Assembly (NCBI GenBank): GCA_031291305.1
Contig: JARLJH010000040.1
Location: 62,001-126,000, forward strand
DNA from: Rhodoferax sp.
Lineage (GTDB): Bacteria; Pseudomonadota; Gammaproteobacteria; Burkholderiales; Burkholderiaceae_C
DNA: 64,000 nucleotides
Direction: 5' to 3'
The notes below the pieces were generated by a model. It saw only the letters and a program-made list of their open reading frames with translations. It did not search any database and was not told the DNA's origin. Shown here one piece after another: positions 1-64,000 of the stretch. The translations under genes were made by a program, and so were the position numbers. The first letter of the stretch is position 1, and each line of letters opens with the position of its first letter.

Positions 1-216
1 CAAGGCCCAATAAAACCAGTTGTGAGATGCGGTCATGTGAATCACCTATTGGAAAGTCAAGTATCACTGTAGCGGCAAACAGACTTTGATTCCGTTTCCG
101 CAATCATTGGTGTTGAGGCCAGAAGCGGCAGATGCGCTGGCCCTGCTGGCCCTGCTGGGGGTGTTGGCAAGCCTAAAACCTTACACTCAGCGCCTCCCCA
201 ATCCCCTGAAGTGTGC

Positions 217-2673
217 ATGAACGCCCCTGTTGACGTGTCTTTTTTCCCGCGCGCGGCCAAACCGCTGACCAGTTACCGCAAGTTCTGGGCGGCGCGCTTT
301 GGCACGGCACCGCACCTGCCCATGAGCCGCGCCGAGATGGACAAACTGGGCTGGGACAGCTGCGACATCGTGCTGGTCACCGGCGATGCCTATGTGGACC
401 ACCCGAGTTTTGGCATGGCGGTGATAGGCCGCATGCTGGAGGCCCAGGGTTTTCGCGTCGGCATCATCGCCCAGCCCGACTGGCAAAGTGCCGAGCCGTT
501 TCGGGCTTTGGGCAAACCCAACCTGTTCTGGGGCGTGACGGCTGGCAACATGGACAGCATGATCAACCGCTACACGGCAGATCGCAAAATTCGCACCGAT
601 GACGCCTACACGCCCGGCGATGTGGGTGGCAAGCGGCCCGACCGCGCGGCCATCGTCTACAGCCAGCGTTGCCGCGAAGCTTTCAAGGAGGTGCCCATCA
701 TTCTGGGTGGCATCGAAGGCAGCCTGCGTCGCATTGCCCATTACGACTATTGGAGCGACAAGGTGCGCCGCAGCATTGTGGTGGACGCCAAGTGCGACCT
801 GCTGTTGTACGGCAATGCCGAGCGCGCCCTGGTCGAGGTGGCACATCGTTTGGCAGCACGTGAGCCAATCGAGACCATCACCGATGTGCGTGGCACCGCC
901 TTTGTGCGTCGGTCAGATGACGACAGCCGCCTGAGCTGGTTCGAGATCAACTCCACCAGCGTCGATGAGCCGGGCCGCATCGAGTCGCACATCAACCCAT
1001 ACCAGACCACCTCTGAACAAGCGGCAGGGCAGGGCAGCAATTGCGCCAAGGAAGACGCGGCTGTGAATCAGAATACTGCAGATTCTGTAGCTGTCAGCCC
1101 AGAAGATATCAGGGCTAGAGGCCAATTTTCCTTAAGAAATGTAGACAAGCCGGAGGCCACTGCCAGCACCCAGCCATTGACCTTTTACGCCAACCCGGCG
1201 CTGTCCAGCAGCCCGTCCAAGCTCAAAGTGCCGCCGCGCGAGCGCTCGGTGATCCGCCTGCCCAGTTACGAGCAGGTCAAGGCCGACCCGGTGCTCTACG
1301 CCCATGCCAACCGGGTTCTGCATCTGGAAACCAACCCTGGCAACGCGCGCGCCCTGGTGCAGGCGCACGGTGATGGCGCCACAGCGCGTGATGTCTGGAT
1401 CAACCCGCCGCCGATCCCGCTCACCACAGCGGAAATGGACTACGTGTTTGACCTGCCGTATGCGCGGGCGCCACACCCGAGCTACGCCGATGAGCACGGC
1501 AGCCATGACGGCGCCACCAAGATTCCGGCCTGGGAGATGATCCGTTTTTCGGTCAACATCATGCGCGGCTGCTTTGGCGGCTGCACGTTTTGCAGCATCA
1601 CCGAGCATGAAGGCCGCATCATTCAGAGCCGCTCGGAAGACTCGATCATCAAAGAGATCGAAGACATCCGCGACAAGGTCAAAGGCTTTACCGGCACGAT
1701 TTCCGACCTCGGCGGGCCAACAGCCAATATGTACCGCCTGGGCTGTAAAAGCCCACAGATCGAAGCCGCGTGCCGCAAGCCGAGCTGCGTGTTCCCCGGC
1801 ATCTGCAGCAACCTGGGCACCGACCACCAACCGCTGATCGCCATTTACCGGCGTGGTCGCGCGCTCAAGGGCATCAAGAAGATTTTGATTGGCTCCGGCG
1901 TGCGCTACGACCTGGCTGTGCAAAGCCCCGAATACGTGAAAGAACTGGTGCAGCACCATGTGGGCGGCTACCTGAAGATCGCGCCGGAACACACCGAATC
2001 CGGCCCCTTGTCCAAGATGATGAAGCCCGGCATCGGCACCTACGACAAGTTCAAAACGCTGTTCGACAAATTCACCGCAGAGGCGGGCAAAAAGCAGTTC
2101 CTGATCCCGTACTTCATCGCCGCCCACCCCGGTACCACCGATGAAGACATGATGAACCTGGCGATCTGGCTCAAGAAAAACGGTTTTCGCGCCGACCAGG
2201 TACAAACCTTCTACCCCAGCCCAATGGCCACCGCCACCGCCATGTACCACACCGGGCGCAACCCACTGCGCGGCGTGCGCCGCGAGGTGCAGGGCGATGA
2301 TGAGACGGTGGATGTGGTGCGCGGCGACAAACGCCGGCGCCTGCACAAGGCCTTCTTGCGCTATCACGATGCAAGCAACTGGCCCTTGCTGCGCGAGGCC
2401 TTGAAGGCGATGGGGCGTGCAGATTTGATCGGCAACGGCAAACACCACCTGATTCCGGCCTGGCAGCCGCTGGCTGATGCGGGCTATACCAGTGCGCGCA
2501 AGAAGAATTCCACGCCTTCAGGCTCGAAAGCTGAAGCGCGGGACACGGCTCAACCTGCTTCCAGGGCTGTGACCAAACCCGTGAAGGGCCAAGTGTTGAC
2601 GCAACACACCGGGCTGCCACCACGCGCGGGGGTCAAGGCACCCAAAAACTACAACAACCATCGACCACGTTGA
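217..2673 (+). CDS. ygiQ: YgiQ family radical SAM protein
   Basis: Protein of about 818 residues from the ATG at 217; a GTG two codons upstream (211) is also possible. An N-terminal YgiQ-specific domain is followed by a radical SAM core whose CxxxCxxC cluster motif is Cys452, Cys456 and Cys459 ([10 protein letters not shown]), the ligands of the 4Fe-4S cluster that cleaves S-adenosylmethionine. The C-terminal tail is Lys/Ala/Pro-rich. The family is conserved across bacteria but its substrate is not established. Residues about 285-325 form a low-complexity linker between the domains; part of it (nt 1086-1129) is a copy of the dispersed palindromic repeat read in frame. It stands alone, convergent with the downstream cyclase gene. 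Family assignment is firm; the reaction is unknown. Confidence 0.93.
1086..1129 (+). repeat. Dispersed palindromic repeat, copy inside ygiQ
   Basis: TAGCTGTCAGCCC at 1088-1100 faces AGGGCTAGAGGCCA at 1111-1124, the same left arm/right arm/T-rich tail order as the near-perfect copy at 13161-13201. It is read in frame and encodes about 14 residues of the YgiQ inter-domain linker. The arms have diverged from each other. Confidence 0.55.
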
Positions 2674-2719
2674 TCAGGCGGTATGCCGCAACCGGGCATC
2701 AGTGCGTCGGTTTGTGGTG

Positions 2720-5227
2720 TCAATCTGGCTGGGCAAAAAAAGCAAAGTAATCCTTGTCGTCGTGCAACAGATGGTTGGCCACCAAGTCTGACACCAGGAA
2801 TTTGATCAGGCTACGCGCTGCGGTTTTGTCCCTAGGTGCTGCATGGGCCTGGGTGTACAAGGTCTGGGCTTTTACCAGCAGCTTTTCATGGATCTGCGCG
2901 TGTTGATCGATGTCAGTCCATCCCCGTGCGCGCAATATGGCTTCTTCGTGCGCAAAATGCTCACGGGTGTGCGCCATCAATTCTGAAAACGCGGCTTCGA
3001 ATTGGTGTTCCTGTTCATGACGTACTGCTGCGCGGTCCAGCAGTGTATTGACAAGTTCAAAGAGCGTTTTATGTTCATCGTCTATGCTGGCGTTGCCGCA
3101 GGCAAAGCTTGGCTTCCAGCGCAGGTGGACAAAGGACTCCAATGCATCGTCGGTATCGGCCGGAGTCGGTGCTGATGTCTGTGTTTCACACACCACCACG
3201 GCGTTGCCTTCGCGTTTCTTGGCCAGATACATGGCCTCGTCACCGGCGCGCAGGAGGTCTTTGTCGGTTCTGCCATGATCCGGGTAAAGCGCCACGCCAA
3301 TGCTGGCCGATATTTGCAGGACAACCCCTTTTGGCGTGACAAATTCCTGCACCAGCGCGGCATGAATTTTTTCCGCGACCGCCACTGCTGCCTCGCGGTT
3401 GGCGACCTCGGGTAGCAGGATGACAAATTCATCGCCACCCATACGCGCTGCGGTGTCTGATGCACGCAGGCAGCTCTGAATGCGTTGCGCCACGTTTTGC
3501 AGTAACCAGTCGCCCACCTCGTGGCCCAGGGTGTCGTTGACGGGTTTGAACTTGTCCAGGTCGATGAACAGCAAGCCCATGCGATGCAATGTGCGTTTCG
3601 CGTGTGATATCTGCTGCGTCAGACGCTCCAATGCCAGACGACGATTGGGCAAGCGCGTGAGCGGGTCATAAAACGCCAGTTCGCGCACCTGGTTTTGCGC
3701 CGCGACCCGCTGGGTGATGTCTTCAATGGAAATCACTGCGCCCCGGCTTTCAGCCGTGAGCATTGTCGTCACGCTCATACTCGACCAGCGTCGTTGCTGT
3801 GCAGAGTGATTGGCGTATTCTATGTAAAAACGTGGCAGGCGACCGCCGAGCACCGCCCGAATCCCATCGGCGATGGAGAGCGTTTCACTGCCTTCAGCGT
3901 AGGTGCCTATCGACTCGCAGGTCGCCAGGAAATGGGTGCCAACGGCGGAGTTGGCGAACTCGCCAGCCTCCTGGTCCAAACCGTCGAGGACACGATCCTG
4001 TTGCCAAGCATCATTGACCTCGATGATCACACCTTCGTGGTTGAGAACCGCGATTTTGGCTGTCACTGAATTCAAGATGGACTGTTTGAACCATTCACTG
4101 TTTCTCAGCACTTTTTGCTGCTGTGCCATGACGTCCAGCAAGCGGTTGAAGCCGCCCACCAACTCGCCAACTTCGTCTTGCCGGACAACCGTAAGCGCCT
4201 GTGGCGGTTGTTCTTGGTGCACGAAGCCTGCCATGGTTTGAACGGCAGAGGTCATGGGTGCCAGTTGCCAGCGCACCATCCAGCCAATCAAGGCTACCAA
4301 GGCCAGCATCAGCACCACACCCACCGCCCTGACGCGCGGCTGAACCGCAGTGATCATCCCAAAGGCTTCGTCAGACGAGAGGGTGATAGAGGCATACCAG
4401 TGTGTCAGTGCAATCTGCTTGATGCTGACCAGCACTTCTTCGCCATGCGGGTTGATCACGCGTGCAGTGCCTTCAAAACCTTGCATGAACCGATCAATCC
4501 ACGGGTTGCTACCTGGCGGCGGCAGGACCTCCATCAACCGTGAAGTGTCCGAGGTGGCGAAAATCAGCCGGTGCCGGGGTTCTATCAAAAAAAAGTGGCC
4601 GGTTTGTCCGTAGGTGTGTCTGGTGACCTGACTCAAAAAATTGGGTTCATCCAGGCGGATGGTGCCCACCAGCGCGCCTATCACCTGGCCTTGCGGATCG
4701 CGCACCGGTACACCCATGGCAAAAACACCGATCTTCAGCGGCTCCAGCATGTGCACATTGCCGATGACGGTAGTCTCTGCATCCAGAATCTGGGCCAGGT
4801 CTTGCGAGTCAAGCGCATCGGCGATCGCATTGCGCTCTTTGAAGCGGGCATCGGCTAGCAATTGGTGCTTTGCGTTCCAAAGCACCACACCGCCATTGAA
4901 TAGACCGTCCAGAAAAGGACGCTCGCGCAGGAAATCCTGGGCTATCGCATGGGTGCTCAGCGCGGATGGTGTTATGTGTGAAGCAACGGCGCTCAGCGAG
5001 GCCAGCCGGTCCTGCAGACCTTGGGTGACTTCGGTGTTGACCAGAGCTAGCGCTGAGCGTTGTTGTTCCCCTGTAAAACGCAACAATTCTTCGCGCAACA
5101 GAGACTTGCTGTAAAACCCAAGCAACAAGAAACTGACCACAACGATAAGTAGCGTCAGAGTAGTCAGCCGGGCTTTGAGCGATCGCGGCCAAAAGCGGTG
5201 AAGTTTCATGTACAGCAAGGGCAGCAA
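2720..5227 (-). CDS. Cache-HAMP-PAS-GGDEF diguanylate cyclase with C-terminal hemerythrin domain
   Basis: A membrane sensor of 835 residues predicted to make c-di-GMP. It has an N-terminal transmembrane segment (about 19-39), a periplasmic Cache-like domain, a second membrane segment (about 300-320), HAMP (about 320-375), PAS (about 385-510) and GGDEF (about 515-680). The active-site signature GGDEF is intact at 597-601. An RxxD inhibitory site (RASD) lies five residues before it, so product inhibition is expected. Residues about 705-830 are a bacteriohemerythrin domain with DDEHKTLFEL, HTREHFAHEEA, HAQIHEKL and LLHDDKDYF, the usual His/Glu/Asp di-iron ligands for O2 binding. An inner ATG (5209) is an alternative start. 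It follows ompR/envZ on the same strand after a 151-base gap. Oxygen-tuned cyclase activity is inferred from known hemerythrin-cyclases. Confidence 0.9.
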   Translation of the reverse strand: MLPLLYMKLHRFWPRSLKARLTTLTLLIVVVSFLLLGFYSKSLLREELLRFTGEQQRSALALVNTEVTQGLQDRLASLSAVASHITPSALSTHAIAQDFLRERPFLDGLFNGGVVLWNAKHQLLADARFKERNAIADALDSQDLAQILDAETTVIGNVHMLEPLKIGVFAMGVPVRDPQGQVIGALVGTIRLDEPNFLSQVTRHTYGQTGHFFLIEPRHRLIFATSDTSRLMEVLPPPGSNPWIDRFMQGFEGTARVINPHGEEVLVSIKQIALTHWYASITLSSDEAFGMITAVQPRVRAVGVVLMLALVALIGWMVRWQLAPMTSAVQTMAGFVHQEQPPQALTVVRQDEVGELVGGFNRLLDVMAQQQKVLRNSEWFKQSILNSVTAKIAVLNHEGVIIEVNDAWQQDRVLDGLDQEAGEFANSAVGTHFLATCESIGTYAEGSETLSIADGIRAVLGGRLPRFYIEYANHSAQQRRWSSMSVTTMLTAESRGAVISIEDITQRVAAQNQVRELAFYDPLTRLPNRRLALERLTQQISHAKRTLHRMGLLFIDLDKFKPVNDTLGHEVGDWLLQNVAQRIQSCLRASDTAARMGGDEFVILLPEVANREAAVAVAEKIHAALVQEFVTPKGVVLQISASIGVALYPDHGRTDKDLLRAGDEAMYLAKKREGNAVVVCETQTSAPTPADTDDALESFVHLRWKPSFACGNASIDDEHKTLFELVNTLLDRAAVRHEQEHQFEAAFSELMAHTREHFAHEEAILRARGWTDIDQHAQIHEKLLVKAQTLYTQAHAAPRDKTAARSLIKFLVSDLVANHLLHDDKDYFAFFAQPD

Positions 5228-5378
5228 TGTGGTGGGGATGAGCGGTCAGCTAGACCGCTGTGTCGATCAGGAGTCGTCAGCCACGCTACTCAGGTCCAAC
5301 AGTTACATATTTTAGGTGCCGATGATGCCTGCTTTTTCAAAGCCTATGGCCGCCAGGGCACTATCCGCTGCGTATGCA

Positions 5379-6773
5379 TCAAGCCGGACCGGAATTTGCC
5401 TTTTGCAGCACGATGTTGGCGCATAGCCCGCCGCCGTTGGCATTGCTCAGGTGAAAGCTGCCGCCCATGCGCGAGATGATCTGCTCCACAATGGCTAGCC
5501 CCAGTCCTGTGCTGTTGTGGGTAGAGGTACGCGCCGACTCTCCCCGGAAAAACGGTGTGGTGAGCTGTTTGATCTGGTCTGGCGGCACGCCTGGGCCGTG
5601 ATCACGCAGGCGCAGCAGCACTTTGTCGTCGCGGTAGCGCGCTGAAATGTCCACCAAGACGACATCAAGCCCCTCGGACTTTCCGTAGCGCAGGGCATTT
5701 TCCAGCAGATTACCTAAAGCGCGCTGAAGTTCTACCGGGTCTGCCTGGACCAGCAGCCCCTCTTGCAACGCCACCTTGAACTCGATGTCCTGGCGCTTTC
5801 GCAGTGGCTCCAGGCTGGTTTCCATGGTGTCGTTCAGTGAGACGGGACTCAAATGCACACTGCCTGGGCGTGCGTAGTCCAAAAATTTGCCAATGATGGC
5901 ATCAAGCTGGGCGATATCGCCTGCCATAGCCTCGCGCGCTTGCGGGTCGGGGACGCTCATTTCTGCCTCGAGACGCAGCCTGGCCAGTGGTGTGCGCAAA
6001 TCATGCGAGATGCCAGCCAGCATCACCGTGCGGTCATGCTCGATCTGCGCCAGCTTGCGCGTCATGCGGTTGAAGCCGACATTCACCGCACGAATTTCCT
6101 GCGTGCTCACACCTTCGTCCAGTGCCGTGGCTTCAAAGTCGCCCTCGCGCACCCGACTCGCCGCCTGGGCCAGATCTTTAAGCGGTCGATTGATCAGCCG
6201 GGTAATGCCTGCTGCACCAGTCAGTGACAGGATGGCAGCTGTCAGCAACCAGATGGTCCAGGTTTGCTCCGTCGGCTGGTCAAAGCGGTCGCGGTCGGTC
6301 TGCAGCCAATAGCGGTCTTTGTCGATGGAAAAGCCGACCCACAGGCCTTCGACCTGATTGACGCTGCCAGCCACCACCGTGTCAGGCCCCAAGCGGGACT
6401 TCATGGTCTCCACCACATGCCCGTTCAGATAGGTTGGCTCCAGGGGTTCGTAAACATCTTTGGGCTCACGCAGACGGATGGTCAGGTGCTCCTCATCCTT
6501 CATGGTTTTGAACAGCGAGACACGGGCGATGGCATCAGCATGCATCACCGCCGCACGGCTGAGGTTGACCAATGACGCGATTTGCGTGGCTGCCTGGATA
6601 GCGCGTGGCTCCAACTCGGTTTCCAGCAAAGTCTGTGTCCAGGCAAAGACGCTACCTACTAGCAACAAGGCCAACAGGAAAAAGGTACGCCAGAACAGGC
6701 TGACGCCAACCCGTCGCTTGGGTAATCCGCTTTCGTCCAGCGGCGCAGGCATGGTCGGGCTATTCGCTGTCAT
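5379..6773 (-). CDS. envZ: EnvZ-like sensor histidine kinase
   Basis: A 464-residue inner-membrane kinase. Membrane segments at about 25-46 and 171-192 bracket a periplasmic sensor of roughly 125 residues, followed by HAMP (about 192-245). The H-box AGISHDLRTPLARL carries the phospho-acceptor His257. The C-terminal ATPase shows the N-box LGNLLENALRYG, G1 DHGPGVP and G2 STGLGLAI. The start overlaps the end of the response-regulator gene by 14 bases, so the two are translationally coupled. It resembles the EnvZ/RisS kinases of Burkholderiales; the partner regulator is OmpR-like. The signal sensed cannot be read from the sequence. Confidence 0.88.
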   Translation of the reverse strand: MTANSPTMPAPLDESGLPKRRVGVSLFWRTFFLLALLLVGSVFAWTQTLLETELEPRAIQAATQIASLVNLSRAAVMHADAIARVSLFKTMKDEEHLTIRLREPKDVYEPLEPTYLNGHVVETMKSRLGPDTVVAGSVNQVEGLWVGFSIDKDRYWLQTDRDRFDQPTEQTWTIWLLTAAILSLTGAAGITRLINRPLKDLAQAASRVREGDFEATALDEGVSTQEIRAVNVGFNRMTRKLAQIEHDRTVMLAGISHDLRTPLARLRLEAEMSVPDPQAREAMAGDIAQLDAIIGKFLDYARPGSVHLSPVSLNDTMETSLEPLRKRQDIEFKVALQEGLLVQADPVELQRALGNLLENALRYGKSEGLDVVLVDISARYRDDKVLLRLRDHGPGVPPDQIKQLTTPFFRGESARTSTHNSTGLGLAIVEQIISRMGGSFHLSNANGGGLCANIVLQKANSGPA

Positions 6774-7488
6774 CAGGAATGAAGACGTAGCCTATGCCCC
6801 ATACCGTCTGGATATAGCGCGGCACGGACACATCCTGTTCGATGAGCTTGCGCAGGCGCGACACCTGCACGTCCAGACTTCGGTCAAAGGGTTCAAATTC
6901 GCGACCACGGGCCAGCTGTGCCAGTTTTTCGCGCGACATGGGTTGTCGCGGATGGCGCACCAGCGCCTTGAGCATGGCAAATTCACCGGTGGTCAGCGCC
7001 AGCTCTTCATCGTCTTTGAGCAGTGTGCGTGCCCCCATGTCAAAGCAAAACGGGCCAAAACGGACAATGGCCTTGTCAGCCGATGGCGAGCCGGGCACTT
7101 CAACGGGTGGACGCCTGCGCAGCACGGCGTGGATGCGCGCCAGCAACTCGCGCGGATTGAATGGCTTGCCCAGGTAGTCATCGGCGCCGACTTCCAGTCC
7201 AACGATTCGGTCAATGTCCTCGCCTTTGGCAGTCAGCATGATGATGGGGGTGCGGTCATTGACGCTGCGCAGTCGTCTACATACCGACAGGCCGTCTTCT
7301 CCCGGCATCATCAGATCCAGCACGATCAGGTCCACAGGCTCACGCGTCAGCACGCGGGTCAGTGCGCGACCATCTTCGGCCAGCAGTACCTCAAAGCCTT
7401 CCTGCGTCAGGTAGCGGCGCAGCAAGTCGCGGATGCGCGCGTCATCGTCTACCACCAGAATTTTGTCAACACGTGAATTTGCAGCCAT
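6760..7488 (-). CDS. ompR: OmpR-family response regulator
   Basis: A 242-residue regulator from the ATG at 7488; a TTG at 7521 extends the frame by 11 residues but lies inside an inverted repeat and lacks a ribosome site. The receiver domain has the acidic pair VVDDD, the phospho-acceptor Asp58 (LIVLDLMMPG) and the conserved Lys in DYLGKPFNP. The C-terminal half is a winged-helix OmpR/PhoB DNA-binding domain (SRLRKLIEQD... RYIQTVWGIGYVF). It pairs with the overlapping EnvZ-like kinase gene. A 12-base inverted repeat containing GTTACA/TGTAAC lies just upstream, suggesting autoregulation. Confidence 0.9.
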   Translation of the reverse strand: MAANSRVDKILVVDDDARIRDLLRRYLTQEGFEVLLAEDGRALTRVLTREPVDLIVLDLMMPGEDGLSVCRRLRSVNDRTPIIMLTAKGEDIDRIVGLEVGADDYLGKPFNPRELLARIHAVLRRRPPVEVPGSPSADKAIVRFGPFCFDMGARTLLKDDEELALTTGEFAMLKALVRHPRQPMSREKLAQLARGREFEPFDRSLDVQVSRLRKLIEQDVSVPRYIQTVWGIGYVFIPDDSE

Positions 7489-7508
7489 ACTACGACCTAT
7501 CTGATTTG

Positions 7509-7593
7509 AAATTTGTAACAAGCGCGATTGTTGCGTGCGATGTGGTGCGTTGAAGCTGTTTTTTGCGTCACATTCACACGCTGTTACAAATTT
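7509..7593. promoter_or_regulatory. Inverted repeat between ompR and the SIMPL gene
   Basis: AAATTTGTAACA (7509-7520) and TGTTACAAATTT (7582-7593) are perfect 12-base inverted copies 61 bases apart, one near each of two divergent genes. GTTACA/TGTAAC is the core element of enterobacterial OmpR boxes, so these are candidate sites for the adjacent OmpR-like regulator. Binding is inferred. Confidence 0.5.
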
Positions 7594-7606
7594 GAGGTCG
7601 GCTGCA

Positions 7607-8350
7607 ATGTCGTTGTATCACCTGACTCGTGAAAGAGATGTCTTGAAGAACTTGAAGATAATCATAGCAAGCATTGCTCTATTTACCTGGGCTGGGACCT
7701 GTTTTTCTGAGAACATTTCGCCATCGCTTCCTCTGCATCGGGTGAATTTGTCTGCCCGTGCCAGTGTGCAGGTAGTCCAAGACCTGCTGACCATGACACT
7801 CACCACCGTGCGTGAAGGCGCAGATGCGCAGGCGGTGCAAGCCCAGCTCAAAAGTGCGTTGGATGCCGCCTTGATAGTGGCAAAAAAAGATGCCCGACCC
7901 AAGCTCATGGATGTTCATACTGGTCGCTTTGGTCTGGCACCCCGTTACGGCCGTGACGGCAAAATCACCGGCTGGCAGGGCACCGCTGAACTGGTGCTGG
8001 AGGGGCAGGATTTTGTGCGGATCAGCGAGACCGCTGGCAAGCTCACCACCCTGACGGTGGCCAATGCCAGCTTTGGTTTGACACAAACGCAGCGCGATGG
8101 CGCGCGAGCGCAGGCGCAGGATCAGGCAATTGCACTGTTTCGTCAGCGTGCCGCCGAGATAGCCAAGCGATTTGACTTTGGCAGCTACGCGCTAGTTGAG
8201 GTGAGTGTCAATGACGACGAAGGCGCGCCGTTCTACCAGCCGAAGATGATGGCCGCACGCGCTGTCGGCTTGGACACCGCGCCTGTGCCCGTCGAGGCGG
8301 GTCTAACCTCGGTGTCGGTCACAGTCTCAGGCTCTGTACAGCTCCAATGA
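7607..8350 (+). CDS. SIMPL domain-containing (DUF541) exported protein
   Basis: About 247 residues from the ATG at 7607. A TTG at 7643 is a credible alternative: it follows GAAAGAGA at a suitable distance and would begin directly with a signal peptide (KNLKIIIASIALFTWAGTCFS). The mature part matches the SIMPL/DUF541 fold, with a C-terminal VSVTVSGSVQL strand typical of the family. These are periplasmic or membrane-attached proteins of poorly defined role. The stop overlaps the kinase gene start by ATGA (8347-8350), so the two are co-translated, an uncommon pairing. Divergent from ompR. Confidence 0.75.
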   Translation: MSLYHLTRERDVLKNLKIIIASIALFTWAGTCFSENISPSLPLHRVNLSARASVQVVQDLLTMTLTTVREGADAQAVQAQLKSALDAALIVAKKDARPKLMDVHTGRFGLAPRYGRDGKITGWQGTAELVLEGQDFVRISETAGKLTTLTVANASFGLTQTQRDGARAQAQDQAIALFRQRAAEIAKRFDFGSYALVEVSVNDDEGAPFYQPKMMAARAVGLDTAPVPVEAGLTSVSVTVSGSVQLQ

Positions 8351-10818
8351 ACGGCGCCATTGGTCGCTTTGAGCGCAAGCGTGTTCTCGGCCAGGGCGCA
8401 CAGGCTGAGGTATGGCTGGCCTTTGACCCCCGACTGGAACGTGAGGTGGCCATCAAGTTGATGAAGCCTGCCGCCCAGCAGGACTACAACGCGGTGAACC
8501 AGTGGCTGCAAGAGGCACGTAGTGTCAGTCGCCTGACGCACACCAACATCGTGCCAGTGTTTGAGGCCGACGTGCAAGGCGATCAGCCCTATCTGGTGTT
8601 TGAGTACGTGCCCGGTCAGACACTGGCGCAGCAACTTGCGCAGGAGGGCGCCATGCCGCCCGCCCAGGCGGTCGCGGTGATGCAGGATGTGCTGGGCGCC
8701 CTGGTCGCGGCGCACGCCAGCGGTGTGGTGCACCGCGACCTGAAGCCCTCCAACGTGCTGATGGACAGCGGCGGGCGTGCTCGGGTGATGGACTTCGGCA
8801 TTGCCGCGCGCATCAGCGTGCAAGCCGCCCCCGAGCAGTTGGCTGAAGTGGCCGGCACACCTGCCTACATGGCCCCCGAGGCGGTACGTGGCGAGGCCAT
8901 CACCCCGCTGATGGATGTGTACAGCGCCGGTCTGATGCTTGCTGAGTTGCTCTGGGGCAAGCAGATTCGCGAACGTGGCAACCTGCAACTGGCGCTGGAA
9001 AAAATTGCCACCCAACCGCAACTTTTTCCGCCCGAGATGATGGCGCGCCTGGATGACGCACTGCGCAGTGTCTTGCTGCGCGCTTGTGCGTTTGAACCTG
9101 GCTTGCGTTACCCCAGTGCCCAGGCTTTTTTGGATGATTTGCTGGCGTGGTCTGGCAAGCAAAAGCAAAACACCGATCACGATGCGGCTACCGGCGCGGG
9201 CAAACAGAACAGCACCCTGGAATTTTTGCTGCGCCGAATGCGCAACAAGAGCGATTTCCCCGCGCTCTCGGAATCGATTGGCCGCATCCAGAGCATGGCC
9301 ACGTCCGAGAAGGAAAGTATCAGCAGTGTCACCAACGAAATCCTGAAAGACGTGGCGCTGACCAACAAACTGCTGCGTCTGGTCAACAGTGCGCATTACG
9401 CACGTGGCAGCAGTGTCGGCACGGTATCGCGCGCCGTCAGCCTGGTGGGCTTCAATGGCATTCGCAACATGGCGCTAAGCTTGGTGCTGCTAGAGCACAT
9501 GCAGGACAAGACCAATGCCCACCTGCTGAAGGAAGAGTTTTTGCGTGCACTGATGGCTGGCTCCATTGCGGCCGAACTGGGCGCGAACCAGATGGAAAGC
9601 GAAGAGGCTTTCATCGGCGCACTGTTTCAGAGCCTGGGGCGCATGCTGTCGCAGTTCTACTTCCCAGAGGAGGCAACCAGTGTTCGCAATCTGGTGAGTG
9701 CACCGCGCGATCCGATCAGCGAGGACGCTGCCTCTACCCGTGTCCTGGGCCTAAGCTACGAGGCACTGGGTCTGGGGGTCTCTAAAGCCTGGGGCTTGCC
9801 TGAGAGCATTCAGCGCTGCATCGTCAAACCCTCGGGCGACCCGCCCAGTCAGCCCGTCAAAGATTCGCAGGCGCGCCTGCGCTGGAGCACTCGGGCCGCC
9901 AACGAGATGGCTGACGCGATGCTGCACACCGATGCCAAGGTGGTCGATGCACGGCTGGCTCAGGTCACCAAGAACTACTGCAAGACACTCGGCATGAACA
10001 TTGACCAGGTGCACGCAGCCACAGCTGCCGCACGCATAAAGCTGGTGGAACTGGCCGAGGCCATGGAGATCACCGTGCACTCAGATTCGCTGGCGGCTCA
10101 CCTGCTGAATCAGAAAGTGGACATTGCGCTGCCGGATTCATCCAACTTGGATCATCAAGCCAACACCGATGTCGATACGATCAGCTCCAATGAGTTGCGT
10201 GCTACCCAGGTGATGCCTGCACAGACCAATCTTGTGGTTTCACCTACTGCGCCACAAGGCGTATCCCCGGCGTTAGGGGAATTACAAACCAAATCGGAGC
10301 AAGCGGCGCAGACGCTCACAGCGGGCATTCAGGACATCACCAATGCCATGGTGGACGACTTCCGCTTGAGCGATGTGCTACGCATGATTTTGGAGGCCAT
10401 GTTCCGCGCGCTGGAATTCAACCGCATTGTTTTTTGCATGCGCGACACCAAAACCGACACGCTGACTGGCCGTTTCGGGCTGGGCGAGGGCATTGAGGCG
10501 GTGGTCAAACAGTTCAACGTGCCGATGAGACCTTCCGGGTCGATTGACCTGTTTGCGGCCATTTGCGGCAAAGGTGCCGACACCCTGATCAGCGATGCCA
10601 GCGACCCGCGCATCATGCAGCGCCTGCCGGCGTGGTATCTCAAGGCCTACAACGCGCCTACGTTTCTGATACTGCCGCTGTTGCTCAAGGGCAAGCCCTT
10701 TGGCATGATCTACGCCGACAAGGCGCAACAAGGTGGTTTGGTGGTCGATGACAAAGAGCTGTCTTTGTTGCGCACCCTGCGAAACCAGGCGGTGATGGCG
10801 TTTAAGCAATCTGCCTGA
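8347..10818 (+). CDS. Ser/Thr protein kinase-HDOD-GAF fusion protein
   Basis: A cytosolic protein of 823 residues with three modules. Residues 1-270 are a Hanks-type kinase: glycine loop GQGAQAEVWLA, HRDLKPSN with catalytic Asp131, DFG at 149-151 and a GTPAYMAPE activation segment, so all catalytic residues are present. About 285-485 is an HDOD domain (LLRLVNSAHYARG, VSRAVSLVGFNGIRNMAL), a signalling relative of HD phosphohydrolases. About 645-820 is a GAF domain. There is no membrane segment, unlike PknB-type kinases. It is co-translated with a SIMPL protein. The output is unknown; HDOD proteins often act in motility, biofilm or second-messenger control. Confidence 0.9.
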   Translation: MNGAIGRFERKRVLGQGAQAEVWLAFDPRLEREVAIKLMKPAAQQDYNAVNQWLQEARSVSRLTHTNIVPVFEADVQGDQPYLVFEYVPGQTLAQQLAQEGAMPPAQAVAVMQDVLGALVAAHASGVVHRDLKPSNVLMDSGGRARVMDFGIAARISVQAAPEQLAEVAGTPAYMAPEAVRGEAITPLMDVYSAGLMLAELLWGKQIRERGNLQLALEKIATQPQLFPPEMMARLDDALRSVLLRACAFEPGLRYPSAQAFLDDLLAWSGKQKQNTDHDAATGAGKQNSTLEFLLRRMRNKSDFPALSESIGRIQSMATSEKESISSVTNEILKDVALTNKLLRLVNSAHYARGSSVGTVSRAVSLVGFNGIRNMALSLVLLEHMQDKTNAHLLKEEFLRALMAGSIAAELGANQMESEEAFIGALFQSLGRMLSQFYFPEEATSVRNLVSAPRDPISEDAASTRVLGLSYEALGLGVSKAWGLPESIQRCIVKPSGDPPSQPVKDSQARLRWSTRAANEMADAMLHTDAKVVDARLAQVTKNYCKTLGMNIDQVHAATAAARIKLVELAEAMEITVHSDSLAAHLLNQKVDIALPDSSNLDHQANTDVDTISSNELRATQVMPAQTNLVVSPTAPQGVSPALGELQTKSEQAAQTLTAGIQDITNAMVDDFRLSDVLRMILEAMFRALEFNRIVFCMRDTKTDTLTGRFGLGEGIEAVVKQFNVPMRPSGSIDLFAAICGKGADTLISDASDPRIMQRLPAWYLKAYNAPTFLILPLLLKGKPFGMIYADKAQQGGLVVDDKELSLLRTLRNQAVMAFKQSA

Positions 10819-10835
10819 GTGTCTTATGCCTTTTA

Positions 10836-10877
10836 TGGCTGTAGCCCTTTTTTCATAAGGGTTGTCTACTATTGAAT
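10836..10877 (+). repeat. Dispersed palindromic repeat, intergenic copy before the GNAT gene
   Basis: AGCCCTT (10843-10849) and AAGGGTT (10857-10863) form the stem around TTTTCAT. The downstream end runs into the GGAG ribosome site of the GNAT gene (10880-10883). Confidence 0.65.
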
Positions 10878-10890
10878 ATGGAGTAATCTG

Positions 10891-11400
10891 GTGCCTCATA
10901 CAGTCCGGCTCACGCCCGGGGATGCATCCGCTTATCGCGCGCTCATGCTGCAGGCGTATGCACAGCACCCGCAGGCGTTTACCTCCAGTGTTGCAGAACG
11001 CGCGGCGCTGCCGCTGATTTGGTGGGAGCAACGGCTGAGTGACGCAAGCCGGGCTGCCGAAGTGGTTTTGGGTGTCCGCCGTGACGATCATCTTGTGGCC
11101 GCAGTGGGTCTGGGCTTTGATGTGCGTGAAAAAGCCCGTCACAAAGCCACATTGTTTGGCATGTACGTTGCCCCCAATGCGCGCCAGCAAGGTCTGGGTG
11201 CGGCGCTGGTGCAGCGGGCGTTGGCATGTGCCCGCAGCCGTGTCGATGTCAAACTGGTGCAACTCACCGTGACAGAGGGCAACCACGCGGCCCAGGCGCT
11301 GTATGAGCGTCATGGCTTTGTGACTTTTGGCCTGGAACCCATGGCCGTGGCGGTGGGGAATGACTTTGTTGCCAAGGTCCACATGTGGCGCCTGCTTTGA
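10891..11400 (+). CDS. GNAT family N-acetyltransferase
   Basis: A protein of 169 residues from a GTG preceded by GGAG at 7-base spacing. The acetyl-CoA binding motif A is visible as YVAPNARQQGLGAALVQRAL, followed by a motif B region (LTVTEGNHAAQALYERHGF) typical of single-domain GNAT enzymes. The acceptor substrate cannot be inferred. It follows the kinase gene by 72 bases filled mostly by a dispersed repeat, so co-transcription is uncertain. Confidence 0.85.
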   Translation: MPHTVRLTPGDASAYRALMLQAYAQHPQAFTSSVAERAALPLIWWEQRLSDASRAAEVVLGVRRDDHLVAAVGLGFDVREKARHKATLFGMYVAPNARQQGLGAALVQRALACARSRVDVKLVQLTVTEGNHAAQALYERHGFVTFGLEPMAVAVGNDFVAKVHMWRLL

Positions 11401-11441
11401 CCCTTTGGCAGCTTGGTGTGGGGGAAAATTGGCTTGAAATC

Positions 11442-11480
11442 AAGGGTAAACCCTTAGATATGCATCAGGGTAAACCCTGA
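11442..11480. promoter_or_regulatory. Two tandem palindromic operators upstream of the CoA-transferase gene
   Basis: AAGGGTAAACCCTT (11442-11455) and TCAGGGTAAACCCTGA (11465-11480) share the core AGGGTAAACCCT, have 6- and 7-base perfect arms, and are centred 24 bases apart on the same face of the helix. Tandem dyads about 85 bases before a start codon look like the binding site of a dimeric regulator; which one is not known to me. Confidence 0.6.
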
Positions 11481-11563
11481 AATTTTGCGGTGTCACTGCT
11501 AGACTTGATCGGTTTGGCCACCTGCCAGACAGTACCAGTTGTTTTAACCCCAACCAGAGTCTT

Positions 11564-13090
11564 ATGGCCATGTTATCTGATGATCGCATTCGCAATCCCC
11601 TTCTGAAATCCAAAATCATGTCGGCTGAAGCCGCAGCCGAATTGATCCCGGCCGGTGCCAATGTCGGCATGAGCGGTTTTACCGGCTCGGGTTATCCCAA
11701 GCTGGTGCCAGGGGCGCTGGCGCGACGCATGAAAAAGGCGCACGCTGCTGGCGAGGAGTTCCGTATCGGCCTGTGGACGGGTGCCTCCACCGCGCCTGAA
11801 CTCGACGGTGTGCTGGCCGACGCGCAAGGTGTTGAAATGCGCCTGCCTTACCAGTCCGACCCGACCGTGCGCAAACAGATCAACGCCGGTCAGATGCAAT
11901 ACACCGACTTGCACCTCTCGCACGTGGCGCAATTGGTTTGGTTCGGCTTCCTGGGTAACCTGGATGTGGCGGTGGTCGAAGTGGCTGGCATCCTGCCTGA
12001 CGGGCGCCTGATTCCGTCCTCATCGGTGGGCAACAACAAAACCTGGATCGATCAGGCCGACAAGATCATCCTGGAGGTCAACAGCATGCAGCACCCTGGT
12101 CTGGAGGGCATGCACGACATCTATTACGGCACCCAGTTGCCACCAGATCGCCAGCCGATTCCGCTGGTGCGCTCCAGCGGTCGTATTGGTGAAGCTTATC
12201 TGCGCTGCGACCTGAGCAAGGTGATTGCCGTGGTTGAGACCAACCAGCCAGACCGCAACACCCCGTTTGCCGCGCCGGATGAAACCTCGCAACGCATTGC
12301 CAACCACGTCATCGATTTTCTCGGGCAAGAAGTCAAAGCCGGGCGTTTACCTGCCGACCTGTTGCCTCTGCAATCCGGCGTGGGCAACATTGCCAACGCG
12401 GTGTTGGCCGGGTTGAACAAGGGTCCGTTCGAAAACATGACGGCCTACACCGAAGTGTTGCAAGACGGCATGCTCGACATGCTGCGCTCGGGCAAACTGA
12501 CCTCTGCGTCAGCCACGGCGCTGTCGTTCAGCCCAGAGGCGCTGAAAGACTTCAACGACAACATTGATTTCTACAGCAAACGCATCGTGCTGCGCCCGCA
12601 GGAAATCAGCAACCACCCCGAAGTGGTGCGCCGCCTGGGTGTGATCGCCATGAACGCCATGATCGAAGCCGACATCTATGGCAACGTCAACTCCACGCAC
12701 ATCAAAGGCACCAGCATCATGAACGGCATTGGCGGTTCTGGCGACTTTGCCCGCAACGCCTTCCTGTCATTCTTTGTGACGCCCTCTACCGCCAAGAACG
12801 GTGCGCTGTCTTGCATCGTGCCGATGGTCTCGCACGTGGACCACACCGAACACGATGTGCAGATTCTGGTGACTGAGCAGGGTCTGGCCGACCTGCGCGG
12901 CCTGTCGCCCAAGCAGCGCGCCCGCCTGATCATCGAGAAGTGCGCCCACCCCGACTACCGCCCGGCGCTGACCGAGTATTACGAGCGCGCCCTGCGTGAA
13001 TCCCCCGGCAAACACACGCCGCACCTGATGAACGAAGCCTTTAGCTGGCAGGACAATGTTGTCAAGGTGCTCAACACCACAACCGCCTGA
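11564..13090 (+). CDS. Acetyl-CoA hydrolase/transferase family protein (succinyl-CoA:acetate CoA-transferase type)
   Basis: A cytosolic enzyme of 508 residues moving CoA between acyl groups, probably succinate/acetate or similar short acids. Family hallmarks are the N-terminal VGMSGFTGSGYPK, the glycine-rich GVGNIANAVLAGL, the TEVLQDGML segment carrying the likely catalytic Glu, and the C-terminal GIGGSGDFARNAFLSF and VTEQGLADLRGLSPKQRA blocks. The length matches the Cat1/AarC group. Two starts (11564, 11570) are two codons apart. Two palindromic operator-like sequences lie upstream, and 3-hydroxybutyrate dehydrogenase lies downstream in convergent orientation, which fits acetate/PHB carbon flow. 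The exact substrate pair is uncertain. Confidence 0.88.
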   Translation: MAMLSDDRIRNPLLKSKIMSAEAAAELIPAGANVGMSGFTGSGYPKLVPGALARRMKKAHAAGEEFRIGLWTGASTAPELDGVLADAQGVEMRLPYQSDPTVRKQINAGQMQYTDLHLSHVAQLVWFGFLGNLDVAVVEVAGILPDGRLIPSSSVGNNKTWIDQADKIILEVNSMQHPGLEGMHDIYYGTQLPPDRQPIPLVRSSGRIGEAYLRCDLSKVIAVVETNQPDRNTPFAAPDETSQRIANHVIDFLGQEVKAGRLPADLLPLQSGVGNIANAVLAGLNKGPFENMTAYTEVLQDGMLDMLRSGKLTSASATALSFSPEALKDFNDNIDFYSKRIVLRPQEISNHPEVVRRLGVIAMNAMIEADIYGNVNSTHIKGTSIMNGIGGSGDFARNAFLSFFVTPSTAKNGALSCIVPMVSHVDHTEHDVQILVTEQGLADLRGLSPKQRARLIIEKCAHPDYRPALTEYYERALRESPGKHTPHLMNEAFSWQDNVVKVLNTTTA

Positions 13091-13158
13091 TTCTGGGACG
13101 GGCAGCGGGGGTCGTGGCGGCGCTTTCGCTGTTGTTGGGTAGACTGGTTGCTGTGATT

Positions 13159-13205
13159 TCAATAGCTTCTAGCCCTTTACTTATAAGGGCTAGAAGCTAT
13201 TTTCA
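13159..13205 (+). repeat. Dispersed palindromic repeat, best-preserved copy
   Basis: Perfect 17-base arms: AATAGCTTCTAGCCCTT (13161-13177) and AAGGGCTAGAAGCTATT (13185-13201), loop TACTTAT, then a T-rich tail. It serves as the reference copy for the other members. It may also end transcription of the CoA-transferase gene. Confidence 0.85.
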
Positions 13206-13246
13206 TTTGAGATCTCAAGACAATCATCAACGCAACCCAGGGCGAG

Positions 13247-13537
13247 TTGGTTGCGGCCGACACCTCGGATGGGCCGGTTTTCGACGGGCTCAATCGGCAG
13301 GATGAATCGTTGTCAACTCGTGGATTCTGGTCGAATCTGAGTTCCGGCTTGAAGGTATCCACAACCCGAACGCTCAGAACCGTTGTCATCGCTATGCAAG
13401 CTGATGTCTGCCGCGCTTGCCAGCCAAGCGGACCTTCGATAGAAATGTCCTCAAAGGCCACAACTGCCGAAGTGCGGCTGAAGGTGAGTGCTCGGGACTT
13501 GATTTCGTTCCAGGAGAGCGGCTTGGAAAATATATAA
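13247..13537 (+). CDS. Unrecognised small ORF between two repeats
   Basis: A 96-codon frame with a TTG start and no clear ribosome site; the frame stays open a little upstream (TIINATQGELVAADT). I do not recognise the product; it has no membrane segment and contains a CRAC motif. The 518-base gap it lies in, between two convergent metabolic genes, is flanked by a dispersed repeat copy on each side in opposite orientation. It could be a gene remnant or non-coding. An overlapping minus-strand frame (13177-13461) is equally long, so coding is unproven. Confidence 0.2.
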   Translation: MVAADTSDGPVFDGLNRQDESLSTRGFWSNLSSGLKVSTTRTLRTVVIAMQADVCRACQPSGPSIEMSSKATTAEVRLKVSARDLISFQESGLENI

Positions 13538-13584
13538 AAAATCGGGCTTTAGCCCTTGTTTTATCTGAGCTGGTAGCTTCCAAG
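13537..13584 (-). repeat. Dispersed palindromic repeat, reverse-oriented copy
   Basis: Read on the minus strand it follows the family order: AGCTACCAGCTC, spacer, AAGGGCTAAAGCCCGATTTTT. It contains a small perfect hairpin GGGCT-TT-AGCCC at 13544-13555. It lies 24 bases past the bdhA stop codon and could act as that gene's terminator. Confidence 0.65.
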
Positions 13585-13608
13585 AATATAGCGCTGGCGC
13601 TGGCGTGC

Positions 13609-14379
13609 TTACTGCGCCGCCCAGCCCCCATCCATGTTCCAGGCGACACCACGCACGTTGTTGCCTGCGGGCGAGCAGAAAAACACCGCCAGCGCGCCGA
13701 GTTCTTCTGGGGTGGTGAACTGCATCGACGGCTCTTTTTCACCCAGCAACAGCTTGGTCGCATCTTCGTTGGAGATTCCTTGCGTGGCGGCTTTGGCATC
13801 CACCTGCTTTTGCACCAGCGGGGTCAGCACCCAGCCGGGGCAGATGGCGTTGCAGGTGACGCCGGTGGTGGCGTTTTCTAGCGCGGTGACCTTGGTCAGG
13901 CCCACCACGCCGTGTTTGGCGGCCACGTAGGCGGCTTTTTCAGCCGAGGCCACCAGCCCGTGCACCGATGCCACGTTGATGATGCGGCCCCAGCCCGCCG
14001 CTTGCATGGCGGGCAAGGCCAAGCGTGTGGCGTGAAAGGCGCTGCTCATATTGATGGCGATGATGGCGTCCCAGCGCTCGGGCGGGAAGTTTTCAACCCG
14101 CGCTACATGTTGGATGCCGGCGTTGTTGACCAGGATATCGACGCGGCCAAACTGTTCGGCCGCGTAGGCGATCATGGCCTCAATCTCTGCGGGTTTGCTC
14201 ATGTCGGCGCCGTGGTAAGCCACTTTTGCGCCCAGCGCGGCGACTTCGGCTTTGGGGCCGTCGACATCGCCAAAGCCGTTGATGACGATGTTGGCGCCCT
14301 GTGCGGCTAGCGCCTTGGCAATGCCCAGACCAATGCCGCTGGTGGAGCCGGTGACGAGTGCTGTTTTGCCTTTGAGCAT
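13609..14379 (-). CDS. bdhA: D-3-hydroxybutyrate dehydrogenase
   Basis: A 256-residue short-chain dehydrogenase interconverting 3-hydroxybutyrate and acetoacetate with NAD, the last step of PHB breakdown. It shows the cofactor motif TGSTSGIG (10-17), NNAGIQH (85-91), Asn110, and the catalytic set Ser138, Tyr151 and Lys155. The segment TALENATTGVTCNAICPGWVLTPLVQKQ is characteristic of this subfamily. Convergent with the CoA-transferase gene and divergent from the alpha/beta hydrolase gene with about 95 bases between starts. Confidence 0.92.
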   Translation of the reverse strand: MLKGKTALVTGSTSGIGLGIAKALAAQGANIVINGFGDVDGPKAEVAALGAKVAYHGADMSKPAEIEAMIAYAAEQFGRVDILVNNAGIQHVARVENFPPERWDAIIAINMSSAFHATRLALPAMQAAGWGRIINVASVHGLVASAEKAAYVAAKHGVVGLTKVTALENATTGVTCNAICPGWVLTPLVQKQVDAKAATQGISNEDATKLLLGEKEPSMQFTTPEELGALAVFFCSPAGNNVRGVAWNMDGGWAAQ

Positions 14380-14474
14380 GGGTTTTCTCCGAAAATTGAT
14401 TGGATTGGCAGCAGGTACCCAAAGTGGGTAACCAGTTTGAATTAGGATGCAGTCATTATCCAGTGACGTCCCAC

Positions 14475-15371
14475 ATGTCTGATCCTATCCTTCAATTTAT
14501 CCCTTGCCCCGACGCCGACGGCGGGCACAACATGGCTTACTGGCAGTGGGGTAATCCGACCAGCGCCCATGTGGTGCTGTGCGTGCATGGCTTGACGCGC
14601 CAGGGACGTGACTTTGACACCCTGGCTCAAGCCTTGTGTGAGAAGGCGGGCGGGCAGATTCGGGTGGTTTGCCCCGATGTGGTGGGCCGTGGGCAAAGCG
14701 ATTGGCTGAAAGACCCGCAGGGCTATCAGATTCCGTTTTACGCGGCAGACATGTTCACGCTGCTGGCACATCTGCAAGCCACCACGCTGGATTGGGTGGG
14801 CACCAGCATGGGGGGGCTGATCGGCATGGTGATGGCTGGCCAGTCGGAGTTGCCTGCGTTTGCCCAAATTCGCCGCTTGGTGCTCAACGATGTCGGGCCG
14901 GTGATCGAATGGCAGGCCTTGCAGCGTATTGGCCAGTATCTGGGCCATGTGCCGGTGTTTGAAACCGAGCAGCAGGCTGCCGACGCGCTGTGGGCCATCG
15001 CCAGCAGTTTTGGCCCGCACACGCCCGAGCAATGGATGGCCTTGACGCGACCACAGATCAAACCATTGGGTGACGCGTCTGGGCGGCTCACGCTGCGCTA
15101 CGACCCAGGCCTGGCGGAGCCATTCAAGGCGGTCACGCCAGAATCTGCTGCGCAGGGCGAGGCGCTGTTGTGGCAGGCCTATGACCAGATCACCGCGCAA
15201 ACGCTGCTGGTGCGGGGCATGGCGTCAGACTTGCTGTCGGTGGCTACGGCGCAGGCGATGACGCAGCGCGGCCCCAAGGCAAAATTGGTTGAGTTTGCTG
15301 GCGTGGGCCATGCGCCCACATTTGTGGCGCACGATCAGGTGGACGCGGTGGTGTCGTTCCTGCTGCCATAA
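14475..15371 (+). CDS. Alpha/beta hydrolase
   Basis: A protein of 298 residues from the ATG at 14475; a TTG at 14400 would add 25 atypical residues. The nucleophile elbow is GTSMGG with Ser111, the oxyanion region is CVHGLTRQGRDF, and the C-terminal GVGHAPTF carries the likely catalytic His. No signal peptide is seen. Next to bdhA it may act on a hydroxyalkanoate or other ester, but nothing in the sequence fixes the substrate. Confidence 0.85.
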   Translation: MSDPILQFIPCPDADGGHNMAYWQWGNPTSAHVVLCVHGLTRQGRDFDTLAQALCEKAGGQIRVVCPDVVGRGQSDWLKDPQGYQIPFYAADMFTLLAHLQATTLDWVGTSMGGLIGMVMAGQSELPAFAQIRRLVLNDVGPVIEWQALQRIGQYLGHVPVFETEQQAADALWAIASSFGPHTPEQWMALTRPQIKPLGDASGRLTLRYDPGLAEPFKAVTPESAAQGEALLWQAYDQITAQTLLVRGMASDLLSVATAQAMTQRGPKAKLVEFAGVGHAPTFVAHDQVDAVVSFLLP

Positions 15372-15422
15372 CAAGGCACGGGATGGCTTGCGCAAGCACA
15401 GTATTCAGGGATAGTGTTTTTA

Positions 15423-17666
15423 ATGAGAAGTACAGCAATCGATGTGACAGCCCCTGAGGCTGTCGATAAACCGGTTTTGCCGGTGGTGGCCGCCATCGCG
15501 CAAAGCCTGCCTGAGCATCCGCAAGCGCTGACGCGTGCGCGCGCCTTTGCCGAGCCGCTGCTGTCCTGCGAAACGCTGGACACTGGCGAAAACACGCTGG
15601 CCCATGCCGATGCGGTGGCCGTCATCCTGAAACACATTGGTGGTTCGGAGGCCATGCAGGCCGCCAGTTACCTGGTCTATGCCTGCGACCACCTGTACAA
15701 ACCGCAAGAGGTGATTGCCAAGGCCTTTGGCGACAATTTTGCCGCTCTGGCGATGGAAACCACCAAGCTGGTGCGGGTACAACGCCATACGCGCCAAGCC
15801 AAGGCAGCCCGCCCCGTGGCGCCTGCCGAGACGCCCGCAGAACAGCAGGCTGCGGCGGTTCAGACGGAGAACGTGCGCAAGATGCTGTTGGCGTTTTCAC
15901 GCGACCTGCGGGTGGTGATGCTGCGCCTGGCCTCGCGCCTGCAAACGTTGCGCTTTTTTGCTGCCACCAAGCTGCCGGTGCCGCAGGGTGTGGCGTCAGA
16001 GGCGCTGCAGGTGTTTGCACCCCTGGCCAACCGGCTGGGCATCTGGGAAATCAAGTGGGAGCTGGAAGACCTGGCGTTCCGGTTTCTGGAACCCGATACC
16101 TACAAACAGGTGGCTCGCCTGCTGGACGAAAAACGCGTTGAACGCGAAGCGCATATGGAGCGCATGCGCAGCCAGTTGGATCGCGACCTCAAGGCGCAAG
16201 GCATCGATGCCAAGGTGACGGGGCGACCCAAACACATTTACAGCATCGTCAAGAAGATGCGCGGCAAGTCGCTGGGATTTGAGCAGGTGTATGACATTCG
16301 GGCCATGCGCATTGTGGTGGCCAGCGTGCCCGAGTGTTATGGTGTCCTGAGCTGGGTGCACAACCATTTCACCCCCATTGCTGAGGAGTTTGACGATTAC
16401 ATCGCCAAGCCCAAGGTCAACGGCTACCAGTCCTTGCACACCGTGGTGCGCGACGCGGCCGGGCTGCCCACAGAGATCCAGATACGCACCCAGGCCATGC
16501 ATGATCACGCCGAAAACGGCGTTGCCGCGCACTGGGCCTACAAAGAGGCGGGTGCCAAGGGCTATGCCGGTGTGTCGGCCACAGGCGCCTATGACGCCAA
16601 GATTGCAGTGCTGCGCCAGCTGCTGGCGTGGGAGCGCGATCTGTCGGGCGTGCAGACGCAAAACCTGTTGGACGACCGCATTTATGTGCTGACGCCGGAC
16701 GCCAATATCGTCGAGCTGCCGCAGGGTGCCACGGCGGTGGACTTTGCCTACACTGTGCACACCGACCTGGGCCACCGTTGCCGTGGCGCGCGGGTGGACG
16801 GGGCCATGGTGCCGCTGAATACCCCGTTGAAGAACGGTCAAACCGTGGAAGTGACCGCTGCCAAAGAGGGCGGCCCGTCGCGCGACTGGCTCAACCCGGA
16901 ACTGGGCTATCTGGTCAGCCACCGCGCACGCACCAAGGTTCGCGCCTGGTTCAACGCGCTGGCGCAAAGTGAGACCATTGCCAAGGGCCGCGAAGCGGTT
17001 GAAAAGCTGCTGCAGCGCGAGGGCAAGACTGCTGTCAAGCTTGACGATCTGGCGGTGCAACTGGGCTTTGACAATGCCAACGCCTTGTTTGAAGACGTGG
17101 GCAAGGACGAGTTTTCACTGCGTAGCATTGAACAAGTGCTGCGCCCGCCTGAGGCACCTCACTTTGACGCCAATGCGCCGCTGTTGCGCAAACCGCGATC
17201 AGGTGACAACCCTACCAAGGGCGGCTTGCTGGTGGTGGGCGTGGACTCGCTCATGACGCAGATGGCCAAGTGCTGCAAGCCGGCGCCGCCCGATGCGATT
17301 TGTGGCTTTGTCACGCGCGGTAAGGGCGTCAGCGTGCACCGCAAGGACTGCAGCAACCTGCGTGAGATGGTCGCCAAAAATGGTGAGCGCCTGATTGATG
17401 TGGAGTGGGGCGTGACGCAGGTGGCGTCCGGCTCCGTCTATCCTGTGGATGTGGCGGTGCATGCGCAGGACCGCCAGGGCTTGCTGCGCGACATTTCCGA
17501 GGTGTTCACCAAGGAAAAGATGAACGTGATTGGCGTGCAGACCCAGACCATCAAAGGCATTGCCTGGATGACCTTTACCGTCGAGGTGTCGGACTCGGGG
17601 CGCCTGAACAAGGTGCTGGGCCTGGTGGCCGAGCTGCCCGGCGTGAATTCCGCACGTCGCAAGTAA
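15423..17666 (+). CDS. relA: GTP pyrophosphokinase RelA, (p)ppGpp synthetase I
   Basis: About 747 residues from the ATG at 15423, which has AGGGA 11 bases upstream; a GTG at 15414 is too close to that site. The N-terminal pseudo-hydrolase domain lacks the HDxxED motif (YLVYACDHL stands where LLHDVVED would be). The synthetase domain carries EFDDYIAKPKVNGYQSLHT with the acidic ExDD signature near residues 322-325, which marks monofunctional RelA rather than SpoT (RxKD). TGS, a zinc-finger-like segment (CCKPAPPDAICGF) and a C-terminal ACT domain follow. It makes (p)ppGpp on stalled ribosomes. A dispersed repeat begins immediately after the stop codon. Confidence 0.93.
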   Translation: MRSTAIDVTAPEAVDKPVLPVVAAIAQSLPEHPQALTRARAFAEPLLSCETLDTGENTLAHADAVAVILKHIGGSEAMQAASYLVYACDHLYKPQEVIAKAFGDNFAALAMETTKLVRVQRHTRQAKAARPVAPAETPAEQQAAAVQTENVRKMLLAFSRDLRVVMLRLASRLQTLRFFAATKLPVPQGVASEALQVFAPLANRLGIWEIKWELEDLAFRFLEPDTYKQVARLLDEKRVEREAHMERMRSQLDRDLKAQGIDAKVTGRPKHIYSIVKKMRGKSLGFEQVYDIRAMRIVVASVPECYGVLSWVHNHFTPIAEEFDDYIAKPKVNGYQSLHTVVRDAAGLPTEIQIRTQAMHDHAENGVAAHWAYKEAGAKGYAGVSATGAYDAKIAVLRQLLAWERDLSGVQTQNLLDDRIYVLTPDANIVELPQGATAVDFAYTVHTDLGHRCRGARVDGAMVPLNTPLKNGQTVEVTAAKEGGPSRDWLNPELGYLVSHRARTKVRAWFNALAQSETIAKGREAVEKLLQREGKTAVKLDDLAVQLGFDNANALFEDVGKDEFSLRSIEQVLRPPEAPHFDANAPLLRKPRSGDNPTKGGLLVVGVDSLMTQMAKCCKPAPPDAICGFVTRGKGVSVHRKDCSNLREMVAKNGERLIDVEWGVTQVASGSVYPVDVAVHAQDRQGLLRDISEVFTKEKMNVIGVQTQTIKGIAWMTFTVEVSDSGRLNKVLGLVAELPGVNSARRK

Positions 17667-17710
17667 AAACAGCCTGTAGCCCAGGTATAACAAAGGCTAG
17701 TAGCTGCATA
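17665..17710 (-). repeat. Dispersed palindromic repeat between relA and sbcB
   Basis: On the minus strand: TGCAGCTACTAGCCTTTG, spacer, CTGGGCTACAGGCTGTTTTT, matching the family order with a T-rich tail. It begins inside the relA stop codon and ends about 30 bases before the sbcB start. Confidence 0.7.
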
Positions 17711-17740
17711 TTCAGTAGCGAAACACACATTGATGTCTGT

Positions 17741-19183
17741 ATGACCCACACCTTTCTCTGGCACGACTACGAAACTTTTGGCATTAACACCCGACGCGCC
17801 CGACCGGCCCAGTTTGCCGCCATTCGCACCGATGCCGACTTGAACCAGCTTGGTGAGCCCATCATGCTGTACTGCCAGCCCGCCAACGACTTTTTGCCCG
17901 AGCCGCAGTCCTGCCTGATCACCGGCATCACCCCGCAGGAGTGTCTGGAAAAAGGCTTACCCGAGCATCAGTTTGCTGCCCAGATCGAACAAGCCCTGGC
18001 CTGGCCCGGCACCGTGGGTGTGGGCTACAACACCATTCGCTTTGACGATGAAATCACCCGCTTCATGTTCTGGCGCAACCTGATCGACCCCTACGCTCGC
18101 GAATGGCAAAACGACTGTGGCCGCTGGGACTTGCTCGACGTGGTGCGCACCGCCTACGCCTTGCGCCCCGAGGGCATCCAGTGGCCCGTGACCCCCGAGG
18201 GCAAACCCAGCTTCAAGCTCACCGACCTGACTGCCGCCAACGGCCTGGTGCACGAGTCGGCGCACGATGCCTTGAGCGATGTGCACGCCACCATCGCGCT
18301 GGCCCGCCTGATCAAGGCCGCACAGCCGCGGCTGTTTGACTTCTGCTTTGGCCTGCACAAAAAAGACCGCGTGCTGGCCGAGCTGGGCCTGCCCACCACC
18401 CAGGCCAGCGCCCGGCCTTTTTGGCACATCTCTGGCATGTTCGCCCCCGAACGGGGTTGCCTGGCCCTGATGTGGCCGCTGGCCATGCATCCGGGCAACA
18501 AAAACGAGCTGCTGGCCTGGGATCTGGCCCATGACCCGAGCGAATTGGCCAGCTTGAATGCCGAGCAACTGCGCTTGCGCCTGTTCACCCGAACGGCAGA
18601 TTTACCCGAAGGCGTGCGCCGCTTGCCGCTGAAATCCGTACACCTGAACAAATCGCCCATGGTGATGAGCAACCTGAAGGTGTTGAGCGACACCCAGGCG
18701 CGGCGCTGGGGTGTGGATGTGGCCGCGCAACTGCAACACGCGGCGCTGGCGCGCGACCTGCCCGACATGAGCGCCATCTGGGCCGAGGTGTTCAAGCGTG
18801 ACGCCAACGGGCCGGTGGATGTGGACGAAGACCTGTACGGCGGCTTTGTCGGTAACGCCGACCGCCGCCGCTTGAATGACTTACGCCAGAGCCCACCCGA
18901 ACAGCTGGCCAAAGCCCGACCGGCTTTTGAAGATGATCGGCTGAGTGAATTGCTGTGGCGCTACCGTGCCCGCAATTTCCCGACGAGTCTGTCAGCCGAA
19001 GAAGCCACCCGCTGGGACGCCCACAGGGCCGCGCGCCTGCTGGAAGGCGAGGGCGGCGCACTCACCCTGACCGCGCTGTTTGATGAACTCGACAAATTGG
19101 CCGAAACCGCTGATGAGCGCGGCGAGGCCATTTTGGGTGCGCTGTATGACTACGCGGAGATGATTGCGCCGCAGGGGGATTGA
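17741..19183 (+). CDS. sbcB: Exodeoxyribonuclease I
   Basis: A protein of 480 residues from the ATG at 17741; the open frame extends far upstream inside relA but the family start MTHTFLWHDYETFG is unmistakable. DEDDh exonuclease motifs are visible: DYET (Exo I), YNTIRFDDE (Exo II) and the HDALSDVHAT block (Exo III) with His and Asp. The SH3-like and helical C-terminal domains of ExoI follow. It digests single-stranded DNA 3' to 5' in recombination and mismatch repair. The length is close to the E. coli enzyme. Confidence 0.93.
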   Translation: MTHTFLWHDYETFGINTRRARPAQFAAIRTDADLNQLGEPIMLYCQPANDFLPEPQSCLITGITPQECLEKGLPEHQFAAQIEQALAWPGTVGVGYNTIRFDDEITRFMFWRNLIDPYAREWQNDCGRWDLLDVVRTAYALRPEGIQWPVTPEGKPSFKLTDLTAANGLVHESAHDALSDVHATIALARLIKAAQPRLFDFCFGLHKKDRVLAELGLPTTQASARPFWHISGMFAPERGCLALMWPLAMHPGNKNELLAWDLAHDPSELASLNAEQLRLRLFTRTADLPEGVRRLPLKSVHLNKSPMVMSNLKVLSDTQARRWGVDVAAQLQHAALARDLPDMSAIWAEVFKRDANGPVDVDEDLYGGFVGNADRRRLNDLRQSPPEQLAKARPAFEDDRLSELLWRYRARNFPTSLSAEEATRWDAHRAARLLEGEGGALTLTALFDELDKLAETADERGEAILGALYDYAEMIAPQGD

Positions 19184-19207
19184 GCGAACCGGTTGGCTCA
19201 GGTTGGC

Positions 19208-19492
19208 TCAAACACCAACGAGAGGGTGAGTTTCCGGCTTGCTGTCGACGTGGCTCCAAAAGTCATCGCTCACCATAAACTGCGGATAGGTCGCCTTGTG
19301 TTGCTCGGCCAGATAGTGCAGGGCCATGAGAACATCGGTCTGAAAGCCTCGCCGGGTTCCACCACGGGTGCCGTGCAGCAAGCCTTCCATATAAGCTACA
19401 AAACTGTCACGCCCCCAATACTCTTGGAGTTTGACGCCGATGTGGGGGAACGCCAGATTGACGACATTGAATTGCGGGTTGTTTTCAAGCAC
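19208..19492 (-). CDS. Small conserved-looking hypothetical protein
   Basis: 94 residues starting at a GTG with a strong ribosome site GGAGGA (19501-19506) eight bases before it, which supports real translation. The product (MLENNPQFNVVNLAFPHIGVKLQEYWG... MALHYLAEQHK... HVDSKPETHPLVGV) has no signal peptide or membrane helix and no motif I recognise. It is convergent with sbcB and about 450 bases from the RRM gene, read the other way. The function is unknown. Confidence 0.65.
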   Translation of the reverse strand: MLENNPQFNVVNLAFPHIGVKLQEYWGRDSFVAYMEGLLHGTRGGTRRGFQTDVLMALHYLAEQHKATYPQFMVSDDFWSHVDSKPETHPLVGV

Positions 19493-19941
19493 GGCGAAAC
19501 TCCTCCTGTATCGGCTACGACCATCATGTATTCATTGCATGAACGGCTGTTAAATGTATTGCATCCAGCCCCTATTTGAAAGGGCAAATGTCAATGGATA
19601 GTCTGGCCGTCAGGCCCGAATCCACGAGCGAGAGTAAAATATGATCGTTACTGCAGTTTGCTTACCTTGGCAGTAGCTGAAGTCTGACACGGTTTGCGGC
19701 AATCCACACGCCGCCTCCGCACCTTTTTGACCGCTAATTCCGGTCGTCCCGGCCGTCAAACTCCCCACGCGGCGAGCTTAATTTACGGTTTGATTTTTCC
19801 TGATTCGTTCGAACCTGGTCCTCTTGTTTGCTTGGTCCTGTCCAAGCGGCACCTTCGTTGATAGTTTTTAACAAGAACCGTCATTCCCCCTGCGTCACGC
19901 TGTTCAATAAAACGGCGGTCGCTTTTTTGAAAGATCCCAAA
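19493..19941. other. Long intergenic region / probable leader of the RRM gene
   Basis: 449 bases without a recognisable gene. It holds the ribosome site of the small minus-strand gene and, towards the RRM gene, dyads such as TACTGC (19649-19654)/GCAGTA (19670-19675) and GACCG-CTAATTC-CGGTC. A frame is open in phase with the RRM gene from 19828 but has no start signal. The upstream half probably contains the RRM promoter; a structured 5' leader is inferred. Confidence 0.35.
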
Positions 19942-20232
19942 ATGGGTAAGAAACTCTATGTCGGCAACCTCTCCTATTCAGTTGACGACCAATCCCTGAA
20001 TCAAAGCTTCTCTGATTTTGGTACTGTCTCGTCTGCCAAGGTGTTGATGGACCGCGACAGTGGCCGGTCAAAGGGCTTTGGTTTTGTAGAAATGTCGAGC
20101 GACGCTGAGGCCCAAGCGGCCATCAGCGGTATGCACGGCAAATCCGTCGATGGCCGTGACATGGTAGTCAATGAAGCCCGGCCGATGGAGCCGCGTACCG
20201 GTGGCTACAGTGGTGGCAACAACCGCTACTGA
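19942..20232 (+). CDS. RRM-domain RNA-binding protein
   Basis: A protein of 96 residues, almost entirely one RNA recognition motif: RNP2 LYVGNL at the N-terminus and RNP1 KGFGFVEM in the middle, with a short Gly-rich tail (GGYSGGNNRY). The start is the ATG at 19942 after GAAAGATCCCAAA; the upstream in-frame extension does not resemble the family. Such single-RRM proteins are common in Burkholderiales and cyanobacteria, often cold-induced, and bind RNA; the targets are unknown. A strong terminator follows, and a long untranslated leader is likely. Confidence 0.9.
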   Translation: MGKKLYVGNLSYSVDDQSLNQSFSDFGTVSSAKVLMDRDSGRSKGFGFVEMSSDAEAQAAISGMHGKSVDGRDMVVNEARPMEPRTGGYSGGNNRY

Positions 20233-20250
20233 AATTAGCACCTCAGTGAA

Positions 20251-20278
20251 AAAACCGGCCTCCTGGCCGGTTTTCTTT
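20251..20278 (+). terminator. Rho-independent terminator after the RRM gene
   Basis: Perfect 10-base stem AAAACCGGCC / GGCCGGTTTT around the loop TCCT, followed by TCTTT. Its symmetry may let it also serve the convergent cyclase gene. Confidence 0.9.
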
Positions 20279-20312
20279 GGTCGGCCCGATCATGCGAGAA
20301 CGCTGGTCTTGC

Positions 20313-21452
20313 CTAGCCCGGTGCGCTGGCGTTGACACGATTGCGGCCTGCCTTCTTGGCGGCATACAGTGCGCTGTCGGCGGCAGCAATCAACGCGTCG
20401 ACAGTGCGGCCATCCTGCGGAAAAGTCGCCACGCCAAAAGAGGCGGTCACTGCAATCAGTGAGGTGCCACAGGTCACAGGTTCGGCAGCCAGTGCATTAC
20501 ACAACAACTCTGCCCGCTCGATTGCGTTGCCTTTCGACATTTGCGGCAGCACCAATAGAACCTCTTCTCCGCCGTAACGGCAGCAGACATCACTGCCGCG
20601 TGCGTGCTTCGTCAGCAGCGCGCCAAAGACCCGCAAAACCTCGTCGCCAGCCAGATGTCCATAACGGTCATTGACTAACTTGAAGTGGTCGAGATCGCTC
20701 ATGATCACACTGACCGGGTGACCATGGCGTCTGGCGGCAACAATCTCCCGAACCAGGGTCTCTTCCATGTAGCGCCGGTTGTAGAGTCCGGTCAGTACAT
20801 CATGCGTTGACTGGTGTAGTAGGCTCTTTTGCAAATCCTGCACCTTCCGCTCTGTGCGGGTGCGCTCTGTGACGTCCATGATCAGACTGATCAGCGCCAA
20901 TTTGCCGTTGTGCTCCATCGTGCTGCTGTATACCTCGACATCGATCACGACACCATCCCGGCGCAAACCGTGGAATACGTAGTTAGACGGCGCCACCTTG
21001 TTTTTGAGTCGTTGGCGAATTTTCTCGGCAATCATCGACCGCTCTTGCTCAATGGCGGTATCGAGTACAGCCATTCCCCGAACTTCGTCGGCGCTGTAGC
21101 CAAATATTTCATGGAACTTCGCATTGGTGTAACTGAACTTGCCATCTTCAATGATTGCGATGCCAACCAGGGATTGGTTCACCAGACCATGGAATTTCAG
21201 CTCGGATTCGCGCAAAGCGTAGGTGATTTTTTCGTTTTCATGCAGGGCCGCTTCCAATTTCTTCGTTCGGCTACGCACCTGCTCCTCCAGCACAACTGCC
21301 GATTGGAACAGGGTGAAGTCAGTTCCCTCGACACTCGTGCTACGTTCTGCCCGATCCATCAAGGAGCGGATGATCTTGTTTTTTCGCGCGATTTCGCCTC
21401 TCAGGGCCTCGGCTTCCGAGGTTGCCGTTGGTGCTCCTGGCTCAGACATCAT
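20313..21452 (-). CDS. PAS-GGDEF diguanylate cyclase, partner of a FIST sensor
   Basis: A soluble protein of 379 residues. An N-terminal coiled coil (about 12-80), one PAS domain (about 85-200) and a GGDEF domain (about 210-375) are seen. The active site reads GGEEV (294-298), with Val in place of the usual Phe; the catalytic acidic residues remain. An RxxD inhibitory site (RGSD) lies five residues before it. The start overlaps the end of the FIST gene by 11 bases, so ligand sensing by FIST probably feeds this cyclase. Convergent with the RRM gene across a bidirectional-looking terminator. Confidence 0.88.
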   Translation of the reverse strand: MMSEPGAPTATSEAEALRGEIARKNKIIRSLMDRAERSTSVEGTDFTLFQSAVVLEEQVRSRTKKLEAALHENEKITYALRESELKFHGLVNQSLVGIAIIEDGKFSYTNAKFHEIFGYSADEVRGMAVLDTAIEQERSMIAEKIRQRLKNKVAPSNYVFHGLRRDGVVIDVEVYSSTMEHNGKLALISLIMDVTERTRTERKVQDLQKSLLHQSTHDVLTGLYNRRYMEETLVREIVAARRHGHPVSVIMSDLDHFKLVNDRYGHLAGDEVLRVFGALLTKHARGSDVCCRYGGEEVLLVLPQMSKGNAIERAELLCNALAAEPVTCGTSLIAVTASFGVATFPQDGRTVDALIAAADSALYAAKKAGRNRVNASAPG

Positions 21453-22602
21453 CGATCCTCATCGCGTCGGCGCCGATCGCTATGCCGACCAAGGTCTGGT
21501 TCACGTGAACGCCCTGAAACTGTTCGCCATAGGTGTGGAAGCCAACGGTGTTGTTTTGCCGATAAACAGCGTCGATCAGGTCTTTGGACGGACTTTGGAA
21601 AATCTCCAGTTTGCGCAGAATGCATTCGCAGGCGAGTACCAGTTGTGGTGTGCCGATCTCCTCGCGTATCCGGGTGAAGGCTTGCTCCAGATTCTCCAAA
21701 AGGTTCACACCCTTTGCAACCCGAAAAACCAACCCATCCTCAATGGCACAGAAAAAAGTCAGACTGCCATCCGGGTTAACTGATTGCACGGAGCGCACAT
21801 AGTTTGTCGAGTCGATCCGTACAACGACCGGTGAGGCTGCGAAGCTGGCGGGACCAAGATGGCTTGCATCAACGCCCAGAATGCGTGCGTATTCCGTGGT
21901 GGCAGGCCATCCATTGATTTCCTTGACGACGCGATGGCTAGCGTCTGCTTCGGTGACGACGAGCCGTTCATCTGTGGCGACAAAATGTTGGGTTTTGAAG
22001 AGTCTGAACGGCAATGGTGTGGTAACCAGCGTCAGAACAGCGCTATCAATATGGAAACAGCCCTCTGAATACACCCGCGTGCACCCAAAACTCACACCGT
22101 CACCAGCTGACCCTCCGACCAATGGGCATTTGCCCAGCGCACTTTGCAAAGCGCGAGTAACCGGCTCTTCACGCATCGACAAACCATCAGTCAACAGCAG
22201 TCCAAAGCTGTTAAGGGTTGTTGCGTGCGGTGCCTGTACTTCCAGCTTTTGCAGCAATTCCTGTACGAATGTCTGGCCCCTGTCGGCTTCAAATTGCTGT
22301 AAGTGATCAATGTGACCGCTGACAGCGGTAAAACTGCTGGCCGGAAAGCTCGCACCGGTCAGACTGTTGTCTTGATAACCGGAAGGGCCAATCTCGCCGG
22401 CCGTTGTACAACCTACGACCTGAACCCCACCAAAAAGACGCTTCATTTCCCTGGCCAGCAGTTCCAAATCGTACGTGCTGGAGCAGAAGAAAATAACCAG
22501 CGCCATATCTGGCTGGGCTACTGCAGTGTGAAACTCTTGCACGGCCTCCAGCGCATTGATTCTGCAGGACTGCGCTCTGCGTATGCGAGGAAGATTTTCC
22601 AT
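21442..22602 (-). CDS. FIST N/C domain sensory protein
   Basis: About 386 residues from the ATG at 22602, chosen because AGGA lies 6 bases upstream; the frame is open to 22662. The N-terminal FIST domain (LVIFFCSSTYDLELLAREMKRLFGGVQVVGCTTAGEIGPSGY) and the C-terminal FIST_C region (VNPDGSLTFFCAIEDGLVFRVAKG, ...VGFHTYGEQFQGVHVNQT) are clear. FIST domains are predicted small-ligand sensors coupled to kinases, cyclases or methyl-accepting proteins. No membrane segment, so sensing is cytosolic. It overlaps the PAS-GGDEF gene and is divergent from a second c-di-GMP operon. Confidence 0.88.
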   Translation of the reverse strand: MENLPRIRRAQSCRINALEAVQEFHTAVAQPDMALVIFFCSSTYDLELLAREMKRLFGGVQVVGCTTAGEIGPSGYQDNSLTGASFPASSFTAVSGHIDHLQQFEADRGQTFVQELLQKLEVQAPHATTLNSFGLLLTDGLSMREEPVTRALQSALGKCPLVGGSAGDGVSFGCTRVYSEGCFHIDSAVLTLVTTPLPFRLFKTQHFVATDERLVVTEADASHRVVKEINGWPATTEYARILGVDASHLGPASFAASPVVVRIDSTNYVRSVQSVNPDGSLTFFCAIEDGLVFRVAKGVNLLENLEQAFTRIREEIGTPQLVLACECILRKLEIFQSPSKDLIDAVYRQNNTVGFHTYGEQFQGVHVNQTLVGIAIGADAMRIDDV

Positions 22603-22749
22603 CTCAATTCCTGTTGTGGCCACCATTGGTTTGAGGGCCTTTTCATTGTTTATAGCTCCCAACGAATTTTGATGATAAACCTGCTGGCGATGTGCACTTC
22701 TGCACTGCGCGGTGCCTTGGATGTGCCAAAGGGCATTTCAGACTCGTTT

Positions 22750-22767
22750 TGCCTACAATAGTAGGCA
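22750..22767. promoter_or_regulatory. Palindrome overlapping a -10-like box before the binding-protein operon
   Basis: TGCCTAC-AATA-GTAGGCA is a perfect 7-base dyad ending about 20 bases before the ATG. It contains TACAAT (22754-22759), a good -10 match, so a repressor bound here would block the promoter. Alternatively it is a hairpin close to the ribosome site (TTGGAG). Confidence 0.45.
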
Positions 22768-22785
22768 TTACAAGTTGGAGACACC

Positions 22786-23586
22786 ATGCGCAAGATCGCC
22801 TTGTCGTTGGCATTCGTGGCGGCGATATTCACCCCGCACATATGCCTGGCACAAAGCCCGGTTGGTGGTCACCTTGATCACATACTGGCAACACACACCT
22901 TGCGTGTTTGCATCTGGCCAGACTACTACAGCATCACCTACCGCAACCCAAAAACACAGCTTTTGAGCGGAATCGACATCGATTTGGCCACTGAATTGGG
23001 CAAAGACCTGGGTGTTACCGTCCAGTTTGTGGATAGTTCGTTTTCAAAGCTGATTGAAGACGTGACCCAGGACCATTGTGACGTTGCCATGTTTGCCATT
23101 GGCATCACCCCCGCCCGCGCAGAGAAACTGCGTTTTACCCAGCCCCATCTGGCGAGCGATATTTATGCGGTCACTTCGAAGACAAATCGCCGCATCAAAG
23201 GCTGGGATGACATTGACAAAGTTGGCTCAGTGGTGGCCGTTGCCAAGGGCACGCTGCATGAGCCGATCATGAAAGAAATGCTCAAGTCCGCGCAATTGCT
23301 GGTTCTCGACACCCCGTTTGCCAGAGAGCAGGAAGTTCAGTCCGGCCGCGCCGACGTGTTCATGACGGACTACCCCTACAGCTTGCGTTTCCTAGCCAAT
23401 GCCGACTGGGCGAGACTGGTGTCCCCGCCCCGCATCTATCACATCACACCCTACGCTTTTGCTGTCAAACCCGGTGACGACGCCTGGCTTGCACGGCTGG
23501 ATGAATTTGTTGCTGCCATCAAACGTGATGGCCGCTTGATGGCCGCAGCCAAACACTACAAACTCGACCCCATCGTCGCCCAATGA
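22786..23586 (+). CDS. Periplasmic solute-binding protein, family 3
   Basis: A 266-residue exported protein with a classical signal peptide (cleavage likely after CLA, residue 22) and ribosome site TTGGAG. The mature part matches amino-acid-type binding proteins (SBP_bac_3): TLRVCIWPDYYSITYRNP, SGIDIDLATELGKDLGV, DVAMFAIGITPARAEKLRFTQPH. No transporter permease or ATPase is nearby. Its stop overlaps the next gene's start by ATGA, so it is co-translated with a membrane GGDEF-EAL protein and probably acts as its ligand-binding subunit, as NspS does for MbaA in Vibrio. The ligand is unknown. Confidence 0.88.
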   Translation: MRKIALSLAFVAAIFTPHICLAQSPVGGHLDHILATHTLRVCIWPDYYSITYRNPKTQLLSGIDIDLATELGKDLGVTVQFVDSSFSKLIEDVTQDHCDVAMFAIGITPARAEKLRFTQPHLASDIYAVTSKTNRRIKGWDDIDKVGSVVAVAKGTLHEPIMKEMLKSAQLLVLDTPFAREQEVQSGRADVFMTDYPYSLRFLANADWARLVSPPRIYHITPYAFAVKPGDDAWLARLDEFVAAIKRDGRLMAAAKHYKLDPIVAQ

Positions 23587-26500
23587 GTTCGTCGCCGCGA
23601 CAGCTGCGCCTGACCTACTTGTTGGGTTTGTTGGTGTTCGTGTTCGGAATGCTTGGCCTTGCAGCATACGCACTTTGGCAACTTCGCTCTGATGCGATTA
23701 ACAACGGGTTGAAGGTATCAGCGCTGCATGCGCGCAGTTTCGAGAACTTTCTGACACAGAGTTTGCGCGTCACAGAGCAGATGGCAGCCAATCTGGCTCC
23801 ACCAAAAAACGTAGGCTCCGACCAGCGGCGAATGCAAGACACCTTGGTCTCAATCCTGCGTCAAACTCCCTTTTTGCGGTCTATTTCCTTGCAGGACAGG
23901 TCCGGGCGCATTGTGATCAGCTCCAACCCAGGTAACCTGGGGCTCAGGGTGGCGACACAGTCTTACCTGCCTTCCGCCGCTGCCAGGCGGGAAATATTGC
24001 GCATTGGCCAGCCATGGTGGGGCCGGGATTTCGCTGACGGCCATGAGGCCACACCTGAGGCGCCAGCCCCAATGGACGCGTCAACTTTTATTCCGGTAAC
24101 GTACCCGATGGCCGATGCCGGACAGGCCTTCACGTTGTTGATAGCGATTAATCCAGACTATTTCATCAACCAAATGACGCGATCTCTGGACGCACAAAAT
24201 TCACATGCCGAGCTGCTGAGTTACGACGGCGTGCTGATGATGGCCACGGACCCGCAAGCGCCTGTCGGCGCCAGGTTTGCCCAATTGATGGCGGACCATC
24301 AGCTGTTAAAAGCTGAGTCGGGCTTTTTTGAGCAAGTTGATGCAGGTGCTCCGGCCACTTTGACCGCCTTTCGGTCATCCGTGCTGTATCCCTTTGTGGT
24401 GGTCACACGTCTTGATCGGGATGCAGCACTGAGACAGTGGCAGATTGAGGCGCAAACGTTGTTGGGTGTGCTTCTACCGACCCTCCTGGTGATATTCCTA
24501 ATGGGCACCGTTGCCTATCGTCGGCAGATGGAAGCTGCGGCACAGCGTGAAGAAGCGGCTCGCTTGGCGCGAATCAACGCGACTGTATTTGAGACCAATT
24601 CCGAGTCCATTGTCATCACCGACCAGCATGCCAACATCATTTCGGTCAACTCGGCATTTGTCCGTATTACGGGCTATGCCGAGAACGAGGTGCTGGGTCG
24701 AAACCCTAAATTGTTGGCGTCGGGTCAGCAAGATAAATTTTTTTACACCCAACTGTGGACTGAACTTCTGCAAACCGGTAGGTGGCAGGGCGATGTGGTC
24801 AACCGACGCAAGGATGGCACCGCTTTTGACGCCCATTTGTCCATCAGCATCTCACGGGACGACAGCGGGCAACTGCAGCATTATGTGGGGGTCATTACCG
24901 ATATTACCGACCGAAAGCAAGCACAGCTGGCGCGAGATGATGCGCTTGACCGGCTCAAGAAGATTGCCAGCCGGGTACCCGGCGTGCTGTACGAATTCCG
25001 GTTGCGGTCTGATGGCAGTGCTTCATTTCCCTATGCCAGCGACTCCATCAGTGCGATCTATGGTAACCAGCTTACCCCGGCAGATATCCGGCAGGATGCC
25101 ACGGCGGCATTCGCTCTGATTCACCAGGAAGACATGGCAGGTGTCGCAACCAGCATTCAAAAATCAGCAAAGAATCTGACACCCTGGCAGCATGAATTTC
25201 GGATTAAATTTGACGATGGCACCGTTCGCTGGCTCCATGGTCGTTCGATGCCGGAGCTGGAGGCCGATGGTTCGGTGCTGTGGCATGGTTTCTTTTCTGA
25301 CGTTACCGAGCGCAAGCAGAACGAGTCAGCGATGGCCGAGTTGAATCGCGATTTCGTTTCCTTTCTGGAAAACACCAGTGATTTCATTTATTTCAAGGAC
25401 AAAGAAAGCCGTTTCCGGTTTGCCAGTCAGACTTTGGCCAATATCACCGGGCATGCCAGTTGGCGTGACATGATCGGAAAGAATGATCAGGAGGTGTTTC
25501 CGTCTGAGATGGCAAAGATCTATCGTGACGAAGAGATACCTATATTTCATGATGGAAGGCCTTTGCTCAACAAGATAGACCCCTACTTTGATGAAGCGGG
25601 AAACAAGGGCTGGGTCAGCACCAACAAATGGCCACTGCTGGACGACGACGGCAGCATTCAGGGGCTGTTTGGCATCAGCAGGGATGTCACCGCCTACAGA
25701 AATAACGAAGCGAAATTGGAATTGGCGGCCAGCGTGTTTAACAATTCACGTGAGGGCATCATGATTACCGAGACAGACGGCACCATCGTTGATGTCAACG
25801 ATGCGTTCAGTCTCATCACCGGCTACAGTCGCGAAGAAATTGTGGGACAGAATCCGCGCATACTGAACTCAGGTCGGCAAACCAAAGACTATTACACAGC
25901 CATGTGGCAAGGTTTGATTGCCAAAGGGCACTGGTACGGCGAGGTCTGGAACCGGCGCAAAAACGGCGAGGTCTACGCCGAAATGCAGACCATCAGCACG
26001 GTGCGTGATGCCCAGGGCAAGCCACAGCACTATGTGTCGCTGTTCTCAGACATCTCTGCTGCAAAGGAGCACGAGCAGCAACTCGAACACATTGCTCATT
26101 ACGACATCTTGACCAATTTGCCCAACCGGTCTTTGTTGGCTGATCGCTTGACGCAGTCCATGGCGCAATCCCAGCGCCGCGGCACGAAGTTGGCAGTTGT
26201 GTTTCTTGATCTGGATGGTTTCAAGGCGATCAATGACACCTATGGACATGAGGCTGGAGACCACTTGTTGATGGCTTTGGCCAATCGGATGAAGCAGGCC
26301 CTGCGCGACGGTGACACTCTGGCCCGCATTGGCGGTGACGAGTTTGTGGCGGTGATGGTGGATTTGACAGATACCACCGAGAGTCTTCCTATCCTCAAGC
26401 GGTTGCTGGGTGCCGCAGCTGGCCCCATGCGGTTTGGTGATGATATTTTGCAGATCTCTGCCAGCCTGGGTGTCACGATTTACCCGCAGGGGGAGGAGAT

Positions 26501-27419
26501 TGACGCCGACCAACTGCAGCGACAAGCTGACCAGGCCATGTATCAAGCCAAGGTCATGGGCAAGAATCGATACCATTTCTTTGATGCCGAGCATGACCGC
26601 AATGTGCGTGGTCACCATGAAAACCTGGAGCACATTCGTCGCGCCATCCTGGCAAAAGAATTTGTGCTTTATTACCAGCCCAAGGTCAACATGCGCACCG
26701 GCCAGGTTGTTGGCGCAGAAGCGCTGATTCGCTGGAAGCATCCCGAGCAGGGTCTGCTGGCCCCGGGAATGTTTCTGCCAGCCATCGAGAACCATCCGTT
26801 GGCGGTTGAAGTTGGCGAATGGGTGATGCACGCTGCACTGAGCCAAATGCAAGTCTGGCATGAAGCCGGGCTGGATATGCCGGTCAGCGTCAATGTGGGG
26901 GCGCGCCAGTTGCAACAGCCGGATTTTGTGGCGCGCTTGCAAAGCATTTTGGCCGAGCACCCTGACATCAAGAATGCCTGTCTGGAGCTTGAGGTGCTGG
27001 AAACCAGTGCACTGGAAGATATTTCCAGGGTGTCGATGGTGATCGAGGCCTGTCGCGAAATGGGGGTGACGTTTGCGCTGGATGACTTCGGCACTGGCTA
27101 CTCATCGCTGACCTACCTGAAACGCTTGCCGGTAGCGTTGCTCAAAATCGATCAGAGTTTTGTCAGCGACATGCTGGAAGATTCGGATAACTTGGCTATT
27201 TTGCAGGCTGCTATTGGTCTGGCCAAAGCATTTCACCGTGACATCCTTGCCGAGGGCGTGGAAACCGTGGCACACGGCACAGTTCTGACGCAAATGGGTT
27301 GTGATCTGGCGCAAGGTTATGGTATTGCCAGACCGATGCCAGCCGAAGATATACCCGCATGGGTGGCTTCCTGGCAACCCGATGCCGCGTGGTCAGCGCA
27401 GTCTGAATTGATCCCGTAA
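23583..27419 (+). CDS. Cache-4xPAS-GGDEF-EAL c-di-GMP signalling protein
   Basis: 1278 residues. A membrane segment at about 10-30, a periplasmic Cache-like domain (about 35-285) and a second membrane segment (about 293-313) lead into four PAS domains starting near 333, 455, 585 and 715. The GGDEF domain has an intact GGDEF at 917-921 and an RxxD site (RDGD) five residues earlier. The EAL domain has EAL at 1046-1048, DDFGTGYSS and AEGVET, so both cyclase and phosphodiesterase catalysis look possible. It overlaps the binding-protein gene by four bases. A dispersed repeat and then the convergent upp gene follow. Confidence 0.92.
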   Translation: MSSSPRQLRLTYLLGLLVFVFGMLGLAAYALWQLRSDAINNGLKVSALHARSFENFLTQSLRVTEQMAANLAPPKNVGSDQRRMQDTLVSILRQTPFLRSISLQDRSGRIVISSNPGNLGLRVATQSYLPSAAARREILRIGQPWWGRDFADGHEATPEAPAPMDASTFIPVTYPMADAGQAFTLLIAINPDYFINQMTRSLDAQNSHAELLSYDGVLMMATDPQAPVGARFAQLMADHQLLKAESGFFEQVDAGAPATLTAFRSSVLYPFVVVTRLDRDAALRQWQIEAQTLLGVLLPTLLVIFLMGTVAYRRQMEAAAQREEAARLARINATVFETNSESIVITDQHANIISVNSAFVRITGYAENEVLGRNPKLLASGQQDKFFYTQLWTELLQTGRWQGDVVNRRKDGTAFDAHLSISISRDDSGQLQHYVGVITDITDRKQAQLARDDALDRLKKIASRVPGVLYEFRLRSDGSASFPYASDSISAIYGNQLTPADIRQDATAAFALIHQEDMAGVATSIQKSAKNLTPWQHEFRIKFDDGTVRWLHGRSMPELEADGSVLWHGFFSDVTERKQNESAMAELNRDFVSFLENTSDFIYFKDKESRFRFASQTLANITGHASWRDMIGKNDQEVFPSEMAKIYRDEEIPIFHDGRPLLNKIDPYFDEAGNKGWVSTNKWPLLDDDGSIQGLFGISRDVTAYRNNEAKLELAASVFNNSREGIMITETDGTIVDVNDAFSLITGYSREEIVGQNPRILNSGRQTKDYYTAMWQGLIAKGHWYGEVWNRRKNGEVYAEMQTISTVRDAQGKPQHYVSLFSDISAAKEHEQQLEHIAHYDILTNLPNRSLLADRLTQSMAQSQRRGTKLAVVFLDLDGFKAINDTYGHEAGDHLLMALANRMKQALRDGDTLARIGGDEFVAVMVDLTDTTESLPILKRLLGAAAGPMRFGDDILQISASLGVTIYPQGEEIDADQLQRQADQAMYQAKVMGKNRYHFFDAEHDRNVRGHHENLEHIRRAILAKEFVLYYQPKVNMRTGQVVGAEALIRWKHPEQGLLAPGMFLPAIENHPLAVEVGEWVMHAALSQMQVWHEAGLDMPVSVNVGARQLQQPDFVARLQSILAEHPDIKNACLELEVLETSALEDISRVSMVIEACREMGVTFALDDFGTGYSSLTYLKRLPVALLKIDQSFVSDMLEDSDNLAILQAAIGLAKAFHRDILAEGVETVAHGTVLTQMGCDLAQGYGIARPMPAEDIPAWVASWQPDAAWSAQSELIP

Positions 27420-27476
27420 CGTACGGACCTGTGGCGCCAGAAAAGGTGGCGTGCACACAGGTTTTTGCTATAAATA

Positions 27477-27520
27477 GAATATCTACCTATGCTTATTCTG
27501 CGCGGGCTATAGCCAAAAAA
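27477..27520 (+). repeat. Dispersed palindromic repeat between the GGDEF-EAL gene and upp
   Basis: A diverged copy: TATCTACCTATGCTTATTCTG, then CGGGCTATAGCC and an A-rich end. It lies in the 112-base gap between convergent genes. Confidence 0.45.
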
Positions 27521-27531
27521 CTCATATAAGC

Positions 27532-28173
27532 TTATTGCGTACCAAATATCCGATCCCCCGCATCTCCCAGCCCCGGCAAGATGTAGCCGTGGTTGTTAAG
27601 CTGGCGGTCGATGGCGGCGGTGAAGATTTGCACGTCGGGGTGTGCTTCGCGCAGGGCCTTGACGCCTTCGGGGCAGGTCAGCAGGCAGACAAATTTGATG
27701 GACCTAGGGGCCAGCGCCTTGATGCGGGTGATGGCTGCAATGGCCGAGTGGCCGGTGGCCAGCATCGGGTCGACCACGATCACATCACGCTCGGGCATGT
27801 CTTTGGGCATCTTGAAGTAATACTCCACCGCTTGCAGCGTAGCTGGGTCGCGATACAGGCCGATATGGCCGACACGCGCACCCGGCACCACGGCCAGAAA
27901 GCCGTCGAGCAGCCCGGTGCCCGCGCGCAGGATGGAGGCCAGTGCCAGCTTCTTGCCGTCGATCATGGTGGCGGTCATGGTTTCCAGCGGGGTTTCAATT
28001 TCAACCTCTTGGGTCGGCATGTCACGGGTCACCTCGTAGGCCATCAACATGGCCAATTCGTTAAGCAGGGTGCGAAAGCTGGTCGTGCTGGCGTCTTTGC
28101 GGCGCATCAGTGTGAGCTTGTGCTGTACCAGCGGGTGGTTGATGACGTGAACCATCGGGTCTGATTGGGTCAT
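27532..28173 (-). CDS. upp: Uracil phosphoribosyltransferase
   Basis: A protein of 213 residues from the ATG at 28173, preceded by AAGGAAA; the frame is open 48 codons further but that part overlaps the next gene. It makes UMP from uracil and PRPP (pyrimidine salvage). The PRPP-binding loop [12 protein letters not shown] and the C-terminal uracil-contact segment [17 protein letters not shown] are intact. Only 19 bases separate it from the ATPase gene upstream, so the two are probably one transcript. Confidence 0.95.
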
Positions 28174-28192
28174 GGTGTGTTTTCCTTTTTGT

Positions 28193-29719
28193 TTATCGTT
28201 TGGAGCCGCCAAAGATGCCGCCCAGCACCCCGCGGATGATTTGTCGGCCGACTTCGCGGCCAATGGAGCTGGCGGCACTTTTGATAAGTTGCTCGCCAGC
28301 CGAGGTGCGACGGCCATTGCCGCCGCTCAGCAGGCTGCCCAGGCTGGAGCCCAGATTGTCGAGCAATCCGCCGTCGGATTCGGTCGGTGTTGGGCTGGGT
28401 GCCTTAGTGTTGCCAGCTTGCGCTGCCGCGGTGCTGCGTTGCGTGGTGCGGCCCTTGAGCTTCTCAAAGGCTGATTCCCGGTCCAAGGTTTTTTCGTACA
28501 CGCCTGCCACGATGGAGTCGGCGATCAGCGCCTGGCGTTGTTCGGGTGTGATTGGGCCGATTTGGCTGGCTGGAGGCAAAACATAAACCCGCTCGGTGGG
28601 ACAGGGGCGCCCCTTTTCGTCCAGAAAGCTGACCAGCGCTTCGCCCACGGCCAGCTCGGTGATGGCGGCAGCCACGTCCAGGCCGGGGTTGGGGCGCATG
28701 GTGTCGGCTGCCGATTTGACGGCCTTCTGATCGCGTGGGGTGAAGGCGCGCAGGGCGTGTTGCACCCGGTTGCCCAGTTGCGCCAGCACGCTGTCGGGGA
28801 TGTCGAGCGGGTTTTGGGTGACGAAATACACGCCCACACCCTTGGAGCGCACCAGGCGCACCACCAGTTCGATGCGCTCGATCAGCACCTTGGGTGCATC
28901 GTTGAACAGCAGGTGGGCTTCGTCGAAAAAGAACACCAGTTTGGGCTTGTCCAGGTCGCCGACTTCGGGCAGGTTCTCAAAGAGTTCACTGAGCATCCAC
29001 AGCAAAAACGTGCTGTACAGGCGTGGCGAGTTCATCAGCTTGTCGGCCGCCAGGATGTTGACCATGCCGCGACCTTGGCCGTCAGTTTGCATGAGGTCGT
29101 CGATGTTGAGCATCGGCTCGCCAAAGAACTTGTCGCCGCCCTGAGCCTCAATCTGCATCAGGCCGCGCTGGATGGCGCCAATGCTGGCGGCGCTGATGTT
29201 GCCGTAGCTGGTGGTGTAGCTGGAGGCGTTGTCGCCCACCTCCTGGCACATGGCGCGCAGGTCTTTCATGTCCAAGAGCAGCAGACCGTTGTCATCGGCA
29301 ATCTTGAACACCAACTGCAGCACCCCGGCCTGGGTCTCGTTGAGGTTCAACATACGCGACAGCAGCAGTGGTCCCAGATCGCTCACGGTGGCGCGCACCG
29401 GGTGGCCTTGCTCGCCAAACACGTCCCACAGTGTCGTGGAGAACGCTGCATATTCAGGAGCTTCAAGCCCACGCTCTGCGAGGACTTGGGCTAGTTTTTG
29501 TGTAGAACTTCCGGTTTGCGATACACCGGTCAGGTCGCCCTTGATGTCAGCCATGAAAACCGGTACCCCTAGTTTGGCAAAACCCTCGGCCATGGTTTGC
29601 AGGGTGATGGTTTTGCCGGTGCCGGTGGCGCCGGTGATCAGGCCATGCCGATTGGCCTTGTCAGGCTGCAGGAAGCATTGCGTCTGGCCGTGCTGAGCGA
29701 TCAGAATGGGTTCGGGCAT
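28193..29719 (-). CDS. HerA-like ATPase, DUF853 / YjgR family
   Basis: About 508 residues from the ATG at 29719; a TTG at 29749 is possible. Walker A GATGTGKT (30-37) and Walker [14 protein letters not shown] place it among HerA/FtsK-type P-loop ATPases, specifically the E. coli YjgR group. The Gly/Ser-rich C-terminus ends in a conserved-looking tail ([23 protein letters not shown]). The role is not established; DNA translocation or processing is inferred from the superfamily. Divergent from yebC and upstream of upp. Confidence 0.87.
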
Positions 29720-29778
29720 ATCGGGGCTCAAAAAGTACAATCGAGCCAATAGCGTAACGAATTTTTAAAGGAATTCCC

Positions 29779-30513
29779 GTGGCAGGACACAGTAAATGGG
29801 CCAATATTCAGCACCGCAAAGGCCGTCAGGACGAAAAACGCGGCAAGATCTGGACGCGCATCATCCGTGAAATTACCGTTGCGGCGCGTGCTGGTGGCGG
29901 CGATTTGTCAGCCAACCCGCGTCTGCGGTTGGCCATTGACCGCGCCAAGGCGGCCAACATGCCGGCAGACCGCATCAAGTACAACATCGACAAAGCGACC
30001 GGCTCACTTGATGGCATCAGCTACGAGGAAATTCGCTACGAAGGCTACGGCATTGGCGGCGCGGCCATCATCGTGGACACCATGACCGACAACAAGGTCC
30101 GCACCGTGGCTGAAGTGCGCCACGCATTTTCCAAGTTTGGCGGCAATATGGGCACCGAAGGCTCGGTGGCGTTTCAGTTCAAACATTGTGGTCAGATCAT
30201 TTTTGCGCCAGGTCAGAGCGAAGATAAGGTGATGGAAGTGGCACTGGAGGCTGGTGCCGATGACGTGATCACCGACGACGATGGGGCGATTGAGGTGATC
30301 ACGCCGGTGGCTGTTTTTGAAGCGGTTAAGGACGCGCTGGTCGCTGCCGGTTTGACGCCCGACGATGCCGAGGTGACCATGCGTGCGGAAAACCCAATCG
30401 AGGTCAGTGGTGAGGACGCCGTGCGCATGCAAAAGCTGCTCGACGCCATTGAAGACCTGGACGATGTGCAAGCGGTTTATCACAACGCCGAGCTGGACTC
30501 GGAAGTCGTATGA
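29779..30513 (+). CDS. yebC: YebC/PmpR family protein (TACO1-like)
   Basis: A protein of 244 residues from a GTG preceded by AAGGA. The N-terminus [23 protein letters not shown] is diagnostic. Members have been described as transcription regulators and, more recently, as translation factors that relieve ribosome stalling at proline runs; the sequence cannot separate these. First gene of a chain of overlapping genes: its stop overlaps purD by ATGA. Confidence 0.93.
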
Positions 30514-31808
30514 AGATTCTCGTCATTGGTGGTGGAGGCCGCGAACATGCGCTGGCCTGGAAGCTGGCTCAGTCGCCCAAAACGCACAAGATCTATGTCG
30601 CGCCCGGCAACGCGGGTACCGCGCTCGATCCGCATTTTGAGAACGTCAATATCACGGATGTCCAGCAACTGCGGGAGTGGGCTACTGCACAAAAGATAGC
30701 GTTGACGGTGGTTGGTCCCGAGGTGCCGCTGGCTGCTGGTGTGGTGGATGAGTTTCGCAAGCATGGCCTGCGCATCTTTGGCCCGACGCAAGCTGCCGCG
30801 CAACTGGAAAGCTCCAAGGCGTTTTCCAAAGCCTTCATGAAGCGCCACAGCATTCCGACGGCCGAGTTTGAGACTTTTACCAACCCGGCGGATGCGCATG
30901 CCTACATCGACCACAAGGGCGTACCCATCGTGGTCAAGGCCGATGGTCTGGCCGCTGGCAAAGGTGTGGTGGTGGCGATGACGCTGGCCGAGGCGCATCA
31001 GGCGGTGGATTTCATGCTGGTGGACAACACCCTGAGTGTGAGCCACAACGAAGGTGGCGCCCGCGTTGTCATTGAGGAGTTTTTGGCGGGTGAAGAAGCT
31101 AGCTTCATTGTCATGGTGGACGGTAAAAACGTGCTGGCGCTGGCCACTAGCCAGGACCACAAGCGCCTGCTTAACGGCGATATGGGACCTAACACGGGTG
31201 GCATGGGGGCCTACTCGCCTGCACCCATCGTGACGCCCGACGTGCACGCGCGAGTCATGCGTGAAGTCATCCTGCCTACTGTGCGCGGCATGGAAAAAGA
31301 TGGCATCCCGTTCACGGGGTTCTTGTACGCTGGTTTGATGATTGACGCGCAGGGCAAACCCAAGACGCTGGAATTCAATTGCCGCATGGGCGACCCTGAG
31401 ACCCAGCCGATCATGATGCGCTTGAAGACTGACTTGGTTGATGTGATGCTGGCCGCCACCGAGCCCGGCCCGCATGGCAAGCTCGATCAGATCGAACTGC
31501 AGTGGGACCGTCGAACCGCACTGGGCGTGGTGCTGGCGGCCCATGGCTACCCGTTGCAACCGCGCAAAGGTGATGTCATCACTGGCATCCCGAAGGAAGT
31601 TGAAGATGCCTGCGTGTTTCACGCGGGCACGACGCTGGTTGGCGGCGAGGTTCGTACCAGTGGGGGTCGGGTGTTGTGCGTGACGGTGCTGGCCGACAAC
31701 GTACGACTGGCGCAGCAGCGCGCCTACGAGGTGGCTGCTGGCATCCGCTTTGATGGCATGCAGTACCGCACCGATATTGGCCACCGCGCTATCAAAGGTG
31801 CTGCATGA
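30510..31808 (+). CDS. purD: Phosphoribosylamine--glycine ligase
   Basis: A protein of 432 residues joining glycine to phosphoribosylamine with ATP, the second step of purine synthesis. It starts with the family signature [18 protein letters not shown], has the ATP-grasp region ([33 protein letters not shown]) and the metal/substrate motif [12 protein letters not shown]. Overlaps yebC and hemF by four bases at each end, implying translational coupling. Full length. Confidence 0.96.
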
Positions 31809-32737
31809 CAGGTTCGTCATCTGCGGGAACTTCCTCCGAGGTCGTGATTGGGTATTTGCGCGGTCTGCAAGCCAGCATTACCGGCGCCATCAGCGCGCTG
31901 GATGGCAGCTCTTTTCTGACAGATTGCTGGCAAAAACCCGCTACAGAGATGTTGCAGGGTCGCGGCGTGACGCAGATTTTGGAAGGTGGGCCGGTGTTCG
32001 AGCGCGCCGGGTGCGGCTTCTCGCACGTCAATGGCCCCAAACTGCCACCTTCAGCCACCCAGCATCGTCCGGAGTTGGCGGGGGCGCCATTTGAGGCCAT
32101 GGGGGTGTCGCTGGTGTTCCACCCGCGCAACCCCTATGTGCCAACGGTGCACATGAATGTGCGCATGATCTCGGCCACGGCCAAAGATGGCTCGGTGGTG
32201 TGCTGGTTTGGCGGCGGCATGGACTTGACGCCGTATTACGGTTTTGAAGAAGATGCGGTGCATTTTCACCAGAGCTGCAAGGCCGCGTTGGCGCCGTTTG
32301 GCGAGGACAAGTACCCACGCTTCAAAACCTGGTGCGACGAGTACTTTTGCAACAAACACCGTGGCGAGCAACGCGGTATCGGCGGCGTGTTTTTTGACGA
32401 TTTTTCGGAGTTGGGTTTTGCACAAAGCTTGGCCATGACTCAGTCGGTGGGCGACGCCTTTTTGGGGGCTTATCTGCCCATTGTGGAGCGTCGCCAAAAC
32501 ACCCCTTACGGCCAGCGCGAGCGCGATTTCCAGTTGTATCGGCGCGGTCGTTATGTGGAGTTCAACCTGGTGTGGGACCGCGGTACACACTTTGGCCTGC
32601 AGTCCGGCGGGCGAACCGAGTCGATTTTGCTGTCGATGCCGCCGCTGGTGAGCTGGTCATACAACCAGATACCTGAGCCGGGAACGCCTGAGGCTGAGCT
32701 GACCAACAAGTTCTTGGTGCGCCGGGATTGGGTTTGA
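31805..32737 (+). CDS. hemF: Oxygen-dependent coproporphyrinogen III oxidase
   Basis: A protein of 310 residues converting coproporphyrinogen III to protoporphyrinogen IX with O2 in haem synthesis. Signatures: [41 protein letters not shown] and [15 protein letters not shown]. Indicates aerobic haem synthesis. It overlaps purD by ATGA and nadD by TGATG. Confidence 0.95.
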
Positions 32738-33351
32738 TGACCCATGAGGTCACACCACGGCGTGTAGGTGTGTTGGGTGGCGCTTTTGATCCGCCGCACC
32801 TGGCCCATCTGGCCTTGGCGCAGGCTGCCATGGCGCAATTGAGTCTGGACGAGTTGCGAGTGATTCCCACGGGGCAGGCTTGGCACAAATCCAGAAAGCT
32901 GACCGACGCAGCGCACCGCCTAAGTATGGTGAAACTGGCTTTTGCAGGTCTTGCCCAAGCGGTGGTGGATGCGCGTGAAACCCAGCGCCACGACCCCAGC
33001 TACACCATCGACACCTTGAATGAGTTGCGCGCCGAGATGCCCGCTGCGGAAATGTTCCTGATCATCGGGGCCGACCAGGCCCAATCTTTCACCACCTGGC
33101 GGGCTTGGCAGGAGATTCTTCAATCAGCTACAATATGTGTAGCTGGTCGCCCTCAATCAACGGGGGCTAGTGCCGAATTTGGTGTAGAAAATGCATATTC
33201 CCAGCGCTTTCTTCACCTGCAAATGCCTGCGATGGCCATCAGCGCAACCGACATTCGCTCTGCCATTTCTAGCCACCAAGACGTGACAGCACTGGTGGGC
33301 GAGAGCGTTGCACGTTATATTGCTGCCCACCACCTTTACCTAATCCCTTGA
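32737..33351 (+). CDS. nadD: Nicotinate-nucleotide adenylyltransferase
   Basis: A protein of 204 residues from the ATG at 32737 (TGATG junction with hemF). It adenylates nicotinate mononucleotide in NAD synthesis. The nucleotidyl-transferase motif GGAFDPPHLAHL and the C-terminal ISATDIRS motif are present. Residues about 133-148 overlap a sequence resembling the dispersed palindromic repeat (33134-33180), in a variable loop of the family. The stop overlaps rsfS by one base. Confidence 0.93.
   Translation: MTHEVTPRRVGVLGGAFDPPHLAHLALAQAAMAQLSLDELRVIPTGQAWHKSRKLTDAAHRLSMVKLAFAGLAQAVVDARETQRHDPSYTIDTLNELRAEMPAAEMFLIIGADQAQSFTTWRAWQEILQSATICVAGRPQSTGASAEFGVENAYSQRFLHLQMPAMAISATDIRSAISSHQDVTALVGESVARYIAAHHLYLIP
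33134..33180 (+). repeat. Repeat-like segment inside nadD
   Basis: TGTGTAGCTGGTCGCCCT, spacer, GGGGGCTAGTGCCGAATTT follows the family order. Part of the encoded peptide (ICVAGRP) is normal for NadD, so resemblance by chance or long-standing absorption of a repeat are both possible. Confidence 0.4.
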
Positions 33352-34256
33352 TGACTACCAAATCCACCACCCCGACCGCTGCCAAACGCGCTGCCAAAAC
33401 CCCCACCAAAACCGTCGCTAAGACTGCTGCCAAAACCACGGCCAAGGCGGCTGCTCCGGCAGCTACGCCTTTTGAAGCCGAGGAGCGCCAGCGCGCGGTC
33501 ACCAAGCCAGTGGTCAAACCAGCCAAGCTGGTTGCCAAGGCAGATGGCAAGAAAGACGTGCAGAAGTTGCAGCGTGCGATTGTGGACGGTCTTGAAGACG
33601 TCAAGGCGCAGGAGATTGTGGTGTTTGATACCGAAGAGCTGTCGTCCCTGTTCGAGCGGGTGATCATTGCCTCCGGCACGTCTAACCGCCAGACCAAGGC
33701 ACTGGCCATGAGTGTGGTGGATGCTGTGCGTGACGCCGGGTTCCCAAAGCCACGTGTTGAAGGTGAGTCCAATGGCGAGTGGATCATTATTGATTGCGGC
33801 CAGGCCGTGGTGCATGTGATGCAGCCCACCTACCGCACTTATTACAACCTTGAAGAGTTGTGGGGTGAAAAGCCGGTGCGTCTGAAACTCGGTGCGGCCA
33901 AGCCAGTGGTGGCCAAGGCGACCAAAGTTGCGGCTGCACTCACCCAGCCCGCCAGACCAGCCAAACCCGAAACGAGCTTGCGCCGTTCCAGTGCGGCGAA
34001 AAAGGGTGTCGAAGAAGCCTTCCCCTCCAAAGCGCAATTGAAGAAGCAGGAGGAAGCCAAAGCCGCAGCTGCTAAAAAAGTAGCTGCTAAGGCAGTATCG
34101 ACAAGGGCTAGAGGTGTAAAAGATGCTGAAGCTGTGGCCAAACCCCGAATCAAGACGCTGGTGGTGAATGCACCGGGCAAACCTGCTGCCAAAAAGTCAG
34201 CTGTGAAATCTGCACCCGCCAAAAGGGCTGCCAAGCCCGCATCGCGCAAAGCCTGA
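33351..34256 (+). CDS. rsfS: Ribosome silencing factor RsfS with long Lys/Ala-rich tails
   Basis: A protein of 301 residues from the ATG at 33351. The RsfS core (about 69-178; [60 protein letters not shown]) blocks joining of ribosomal subunits by binding L14. The usual family length is about 105-130. Here an N-terminal tail of about 68 residues and a C-terminal tail of about 120 residues are rich in Ala, Lys and Pro, like histone-H1-type segments. Part of the C-terminal tail (about 243-257) is encoded by a dispersed repeat copy. It is embedded between nadD and rlmH in an operon, the normal neighbourhood of rsfS. Confidence 0.9.
34076..34121 (+). repeat. Dispersed palindromic repeat inside rsfS
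   Basis: AAAGTAGCTGCTAAGGCAG, spacer, ACAAGGGCTAGAGGTGTAAAA. The core TAGCTGCTA and AAGGGCTAGAGG match the other copies well. Read in frame, it contributes [12 protein letters not shown] to the Lys/Ala-rich tail. Confidence 0.6.
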
Positions 34257-34258
34257 CC

Positions 34259-34726
34259 GTGCGGCTGGTGATCGTTGCCGTGGGCCAGCGCGTGCCTGAT
34301 TGGGCGCAAACTGCGTGGGACGACTACGCCAAGCGGTTTCCATTTGAGATCAAAGTGGAACTCAAGGCTGTCAAAACTGAGCCACGCGCCTCGAAATCGT
34401 TGGAAACCATCTACGCCGCAGAGCGTGCTCGTATTGAGGCAGCCATTCCCAAAGGCTGCCGCATCGTGGCACTGGATGAGCGTGGAACGGCACTGACCAC
34501 GATGGCGTTGGCGGGCAAGCTCAAGGACTGGCAGTTGTCCGGCGACGATGTGGCGCTGGTGATCGGCGGCCCGGACGGGCTGGACCCGGCCTTCAGGCAG
34601 ACGGCGCACGAGCGTATTCGCCTGTCTGACCTGACCCTGCCGCACGCGATGGTGCGTGTGCTGCTGGTGGAGCAGTTGTACCGCGCATGGTCTATTAACG
34701 CCAATCACCCGTATCACCGGGAATAG
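34259..34726 (+). CDS. rlmH: 23S rRNA (pseudouridine-1915-N3)-methyltransferase
   Basis: A protein of 155 residues from a GTG two bases after the rsfS stop. SPOUT-fold methyltransferase with VIGGPDGLD and the knotted C-terminal SAM site [20 protein letters not shown]... NHPYHRE. Methylates a pseudouridine in helix 69 of 23S rRNA. The length is typical, and the rsfS-rlmH order is widely conserved. Confidence 0.95.
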
Positions 34727-34732
34727 CCAAAG

Positions 34733-35335
34733 ATGAAGCCATTTGTCTATTTGGCCTCCCAAAGCCCACGTCGCAGGCAGTTGCTGGAGCAGTTGGGCGT
34801 TGCCCATGAACTGCTGTTGCCTGATGCTGAGGAAGACGCTGAAAGCCTGGAGGCGGTTCTGACGCGTGAAGCGCCCCTGGCTTATGTGCAACGTGTGACA
34901 CAGCTCAAGCTGGATGCCGCGCTGCAACGCCGCAAACGCCGTGGCCTGCCAGCTGCACCCGTGCTGTGTTCGGACACCACCGTGGCGCTGGGGCGGACCA
35001 TTCTGGGGAAGCCGGTGGATGCTGCAGATGCCGTGCGAATCCTCAGCGCTTTGTCTGGTAAAACGCACCGCGTGTTGACGGCGGTCGCCATGGGGACTGA
35101 CAGGCAGCGTCAACAGGCTGTGTCCGTCTCCAGAGTGACATTTGCCCCCATGGGCCTTGCGCAGATTCAAGCCTATGTGACCACAGGCGAGCCCATGGGC
35201 AAGGCCGGTGCCTATGGGGTGCAGGGCAGGGCAGCAGCGCACATTTCGCATATCAGCGGCAGTTATTCCGGGATTATGGGACTGCCCATGTTTGAGACCA
35301 ACCAACTGTTGCGTGCCTTCGGGCTGGGCCTGTAA
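34733..35335 (+). CDS. maf: Maf/YhdE nucleotide pyrophosphatase
   Basis: A protein of 200 residues with the Maf signature ASQSPRRRQLL, the catalytic SDTTVAL segment, and QGRAAAHISHISGSYSGIMGLPMFET near the end. It hydrolyses non-canonical or excess nucleoside triphosphates (dTTP/UTP in the YhdE group) and is linked to septum control. The maf-rng order matches E. coli yhdE-rng, supporting the YhdE subgroup. Six bases after rlmH. Confidence 0.93.
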   Translation: MKPFVYLASQSPRRRQLLEQLGVAHELLLPDAEEDAESLEAVLTREAPLAYVQRVTQLKLDAALQRRKRRGLPAAPVLCSDTTVALGRTILGKPVDAADAVRILSALSGKTHRVLTAVAMGTDRQRQQAVSVSRVTFAPMGLAQIQAYVTTGEPMGKAGAYGVQGRAAAHISHISGSYSGIMGLPMFETNQLLRAFGLGL

Positions 35336-35354
35336 GCGTTACAGTCTGCCAACT

Positions 35355-36830
35355 ATGCAAGAAGATATTCTGATTAACTGGTCACCGCAGGAAACGCGGG
35401 TCGCGATTGTCGAGGGTGGCGCGCTGCAAGAGCTGCACGTGGAACGCTCGCTGGAGCGTGGCTTGGTGAGCAATGTGTATCTGGGCAAGGTGTCGCGCGT
35501 GCTGCCGGGTATGCAATCGGCCTTCATCGACATCGGGCTTGAACGTGCGGCTTTTTTGCATGTGGCCGATGTCTGGCACCCACCGGTTGAGGGAGAAACG
35601 ATCTCCAACGCCCGAGCCGCTTCGGCGCAGATCCCTATCGAAAAGCAGGTATTTGAAGGCCAGAGCCTGATGGTGCAGGTGATCAAGGACCCGATTGGCA
35701 CCAAGGGTGCACGTCTGTCCACGCAGATCAGCATCGCCGGGCGCATGTTGGTGTTTTTGCCTCAGGACGACCACATTGGCGTCTCGCAAAAAATCCCTGC
35801 CGCACAACGCGATGCGTTGCGCCAGCGCGTGCAGGCTATGGTGGGTGACATGGGCGGCGGCTTTATCCTGCGGACCAACGCCGAAGATGCCAGCGACCAG
35901 GAACTGGCCGAAGACATCGCCTACCTGCGCAAGGCTTGGCAACGCATCCGGGAGGCGGCGACGAAGCTGCCTGCTGCCTCACTATTGCATCAGGACTTGA
36001 GCCTGCTGCAGCGCGTGCTACGAGACATGGTGGGCGAGCGCACGCAATCCATTCGGGTGGATTCGCGGGAACAATTTGAAGCGCTGAAGGCCTTTGGTGT
36101 TGAGTTCATGCCCGCAGCAGTGCAAAAGTTGCAACATTACAAGGGCGAGCGGCCTATCTTTGACCTGCATTCCATCGACGATGACATCGCCAAGGCACTG
36201 GGACGCCGGGTGGAACTTAAGTCGGGTGGCTACCTGATTGTTGATCAGACCGAGGCGCTGACCACGGTGGATGTGAATACCGGCGGCTATGTCGGTGCAC
36301 GCAATTTTGACGACACCATTTTCAAAACCAATCTGGAGGCTGCACAGGCCATTGCCCGGCAACTGCGGTTGCGCAATCTGGGTGGCATCATTGTGGTGGA
36401 CTTCATTGACATGGAGCGCGAAGAGCACCATCAGGCGGTCTTGCAGGAGATGCGCAAGCAACTGGCGCGTGATCGTGTCAAAACCATGTGTGGCGGGTTT
36501 TCGCAATTGGGCCTGGTGGAGATGACGCGCAAGCGCACCCGCGAGTCGTTGGCGCACATGCTGTGTGAACCGTGTCCGCTGTGCCAGGGCAAAGGCGTGG
36601 TCAAAACCCCGCGCAGCGTGGCTTATGACATCTTGCGCGAAATCCTACGCGAGGCGCGTCAGTTCAATCCCAAGGAATTCCGCGTGGTCGCTTCACCGAA
36701 AGTGATCGAGCTGTTTCTCGATGAAGAGAGCCAACATCTGGCCGGCCTGTCCGAGTTCATCGGCAAGCCGGTGTCGCTGCAAAGCGAAGGGGCGATGGGG
36801 CAGGAGCAGTACGATATTGTGTTGATGTAG
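35355..36830 (+). CDS. rng: Ribonuclease G
   Basis: A protein of 491 residues from the ATG at 35355 (MQEDILINWSPQETRVAIVEGG). S1 domain at about 38-130, then the RNase E/G catalytic region with VDVNTGGYVGARNFDDTIFKTN and VVDFIDMEREEHH (metal-binding Asp residues) and the zinc-link CEPCPLC. It matures 16S rRNA 5' ends and degrades mRNA. It lacks the long scaffold tail of RNase E. Probably the last gene of the yebC-to-rng operon. Confidence 0.95.
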   Translation: MQEDILINWSPQETRVAIVEGGALQELHVERSLERGLVSNVYLGKVSRVLPGMQSAFIDIGLERAAFLHVADVWHPPVEGETISNARAASAQIPIEKQVFEGQSLMVQVIKDPIGTKGARLSTQISIAGRMLVFLPQDDHIGVSQKIPAAQRDALRQRVQAMVGDMGGGFILRTNAEDASDQELAEDIAYLRKAWQRIREAATKLPAASLLHQDLSLLQRVLRDMVGERTQSIRVDSREQFEALKAFGVEFMPAAVQKLQHYKGERPIFDLHSIDDDIAKALGRRVELKSGGYLIVDQTEALTTVDVNTGGYVGARNFDDTIFKTNLEAAQAIARQLRLRNLGGIIVVDFIDMEREEHHQAVLQEMRKQLARDRVKTMCGGFSQLGLVEMTRKRTRESLAHMLCEPCPLCQGKGVVKTPRSVAYDILREILREARQFNPKEFRVVASPKVIELFLDEESQHLAGLSEFIGKPVSLQSEGAMGQEQYDIVLM

Positions 36831-36844
36831 GGTGCAGCTGTTGT

Positions 36845-37594
36845 ATGCCGTCTGATTTTTGCGCACCAGTCGAGCCTATCCCGATTTTGGTTTACCACCA
36901 GATTGCAGAGGCTCCGCCCAAGGGGGCTCCGTTTCGCAGCCTGTATGTGTCACCAAAGTCATTTGCGCGGCAGATGCGCTTGCTGAAATGGCTGGGCTAT
37001 CGTGGCCTGTCAATGTCAGCGCTGCTACCTTACCTCAGAGGTGAGAAGCGGGGCAAGGTGTGTGGCATCACGTTTGATGATGGCTTTGTGAACAATCTGG
37101 AGCATGCAATGCCCGTCTTGCACAGTTTTGGATTCTCATCTACGTGCTATAACGTTAGTCAGCGTCTGGGGCAAACCAATGATTGGGACCGAGAAGTTGG
37201 TATTGCACCAGCGCCACTGATGACTTCGGGGCAACTCAAAGAGTGGTTGGCTCACGGGCAAGAGGTGGGTGCCCACACCCGACACCATGTGCATTTGCCG
37301 TTATTGTCTGAGGAAGATTGCGTTCATGAAATAGCCGGCAGCTTGGCGGAGCTTAGGGACGTTTGCCACGTGAATGTGGATCATTTTTGTTATCCCTATG
37401 GCGAGTTCAAGCCGGAGCATGCGGCCATGGTAAAGCGGGCGGGATATTTGACAGCGACGACCACCGAGCGCGCACGTTGCAAGACAGGTGATGATTTATG
37501 GCAGTTGCCACGTGTACCGGTGGTTCGGTCTACCACGCTGCCGGTGTTCTGGCTCAAACTGGCCACAGCTTACGAAGATCGGCGCAGAGATTGA
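36845..37594 (+). CDS. Polysaccharide deacetylase family protein
   Basis: A protein of 249 residues with NodB-type motifs: TFDDGF (catalytic Asp and metal Asp), the metal-binding His pair in GAHTRHHVHLPLL, and CYPYGEF. No signal peptide, so it probably acts in the cytoplasm on a sugar or lipid-linked glycan. It sits 17 bases before a glycosyltransferase gene and opens a surface-glycan block, so a role in LPS core or related glycan modification is inferred. Confidence 0.88.
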   Translation: MPSDFCAPVEPIPILVYHQIAEAPPKGAPFRSLYVSPKSFARQMRLLKWLGYRGLSMSALLPYLRGEKRGKVCGITFDDGFVNNLEHAMPVLHSFGFSSTCYNVSQRLGQTNDWDREVGIAPAPLMTSGQLKEWLAHGQEVGAHTRHHVHLPLLSEEDCVHEIAGSLAELRDVCHVNVDHFCYPYGEFKPEHAAMVKRAGYLTATTTERARCKTGDDLWQLPRVPVVRSTTLPVFWLKLATAYEDRRRD

Positions 37595-37611
37595 ATCAAG
37601 AGGCTGATTGG

Positions 37612-38778
37612 ATGTCGAAGAGGCGGCTTCGCATTGCTGTATTGAACCGGCAGTTCTCGGTCACGGGAGGTGGGGCTGAGCGGTATTCGATTGCTTTGGT
37701 GGAGAAGTTGGCTGAGCAGCATGACATTCATGTGTTTGCCCAACAGATTGATCACCATTGGCCTGGTGTGACGTATCACCGCGTTTCCCGGCCTATCAGC
37801 CGTCCGCGATGGCTCAATCAATTGTGGTACGCCACAGCCACCTGGTGGGCCACGCGCAAAGGTTTTGATGTGGTGCACTCACACGAGAACACGTGGCATG
37901 GCAATGTGCAGACCATGCATGTACCACCGGTGAAATACAACTTGTTTCACGGTAAAAGCGGCGTTGCCTTAGGGGTGCGCTGGCTAAAGGTGCTGACCAG
38001 CCCGCGTTTGCTGGTGTATTTGTGGCTTGAGTGGCGGCGACTTTACATGTTCAGGTTGCGTTCCATTGTCGCTACCTCTGGCAGCTTGTTGTCGCAAACG
38101 ATTGAAGTTTATCCAGATTGCCGATCAGGTATTCAAGTTCTTCCCCCTGGTGTTGATCTGGTCCCAGGTGCCGCTGAAGCTGATCAAAAATCTATGGCCC
38201 GGCAACGTTTGGGCTTGCCTTTGACCGGGCGATGTGTGCTGATGGTTGGCAATGATTACCGGAAAAAAGGATTGCTCGCGCTATTGGGCGCGATGAGCCA
38301 ATTGCCTACTAATTGCTATCTGGCTGTGGTTGGCAATCCCAGTCAAATCCCCCAATTCAAAGCACTGACTAAGGTACCAGAACTAAAGAATCGGGTATTT
38401 TTCTTGGGTTCGCGAAAAGAGATGAACGATGTGTATTCGGCCGCTGACTGCCTGGCTCATCCAACCCTGGAGGACACTTTCGCAATGGTCGTCCTTGAGG
38501 CTATGGCCCATGGGCTGCCGGTGGTGGTTAGCGACGAGAAGTATTGTGGTATTTCCGCCTTGCTGGCGCACGAAGTTGATGCATTGTTATTGGAGAATCC
38601 AACCATCTCCGGCGCACTGGCGAATTCGATCAAGCGAGTATTGGAAGACGGTCCGTTGCATGAACGGCTGGTCAAAAATGGCATGGCCTTCGCGAACAAC
38701 CATCGCTGGAAAGATGTCGGTGATGGTTACAACAAAATTTATAACGCTATCGCAAACCAAACGCGCAAATGTCAATGA
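37612..38778 (+). CDS. Glycosyltransferase family 4
   Basis: A protein of 388 residues from the ATG at 37612 (MSKRRLRIAVLNRQFSVTGGGAE); the frame is open upstream inside the deacetylase gene. The N-terminal TGGGAERYSIALVEKLA and the C-terminal nucleotide-sugar-binding region (VGNDYRKKGLLALLGAM, HPTLEDTFAMVVLEAMAHGLPVV with the E-x7-E motif) identify a GT-B retaining enzyme of the WaaG-like type. It likely adds a sugar to the LPS core. Its end overlaps the following GT9 gene. Confidence 0.9.
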   Translation: MSKRRLRIAVLNRQFSVTGGGAERYSIALVEKLAEQHDIHVFAQQIDHHWPGVTYHRVSRPISRPRWLNQLWYATATWWATRKGFDVVHSHENTWHGNVQTMHVPPVKYNLFHGKSGVALGVRWLKVLTSPRLLVYLWLEWRRLYMFRLRSIVATSGSLLSQTIEVYPDCRSGIQVLPPGVDLVPGAAEADQKSMARQRLGLPLTGRCVLMVGNDYRKKGLLALLGAMSQLPTNCYLAVVGNPSQIPQFKALTKVPELKNRVFFLGSRKEMNDVYSAADCLAHPTLEDTFAMVVLEAMAHGLPVVVSDEKYCGISALLAHEVDALLLENPTISGALANSIKRVLEDGPLHERLVKNGMAFANNHRWKDVGDGYNKIYNAIANQTRKCQ

Positions 38779-39845
38779 ATCCCCACAACATCTTACTCAT
38801 CAAGTCCCACAGCATGGGCATTGGCGATGTCTTGCGCAGTTCTGCTGCCTGGCAGGCTTTGAAGCTGCGCTGGCCAAATGCTAAGCTGCATCTGCTGTTT
38901 TTGAGTCGCCACCCGGGCTATCCCACCGAGCAATTGATACGCGAACATCACTTGCTGGAAAGTGCTCACTTTATCACCGTCACCACGGATGTACCAGGCT
39001 TTGTTGCGAGTCAACGCTTGCCAAGGTCCGTGGTCTACGCGGCCATTGATGAGGTGCTGAAGGGGATCCCGATTGATCTGATCGTCGATTTCGAACCAGG
39101 CGGCATGCGTACCACGCTGCTGACATGGCGACTTGCGCATGAGAAGAAGGCTGAGTCAGTCGGCATCGCGCAGTTTCCGCTACGTCGTTGCTTTTACGAC
39201 CATGCAGCACCTTCAGTTCGGGCCTATTGCAAGCGCAAGAACTTGCCATTGCTCATGGATTACACCGAGAAGGATTTCGTGGCCCTGGTGGCTCTGGGCA
39301 TTGATCGCAAGGACAACAACATCAATCTGCGCGTCAGTCAAGCGGGTCTGGCCTGGCAAAAGGAGCATTTGTCGAGCCAAGATGACTTATTTACGGTGAC
39401 ATTGAATATTGGTTGTGGCACCAACGGCGCCTTGCCTAAACGTCCGCCAATGGCTGCACTCATAGACTGTATGGTGGCACTATATCGTGCTAGACCGTTT
39501 AGGCTGAATCTATCAGGGGCTGATTTTGAAGCCACAGTCAACGCTGATTTCAGGCGAGATTTTTCTATGGCCTTGGGTGAACAAGGTATGTGCTGCGAAG
39601 TGAAGGATTGGGCGGGTCGATGTAGTCTGAGTCAATTAACCGGTTTACTGGGTGCCTCGGGTTTGGTGATCTCCAGCGACTCGGGGCCGTACCACATGGC
39701 GGTTGCACTTGGTGTTCCCACTGTATGCTGGTTCAATTTTGATACGCCGCCGTCCTATCATCGTCAAAAAGGTGTTGCGGTGGCGATCAACCCATCGCCC
39801 GACGATTTTGTAGATGCAGTGCGAAGGGTTTTAGAACTGGCTTAA
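38769..39845 (+). CDS. Glycosyltransferase family 9 (heptosyltransferase-like)
   Basis: A protein of 358 residues; two in-frame ATGs (38769, 38775) both overlap the GT4 stop. GT9 features: the N-terminal ILLIKSHSMGIGDVLRSSAAWQALKLRWPNAKLHLL and the C-terminal GLVISSDSGPYHMAVALGVPTVCWF, with the conserved DSGP-H. It probably transfers heptose or a related sugar to LPS inner core. The 3' end overlaps the convergent msbA gene by 15 bases. Confidence 0.9.
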   Translation: MSMNPHNILLIKSHSMGIGDVLRSSAAWQALKLRWPNAKLHLLFLSRHPGYPTEQLIREHHLLESAHFITVTTDVPGFVASQRLPRSVVYAAIDEVLKGIPIDLIVDFEPGGMRTTLLTWRLAHEKKAESVGIAQFPLRRCFYDHAAPSVRAYCKRKNLPLLMDYTEKDFVALVALGIDRKDNNINLRVSQAGLAWQKEHLSSQDDLFTVTLNIGCGTNGALPKRPPMAALIDCMVALYRARPFRLNLSGADFEATVNADFRRDFSMALGEQGMCCEVKDWAGRCSLSQLTGLLGASGLVISSDSGPYHMAVALGVPTVCWFNFDTPPSYHRQKGVAVAINPSPDDFVDAVRRVLELA

Positions 39846-41558
39846 TCGACGGAAATCCTGATAAGGACCTTCAACATTTTCCAGAGTCTGGTGCGTGCCC
39901 GTTTGTACGATGCGCCCGGCTTGCAGTACCACAATTTTGTCGGCATCCTTCACTGTGGACAGTCGGTGGGCGATGGCGATGGTGGTCCGGCCTATCATGA
40001 TTTTTCGCAATGCATCTTGCACCAGTCGTTCGGTATCTGTATCGAGCGCCGAAGTAACTTCATCAAGTATCAGGATGGGTGCATTCTTGTACATGGCTCG
40101 CGCGATGGCAAGCCTTTGTCGTTCGCCGCCTGAGAGCAGGCTGGCGTTATGTCCAACCGGTGTGTCAATACCTTGTGGAAGTGAATCAATGAACGTTTTA
40201 AGGTTGGCTGCCTCGACACATTCTTGCGCGCGCGCCCGATCTAGTGGTTGTCCCAGAACAATGTTGTTTAGCACACTGTCGTTGAGCATGATGACGCTCT
40301 GACCAACAAAGGCAAACTGCCTGCGCAGAGACTGAATGTTCCATTCGCTTAATTCGATGCCGTCCAGATAGACATGCCCCTTGTCGTAGTTGACGAAACG
40401 TGTCAGAAGCTGTGCCAGTGTGGACTTCCCAGAACCTGAAAGTCCAATCAGCGCGACAAATTCTCCGGGTTTGACGCTTAAACAGATGTCGTTCAACGCA
40501 GGCGCGTCCGCGTTGGGGTAAGTAACTTGAACATGATTCAGCTGAATGGCGCCTGAACATCGGTCGATGTTGAACGCGCCGCTTTCCTCGTCCTTGACGG
40601 TTTCGATCAGGTTCAATGCCCGTTCCATGGCGACGAGTCCACGCGTTACCGTACTGGCCACTTCGGACAAATGTTTGATAGGTGCAATCAACATCAACAT
40701 GGCAGTAATGAAAGCCATGAAGCCACCTGCCGTTAGAGCATGTGCATCGGTCTGAAATAACGCGATGGTGATTACCGCAGATAGAGCTACAGACGCAAAT
40801 ATCTGTGTCATTGGTGTCACTGCCGAACCCGCCATAGCGGATTTCATGGCAATACGCATGATCTGTTCATTTACTTTGGCAAAGCGTTCCGTTTGCTGCG
40901 CTTGCGCGCCCTGGATGCGAATTTCTTTATGAGCCAATACACTTTCCTCCACCACATAGGCCAGCCTGTCCACTTCAGACTGAGCATCTTTGGTCAGCCG
41001 ATACAGTCTTTTGGCAAGGACACGCATTGAAATTGCTATGACTGGAAACAAGCATGCGACGATCAAAGTGAGTTTCCAGTTCAGAAAAAGCAGGTAACCC
41101 AGTAAGGCGATGATCGTGACGCTGTCTTTGACGATGGTGGTGACCGACTGCAGCAACAGGATGGCACCGATGTTGGTTTCGTATACAAGGGTATTGGCCA
41201 GTGCTGTGGCCGGTTGCAGGCGATAAAGCTCCAACTCTGCCAAGGTCACTTTGGCAAACATGCGCGTTCTCAAGGCGTGCAGGCTGGTTTGCGCCACTTT
41301 CGCTAGCGACACGTCGGCAACAAAGGACGCCAGAGAGCGCAGAGAAAAAATGCCGATGAGCACAATCGGTACCAGCCATGGTGGCATCGTGCGTGAAGAA
41401 AAACCACTGTCAAGCAGTGGTTTAAGCAGTGCAGGAATGGTCGGTTCGAGTGCAGAACTCACCAACACCGCCACCCCCGAAGTCAACCAGGCGTACAGCG
41501 GACGTTTGAAATGTGGAAATACCCTCTGGAACCGTTGGATCAGTGCTGTTGGACTCAT
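39831..41558 (-). CDS. msbA: Lipid A export permease/ATP-binding protein MsbA
   Basis: About 575 residues from the ATG at 41558, two bases after the preceding gene's stop codon; the frame is open to 41594. A six-helix ABC exporter membrane domain (to about 320) is followed by an ATPase with Walker A GLSGSGKST, signature LSGGERQRLAIARAM, Walker B LILDEVTSALD and the H-loop AHRLSTV. The pattern LNDSVLNNIVLGQ fits MsbA. It flips lipid A-core across the inner membrane. Encoded with a GT9 enzyme and O-antigen ligase on the minus strand. Confidence 0.92.
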   Translation of the reverse strand: MSPTALIQRFQRVFPHFKRPLYAWLTSGVAVLVSSALEPTIPALLKPLLDSGFSSRTMPPWLVPIVLIGIFSLRSLASFVADVSLAKVAQTSLHALRTRMFAKVTLAELELYRLQPATALANTLVYETNIGAILLLQSVTTIVKDSVTIIALLGYLLFLNWKLTLIVACLFPVIAISMRVLAKRLYRLTKDAQSEVDRLAYVVEESVLAHKEIRIQGAQAQQTERFAKVNEQIMRIAMKSAMAGSAVTPMTQIFASVALSAVITIALFQTDAHALTAGGFMAFITAMLMLIAPIKHLSEVASTVTRGLVAMERALNLIETVKDEESGAFNIDRCSGAIQLNHVQVTYPNADAPALNDICLSVKPGEFVALIGLSGSGKSTLAQLLTRFVNYDKGHVYLDGIELSEWNIQSLRRQFAFVGQSVIMLNDSVLNNIVLGQPLDRARAQECVEAANLKTFIDSLPQGIDTPVGHNASLLSGGERQRLAIARAMYKNAPILILDEVTSALDTDTERLVQDALRKIMIGRTTIAIAHRLSTVKDADKIVVLQAGRIVQTGTHQTLENVEGPYQDFRRLSQF

Positions 41559-41559
41559 G

Positions 41560-42669
41560 CTAAGAAACAAATCTTGGACGCGAAGGTGATGCACTCATCA
41601 GCTGTCTCAACTTATTAACTACATGACTGGCTTCAATGTCATTCACAGAACCAGTCGGACTGACCAGTGCCATATCATGATAATCTCGCGGTAATCTATA
41701 CGCTGGCGGTATGCGCTCGATAAACAGTCCCAAAATTATTTTTACATCGCAGGCCACGCCCAAATGCATTAACCCACCATCTGCACACACTAACATATCG
41801 CAACACGCAAAAATTGTTTTAATGTCATCCAGACTTGTCTGGTTGACTTTGTTTTCGATATCTAAATATGAATTATTTTGCATGATTTTTTGTGCCTGCA
41901 ATTGAGCAATTTCACCAGTACCTGTCAGCGTGATATGGTGTCGCATGTCGTCGCTTAAACCGCTCACAACCTGACTCCAACTCTGATAAGTGCGGACACT
42001 GTCCACGCCACCGAGCGCAAGCACGATACGCAGTCCTTCCTTTCTTGACTGCTGCTTGCAAGCGTCATAGTGAATTTTCTGCTTTCCATGCCATTCAAGT
42101 TGTATTTGTTGTTTTGTCCAGAGATCACTAATTCGCTGCGCACCCCATTGTGCCCTTGAGAAATCAGGTACATCGTAAAACTCCTGGATACAAACCCATG
42201 GCAACGATTTAAAAAATCTAATTTTATGTTTCAATGATCGATGATGGATACTCTGAATAATCACAAAGTCATACTTGTCCCCCAAAGCCTGTTCAGGCGC
42301 CGTGAAGATGTGGCGAAACCATGGATCCTTTTGATAAAGAGGACCTAAGTTCTGCTTGCAAAGTAAATCTACTTCACAACCAAACTCAGAAAATAAGCTT
42401 CTTGCAGCTAGATCCATGAGAGAATCCCCGATTTGCGCGGTTCGTTCGTAAATCCAGAGACCGTGGGTCCATTGTTTATCAGTAACGGTCCTCCGTAACT
42501 TACCTTGTCCAGTCAAAAATAAATAGAGTTTACGCGCCAATAATCTTTTGCCCAAATGTGCAAGCCCTTCGGTTTGAGCATAGTCTGACAGAGCGGGTAC
42601 CGCATGACTCAGCGGTTGGGTGACGATGAGTTTGCCCTGGTTTTCAAGCCAATCTTTAAAGATGCTCAC
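41560..42669 (-). CDS. GT9-like glycosyltransferase
   Basis: A protein of 369 residues with a glycosyltransferase family 9 C-terminus: IFACCDMLVCADGGLMHLGVACDVKIILGLF, the counterpart of the usual NDTGPMHLA motif with Gly-Gly replacing Thr-Gly-Pro. The N-terminal half is divergent (TAQIGDSLMDLAARSLFSEFG). Base composition is more AT-rich than in the flanking housekeeping genes. It overlaps the O-antigen ligase gene by 14 bases and precedes msbA by one base, so the three are co-expressed. The sugar is unknown. Confidence 0.8.
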   Translation of the reverse strand: MSIFKDWLENQGKLIVTQPLSHAVPALSDYAQTEGLAHLGKRLLARKLYLFLTGQGKLRRTVTDKQWTHGLWIYERTAQIGDSLMDLAARSLFSEFGCEVDLLCKQNLGPLYQKDPWFRHIFTAPEQALGDKYDFVIIQSIHHRSLKHKIRFFKSLPWVCIQEFYDVPDFSRAQWGAQRISDLWTKQQIQLEWHGKQKIHYDACKQQSRKEGLRIVLALGGVDSVRTYQSWSQVVSGLSDDMRHHITLTGTGEIAQLQAQKIMQNNSYLDIENKVNQTSLDDIKTIFACCDMLVCADGGLMHLGVACDVKIILGLFIERIPPAYRLPRDYHDMALVSPTGSVNDIEASHVVNKLRQLMSASPSRPRFVS

Positions 42670-43960
42670 ATGCAGATTCCTTTAATACCAAGTTGCTTGC
42701 AACAAAGCTAGTAAATAGAATAAATGTCCAACCCTCCCATTGGTTGTTCAAAGAGGAGTCGGTTAGAGCATTAATCAAGAAAATGGTGATTGCCGCTAAT
42801 GTAGAGTATCTGATTTCCGGGGAATTTATCTGACGCAATCCAACATAAATCTCTCTGAGAAGCCATAAAAAAATCCCCATACCTATCATACCATACAATG
42901 ATAGCATGGTCATATACTCATTGTGTGTGTGGTAGTGATTTTGTGGTACTAGAGGGTCGTTGGATTTGATCAGAAAGTCTCTGAATGCACCCCCGCCTGC
43001 GCCCAATAAAGGGTGTTGAACAAATAAATTCCAACTAATAGCCAAGTAGTGCAAGCGAATTCCACCGGACGTCGTTATATCTGAGTGTGCAAAATAATTA
43101 TGCGCTTCTTTATAAATGGATTCAAGTCGCAATTGAATTGTATTGTTGCTGATGATTAATATTGTACTAAAAAACAATATTCCCAGTGAAGCGAGTATTT
43201 TATTTTTTTTGCTAAAATTCAACAAAAATAATAGTGTGATATAGCTTCCGATTAGACCGATCAATGCCATTCTTCCTTTTATTAGAAATAAAAGGCTAAA
43301 AATTCCAAAGGAAATTCCGATAAGATACAGAAAAACCTTCTTTTTATCATAAATAGAAAAAACAAAAAGAATGGCACAAAAAATAGAAGCCATAAATCCA
43401 TGAACAATCTGATTTCGAAAATAAACAAGATTTCTCCCTTGGTCTGTTACTCGTATATAGCTTTCATTTGCGAAGTTTGCGCCGTCGAATCCAAACCAGT
43501 TGAAAACACCGAAAAAATCCAAATAAGTTGGTAGCATTAGCATAGCCACGCCGCACAAGAATGCTATGATGAGTTGTTTGTAATTGTTTCTACAATACTG
43601 AGTCTGTAAATAAGCAAGGGCTGGAATCATTAGAAGTTTTTCGTACCGCCAGGCTTCATAGGCGTAGAGTGACTGAGGTGCCGCCGTCCAAATCTTTGAA
43701 AGAAGTATCCAGCCTAACAATATCACGGGTAAATAAAGTATTCTTGTATTGTATTTGCTGATATTTATACCAAGATTTCCTGTGTTGATTCTTTGATTTA
43801 TAATGTTAAATATATCCAAGAATAAAATGCAGCATAGTATGAAAATAGAAATTCTGTATAAAGCGCTTGAAAAAGGAATGGCGAAACAGAATGCCAGTAG
43901 CGTGTATTTCGTAATTTTTCTTTTATTGTTCATTGCTCGTTTTGTTTGATTTGATGTCAT
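42656..43960 (-). CDS. O-antigen ligase (WaaL) family membrane protein
   Basis: A protein of 434 residues with about ten to twelve hydrophobic helices and a large periplasmic loop containing the Wzy_C/WaaL signature region (ISWNLFVQHPLLGAGGGAFRDFL... QNHYHTHNEYMTMLSLYG) with conserved His and Arg-type positions. It would join O-polysaccharide to lipid A-core or polymerise it. The gene is strikingly AT-rich, with many A/T runs and AAA/ATT/TTT codons, unlike its neighbours, which suggests horizontal gain. A second ATG lies nine codons in. Confidence 0.85.
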   Translation of the reverse strand: MTSNQTKRAMNNKRKITKYTLLAFCFAIPFSSALYRISIFILCCILFLDIFNIINQRINTGNLGINISKYNTRILYLPVILLGWILLSKIWTAAPQSLYAYEAWRYEKLLMIPALAYLQTQYCRNNYKQLIIAFLCGVAMLMLPTYLDFFGVFNWFGFDGANFANESYIRVTDQGRNLVYFRNQIVHGFMASIFCAILFVFSIYDKKKVFLYLIGISFGIFSLLFLIKGRMALIGLIGSYITLLFLLNFSKKNKILASLGILFFSTILIISNNTIQLRLESIYKEAHNYFAHSDITTSGGIRLHYLAISWNLFVQHPLLGAGGGAFRDFLIKSNDPLVPQNHYHTHNEYMTMLSLYGMIGMGIFLWLLREIYVGLRQINSPEIRYSTLAAITIFLINALTDSSLNNQWEGWTFILFTSFVASNLVLKESACEHL

Positions 43961-44313
43961 TCATATTGAATGGAGAATGAGGGTTGCATTTGGTTTTTTG
44001 GTTGGCAAATTTGCAACGGCGGCGTTGGTGTCAAGGTGCAAGCAGGTATAAAACCGTTCACCCTGGTGTAGAAAAAGCAGTTCCCAGTCTGAATGAGCCT
44101 GCGGAAAAGTACACAATCCATTGGCGAATAGTGGTCATGCTGTGTCGGGACTAGCAATGGATCGGCATGCGAAGGCGTACTCAAGTTGGTTGTTGTGGGG
44201 TTCGGGGTCGAAGGCCCCTGTTTTGCCAGCATTATCGGTGTGCTCGTTGCTTGCCACCGGATCAGGTGTGTCGCTTAGACTATGCTCCACGATGATCATG
44301 GATATATTTAAAA
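43961..44313. other. 353-base intergenic region with no recognised gene
   Basis: Separates the AT-rich ligase gene from the WaaE-like gene, which are divergent. Two short open frames (43957-44232 minus, 44121-44321 plus) lack ribosome sites and family resemblance. Promoters for both neighbours must lie here, but I see no strong box pair or repeat. Confidence 0.4.
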
Positions 44314-45093
44314 ATGGCTAAGTTGCCCACGTTAAGCGTCATCATCATTTCCAAAAACGAGTCAGCTAACATTGAGGCCTGTCTGGACTCGGTTGCATTT
44401 GCCGACGAAGTGATTGTGCTTGATTCGGGAAGTTCAGATGACACTGTTTGCTTGGCGCGTGCCAAAAGAGCCAAGGTCTATACGATGGATGACTGGCCTG
44501 GGTTTGGCCTGCAGAAGAACCGAGCGCTTGCTCTTGCCAACTGTGAGTGGGTTCTGTCAATCGATGCTGATGAGCGCGTGAATCAAGACTTGGTCAAGGA
44601 AATTCAAAAAGTAATTGCAGAGGCGAAATGGGATGCCTTCGAGGTTTCTCGTTTGACACAGTTTTGTGGTGAATGGATTCATCATTGCGGCTGGACTCCT
44701 GATCATGTGCTACGTTTGTTCAGGCGTGGCGCAGCAAAATTCAGTGATGATTTGGTGCACGAAAGGGTGTTGCTTGCATCAGGCGCAACGTGTGGTCGGC
44801 TTAAATTTCCACTGCTGCACTTTAGCTATCCAGCGCCTTCACATTACTGGCGCAAACTTGAACAATACAGCCAGGCCTGGGCGGCGCAACGCGTGACGAG
44901 AGGTCAAAAAACATCCATGTGGCGCGCTGGTGCCGCCGGTATCGCGGCTTTTTTGAGAAGTTATTTTTTTCGGTTGGGTTTTCTGGATGGGGCGATGGGC
45001 TTTGCGGTGTGTACCATGCAGGCCCAAGCTGCTTTTGGCAAATATTTTGCTTTGTATTGTTTGAATCAAAAAAATGATCCGCCAACTTTTTAA
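44314..45093 (+). CDS. waaE: Glycosyltransferase family 2, WaaE/KdtX-like
   Basis: A protein of 259 residues: [37 protein letters not shown], and SIDADERV, the DxD-type metal site of GT-A enzymes. The segment [29 protein letters not shown] is characteristic of the LPS-core beta-1,4-glucosyltransferase group (WaaE/KdtX). Its last 20 bases overlap the tolB start, which is unusual because tolB normally follows tolQRA. The symbol is by similarity; the acceptor is not proven. Confidence 0.8.
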
Positions 45094-46360
45094 GTTCATT
45101 CGCCAGTTTTTTCCATCTTTGTTGCTACTGTTTTTCAGTATGCACGCTTTTGCTCAATTTCGTGTCGAGGTTTCTGGCGTGGGCCTGACCCAGGTTCCCA
45201 TTAGCATCGCGCCTTTCAAGGGTCAATCGGCTTCAGGTCAGAAAATCGCGGACATTGTGCAGGCTGATCTAGAGCGCAGTGGTCAGTTTCGTGGGGTTGC
45301 GGTGAACGCTGGCGTGCTTGATGAGGTCTCCCTGCCGAATTTGTCTGTGTTTCGTCAAGCTGGTTCCGATGCATTGGTGTCTGGCAGTGTGGGAACGCTT
45401 GCCGACGGTCGAATAGACGTGCGGTTCAGGCTTTGGGATGTCGTTAAGGGTCAGGATTTGGGTGGGCAGAGCTTTGCAGTGGCGCCTGCGGATGTGAGGC
45501 TTGCCGCACACCGTGTTTCTGACTATGTTTACGAGAAGCTCACCGGCGACAAGGGTGCTTTTTCGACCCGTATAGCCTATGTCACCAAGTCCGGGTCGCG
45601 ATACCAATTGTGGGTGGCCGACGCCGATGGCGAAAATGCTCAGTCGGCACTGGCGAGTTCCGAACCCATTATTTCTCCGGCGTGGTCGCCAGACGGCAAT
45701 CAACTCGCATATGTGTCATTTGAGTCACGTAAGCCAGTGATCTATGTTCACAACATAAGCACAGGTAAGAGGCGACTCATTGCCAATTTCAAGGGTTCCA
45801 ACAGTGCGCCAGCTTGGTCTCCAGACGGGAAGACTCTGGCTGTGACCTTGAGTCGTGATGGTGGATCGCAACTCTTCCTGTTGAGTGCCGCAGGCGGCGA
45901 GCCACGGCGCTTAGTTCAGTCCAACAGCATTGACACAGAGCCCGTGTTTTCACCTGATGGTCGCAGTATTTACTTTGTCAGTGATCGCGGGGGGTCTCCC
46001 CAGATTTATAAGGTAGGAATATCCGGCCAAAATGTTGAGCGTGTGACATTCACAGGTGCTTACAACATTTCGCCATCCATTAGCCAGGATGGCCGTTGGA
46101 TGGCTTATATTTCTCGCGTCAGTGGCGCATTCAAACTCTATCTGATGGAGATTGAAAGTGGTACCGTTAAGGCACTGACGGATACCTCGGCAGATGAGAG
46201 TCCGAGTTTTGCGCCCAACAGCAAATTGGTAGTTTACGCGACGCAGTCTCAGGGGCGTGAAGCCTTGATGACCACCACGCTGGACGGTAAGGTGAAAGCT
46301 CGTCTCAATGGCCAGACTGGTGACATCAGAGAGCCAAATTGGGGCCCTTTTTTGAATTGA
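45074..46360 (+). CDS. tolB: Tol-Pal system beta-propeller protein TolB
   Basis: A periplasmic protein of 428 residues with a signal peptide ([15 protein letters not shown]). It has the N-terminal Pal-binding domain ([31 protein letters not shown]) and a six-bladed propeller built of WSPDGxxLAYVS-type repeats ([46 protein letters not shown]). It links the TolQRA motor to Pal during outer-membrane constriction. tolQ, tolR and tolA are absent from this window. Followed by pal and cpoB. Confidence 0.96.
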
Positions 46361-46379
46361 TGATTTCTAGGAGCGATTG

Positions 46380-46913
46380 ATGAGGAGTTTGCTGTTTTCT
46401 TTAATTTCCAGTGCACTTTTGATGGGGTGCGGGAGTACAGTGCCTTTGAACAATGTTCCAGTAGCTGACGCCACAGCGATTCCGGTGTCAGCTACTGCGG
46501 GCCAATACGACGGTTCAGGTGTCCAAAGTGGTGGAGTCGCTTCAGTGGATATGGGCCAGTCCGGAGCGCAAGCTGCTTTGCCAGCCGCCAAACGTATCAT
46601 TTATTTCGACTATGACAGCTTTATTGTCAAGCCAGAATATCAGGCATTGATTGTTGAAAATGCAAAATTAATCATGAACAAAGCCAGCCAGAAAGTGGCT
46701 GTTGAAGGGCACACCGACGAGATGGGCGGCAGGGAGTACAACCTGGCGTTGGGTCAGAAGCGCGCTGAGGCGGTGGTCGGTGCGCTTAGTGTGCTGGGTG
46801 TACCAAAGAGCCAGCTTGAAGCAGTGAGTTTTGGCAAAGAAAAGCCTGCCGTGTTGGGTAATGATGAGGCGGCCTACGCCAAGAATCGTCGGGCAGAAAT
46901 CAGGTATCAATAA
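46380..46913 (+). CDS. pal: Peptidoglycan-associated lipoprotein Pal
   Basis: 177 residues from the ATG at 46380; a TTG one codon upstream is also open. The lipobox LLMGC makes Cys17 the lipidated residue. The C-terminal OmpA-like domain (YFDYDSFIVKPEY... VEGHTDEMGGREYNLALGQKRAEAV... KNRRAEIRY) binds peptidoglycan. Anchors the outer membrane to the wall and partners TolB, encoded 19 bases upstream. Confidence 0.96.
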   Translation: MRSLLFSLISSALLMGCGSTVPLNNVPVADATAIPVSATAGQYDGSGVQSGGVASVDMGQSGAQAALPAAKRIIYFDYDSFIVKPEYQALIVENAKLIMNKASQKVAVEGHTDEMGGREYNLALGQKRAEAVVGALSVLGVPKSQLEAVSFGKEKPAVLGNDEAAYAKNRRAEIRYQ

Positions 46914-46918
46914 AGCGG

Positions 46919-47698
46919 ATGAAAGTTATGCCTATGCGTTTGGTCAAGTCTTATGTTGTTTTTACTTTTTGCATGCTTGTTGCAACGTTGGGGCATGCGT
47001 CACTTTTTGAAGACGACGAAGCACGCAAAGCTATTTTGGATTTGCGTCAACGCGTTGAGAAGCTCCGATCAGATACTGATCAAATGCAGTCGAGCAGCAA
47101 AGATGATAATGCTGGATTGGGGCGTGGTTTGCTTGATTTGCAGCGACAAATAGAGTTGTTGCGTTCAGAGCAAGCCGCAATGCGTGGTGTCAACGAGAAA
47201 CTGGTCAAGGACCTGACTGACTTGCAGCAGCGTTATAAGGATGACTTGCAGAGCCTGTCGGAACGGCTTTCCAAGTTAGAGCCTGAAAAAATTACTATAG
47301 ACGGTGTAGCGTTTTCAGCTGGTCCGGCAGAAAAACGTGACTATGACGCGGCACTTGCCGTTTTTAGAAATGGTGATTTTGCGACTGCACAGAACCTTTT
47401 TGCCGGTTTTTTGTCCAGATACCCGACCAGTGGGTATGCGGTGACGGCTTTGTTCTGGTTGGGTAATGCACAGTACGCCACACGTGATTACAAAGAAGCG
47501 GTGATCAACTTCAGGGCACTGATAGCAAAAAATCCAGAGCATTTGCGTGCTCCGGAAGCTGTTTTGTCAGTAGCTAACTGTCAGCTTGAATTGAAAGATT
47601 CCAAAGGTGCCCGCGTAACTTTGACAAACTTGATCAAGGCCTATCCCCAATCCGAGGCAGCAGTTGCAGCCAAAGAACGCTTGGCGTCGATCAAATAG
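46919..47698 (+). CDS. cpoB: Cell division coordinator CpoB (YbgF)
   Basis: A protein of 259 residues with a signal peptide (VVFTFCMLVATLGHA), an N-terminal coiled coil (about 30-110) and C-terminal TPR repeats (YDAALAVFRNGDFATAQNLFAGFLSRYPTSGYA and two more). CpoB coordinates peptidoglycan synthesis with Tol-driven outer-membrane constriction. Several ATGs lie in the first six codons. It is five bases after pal. Confidence 0.94.
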   Translation: MKVMPMRLVKSYVVFTFCMLVATLGHASLFEDDEARKAILDLRQRVEKLRSDTDQMQSSSKDDNAGLGRGLLDLQRQIELLRSEQAAMRGVNEKLVKDLTDLQQRYKDDLQSLSERLSKLEPEKITIDGVAFSAGPAEKRDYDAALAVFRNGDFATAQNLFAGFLSRYPTSGYAVTALFWLGNAQYATRDYKEAVINFRALIAKNPEHLRAPEAVLSVANCQLELKDSKGARVTLTNLIKAYPQSEAAVAAKERLASIK

Positions 47699-47715
47699 TT
47701 TTTTCATAGTTCAGC

Positions 47716-48483
47716 ATGCACGATAGGCGTTTTGCTGGCCTGGACAGGCTGTTTGGTTTGACGGGTGCCCGAGGGATCAGGCAGTCGCACGTGGTTGTGG
47801 TTGGGGTGGGTGGCGTTGGTTCCTGGGCAGCAGAGTCCTTGGCCCGGAGCGGCGTTGAAAAGTTAACCCTGATTGACTTTGATCATGTTGCCGAGTCTAA
47901 CGTCAATCGGCAAATTCATGCTACGGAGGCCACATTTGGGCAAGCCAAGGTATTGGCCATGCGTGATCGAATCCATACCTTTTCCCCATCCTGTGAGGTG
48001 ACTTGCATCGAAGAGTTTGCATCACCGTCTAACTGGCCGCAGTTGTTGCCAGATGGTGTTGACGCGGTAATAGATGCATGTGATCAATCGAACGTCAAAG
48101 CAATCATGTCCAACTGGGCGGTCCAGAGTCGGACAATTTTTGTTTCCTCTGGTGCGGCGGGAGGTAAAAGACAAGCGCATCTTGCCAGCGTTGAAGATTT
48201 GTCCGAAGTAACACACGACCCACTCTTATCCAAAGTAAGGTACCAACTTCGCAAGGAATTTAGTGCGCCTCGGGAAGGAAAAAAAATGGGTGTAACTTGT
48301 GTTTTCAGTCGCGAACCAGTGGCACCACCAGACGCGTCTTGTGCAGTAAGTAGCGACGGTTCACTCAATTGTCATGGTTTTGGCTCATTGGTCACAGTGA
48401 CAGCCACGTTTGGCCAATGTGCAGCAGGTTTTGTCTTGAATGAACTGGCGTACAAAGGCGACAGACGTTTGAATCAAGTTTGA
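47716..48483 (+). CDS. tcdA: tRNA threonylcarbamoyladenosine dehydratase
   Basis: A protein of 255 residues of the E1-like/ThiF family. ATP-binding VVVGVGGVGSWAAESLARSG, LIDFDHVAESNVNRQ, and the Cys-containing DVSNVKA-type activation region (DACDQSNVKAIM). It cyclises t6A at position 37 of ANN-decoding tRNAs to ct6A. Fittingly, it is followed by tRNA-Lys(UUU), one of its substrates, whose promoter lies in the last codons of tcdA. Confidence 0.93.
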   Translation: MHDRRFAGLDRLFGLTGARGIRQSHVVVVGVGGVGSWAAESLARSGVEKLTLIDFDHVAESNVNRQIHATEATFGQAKVLAMRDRIHTFSPSCEVTCIEEFASPSNWPQLLPDGVDAVIDACDQSNVKAIMSNWAVQSRTIFVSSGAAGGKRQAHLASVEDLSEVTHDPLLSKVRYQLRKEFSAPREGKKMGVTCVFSREPVAPPDASCAVSSDGSLNCHGFGSLVTVTATFGQCAAGFVLNELAYKGDRRLNQV

Positions 48484-48496
48484 AATTGGCTATAAT
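48468..48496 (+). promoter_or_regulatory. Sigma-70 promoter of tRNA-Lys
   Basis: A perfect TATAAT (48491-48496), 17 bases after TTTGAA (48468-48473), whose -35 part lies inside the 3' end of tcdA. A GC-rich discriminator (GGCTACGC) follows, typical of stringently controlled tRNA promoters. Transcription would start near 48503, about 22 bases before the tRNA. Confidence 0.75.
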
Positions 48497-48524
48497 ATAA
48501 GGCTACGCAAATTGCAAAGAATTC

Positions 48525-48600
48525 GGGATGTTAGCTCAGTTGGTAGAGCAGCGGACTTTTAATCCGTTTGTCGTGGGTTCGACCCCCGCACATCCCACCA
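48525..48600 (+). tRNA. tRNA-Lys (anticodon UUU)
   Basis: A 76-base cloverleaf: acceptor GGGATGT/ACATCCC, D-arm GCTC...GAGC, anticodon loop CTTTTAA with TTT at 48558-48560, T-arm GTGGG-TTCGACC-CCCGC, and encoded CCA. A terminator follows. Confidence 0.97.
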
Positions 48601-48605
48601 GATAT

Positions 48606-48636
48606 AAAAAACCCGGCATCAAGCCGGGTTTTTTAT
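48606..48636 (+). terminator. Rho-independent terminator after tRNA-Lys
   Basis: A perfect 12-base stem AAAAAACCCGGC (48606-48617) / GCCGGGTTTTTT (48623-48634), loop ATCAA. Its symmetry would also stop the convergent TauE gene transcript. Confidence 0.92.
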
Positions 48637-48655
48637 AGGGAAGAAATTTCTGGAT

Positions 48656-49471
48656 TCACGCCTTTACACCACGGTAAAGCATGTATGCCGCAAGCAAATA
48701 CAAAACGCTGGCGAATACCCGTTTGAGTTTCTTGACTGGTAACTTGTGCGCCGCTGCGGCTCCCAGAGGTGCCGTCATTACGCTGCAACTAGCAATGACG
48801 ATCAAGGCGGGTAGCCAGATATAGCCCAGAGAATATGGTGGCCGCTGAGTTAACCCCAAGCCGCCAAAGACGAATCCAGTGGCATTGGCTAATGCTACTG
48901 GGAATCCGAGTGCGGCAGAGGTCGCTACGGCGTTTCGGATGGGGATGTTGCACCAAGTCATGAATGGAACGCTGATGAAGCCGCCACCAGCGCCCACCAA
49001 GCCAGAAAAAAACCCAATTACAGATCCTGCACCAATCAATCCCGTCGTGCCAGGCATCGATCGGCTTGGCGCTGGCTTCCTATCCAAAAACATCTGGGTC
49101 GCAGAGAAACTCACAAACAGTGCGAAAAATAAAGCCAAAGATGAACCCTTCAAAAGGGTAAAGATGCCCACACTGGCAATGGCAGCACCCACCACAATGC
49201 CTGGTGCCAAACTTTTGACAAGATCCCAGCGGATGGCGCCACGACTGTGGTGAGCCCGCACGCTGGATATGGACGTAAAAACAATGGTGGCCATTGACGT
49301 GGCAATGGCCATTTTGATGGATAGATCAGCCGCAACACCTTGGCTAGAAAGAATGGCGGTGATAAAAGGCACCATGATCATGCCTCCACCTATTCCAAGA
49401 AGTCCTGCGAGAAATCCGCTTGTTAGCCCCAGAAGGCACAAAATCAGGATCAGGGTGGGTTCAAAGTGCAT
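48656..49471 (-). CDS. Sulfite exporter TauE/SafE family membrane protein
   Basis: About 271 residues from the ATG at 49471; a GTG at 49498 adds nine residues, and neither has a clear ribosome site. It has eight or so hydrophobic helices with the duplicated family motif: FLAGLLGIGGGMIMVPF in the first half and FFSGLVGAGGGFISVPF in the second. Predicted to export sulfite, sulfoacetate or other anions. It stands alone, convergent with tRNA-Lys, and no sulfur genes are adjacent, so the substrate is open. Confidence 0.88.
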   Translation of the reverse strand: MHFEPTLILILCLLGLTSGFLAGLLGIGGGMIMVPFITAILSSQGVAADLSIKMAIATSMATIVFTSISSVRAHHSRGAIRWDLVKSLAPGIVVGAAIASVGIFTLLKGSSLALFFALFVSFSATQMFLDRKPAPSRSMPGTTGLIGAGSVIGFFSGLVGAGGGFISVPFMTWCNIPIRNAVATSAALGFPVALANATGFVFGGLGLTQRPPYSLGYIWLPALIVIASCSVMTAPLGAAAAHKLPVKKLKRVFASVLYLLAAYMLYRGVKA

Positions 49472-49514
49472 GAGTTTGCCGATAAGGGTGTCTGCCACGC
49501 CACCAGACCGGCAT

Positions 49515-49532
49515 CCTGAACCGGGGTTCAGG
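49515..49532. promoter_or_regulatory. Palindrome upstream of the TauE/SafE gene
   Basis: CCTGAACC-GG-GGTTCAGG, a perfect 8-base dyad 44-61 bases before the ATG start of the exporter gene. It could be an operator or a small hairpin in the leader. Confidence 0.35.
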
Positions 49533-49712
49533 TGGGCGAGGTCAGTACCGTCTTGGGTTCATCTAACGCGAGATGATCACGCCGACAACACTATGTTCCA
49601 AGCCCTGGCTCAATGAGCATTGGTTCAAGGAATTTACAGCCCAGCGAACGCGACAGACCGAGACATTGTAGGGCTGCCTCCGGTGATCAACAAGACTTAG
49701 GCGTTTTCGGAC

Positions 49713-51289
<1,577 letters not shown>

Positions 51290-51335
51290 TCAGTAGTTAA
51301 ACAACGGTAAAAAATTTTAAGCAAGTACGATTGAA

Positions 51336-52192
51336 TCAGGCAGAAAAGTCATTTTCAAGAAAGCCATGCTTTTTGGTCACTTGATCAAGGTCCAGTAAGG
51401 TTTCCAGCAGGGCTTTCATGTGTTTGAGAGGTACGGCGTTTGGCCCATCGCTCATCGCCTGGGCTGGGTTTGGATGCGTCTCCATGAACAACCCTGCAAC
51501 ACCCACAGCCACTGCAGCACGCGCCAGCACGGGTACCATCTCACGCTGGCCGCCACTGCTGGTACCTTGGCCACCGGGCAATTGCACCGAATGTGTAGCA
51601 TCAAATACCACTGGCGCATCCGTGTCACGCATAATTGCCAGTGATCGCATGTCGCTGACGAGGTTGTTATAGCCAAAGCTAACCCCTCGCTCGCAGGCCA
51701 TGAAATTGTCTTCTTCAAGACCTTTTTCATGTGCGGCTGCGCGAGCTTTGTTAATGACATTTTTCATGTCACCCGGAGCCAGAAATTGCCCCTTCTTAAT
51801 GTTTACCGGCTTGCCACTTTGGGCCACCGCGCGGATGAAATCCGTCTGCCGACACAAAAACGCCGGGGTTTGCAGAACGTCAACGATAGATGCAACCTGG
51901 GCAATCTGGTCTTCAGAGTGAATGTCGGTCAGCACCGGCAAACCCAACTCGCGTTTGACCTTGGCCAGGATATCCAGGCCCTTTTCAATGCCAGGGCCGC
52001 GAAATGTGCTGCCGCTGGAACGGTTGGCCTTGTCAAAGCTACTCTTGAAAATGAAGGGAATACCCAGGCTGGATGTGATTTCTTTCAGAGTACCAGCGGT
52101 GTCCATCTGCAGCTGCTCAGATTCAATCACGCACGGCCCTGCAATCAGAAAAAAGGGCTGGTTCAGGCCAATCTCAAAGCCACAGAGTTTCA

Positions 52193-52193
<1 letters not shown>
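51336..52193 (-). CDS. kdsA: 3-deoxy-8-phosphooctulonate synthase
   Basis: A protein of 285 residues condensing PEP with arabinose-5-phosphate to make KDO-8-phosphate for LPS. The N-terminal motif is [12 protein letters not shown]: Cys sits where the E. coli enzyme has Asn (GGMNVLES), which points to the metal-dependent class. Other core motifs: [36 protein letters not shown]. The ATG overlaps the pyrG stop by one base. Confidence 0.96.
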
Positions 52194-53959
<1,766 letters not shown>

Positions 53960-53973
53960 TTACATTGCGGCGC

Positions 53974-55194
53974 ATGAAAGACCTTGCTGGAAAACACATT
54001 GTTTTAGGCCTGACCGGCGGTATTGCCTGCTACAAGTCAGCGGAGCTGTGCAGACTGTTGATCAAGTCTGGTGCCACCGTGCAGGTGGTGATGACCGCCG
54101 GGGCCGAGCAGTTCATAACCTCGGTCACTATGCAGGCGCTCAGCCAGCGTCCGGTGGTCCTGTCGCAGTGGGATGCGCGCGAGGCCAACAACATGGCACA
54201 CATCAATCTCAGCCGCGAGGCCGATGCTTGCTTGATCGCCCCCTGCAGCGCCGATTTCGTCGCCAAGCTGGCCCACGGTCAGGCCGGTGATTTGCTGAGC
54301 CTGATGTGTCTCGCGCGGCCTGCTAATGCGGTGCCGCTATTGATTGCTCCGGCCATGAATCGTGAAATGTGGGCGCATCCCGCCACTCAGCGAAACATGG
54401 CGCAGGTGGCTGCCGATGGTGCCGTGCTGCTGGGCGTGGGGCGTGGCGATCAGGCCTGCGGTGAAACCGGTGATGGCCGCATGCTGGAGCCGTATGAGTT
54501 GCTGGAAGATCTGATCGCTTTTTTTCAGCCGAAAGTCCTGGCGGACCAACATGTGTTGGTGACTGCCGGGCCGACTTACGAGGCTATCGACCCGGTGCGC
54601 GGCATCACCAATCTGTCCAGCGGCAAGATGGGTTTTGCCATTGCCCGCGCCGCGCGTGAAGCCGGTGCAGAGGTGACGCTGGTGGCTGGCCCAGTCGGTT
54701 TGCCAACGCCTAGGGGTGTGCACCGCGTCGATGTGCGTTCAGCATCAAATATGCTCGCAGCCGTTATGGATACTGCGCCAGTAGCGTCCATTTTTATAGC
54801 GACTGCGGCGGTCGCAGATTGGCGACCCGAGCACGCTTCAGAACAGAAGATCAAGAAGGACGCCTCTGGCGCAACGCCGGTGCTGAGCTTTGTGGAAAAC
54901 CAGGACATCCTGGCGACGCTGGCGCAGTCGCCGCGTGCGCAGAGTGGAGCGTTGTTTTGCGTCGGTTTTGCCGCAGAGAGCCATGATCTGATGGCCAACG
55001 CCCAGGCCAAACGCCTGCGCAAAGGCGTGCCGCTGCTGGTAGGCAACATTGGCCCTGCCACTTTTGGGCGCGATGACAACGCCTTGTTGCTGGTGGATGA
55101 GCGCGGTGTGGTTGAGTTAGCGCGTGACAGCAAGCTTTCTCTTGCTCGTCAATTAATAGCTAATATCGCTTTTAGAATAAGGGCTAGAGACTAA
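53974..55194 (+). CDS. coaBC: Bifunctional phosphopantothenoylcysteine decarboxylase/synthetase
   Basis: A protein of 406 residues from the ATG at 53974. The CoaC half has [14 protein letters not shown], the active-site His in [19 protein letters not shown] and the catalytic Cys in CGETGDGRM. The CoaB half has [42 protein letters not shown] and NDNAL-type ends. It makes 4'-phosphopantetheine for CoA. The last 13 residues and the stop codon (55153-55194) come from a dispersed repeat copy, and a second possible copy lies at 54748-54799. Two bases separate it from dut. Confidence 0.95.
54748..54799 (+). repeat. Possible diverged repeat inside coaBC
   Basis: ATATGCTCGCAGCCGTTATG, spacer, GCGCCAGTAGCGTCCATTTTT follows the family order loosely with a T-rich tail. 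The encoded segment ([20 protein letters not shown]) partly keeps the normal CoaB sequence, so this copy is uncertain. Confidence 0.3.
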
Positions 55195-55196
55195 TA
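55153..55196 (+). repeat. Dispersed palindromic repeat spanning the coaBC end and dut leader
   Basis: TTAATAGCTAATATCGCTTT, spacer, ATAAGGGCTAGAGACTAATA. It supplies the coaBC C-terminus ([13 protein letters not shown]), its TAA stop (55192-55194) and the sequence before the dut ATG, including AAGGG 13 bases upstream, the only ribosome-site-like element there. Confidence 0.7.
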
Positions 55197-55646
55197 ATGC
55201 TTGATATTGACATCAAAATCCTAGATCCACGCCTGGCGGACCAAATGCCTGCTTACGCCACCCCGGGCAGCGCCGGTCTGGATTTGCGCGCCTGCCTGAG
55301 TGAGGCGCTGACTCTGCAGCCCAATGCCTGGCAACTGGTGCCCACGGGAATGGCCATTTATTTGAAAGACCCTGGTTATGCGGCGCTTATCCTCCCGCGT
55401 TCTGGTCTGGGCCACAAGCACGGCATCGTGCTGGGTAATCTGGTGGGGTTGATTGACAGCGATTACCAGGGCCAATTGATGGTGAGCGCCTGGAACCGCA
55501 GTGACGTCGCCTTCACCATCACCCCCATGGAGCGCATCGCCCAACTGGTGGTGGTGCCGGTGATGCAGGCACGTTTTAATCTTGTGGCTGAATTCCCCGC
55601 CAGTGAGCGCGGTGAAAGCGGCTACGGCTCCACGGGCAGGACCTGA
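55197..55646 (+). CDS. dut: Deoxyuridine 5'-triphosphate nucleotidohydrolase (dUTPase)
   Basis: A protein of 149 residues hydrolysing dUTP to dUMP. All five trimeric-dUTPase motifs are seen: [30 protein letters not shown] with the catalytic Asp, [11 protein letters not shown], and the flexible C-terminal [12 protein letters not shown]. It follows coaBC by two bases, as in many gammaproteobacteria and betaproteobacteria. Confidence 0.96.
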
Positions 55647-55663
55647 CGTCCGTCAAAGGGGGC

Positions 55664-56197
55664 TCAGTGCAACGTGTCGTTGCCTGGGGCCTGGTGGATG
55701 ATCGGCGTGATTCTGAAAAAACCGGTACCCGCTGTTCCGCTGCCAATTTCTTCTTCGGTGGCTTCACGCACCGCACGTACGGTGAGTTTCAGGCGCAAGG
55801 CAATGCCAGCCAGCGGGTGGTTGCCGTCCAACACCACATGTTCAGGGTAAATTTCGGTCACGGTATAGAGCGCGTCTTGCGGTATTTCCGGGTTGCAGCC
55901 AGCGGGCAGGGCGGTGCCGTCAAAGGTCATACCTTCCTCAAGTTCCGCAGGAAATAGCGCGCGCGGTTCCAGAAATACCAGTTGTTCGTTGTACTCGCCA
56001 AAGCCTTGTTCGGGCTCAATCTGCAGATTCACTGTGCTGCCGACGCTATAGCCCTGCAGCGCGTTTTCAATAACCTCAAACAGGTCGTCGCCACCAATTA
56101 AAAACTCGACGGGTTCGTCGAGGACATCCAGTTCTTCACCCAGCGTATCACTGAGCGTCCAGCTTAAAGCAGCTACGCATTGTTGATTGATTTTCAT
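55664..56197 (-). CDS. slyD: FKBP-type peptidyl-prolyl isomerase, SlyD family
   Basis: 177 residues from the ATG at 56197. FKBP core (LDEPVEFLIGGDDLFEVIENALQGYSVGSTVNLQIEPEQGFGEYN) with an inserted IF chaperone domain (LEEGMTFDG... VLDGNHPLAGIALRLKLTV). It lacks the His-rich metal-binding tail of E. coli SlyD, ending instead in IIHQAPGNDTLH. Cytosolic folding helper. Convergent with dut, divergent from the oxygenase gene with 31 bases between starts. Confidence 0.9.
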   Translation of the reverse strand: MKINQQCVAALSWTLSDTLGEELDVLDEPVEFLIGGDDLFEVIENALQGYSVGSTVNLQIEPEQGFGEYNEQLVFLEPRALFPAELEEGMTFDGTALPAGCNPEIPQDALYTVTEIYPEHVVLDGNHPLAGIALRLKLTVRAVREATEEEIGSGTAGTGFFRITPIIHQAPGNDTLH

Positions 56198-56228
56198 ACC
56201 TAGAATTGTCGCATCACAGGAGTCATCA

Positions 56229-57365
56229 ATGGATATCACCCAAGCGCTGCCCTTGTTGGGGGGCATCAGCCCGCAGCAATTTATGAAACGGTATTGGCAA
56301 AAAAGGCCGTTGTTGGTGCGTCAGGCGATCCCCCAATTCAAGGCGCTGCTCAGTCGTGCGGCACTGTTTGAACTGGCTGCCGATGAAGATGCGCAAGCAC
56401 GTCTGGTGGTGCACGACGTAGGCAAAAAGCCTGGCTGGCAACTCAGGCACGGACCGTTTCAGCGCAAGACCTTGCCGCCCTTCAAGCAGGCGGGCTGGAC
56501 CCTGCTGGTGCAGGGCGTGGATCTGCACGACGAGTCCGTGCACGAATTGATGAACCAGTTCCGGTTTGTGCCGGATGCTCGCCTGGATGATGTGATGATC
56601 AGTTACGCCACCGATGGTGGCGGTGTTGGTCCGCACCTGGATAGCTACGACGTGTTTTTGCTGCAAGCCCAGGGGCACAGGCGGTGGCGCATCGGGCGGC
56701 AAAAAAAGCCGGTCCTTCAAGAAGGCGTGCCGCTCAAGATCCTGACCAACTTCGAGCCCGAAGAAGAGTTTGTGGTGGAGCCGGGCGACCTGTTGTATCT
56801 GCCACCCGGCTATGCCCACGACGGCATTGCGCAGGGTGAGTGCATGACCTATTCCGTTGGCTTTCGCATTCCCAAGAAGGCTGAGCTTGCGCGCGAACTG
56901 TTGCAACGTTTAGCTGATGAGGCGCAGGATGAATCGCGCGAAGTTCTCTACCGAGACGCCAACCAGTGCGCGGTTGATCAGCCAGCAGCTATTCCACCAG
57001 CTATGTTGGAGTTTGCGCAGAAGGCGGTTCACGATGCCTTGCAAGACCCATTTGCAGTAGCGCGGGGGCTGGGCGAGTACATGACTGAGCCCAAACCCCA
57101 TGTATGGTTTGATGCGCTGGACGTCGATCATGTGGAATTGTCTGGACGAGACTTACTTTTGGATCGCCGCACCAGGATGATGTTTGACGAACAGCATATT
57201 TTCATCAACGGTGAAAGTTTCAACGCTAGCGGACGTGATGCCGCGCTGATGCGTCGTTTTGCCAATCAGCGTCGACTGGGTGGTAAGGATGTTGATAGGT
57301 TCAGTACGCAGGCGAAAAATCTGGCTGCTACCTGGGTTTTGGCCGGATGGCTAAGCTTGGTTTGA
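56229..57365 (+). CDS. roxA: JmjC/cupin ribosomal protein hydroxylase, RoxA (YcfD) type
   Basis: A protein of 378 residues from the ATG at 56229. The cupin core has the Fe(II) facial triad: His and Asp in GPHLDSYDVF and His in PPGYAHDG. The N-terminal KRYWQKRPLLVRQA and the winged-helix-like C-terminus match the YcfD group, which hydroxylates an arginine of ribosomal protein L16 using O2 and 2-oxoglutarate. The length agrees with the family. Whether L16 is the target here is inferred. Confidence 0.87.
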   Translation: MDITQALPLLGGISPQQFMKRYWQKRPLLVRQAIPQFKALLSRAALFELAADEDAQARLVVHDVGKKPGWQLRHGPFQRKTLPPFKQAGWTLLVQGVDLHDESVHELMNQFRFVPDARLDDVMISYATDGGGVGPHLDSYDVFLLQAQGHRRWRIGRQKKPVLQEGVPLKILTNFEPEEEFVVEPGDLLYLPPGYAHDGIAQGECMTYSVGFRIPKKAELARELLQRLADEAQDESREVLYRDANQCAVDQPAAIPPAMLEFAQKAVHDALQDPFAVARGLGEYMTEPKPHVWFDALDVDHVELSGRDLLLDRRTRMMFDEQHIFINGESFNASGRDAALMRRFANQRRLGGKDVDRFSTQAKNLAATWVLAGWLSLV

Positions 57366-57397
57366 GTCCCGAGCACAAGCCTTCGCCCGCGTCAATG

Positions 57398-57426
57398 GTG
57401 AAAACCATCACGAACCTGACTATAAT
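57398..57426 (+). promoter_or_regulatory. Sigma-70 promoter of the small lipoprotein gene
   Basis: TATAAT (57421-57426) lies 17 bases after GTGAAA (57398-57403). The -35 box is inside a small dyad ATGGT-GAAA-ACCAT (57395-57408), a possible regulator site. Start near 57433 gives a leader of about 95 bases. Confidence 0.6.
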
Positions 57427-57528
57427 CAAAATCTGAGCAAATTTCGCGTCAGCGTTGTGTGCTTAGGGTGTGCAGGAAACTGCATCAACAATTTTCGAAA
57501 ATTGTCTTTTTTTATTAGGTATTTACAA

Positions 57529-57723
57529 ATGAACAAATCTCTCGTACTCGCTGCTGTGATCGCCGCTGCTGCTTTGGCTGCTTGTGGCAAGAAAGAAGAA
57601 GCTCCCGCTCCTGCGCCGGCTCCCGTCGCTGCTGAGCCAGCACCTGCTCCTGCCGCTCCTGCATCTGTTGCAGCTCCTGCTGACGCTGCCGCTTCTGCAG
57701 CTGCCCCAGCCGCTTCCAACTAA
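57529..57723 (+). CDS. Small Ala/Pro-rich lipoprotein
   Basis: A protein of 64 residues from the ATG at 57529. A lipoprotein signal ends in LAACGKK, making Cys19 the lipid-bearing residue. The mature part is low complexity: KKEEAPAPAPAPVAAEPAPAP followed by Ala/Ser-rich sequence. It has its own TATAAT promoter and a strong terminator, so it is a well-expressed single gene. No known function; similar tiny Ala-rich lipoproteins are common in this order. An extracytoplasmic spacer or envelope role is a guess. Confidence 0.8.
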   Translation: MNKSLVLAAVIAAAALAACGKKEEAPAPAPAPVAAEPAPAPAAPASVAAPADAAASAAAPAASN

Positions 57724-57740
57724 TTGGCAGCTCGGTTCCA

Positions 57741-57769
57741 AAAAGGCCACCTTCGGGTGGCTTTTTTTT
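57741..57769 (+). terminator. Rho-independent terminator after the lipoprotein gene
   Basis: GCCACC-TTCG-GGTGGC (57746-57761) preceded by AAAAG and followed by eight T. The UUCG tetraloop makes it very stable. Confidence 0.93.
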
Positions 57770-57787
57770 GGTTCGGAGTCACAAATA

Positions 57788-57801
57788 TTGATCTGCGTCA
57801 A
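57788..57801. promoter_or_regulatory. FNR/Anr-like site upstream of the first nhaD
   Basis: TTGATCTGCGTCAA matches the FNR consensus TTGAT-N4-ATCAA at nine of ten positions. A -10-like CATAAT lies at 57844-57849, which would put the site at about -61.5, the class I activating position. Binding is inferred. Confidence 0.5.
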
Positions 57802-57890
57802 TCAACTGTTTGAGGTGTGCAGGATTTGACTTGGAGCAAGTTACATAATTAATAACTTATATTATATGGGGCCTTTTTGAGGTGTAACTC

Positions 57891-59174
57891 ATGTTGACCA
57901 TTCTCTCAATCGTTTTTGTTTTGGCTTATGTGTCAATCGCGCTGGAGCATCAGATCAGCGTTAACAAATCTGCCACAGCGCTGATTGGCGCGGGTTTGTT
58001 GTGGACCATTTATGCCATGCTGGCACCTGATGCGGCGCTGGTTGAAGAGCACTTAGGTGCTTCACTGATGTCTACTGCCCAGATCGTGTTTTTCCTGATG
58101 GGGGCCATGACGATTGTCGAAGTTGTCGATGCGCACAACGGTTTCGTCGTGATCACCTCGCGCACCAAGACAACCAAACTCTCAACACTGATGTGGCTGG
58201 TAGGTTTTGTGGCCTTCTTCCTCAGCTCTATTCTGGACAACCTGACGACGACCATCGTCATGGTGTCGTTGATGAAGAAGTTACTGGACAAGCGCGACGA
58301 CCGGCTGTTTTTTGCCGGCATTATTGTGATTGCCGCTAATGCCGGTGGCGCCTGGACGCCCATTGGCGATGTGACCACGACCATGTTGTGGATCGGCGGC
58401 CAGATCACTACGCTGAGCATTATGAAAGCCCTGTTCATTCCATCCATGATCAACCTGCTGGTGCCGCTGGTGGTGACGGCCTACCTGCTGAAGGGTAAGC
58501 CGGTAATTGCACCAGTACGTCAGGAAGATGGTCGGGCCGTGCTGACCAGCAGCTTTGAGAGCAGCCTGATGTTTTTCATGGGTATGGCCATTTTGATGTT
58601 GGTGCCGGTGTTCAAAACCATCACCCATCTGCCGCCTTTCATGGGCATTCTGTTTGGCTTGGGCATCCTGTGGCTGGTCGGCGACCGATTGCACAAAGGC
58701 AAGGCCGACGAGGACAAGAACCATCTGACGATCGGACACGCACTGTCGCGCATCGACATGAGCTCGGTCGTGTTCTTCATTGGCATCCTGTTGGCGGTGG
58801 CCTCGCTGGAGCACACACACATTCTCAGCGCGCTGGCAGACTGGCTGGACAAGACCATTGGCCGTCAGGACATCATCGTGATCGTCATCGGATTGGTGAG
58901 CGCCGTGGTGGACAACGTGCCGTTGGTGGCCTCTTCCATGGGTATGTACAGCATGGCTCAGTTTCCGCATGACAGCTTTTTGTGGGAGTTCGTTGCATAC
59001 TGCGCTGGCACCGGTGGCTCGATATTGATCATCGGCTCTGCGGCTGGGGTGGCTGCCATGGGCCTGGAGAAAATCAATTTCTTCTGGTACATGAAGCGCA
59101 TCAGTGGCCTGGCGTTGATTGGTTATTTTGGGGGGGCGTTGTTTTACATTGCTGAAGCGCATTTGCTGCACTGA
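57891..59174 (+). CDS. nhaD: Na+/H+ antiporter NhaD, first copy
   Basis: An inner-membrane protein of 427 residues with about 12 helices. Typical NhaD/ArsB-superfamily motifs: SILDNLTTTIVMVSLMKKLL, IIVIAANAGGAWTPIGDVTTTMLWIGGQI, ISSVVDNVPLVA-type repeat (VSAVVDNVPLVASSMGMY) and GTGGSILIIGSAAGVAAMG. It exchanges cytosolic Na+ for H+. The next gene is a close paralog, 143 bases downstream. An FNR-like site and an AT-rich stretch lie before it. Confidence 0.92.
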   Translation: MLTILSIVFVLAYVSIALEHQISVNKSATALIGAGLLWTIYAMLAPDAALVEEHLGASLMSTAQIVFFLMGAMTIVEVVDAHNGFVVITSRTKTTKLSTLMWLVGFVAFFLSSILDNLTTTIVMVSLMKKLLDKRDDRLFFAGIIVIAANAGGAWTPIGDVTTTMLWIGGQITTLSIMKALFIPSMINLLVPLVVTAYLLKGKPVIAPVRQEDGRAVLTSSFESSLMFFMGMAILMLVPVFKTITHLPPFMGILFGLGILWLVGDRLHKGKADEDKNHLTIGHALSRIDMSSVVFFIGILLAVASLEHTHILSALADWLDKTIGRQDIIVIVIGLVSAVVDNVPLVASSMGMYSMAQFPHDSFLWEFVAYCAGTGGSILIIGSAAGVAAMGLEKINFFWYMKRISGLALIGYFGGALFYIAEAHLLH

Positions 59175-59317
59175 TGTACCCACTGATCGCATACTGATTT
59201 CTCCGTTGACAAGTGCCCGGCTGATTCCAACCGGGTGCCTGTCCGACCGATGAAACGTCAGCCGTCATAATGCATGTGGACAAATCTTCTTGAAACCATT
59301 TGGAACGGTATTGATAC

Positions 59318-60604
59318 ATGCTGACAGCCCTGATTATTGTTTTTGTTTTGGCCTATGCTGCTATCGCGCTGGAACACCCTCTCAAGATCAATAAATCTGC
59401 CTCTGCGCTGATCGGTACGGGTCTGCTTTGGACCATCTATGCCCTGGCCAGCGGTGATTCGCATCTGGTCAGCGATAACCTGTCCGAGTCGTTGATGAGC
59501 ACCGCACAGATCGTGTTCTTTCTGATGGGGGCAATGACTATCGTCGAAGTTGTTGATGCTCATAACGGGTTTGAAGTCATCACCTCGCGCATCAAGACCA
59601 CCCAACTCTCCACGCTGATGTGGATGGTGGGTTTTGTGTCATTTTTTCTTAGCGCCATTCTGGACAACCTGACCACCACCATTGTCATGGTGTCGCTGAT
59701 GAAAAAGCTGCTTCACAAGCGTGATGACCGGTTGTTTTTTGCAGGCATCATTGTGATTGCGGCCAATGCGGGCGGGGCCTGGACACCGATTGGCGATGTG
59801 ACCACCACCATGCTGTGGATTGGTGGGCAGATCACGGCGCTCAACATCATGAAAGAGTTGTTCATTCCTTCGATGATCAACCTGCTGGTGCCGTTAGCCG
59901 TAACCGCCTTTATCTTGAAGGGCAAAAAGGTTGAGTCGCCTGAAAAGACTGTCAATTTGCACGGACTGGAATCGACGGATTTCGAAAGAAACCTGATGTT
60001 TTTCTTGGGCCTGGCTATTTTGGTGGCGGTGCCCGTGTTTAAGACCATCACCCATCTGCCGCCGTTCATGGGTATCCTGTTCGGTTTGGGGATTTTGTGG
60101 CTGGTGGGCGACGTGCTGCATCGCAACAAATGTGATGAGGATAAAAATCATCTGACCCTGTTGCACGCCCTGTCGAAAATTGACATGGGCTCGATCGTGT
60201 TCTTCATTGGCATTTTGTTGGCGGTGGCTTCGCTAGAGCACACGCACATTCTGACCTCGCTGGCGCAATGGCTGGACCGCACGGTGGGCCGTCAGGACGT
60301 GATTGTGCTGATCATCGGCATGATCAGCGCCATCGTTGACAACGTGCCGCTGGTGGCCGCGTCGATGGGCATGTACGACCTGCAGCAGTTCCCGCCTGAT
60401 ACCTTCCTTTGGGAGTTCATGGCTTACTGTGCCGGAACAGGTGGGTCCATCCTGATCATTGGATCGGCTGCGGGTGTAGCGGCCATGGGGCTGGAAAAAA
60501 TCAATTTCTTCTGGTACGTCAAGCGCATCAGCGGCCTGGCTTTGCTGGGGTATTTTGGCGGTGCCTTGTGGTACATCGTAGAAATGCGGCTGTTCCCGGG
60601 GTGA
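59318..60604 (+). CDS. nhaD: Na+/H+ antiporter NhaD, second copy
   Basis: A protein of 428 residues, alignable end to end with the upstream copy and identical over long stretches, including LDNLTTTIVMVSLMKKLL and ANAGGAWTPIGDVTTTMLWIGGQIT. Differences cluster in the loop near residues 205-225 (ESPEKTVNLHGLESTDFERN here versus IAPVRQEDGRAVLTSSFESS in the first copy) and in the 10-60 region. It has its own ribosome site (GGAACGG). A tandem duplication followed by divergence is the simplest reading. The dehydrogenase gene begins seven bases later. Confidence 0.92.
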   Translation: MLTALIIVFVLAYAAIALEHPLKINKSASALIGTGLLWTIYALASGDSHLVSDNLSESLMSTAQIVFFLMGAMTIVEVVDAHNGFEVITSRIKTTQLSTLMWMVGFVSFFLSAILDNLTTTIVMVSLMKKLLHKRDDRLFFAGIIVIAANAGGAWTPIGDVTTTMLWIGGQITALNIMKELFIPSMINLLVPLAVTAFILKGKKVESPEKTVNLHGLESTDFERNLMFFLGLAILVAVPVFKTITHLPPFMGILFGLGILWLVGDVLHRNKCDEDKNHLTLLHALSKIDMGSIVFFIGILLAVASLEHTHILTSLAQWLDRTVGRQDVIVLIIGMISAIVDNVPLVAASMGMYDLQQFPPDTFLWEFMAYCAGTGGSILIIGSAAGVAAMGLEKINFFWYVKRISGLALLGYFGGALWYIVEMRLFPG

Positions 60605-60611
60605 GCGCGTC

Positions 60612-61592
60612 ATGAAGCCTTCCTTGCTGGTTGCGCGTGCTGTTTTCCCGGAGGTGCTGGAGAAACTGACCATGCATTTCGAATTGACATCCAATCAGGA
60701 CGACACCCTCTGGTCGTCCGTAGAGTTGATTCGCCAATTACAGGACAAAGTCGGCGTGTTCACTACGGGTAGCGAGCGCATTGACGCAGCGGTGTTGTCC
60801 GCCTGCCCGGATTTGAAAATCTGCGCCAACATGGCCGTTGGCTTCAACAATTTTGACGTGGTGGCGATGACCGCAGCAGGTGTTCTTGCCACCAACGCGC
60901 CCGACGTGCTGACCGAGACCACGGCCGATTTTGGCTTTGGTTTGTTGCTGGCTACAGCGCGGCGCATCACCGAATCAGAGCACTTCTTGCGCGCAGGCCG
61001 GTGGCATCGTTGGCGCTACGACATGTTTGCCGGTGCCGAAGTACATGGCAGCACGCTGGGCATTTTGGGCATGGGACGCATCGGCCAAGGCATTGCCAGG
61101 CGCGGTGCGCATGGGTTTGGGATGCAAGTCATTTATCACAACCGCGCGCGTCTGGACGAGGCGACGGAGGTGGCCTGTGGTGCTCATTACGTCAGCAAGG
61201 AAGAACTGCTCAAGCGCTGCGACCATCTGGTGCTGGTGTTGCCTTACAGCGCCGAGTCGCATCACGCCATTGGCGCAGCGGAATTGGCGCAGATGAAACC
61301 GACGGCCACGCTGGTCAATATCGCGCGCGGCGGTATTGTGGACGATGTCGCGCTGGCCGCGGCCCTGCGCCAAGGCCGTCTGGCGGCGGCGGGGCTCGAT
61401 GTGTTTGAGGGTGAACCCACCGTCCACCCGGACTTGGTGGCGCTGTCCAACGTGGTGTTGACTCCACACATTGCCAGCGCCACCATCCCGACACGGCGCG
61501 CCATGGCGAATCTGGCGGCGGATAACCTGATCGGTTTCCTGATCCATGGTCAACCCCTGACGCCGCTGAACCCCCAGGTGCTTGGTCGCTGA
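60612..61592 (+). CDS. 2-hydroxyacid dehydrogenase (glyoxylate/hydroxypyruvate reductase type)
   Basis: A protein of 326 residues of the D-isomer-specific family. The NAD(P) loop GILGMGRIGQGIARR starts near residue 150; the catalytic Arg is in NIARGGIVDD, Glu in DVFEGEP and His in TPHIASA. The overall pattern fits D-glycerate dehydrogenase/glyoxylate reductase. Seven bases after the second nhaD, so likely co-transcribed although functionally unrelated. The cofactor preference is not evident. Confidence 0.88.
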   Translation: MKPSLLVARAVFPEVLEKLTMHFELTSNQDDTLWSSVELIRQLQDKVGVFTTGSERIDAAVLSACPDLKICANMAVGFNNFDVVAMTAAGVLATNAPDVLTETTADFGFGLLLATARRITESEHFLRAGRWHRWRYDMFAGAEVHGSTLGILGMGRIGQGIARRGAHGFGMQVIYHNRARLDEATEVACGAHYVSKEELLKRCDHLVLVLPYSAESHHAIGAAELAQMKPTATLVNIARGGIVDDVALAAALRQGRLAAAGLDVFEGEPTVHPDLVALSNVVLTPHIASATIPTRRAMANLAADNLIGFLIHGQPLTPLNPQVLGR

Positions 61593-61677
61593 CATCGTAC
61601 TGCGTGAGGGAAATTGCTGTGAAGGCGGCCACTGTGGGCCAGGTGAGCGGCAAGCCTGCTTCTTGGTGACTACATTA

Positions 61678-61724
61678 GTTATAGCTGTTTGTCCTTTATC
61701 AATAAGGGCTAGAGCCCCATTTTC
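61678..61724 (+). repeat. Dispersed palindromic repeat upstream of rmuC
   Basis: ATAGCTGTTTGTCCTTTAT (61681-61699) faces ATAAGGGCTAGAGCCCCATTTT (61702-61723). A good copy, lying in the 209-base gap between the dehydrogenase gene and rmuC; nothing else is recognised in that gap. Confidence 0.75.
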
Positions 61725-61801
61725 CATATAAAAATATTTACTCGCCTCTACGATGCGCTTGTCGTTTTGAAACACAATGGCGGCACTGGAGAACTTCAAA
61801 C

Positions 61802-63223
61802 GTGACTGAAATGACGATGTGGGGCGCATTGGCGCTGGGTGTGATCAATGTATTTTTGTTGCTGGTGCTGCTGCTGCGCCAGGGGCGGGTGGCTGAGCCC
61901 AGTGCGGCGCAGTTGGCGCAGCAGCAGCTTGAGCAGCAAACGCAGCTGGCCCGGCACCAGGCAGTGTTGACGCAACTGGCCACCAGCTCCGAGAAACTCA
62001 CGCGAGAGTTGCAGCGCGACATCGCCGAGTCGGCCCGCAATGCGCGTCAGGAGTTGTCGCAAAACCTGGCCACCTTCCAGCAGACGCTGGTGCAGCAGGG
62101 CGCCGAAGCCACGCGCACACAAAACACACAGATCGACGCCTTTGGCCAGCAACTGTCACTGCTGCAAAAGACGCTGTCTGACACGCTGTCAACGCAGCTC
62201 AGCAGCCTGAGCGAGTCCAATGTGCGGCGCATGAGCGAGATTCGCGAAACCCTGGAGAAGCAGCTGGCGCAGTTGCAGACCAGCAATGCCGCCAAGCTCG
62301 ACGAAATGCGCGCCACCGTGGACGAAAAACTGCAAGCAACCTTGCAAACCCGGCTGGGCGAGAGCTTCAAGCAGGTGGCCGACCGGCTGGAGCAGGTGCA
62401 CAAAGGCCTGGGCGAGATGCAGACGCTGGCGCAAGGCGTCGGCGACCTTAAACACTTGCTGACCAACGTCAAGACCCGCGGCATTTTTGGCGAGGCGCAG
62501 CTCGCCAGCTTGCTGGAACAGGTGTTTGTACCCGACCAATATGCCGCGCAGGTGGCCACGCGTCCCGGTAGCAAGAATGTGGTGGACTTCGCCATCAAGC
62601 TGCCAGGGAAATCGGATTCCGGCGAGCCGCTGTGGTTGCCGATTGACGCCAAGTTTCCCAATGAAGACTATGAACGCCTGCTGGACGCGCAAGGCCGCGC
62701 GGATGTGGTGGCCGCCGAGCTGGCTGGGCGTGCTTTGGAGCAACGCATCCGGCTGGAGGCGAAATCCATTTCCGAGAAGTACGTGGAGCCGCCTTACACG
62801 ACCGACTTTGCCATTCTGTTTCTGCCCACCGAAGGCCTGTATGCCGAGGTGCTGCGTCGTCCGGGCCTGATGGAAGCCCTGCAACGCGATTGCCGCGTCA
62901 CGCTGGCTGGCCCGACCACGCTGCTGGCCATGCTCAGCTCCCTGCAGATGGGATTCAGAACCCTGGCGCTGGAAAAGCGCTCCAGCGAGGTCTGGCAGGT
63001 GCTGGGCGCGGTGAAGACCGAGTTTGGCAAATTTGGCGATGTGCTGGCCAAGGTGAAGTCTCAGACCGAAACCGTCTTGAAAACTCTCGACAGTGCCCAA
63101 ACCCGCAGCCGTGCTATGGGACGTGCTCTTAAAACTGTAGAGGCGTTGCCGGACACCCAAGCCCAGGCACTGATCACGCTGGACAAGGATTTTGACAGCG
63201 TTGAAGGTGTGTCGGGTGCGTGA
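61802..63223 (+). CDS. rmuC: DNA recombination protein RmuC
   Basis: A protein of 473 residues from a GTG; two ATGs follow within six codons. An N-terminal membrane helix (ALALGVINVFLLLVLLL), a long coiled coil (about 40-215) and the conserved RmuC nuclease-like domain (about 220-400: NVKTRGIFGEAQLASLLEQVF, LPIDAKFPNEDYERLLDAQ, TDFAILFLPTEGLYAEVLRRPGL). It limits DNA inversions at short repeats; the mechanism is not settled. The Glu/Asp/Lys pattern of the PD-(D/E)xK fold is kept. Confidence 0.93.
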   Translation: MTEMTMWGALALGVINVFLLLVLLLRQGRVAEPSAAQLAQQQLEQQTQLARHQAVLTQLATSSEKLTRELQRDIAESARNARQELSQNLATFQQTLVQQGAEATRTQNTQIDAFGQQLSLLQKTLSDTLSTQLSSLSESNVRRMSEIRETLEKQLAQLQTSNAAKLDEMRATVDEKLQATLQTRLGESFKQVADRLEQVHKGLGEMQTLAQGVGDLKHLLTNVKTRGIFGEAQLASLLEQVFVPDQYAAQVATRPGSKNVVDFAIKLPGKSDSGEPLWLPIDAKFPNEDYERLLDAQGRADVVAAELAGRALEQRIRLEAKSISEKYVEPPYTTDFAILFLPTEGLYAEVLRRPGLMEALQRDCRVTLAGPTTLLAMLSSLQMGFRTLALEKRSSEVWQVLGAVKTEFGKFGDVLAKVKSQTETVLKTLDSAQTRSRAMGRALKTVEALPDTQAQALITLDKDFDSVEGVSGA

Positions 63224-63284
63224 GTGTCCTTGATCCCTCGGGGAATGACGCGGCATCGCCAGTGCTGAATGTGGGGTCAGCCTA

Positions 63285-63730
63285 GTGCGGCTGATTGCGG
63301 GCCAGATCAGCTTGCATGCCTGTATGGCCGGCATGCGCATGGCAGCACACCTGATGGCCTTGCGCGAAGGCTACAGCGCCATGGCTGTGGGTGTGCTGCT
63401 GTCGCTGTTTGCATTGACTCAGGTATTTCTGGCTTTGCCACCGGGGCGTTATGCGGATCGTTACGGTTTCAGGCGCCCGGTGAGCTGCGCCGTGATCGTC
63501 GCCTGTAGCGGTGCAGCGTTGGCGGTGTTGTTTCCGTTGTTTCCGGTGCCGGGCCTGTCGCTGGGGTCGGTGCAGCCGATGATCATGAGCATGCTGCACC
63601 AGATCACACCCGAGGCGCGCCACGGAGAAGCGCTGGTGTTCTGGACGGTGGACACGGCCGTGAGGATGGGGCTCGCTCGGCTTGGCGACTGCGACCACCG
63701 GCCCACAAGCTTCCGATGGTTGAGTCTTGA
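63285..63730 (+). pseudogene. Decayed MFS transporter
   Basis: The N-terminal part is a normal major-facilitator start (GQISLHACMAGMRMAAHLMALREGYSAMAVGVLLSLFALTQVFLALPPGRYADRYGFRRPV). The sequence then jumps to a late-transporter segment (LSLGSVQPMIMSMLHQITPEARHGEAL) and jumps again to a C-terminal fragment (FWTVDTAV). The last part reads as the expected GAR.AWRLRPPAHKLPMV only after a +1 shift. About 150 residues remain of the 400 or so usual. Internal deletions plus a frameshift make it a pseudogene; it could not form a 12-helix transporter. Confidence 0.8.
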
Positions 63731-63734
63731 ACGT

Positions 63735-64000
63735 TTATAGCGCGTAAAAGCGCTTGATCACGTCCCAGCCCGCCTCGGGCGTATCGACGTAGTGGAACAG
63801 CTTCAGATCTTCGGGCGAGATCACACCTTCTTCGAGCATCACGTCGGTATTGAGCAGGCGCTTCCAGTAGTCGCTGCCAAACAGCACGATGGGAACTGGC
63901 TGCGATTTACGCGTCTGCACCAGTGTGATCACTTCAAACAGCTCATCGAGCGTGCCAAATCCTCCAGGGAAGGCCACCAGCGCCTTGGCACGCATCATGA
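63735..64000 (-). CDS. LOG family protein (TIGR00730-like), C-terminal part
   Basis: An incomplete gene: the stop codon is at 63735-63737 and the reading frame runs out of the window at 64000, so only about the last 88 residues are seen. The family motif PGGFGTLDELFEV is present, which binds nucleotide phosphate in cytokinin-activating phosphoribohydrolases of the LOG/lysine-decarboxylase-like group. The rest (LNTDVMLEEGVISPEDLKLFHYVDTPEAGWDVIKRFYAL) resembles the longer bacterial members. It is convergent with the MFS remnant. Confidence 0.85.
   Translation of the reverse strand, partial: MMRAKALVAFPGGFGTLDELFEVITLVQTRKSQPVPIVLFGSDYWKRLLNTDVMLEEGVISPEDLKLFHYVDTPEAGWDVIKRFYAL

Follow-up and report, generated by a model that had tools for sequence, protein, structure and literature searches.

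A gapless 64-bp palindromic motif dispersed through Rhodoferax genomes, a candidate genome-wide recognition site

What is the palindromic sequence that recurs between and inside genes in the 64-kb stretch of Rhodoferax DNA analysed here (the window), and are its copies moved from place to place or formed where they stand? An earlier note on this DNA had described about eleven copies of a unit of roughly 45 bases and likened them to REP/MITE elements. We followed the sequence through the source genome and its relatives and weighed that likeness against other readings.

The 64-bp unit and its copies

The exact arm RRGGGCTAGAGGC has 71 matches in the whole source genome, compared to none for the same pattern read backwards, and a gapless alignment of 30 of these 71 exact right arms revealed a conserved block from -36 to +27. 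The motif is a gapless 64 bp, longer than the ~45 bases claimed, with the consensus tGCTAYnnWWWnnRTAGCTnCTaGCCCwt-8-AAGGGCTAGAGGCcaAWWWnnYntATAa, in which a left half (tGCTAYnnWWWnnRTAGCTnCTaGCCC) and a right half (AAGGGCTAGAGGCcaAWWWnnYntATAa) lie about a dyad near position -4. The palindrome of the earlier two-arm description was borne out, while the outer elements, GCTAY and WWW on the left and WWW and tATAa on the right, had been overlooked.

An iterated gapless profile, trained on its own matches and cut off at 0.5 over the reversed-sequence maximum of 9.5, yielded 92 matches of 16.9 to 69 bits when run over 464 kb of source-genome DNA, made up of the window and 400 kb from a single contig. 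All eleven sites listed earlier were recovered, as were matches beyond them, and the dispersed repeat is real. By extrapolation, we estimate ~900-1000 copies in the source genome, where the genome-wide search drew its scores from the best 150 of 1789 candidates. The top-scoring copy of that genome is at G000:C45:22977-23695 and has a second right arm ~700 bp off in the opposite orientation.

The spacing of the half-sites is rigid: in 833 kb from five genomes, the offset was 0 in 159 of 167 pairs, and reversed sequence contained no paired halves. Unpaired left halves were in excess at >16 bits (35 vs. 4 in reversed sequence), and there were eight unpaired right halves vs. one reversed. Constraint is position-specific, the non-conserved positions being random, and strong coupling was seen only between neighboring positions; the right tract, for instance, tends to be all A or all T. 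We rejected templated copying between elements, since no two of 81 copies are more than 73% alike and neutral positions show no coupling.

The window holds 15 profile matches (Table 1), comprising the eleven copies listed earlier (39.0 to 64.4 bits), two more starting at 29444 and 7651, and weak ones at 2359 and 43414. Two of the eleven, placed earlier at 10836 and 54748, had been assigned the wrong orientation, both being on the minus strand. Of the three that had been called weakest, the copy at 54748 (39 bits) is indeed the lowest of the eleven, but the term does not suit those at 27477 (51 bits) and 33134 (52 bits). No strong copy was found from 34.1 to 54.7 kb of the window. The low-GC region at 36845-43960, which is without a strong copy, carries polysaccharide-type genes (by eye, a deacetylase, glycosyltransferases, an ABC exporter and a ligase-like gene), and the 40-50 kb bin has 48% GC and atypical codons. 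Tandem CitMHS-family transporter paralogues, 73-83% identical in DNA over the blocks found, occupy 57891-59174 and 59318-60604.

Table 1. Profile matches in the 64-kb window, with counterparts in other genomes
Position	Strand	Score (bits)	Context	Counterparts and remarks
1074-1137	+	62	within radical-SAM gene 217-2673	outscores all 20000 synonymous recodings
2359-2422	+	18	within radical-SAM gene 217-2673	weak; marginal, yet above the reversed maximum of 9.5
7651-7714	+	27	upstream of called gene 7742-8350	G153: same spacing, 38.6 bits
10822-10885	-	50	intergenic	G153: 49.3 bits, 61 bases between flanks
13149-13212	+	64	intergenic	most perfect palindrome
13530-13593	-	59	intergenic	
17657-17720	-	49	overlaps 3' end of RelA/SpoT-type gene 15444-17666	matching place in G153, G172 and G154, 37.5-46.6 bits
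27466-27529	+	51	intergenic	
29444-29507	+	41	within HerA_C-family gene 28193-29740 (minus strand)	newly listed
33126-33189	+	52	within nadD-type cytidylyltransferase gene 32770-33351	
34067-34130	+	45	within Ala/Lys-rich C-terminal extension of rsfS-type gene 33351-34256, which has long extensions at N- and C-terminus	absent from G121, where the corresponding stretch is 82 bases
43414-43477	-	19	within ORF 42656-43960 (minus strand), absent from gene-caller output	weak; marginal, low-GC stretch
54738-54801	-	39	within coaBC-type flavoprotein gene 53974-55194	
55143-55206	+	53	spans 3' end of gene 53974-55194 and start of next gene (55197)	
61668-61731	+	62	intergenic, upstream of rmuC-type gene	

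Motif-rich and motif-poor genomes and the fate of single sites

The Rhodoferax sample proved bimodal, with 22 of 40 genomes rich in the motif (at least 73 matches, scored among the best 130) and 18 poor (0-19 matches). On a tree built from UvrD in 30 genomes, which has many weak forks, this label needs five changes, and well-supported branches force at least two of them; rich G167 and poor G164 are sisters there with a support of 100/100. The motif extends to other Comamonadaceae, carriers being found in Acidovorax, Simplicispira, Giesbergeria, Comamonas and Polaromonas as well as Rhodoferax, and a model search of a wider family sample (E 1e-4, stricter filters) gave matches in 52 of 150 genomes and 48 of 141 genera. 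Named genomes contained at least 118 exact-pattern stretches, and among the 80 loci listed, 73 reached at least 29 bits with the complete geometry; one was truncated at the locus end, and six scored negative, five from records outside the group and the sixth from an Acidovorax MAG. A whole copy at >25 bits accompanied 12 of 35 exact-pattern stretches on virus-collection contigs, which may mix prophage and host DNA.

We found no replacement motif of comparable strength in ~348 kb of poor G152, where the palindromic pairs were weak (TCAGA(N)20TCTGA at 10 places and GTCAG(N)22CTGAC at 14). Poor G186 has unrelated over-represented palindromic words of its own, CTATT(N)3GTAGG and ATGTA(N)7TACAT, which may be true REP elements, together with seven Y1_Tnp matches and, apparently, a CRISPR-like array.

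Three coding sites could be compared between rich and poor genomes. In the linker of a UvrD/PcrA-type helicase (30 loci fetched from the 34 genomes matched), all 16 rich genomes scored 31.7 to 59.7 bits and all 14 poor genomes -30.1 to 6.8 bits, while the lengths of the UvrD tail overlapped (124-143 residues in rich and 106-135 in poor genomes). The sisters G167 and G164 have UvrD proteins of equal length, scoring 44.3 and -21.6 bits. At the HerA_C site (29444-29507), 24 of 26 fetched loci could be aligned without a gap. Of the 18 rich genomes, 15 reached at least 16.9 bits and the remaining three scored 7.6, -12.6 and -32.1, and all six poor genomes were below 0; the HerA_C-family protein covers the full length of its Pfam model, from which it differs by a net four residues. 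For nadD, found at 24 of 30 loci, protein length was equal in 23 and five residues greater in poor G169, although the scores overlapped (13.9 to 55.0 bits in 15 rich and -11.7 to 32.8 bits in nine poor genomes). Because the proteins of motif-poor relatives are equal or nearly equal in length, no 64-bp insertion occurred at these three sites, and because proteins of the same length carry the motif mostly in rich genomes only, the sites arise and decay by substitution. Judged from these alignments, coding-site copies are, where traceable, products of point changes in place and not of jumping, which contradicts the REP/MITE reading at the three sites, and we infer that they represent most copies.

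Of 29 coding copies, as defined by a simple gene caller, 26 outscored all 20000 synonymous recodings, and three were reached by 2 of 20000. The median z of 5.4 is inflated by selection of the sites on score; the reversed control contained no match at that level.

Genomes were also compared at matching places. Among rich genomes, the copy was in place at a spacing of 64 ±6 in 116 of 146 comparisons, which are not independent of one another, and lacking in 17, always at changed spacing; 19 of 23 rich-poor comparisons, mainly at two loci, lacked the copy at unchanged spacing. Since none of the 17 rich-rich absences occurred at unchanged spacing, the evidence for in-place loss comes chiefly from a few loci compared with poor genomes. 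The spacer before a gene whose product starts MQEDILINW, which we take to be ribonuclease G-like, contains a copy in G172, G154, G121 and G161 and is ~30-60 bases shorter in G000, G153, G180, G184 and G160. Insertion or deletion is possible there because the spacer is shorter where the copy is absent, and this one intergenic site is compatible, as far as spacer lengths tell, with mobility of some copies. In the comparison of empty orthologous sites proposed in the earlier note, three coding sites change without insertion and one spacer fits it.

Candidate readers, pairing and placement

If the copies were REP-like or MITE-like mobile repeats, they would be moved by a REP-associated tyrosine transposase (RAYT). 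The source genome does encode a protein that matches REP_Tyr_transpos (88.2 bits; cut-off 80), outside the window at L131:9108-9803, where the gene adjoins one that we named by eye as glutamate synthase. A motif copy overlaps the 3' end of the RAYT gene, with copies at the matching place in G121, G180 and G184. The RAYT model was applied to the source-genome protein and the other genomes were assessed by Y1_Tnp family, whose members, IS200 types included, occur in 39 of 40 genomes. A RAYT, whose linkage the earlier note had proposed to test, therefore exists, but the transposase family does not distinguish rich from poor genomes, and an uninterrupted 235-residue relative occurs in poor G160. 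The longer spacer and the changed spacing at all 17 rich-rich absences speak for mobility as well; against it stand the in-place change at three coding sites, the random positions between conserved ones with a best pair only 73% alike, and arms that do not covary. We consider mobile repeats an unlikely explanation overall.

Candidate genes of DNA uptake did not track the motif either. ComEC is present in both classes of genome (39 of 40 in all), and the single genome without a match, G171, is rich. A ComP_DUS-type pilin was found in 34 of 40 genomes, including all 18 poor ones, and was missing from six rich genomes (G157, G159, G161, G168, G173 and G179), among them G161, which is listed as 100% complete. 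Because it occurs in every poor genome and is missing in six rich ones, it is improbable that this pilin reads the motif. As determinants, Y1_Tnp/RAYT, ComEC and the ComP_DUS-type pilin were all rejected, since none separates rich from poor genomes.

A palindrome flanked by T/A runs also recalls bidirectional transcription terminators or structured RNA elements, and the excess of copies in convergent spacers (13 vs. 3 in divergent ones; spacers of 40-600 bp total 4.4 kb and 9.2 kb, respectively) would fit terminators. However, standard pairs make up 68.2% in the main palindrome vs. 67.2% in shuffles and 75.1% vs. 74.7% in the upstream palindrome, and neither palindrome showed covariation between pairing columns, contrary to the hairpin conservation considered earlier. 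The tolerance for coding sequence noted before was confirmed: 28 of 81 copies lie wholly within called genes, with no preference of strand (14 same, 13 opposite). We did not find the pattern of an intrinsic terminator, a conserved RNA hairpin and U run downstream of genes in the sense orientation, and the sole Rfam match in the window is a tRNA gene (48525-48597). A hairpin or RNA element was rejected on these grounds, and terminators or structured RNAs seem to us very improbable. As the arms do not covary, the palindrome is more readily understood as duplex DNA than as a hairpin, and duplex DNA looks like the target of recognition.

Copies are spaced in a nearly Poisson fashion (CV 1.14 on the contig and 1.03 for the best 150 matches on the complete G121 chromosome), with no periodicity on either. 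The orientation bias raised in the earlier note is absent, strands being divided 39 to 29 on the contig and 69 to 81 on the G121 chromosome, and there was no strand pattern by chromosome half; an apparent skew of 16 to 4 in a smaller G121 count vanished with 150 matches. Around that chromosome, uniformity of the best 150 is borderline (KS p 0.052). Copies are denser where codon usage is more typical (rho 0.49, p 0.0005, 46 bins). In a scan of the R. ferrireducens T118 plasmid alone, 250 of its 257 kb contained nothing above 14.3 bits, which, like the codon trend, would agree indirectly with scarcity in foreign DNA. A plasmid BLAST with one copy as query, a search too insensitive to carry weight, gave chance-level matches; G172, a conspecific of T118 by name, is motif-rich.

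Known systems and a proposed explanation

Like REP elements and REPINs, the Rhodoferax motif is palindromic, has hundreds of copies and is accompanied by a RAYT with a copy at its 3' end. It differs from them in its in-place change within coding sequence, its rigid 64 bp, its lack of arm covariation and a transposase family that does not track copy number. REP/RAYT elements carry a GTAG/GGAG head tetranucleotide. HIP1 of cyanobacteria is a short octamer palindrome kept in place genome-wide, coding sequence included; by description, both are in-place palindromes, one an octamer and the other 64 bp.

Uptake signal sequences (USS) with their AT tracts span about 30 bp, so that the Rhodoferax motif is about twice their length. 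It is also palindromic, where the known USS and DNA uptake sequences (DUS) are short and non-palindromic with a core of 9-12 bp, and the competence genes tested (ComEC and the ComP_DUS pilin) do not track it. Given its length, its symmetry and the lack of a tracking competence gene, we do not file it as a member of USS/DUS. USS of Pasteurellaceae and DUS of Neisseriaceae likewise have very many coding and non-coding copies and lineage dialects, according to the sections of PMC7811141, PMC1939737 and PMC3630211 considered here. The H. influenzae USS is described in an excerpt of PMC7811141 as evolving by point mutation, its copies being sequences that "are not inserted elements," and the same excerpt holds that rigid AT tracts matter or are preferred in Pasteurellaceae. 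Passages of PMC1939737 state that uptake sequences show neither orientation bias nor regular spacing and concentrate where DNA is under weak constraint. The Rhodoferax motif shares with the USS and DUS of those excerpts the evolution by point mutation (at three coding sites), the AT tracts, the absence of orientation bias and the irregular spacing.

Searches of open-licence papers gave no description of the 64-bp unit. Two spaced pairs left unexplained in the excerpted text of PMC5217627, ATAGCT(N)22CAAAAG in Polaromonas naphthalenivorans (125 copies) and GCTTAT(N)5AAGCG in Acidovorax ebreus (114 copies), come from the same bacterial group, have similar half-site words and are mostly intergenic, some being genic. 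That text gives no 64-bp extension, evolutionary test or function for them, and the spacer is 22 compared to 30 in the Rhodoferax motif; going by these words, the pairs are possibly partial sightings of it. The 140 motif pairs that the same excerpt reports in R. ferrireducens T118 (PMC5217627) were set aside as support because T118 has a 5.7-kb CRISPR array, as given in part of PMC2755013. The beta-proteobacterial repeat element (BRE) occurs in Rhodoferax, Polaromonas and Acidovorax, with some genic copies, and is described in the available portion of PMC3110155 as ~90 bp, GC-rich (69%) in Bordetella and often tandem, with four copies in R. ferrireducens. That description sets it apart from the Rhodoferax motif, which is 64 bp and rich in A/T tracts (PMC3110155).

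A genome-wide recognition system probably acts in the source genome. Each copy would be a rigid 64-bp duplex recognition site in which two inverted half-sites, unequal and with A/T tracts to either side, are read as double-stranded DNA by a protein machine; we infer that a single protein system reads all sites. Point substitutions would create and maintain sites genome-wide, in spacers and in codons able to bear them, and sites would decay where the recognition system is lost. By analogy with uptake signals, we tentatively favor, as something a little short of probable, a driver in which motif-bearing DNA is preferentially taken up by the cell and, through recombination, draws partial matches closer to the motif (molecular drive). 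The motif holds ~44 bits (0.665 × 66), whereas by simple arithmetic ~13 bits would address ~1000 sites, which would favor drive over ordinary site-by-site selection. It is conceivable, though we hold it with some reserve, that this is the longest known drive-maintained recognition motif, a bent two-armed 64-bp duplex site read genome-wide by a dedicated machine; such a machine would perhaps be an uptake pore admitting DNA in the form of a kinked loop, or else a chromosome-organizing complex. With the same reserve, and as part of that proposal, Rhodoferax lineages may have lost or gained the motif repeatedly, ~1000 sites decaying by substitution after a loss.

A close rival to the uptake-like reading is an intracellular chromosome-organizing protein of nucleoid type, wrapping or bridging the DNA, with each site kept by ordinary selection. 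The rigid geometry, the A/T tracts, the lack of arm covariation, the in-place change, the maintenance of copies at matching places, the spread around a complete chromosome and the lack of a strong match on the plasmid would all suit such a protein. On the other hand, selection would have to act on ~1000 individual sites, many of them in codons, the information far exceeds what addressing needs, and neither periodic spacing nor a strand pattern by chromosome half was seen. We regard a chromosome-organizing protein as a serious but somewhat doubtful possibility.

Motifs kept in place genome-wide are known mainly from two bacterial families, in which they mark self DNA for uptake. If the Rhodoferax motif is of the uptake type, it would add a third family, of freshwater and soil bacteria, with a far longer, palindromic site, and would widen the question of why uptake is biased at all. 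If it is not, it would point to a DNA-binding machine with ~1000 chromosomal sites. The sisters G167 and G164, one rich and one poor, offer a natural experiment for finding the gene involved.
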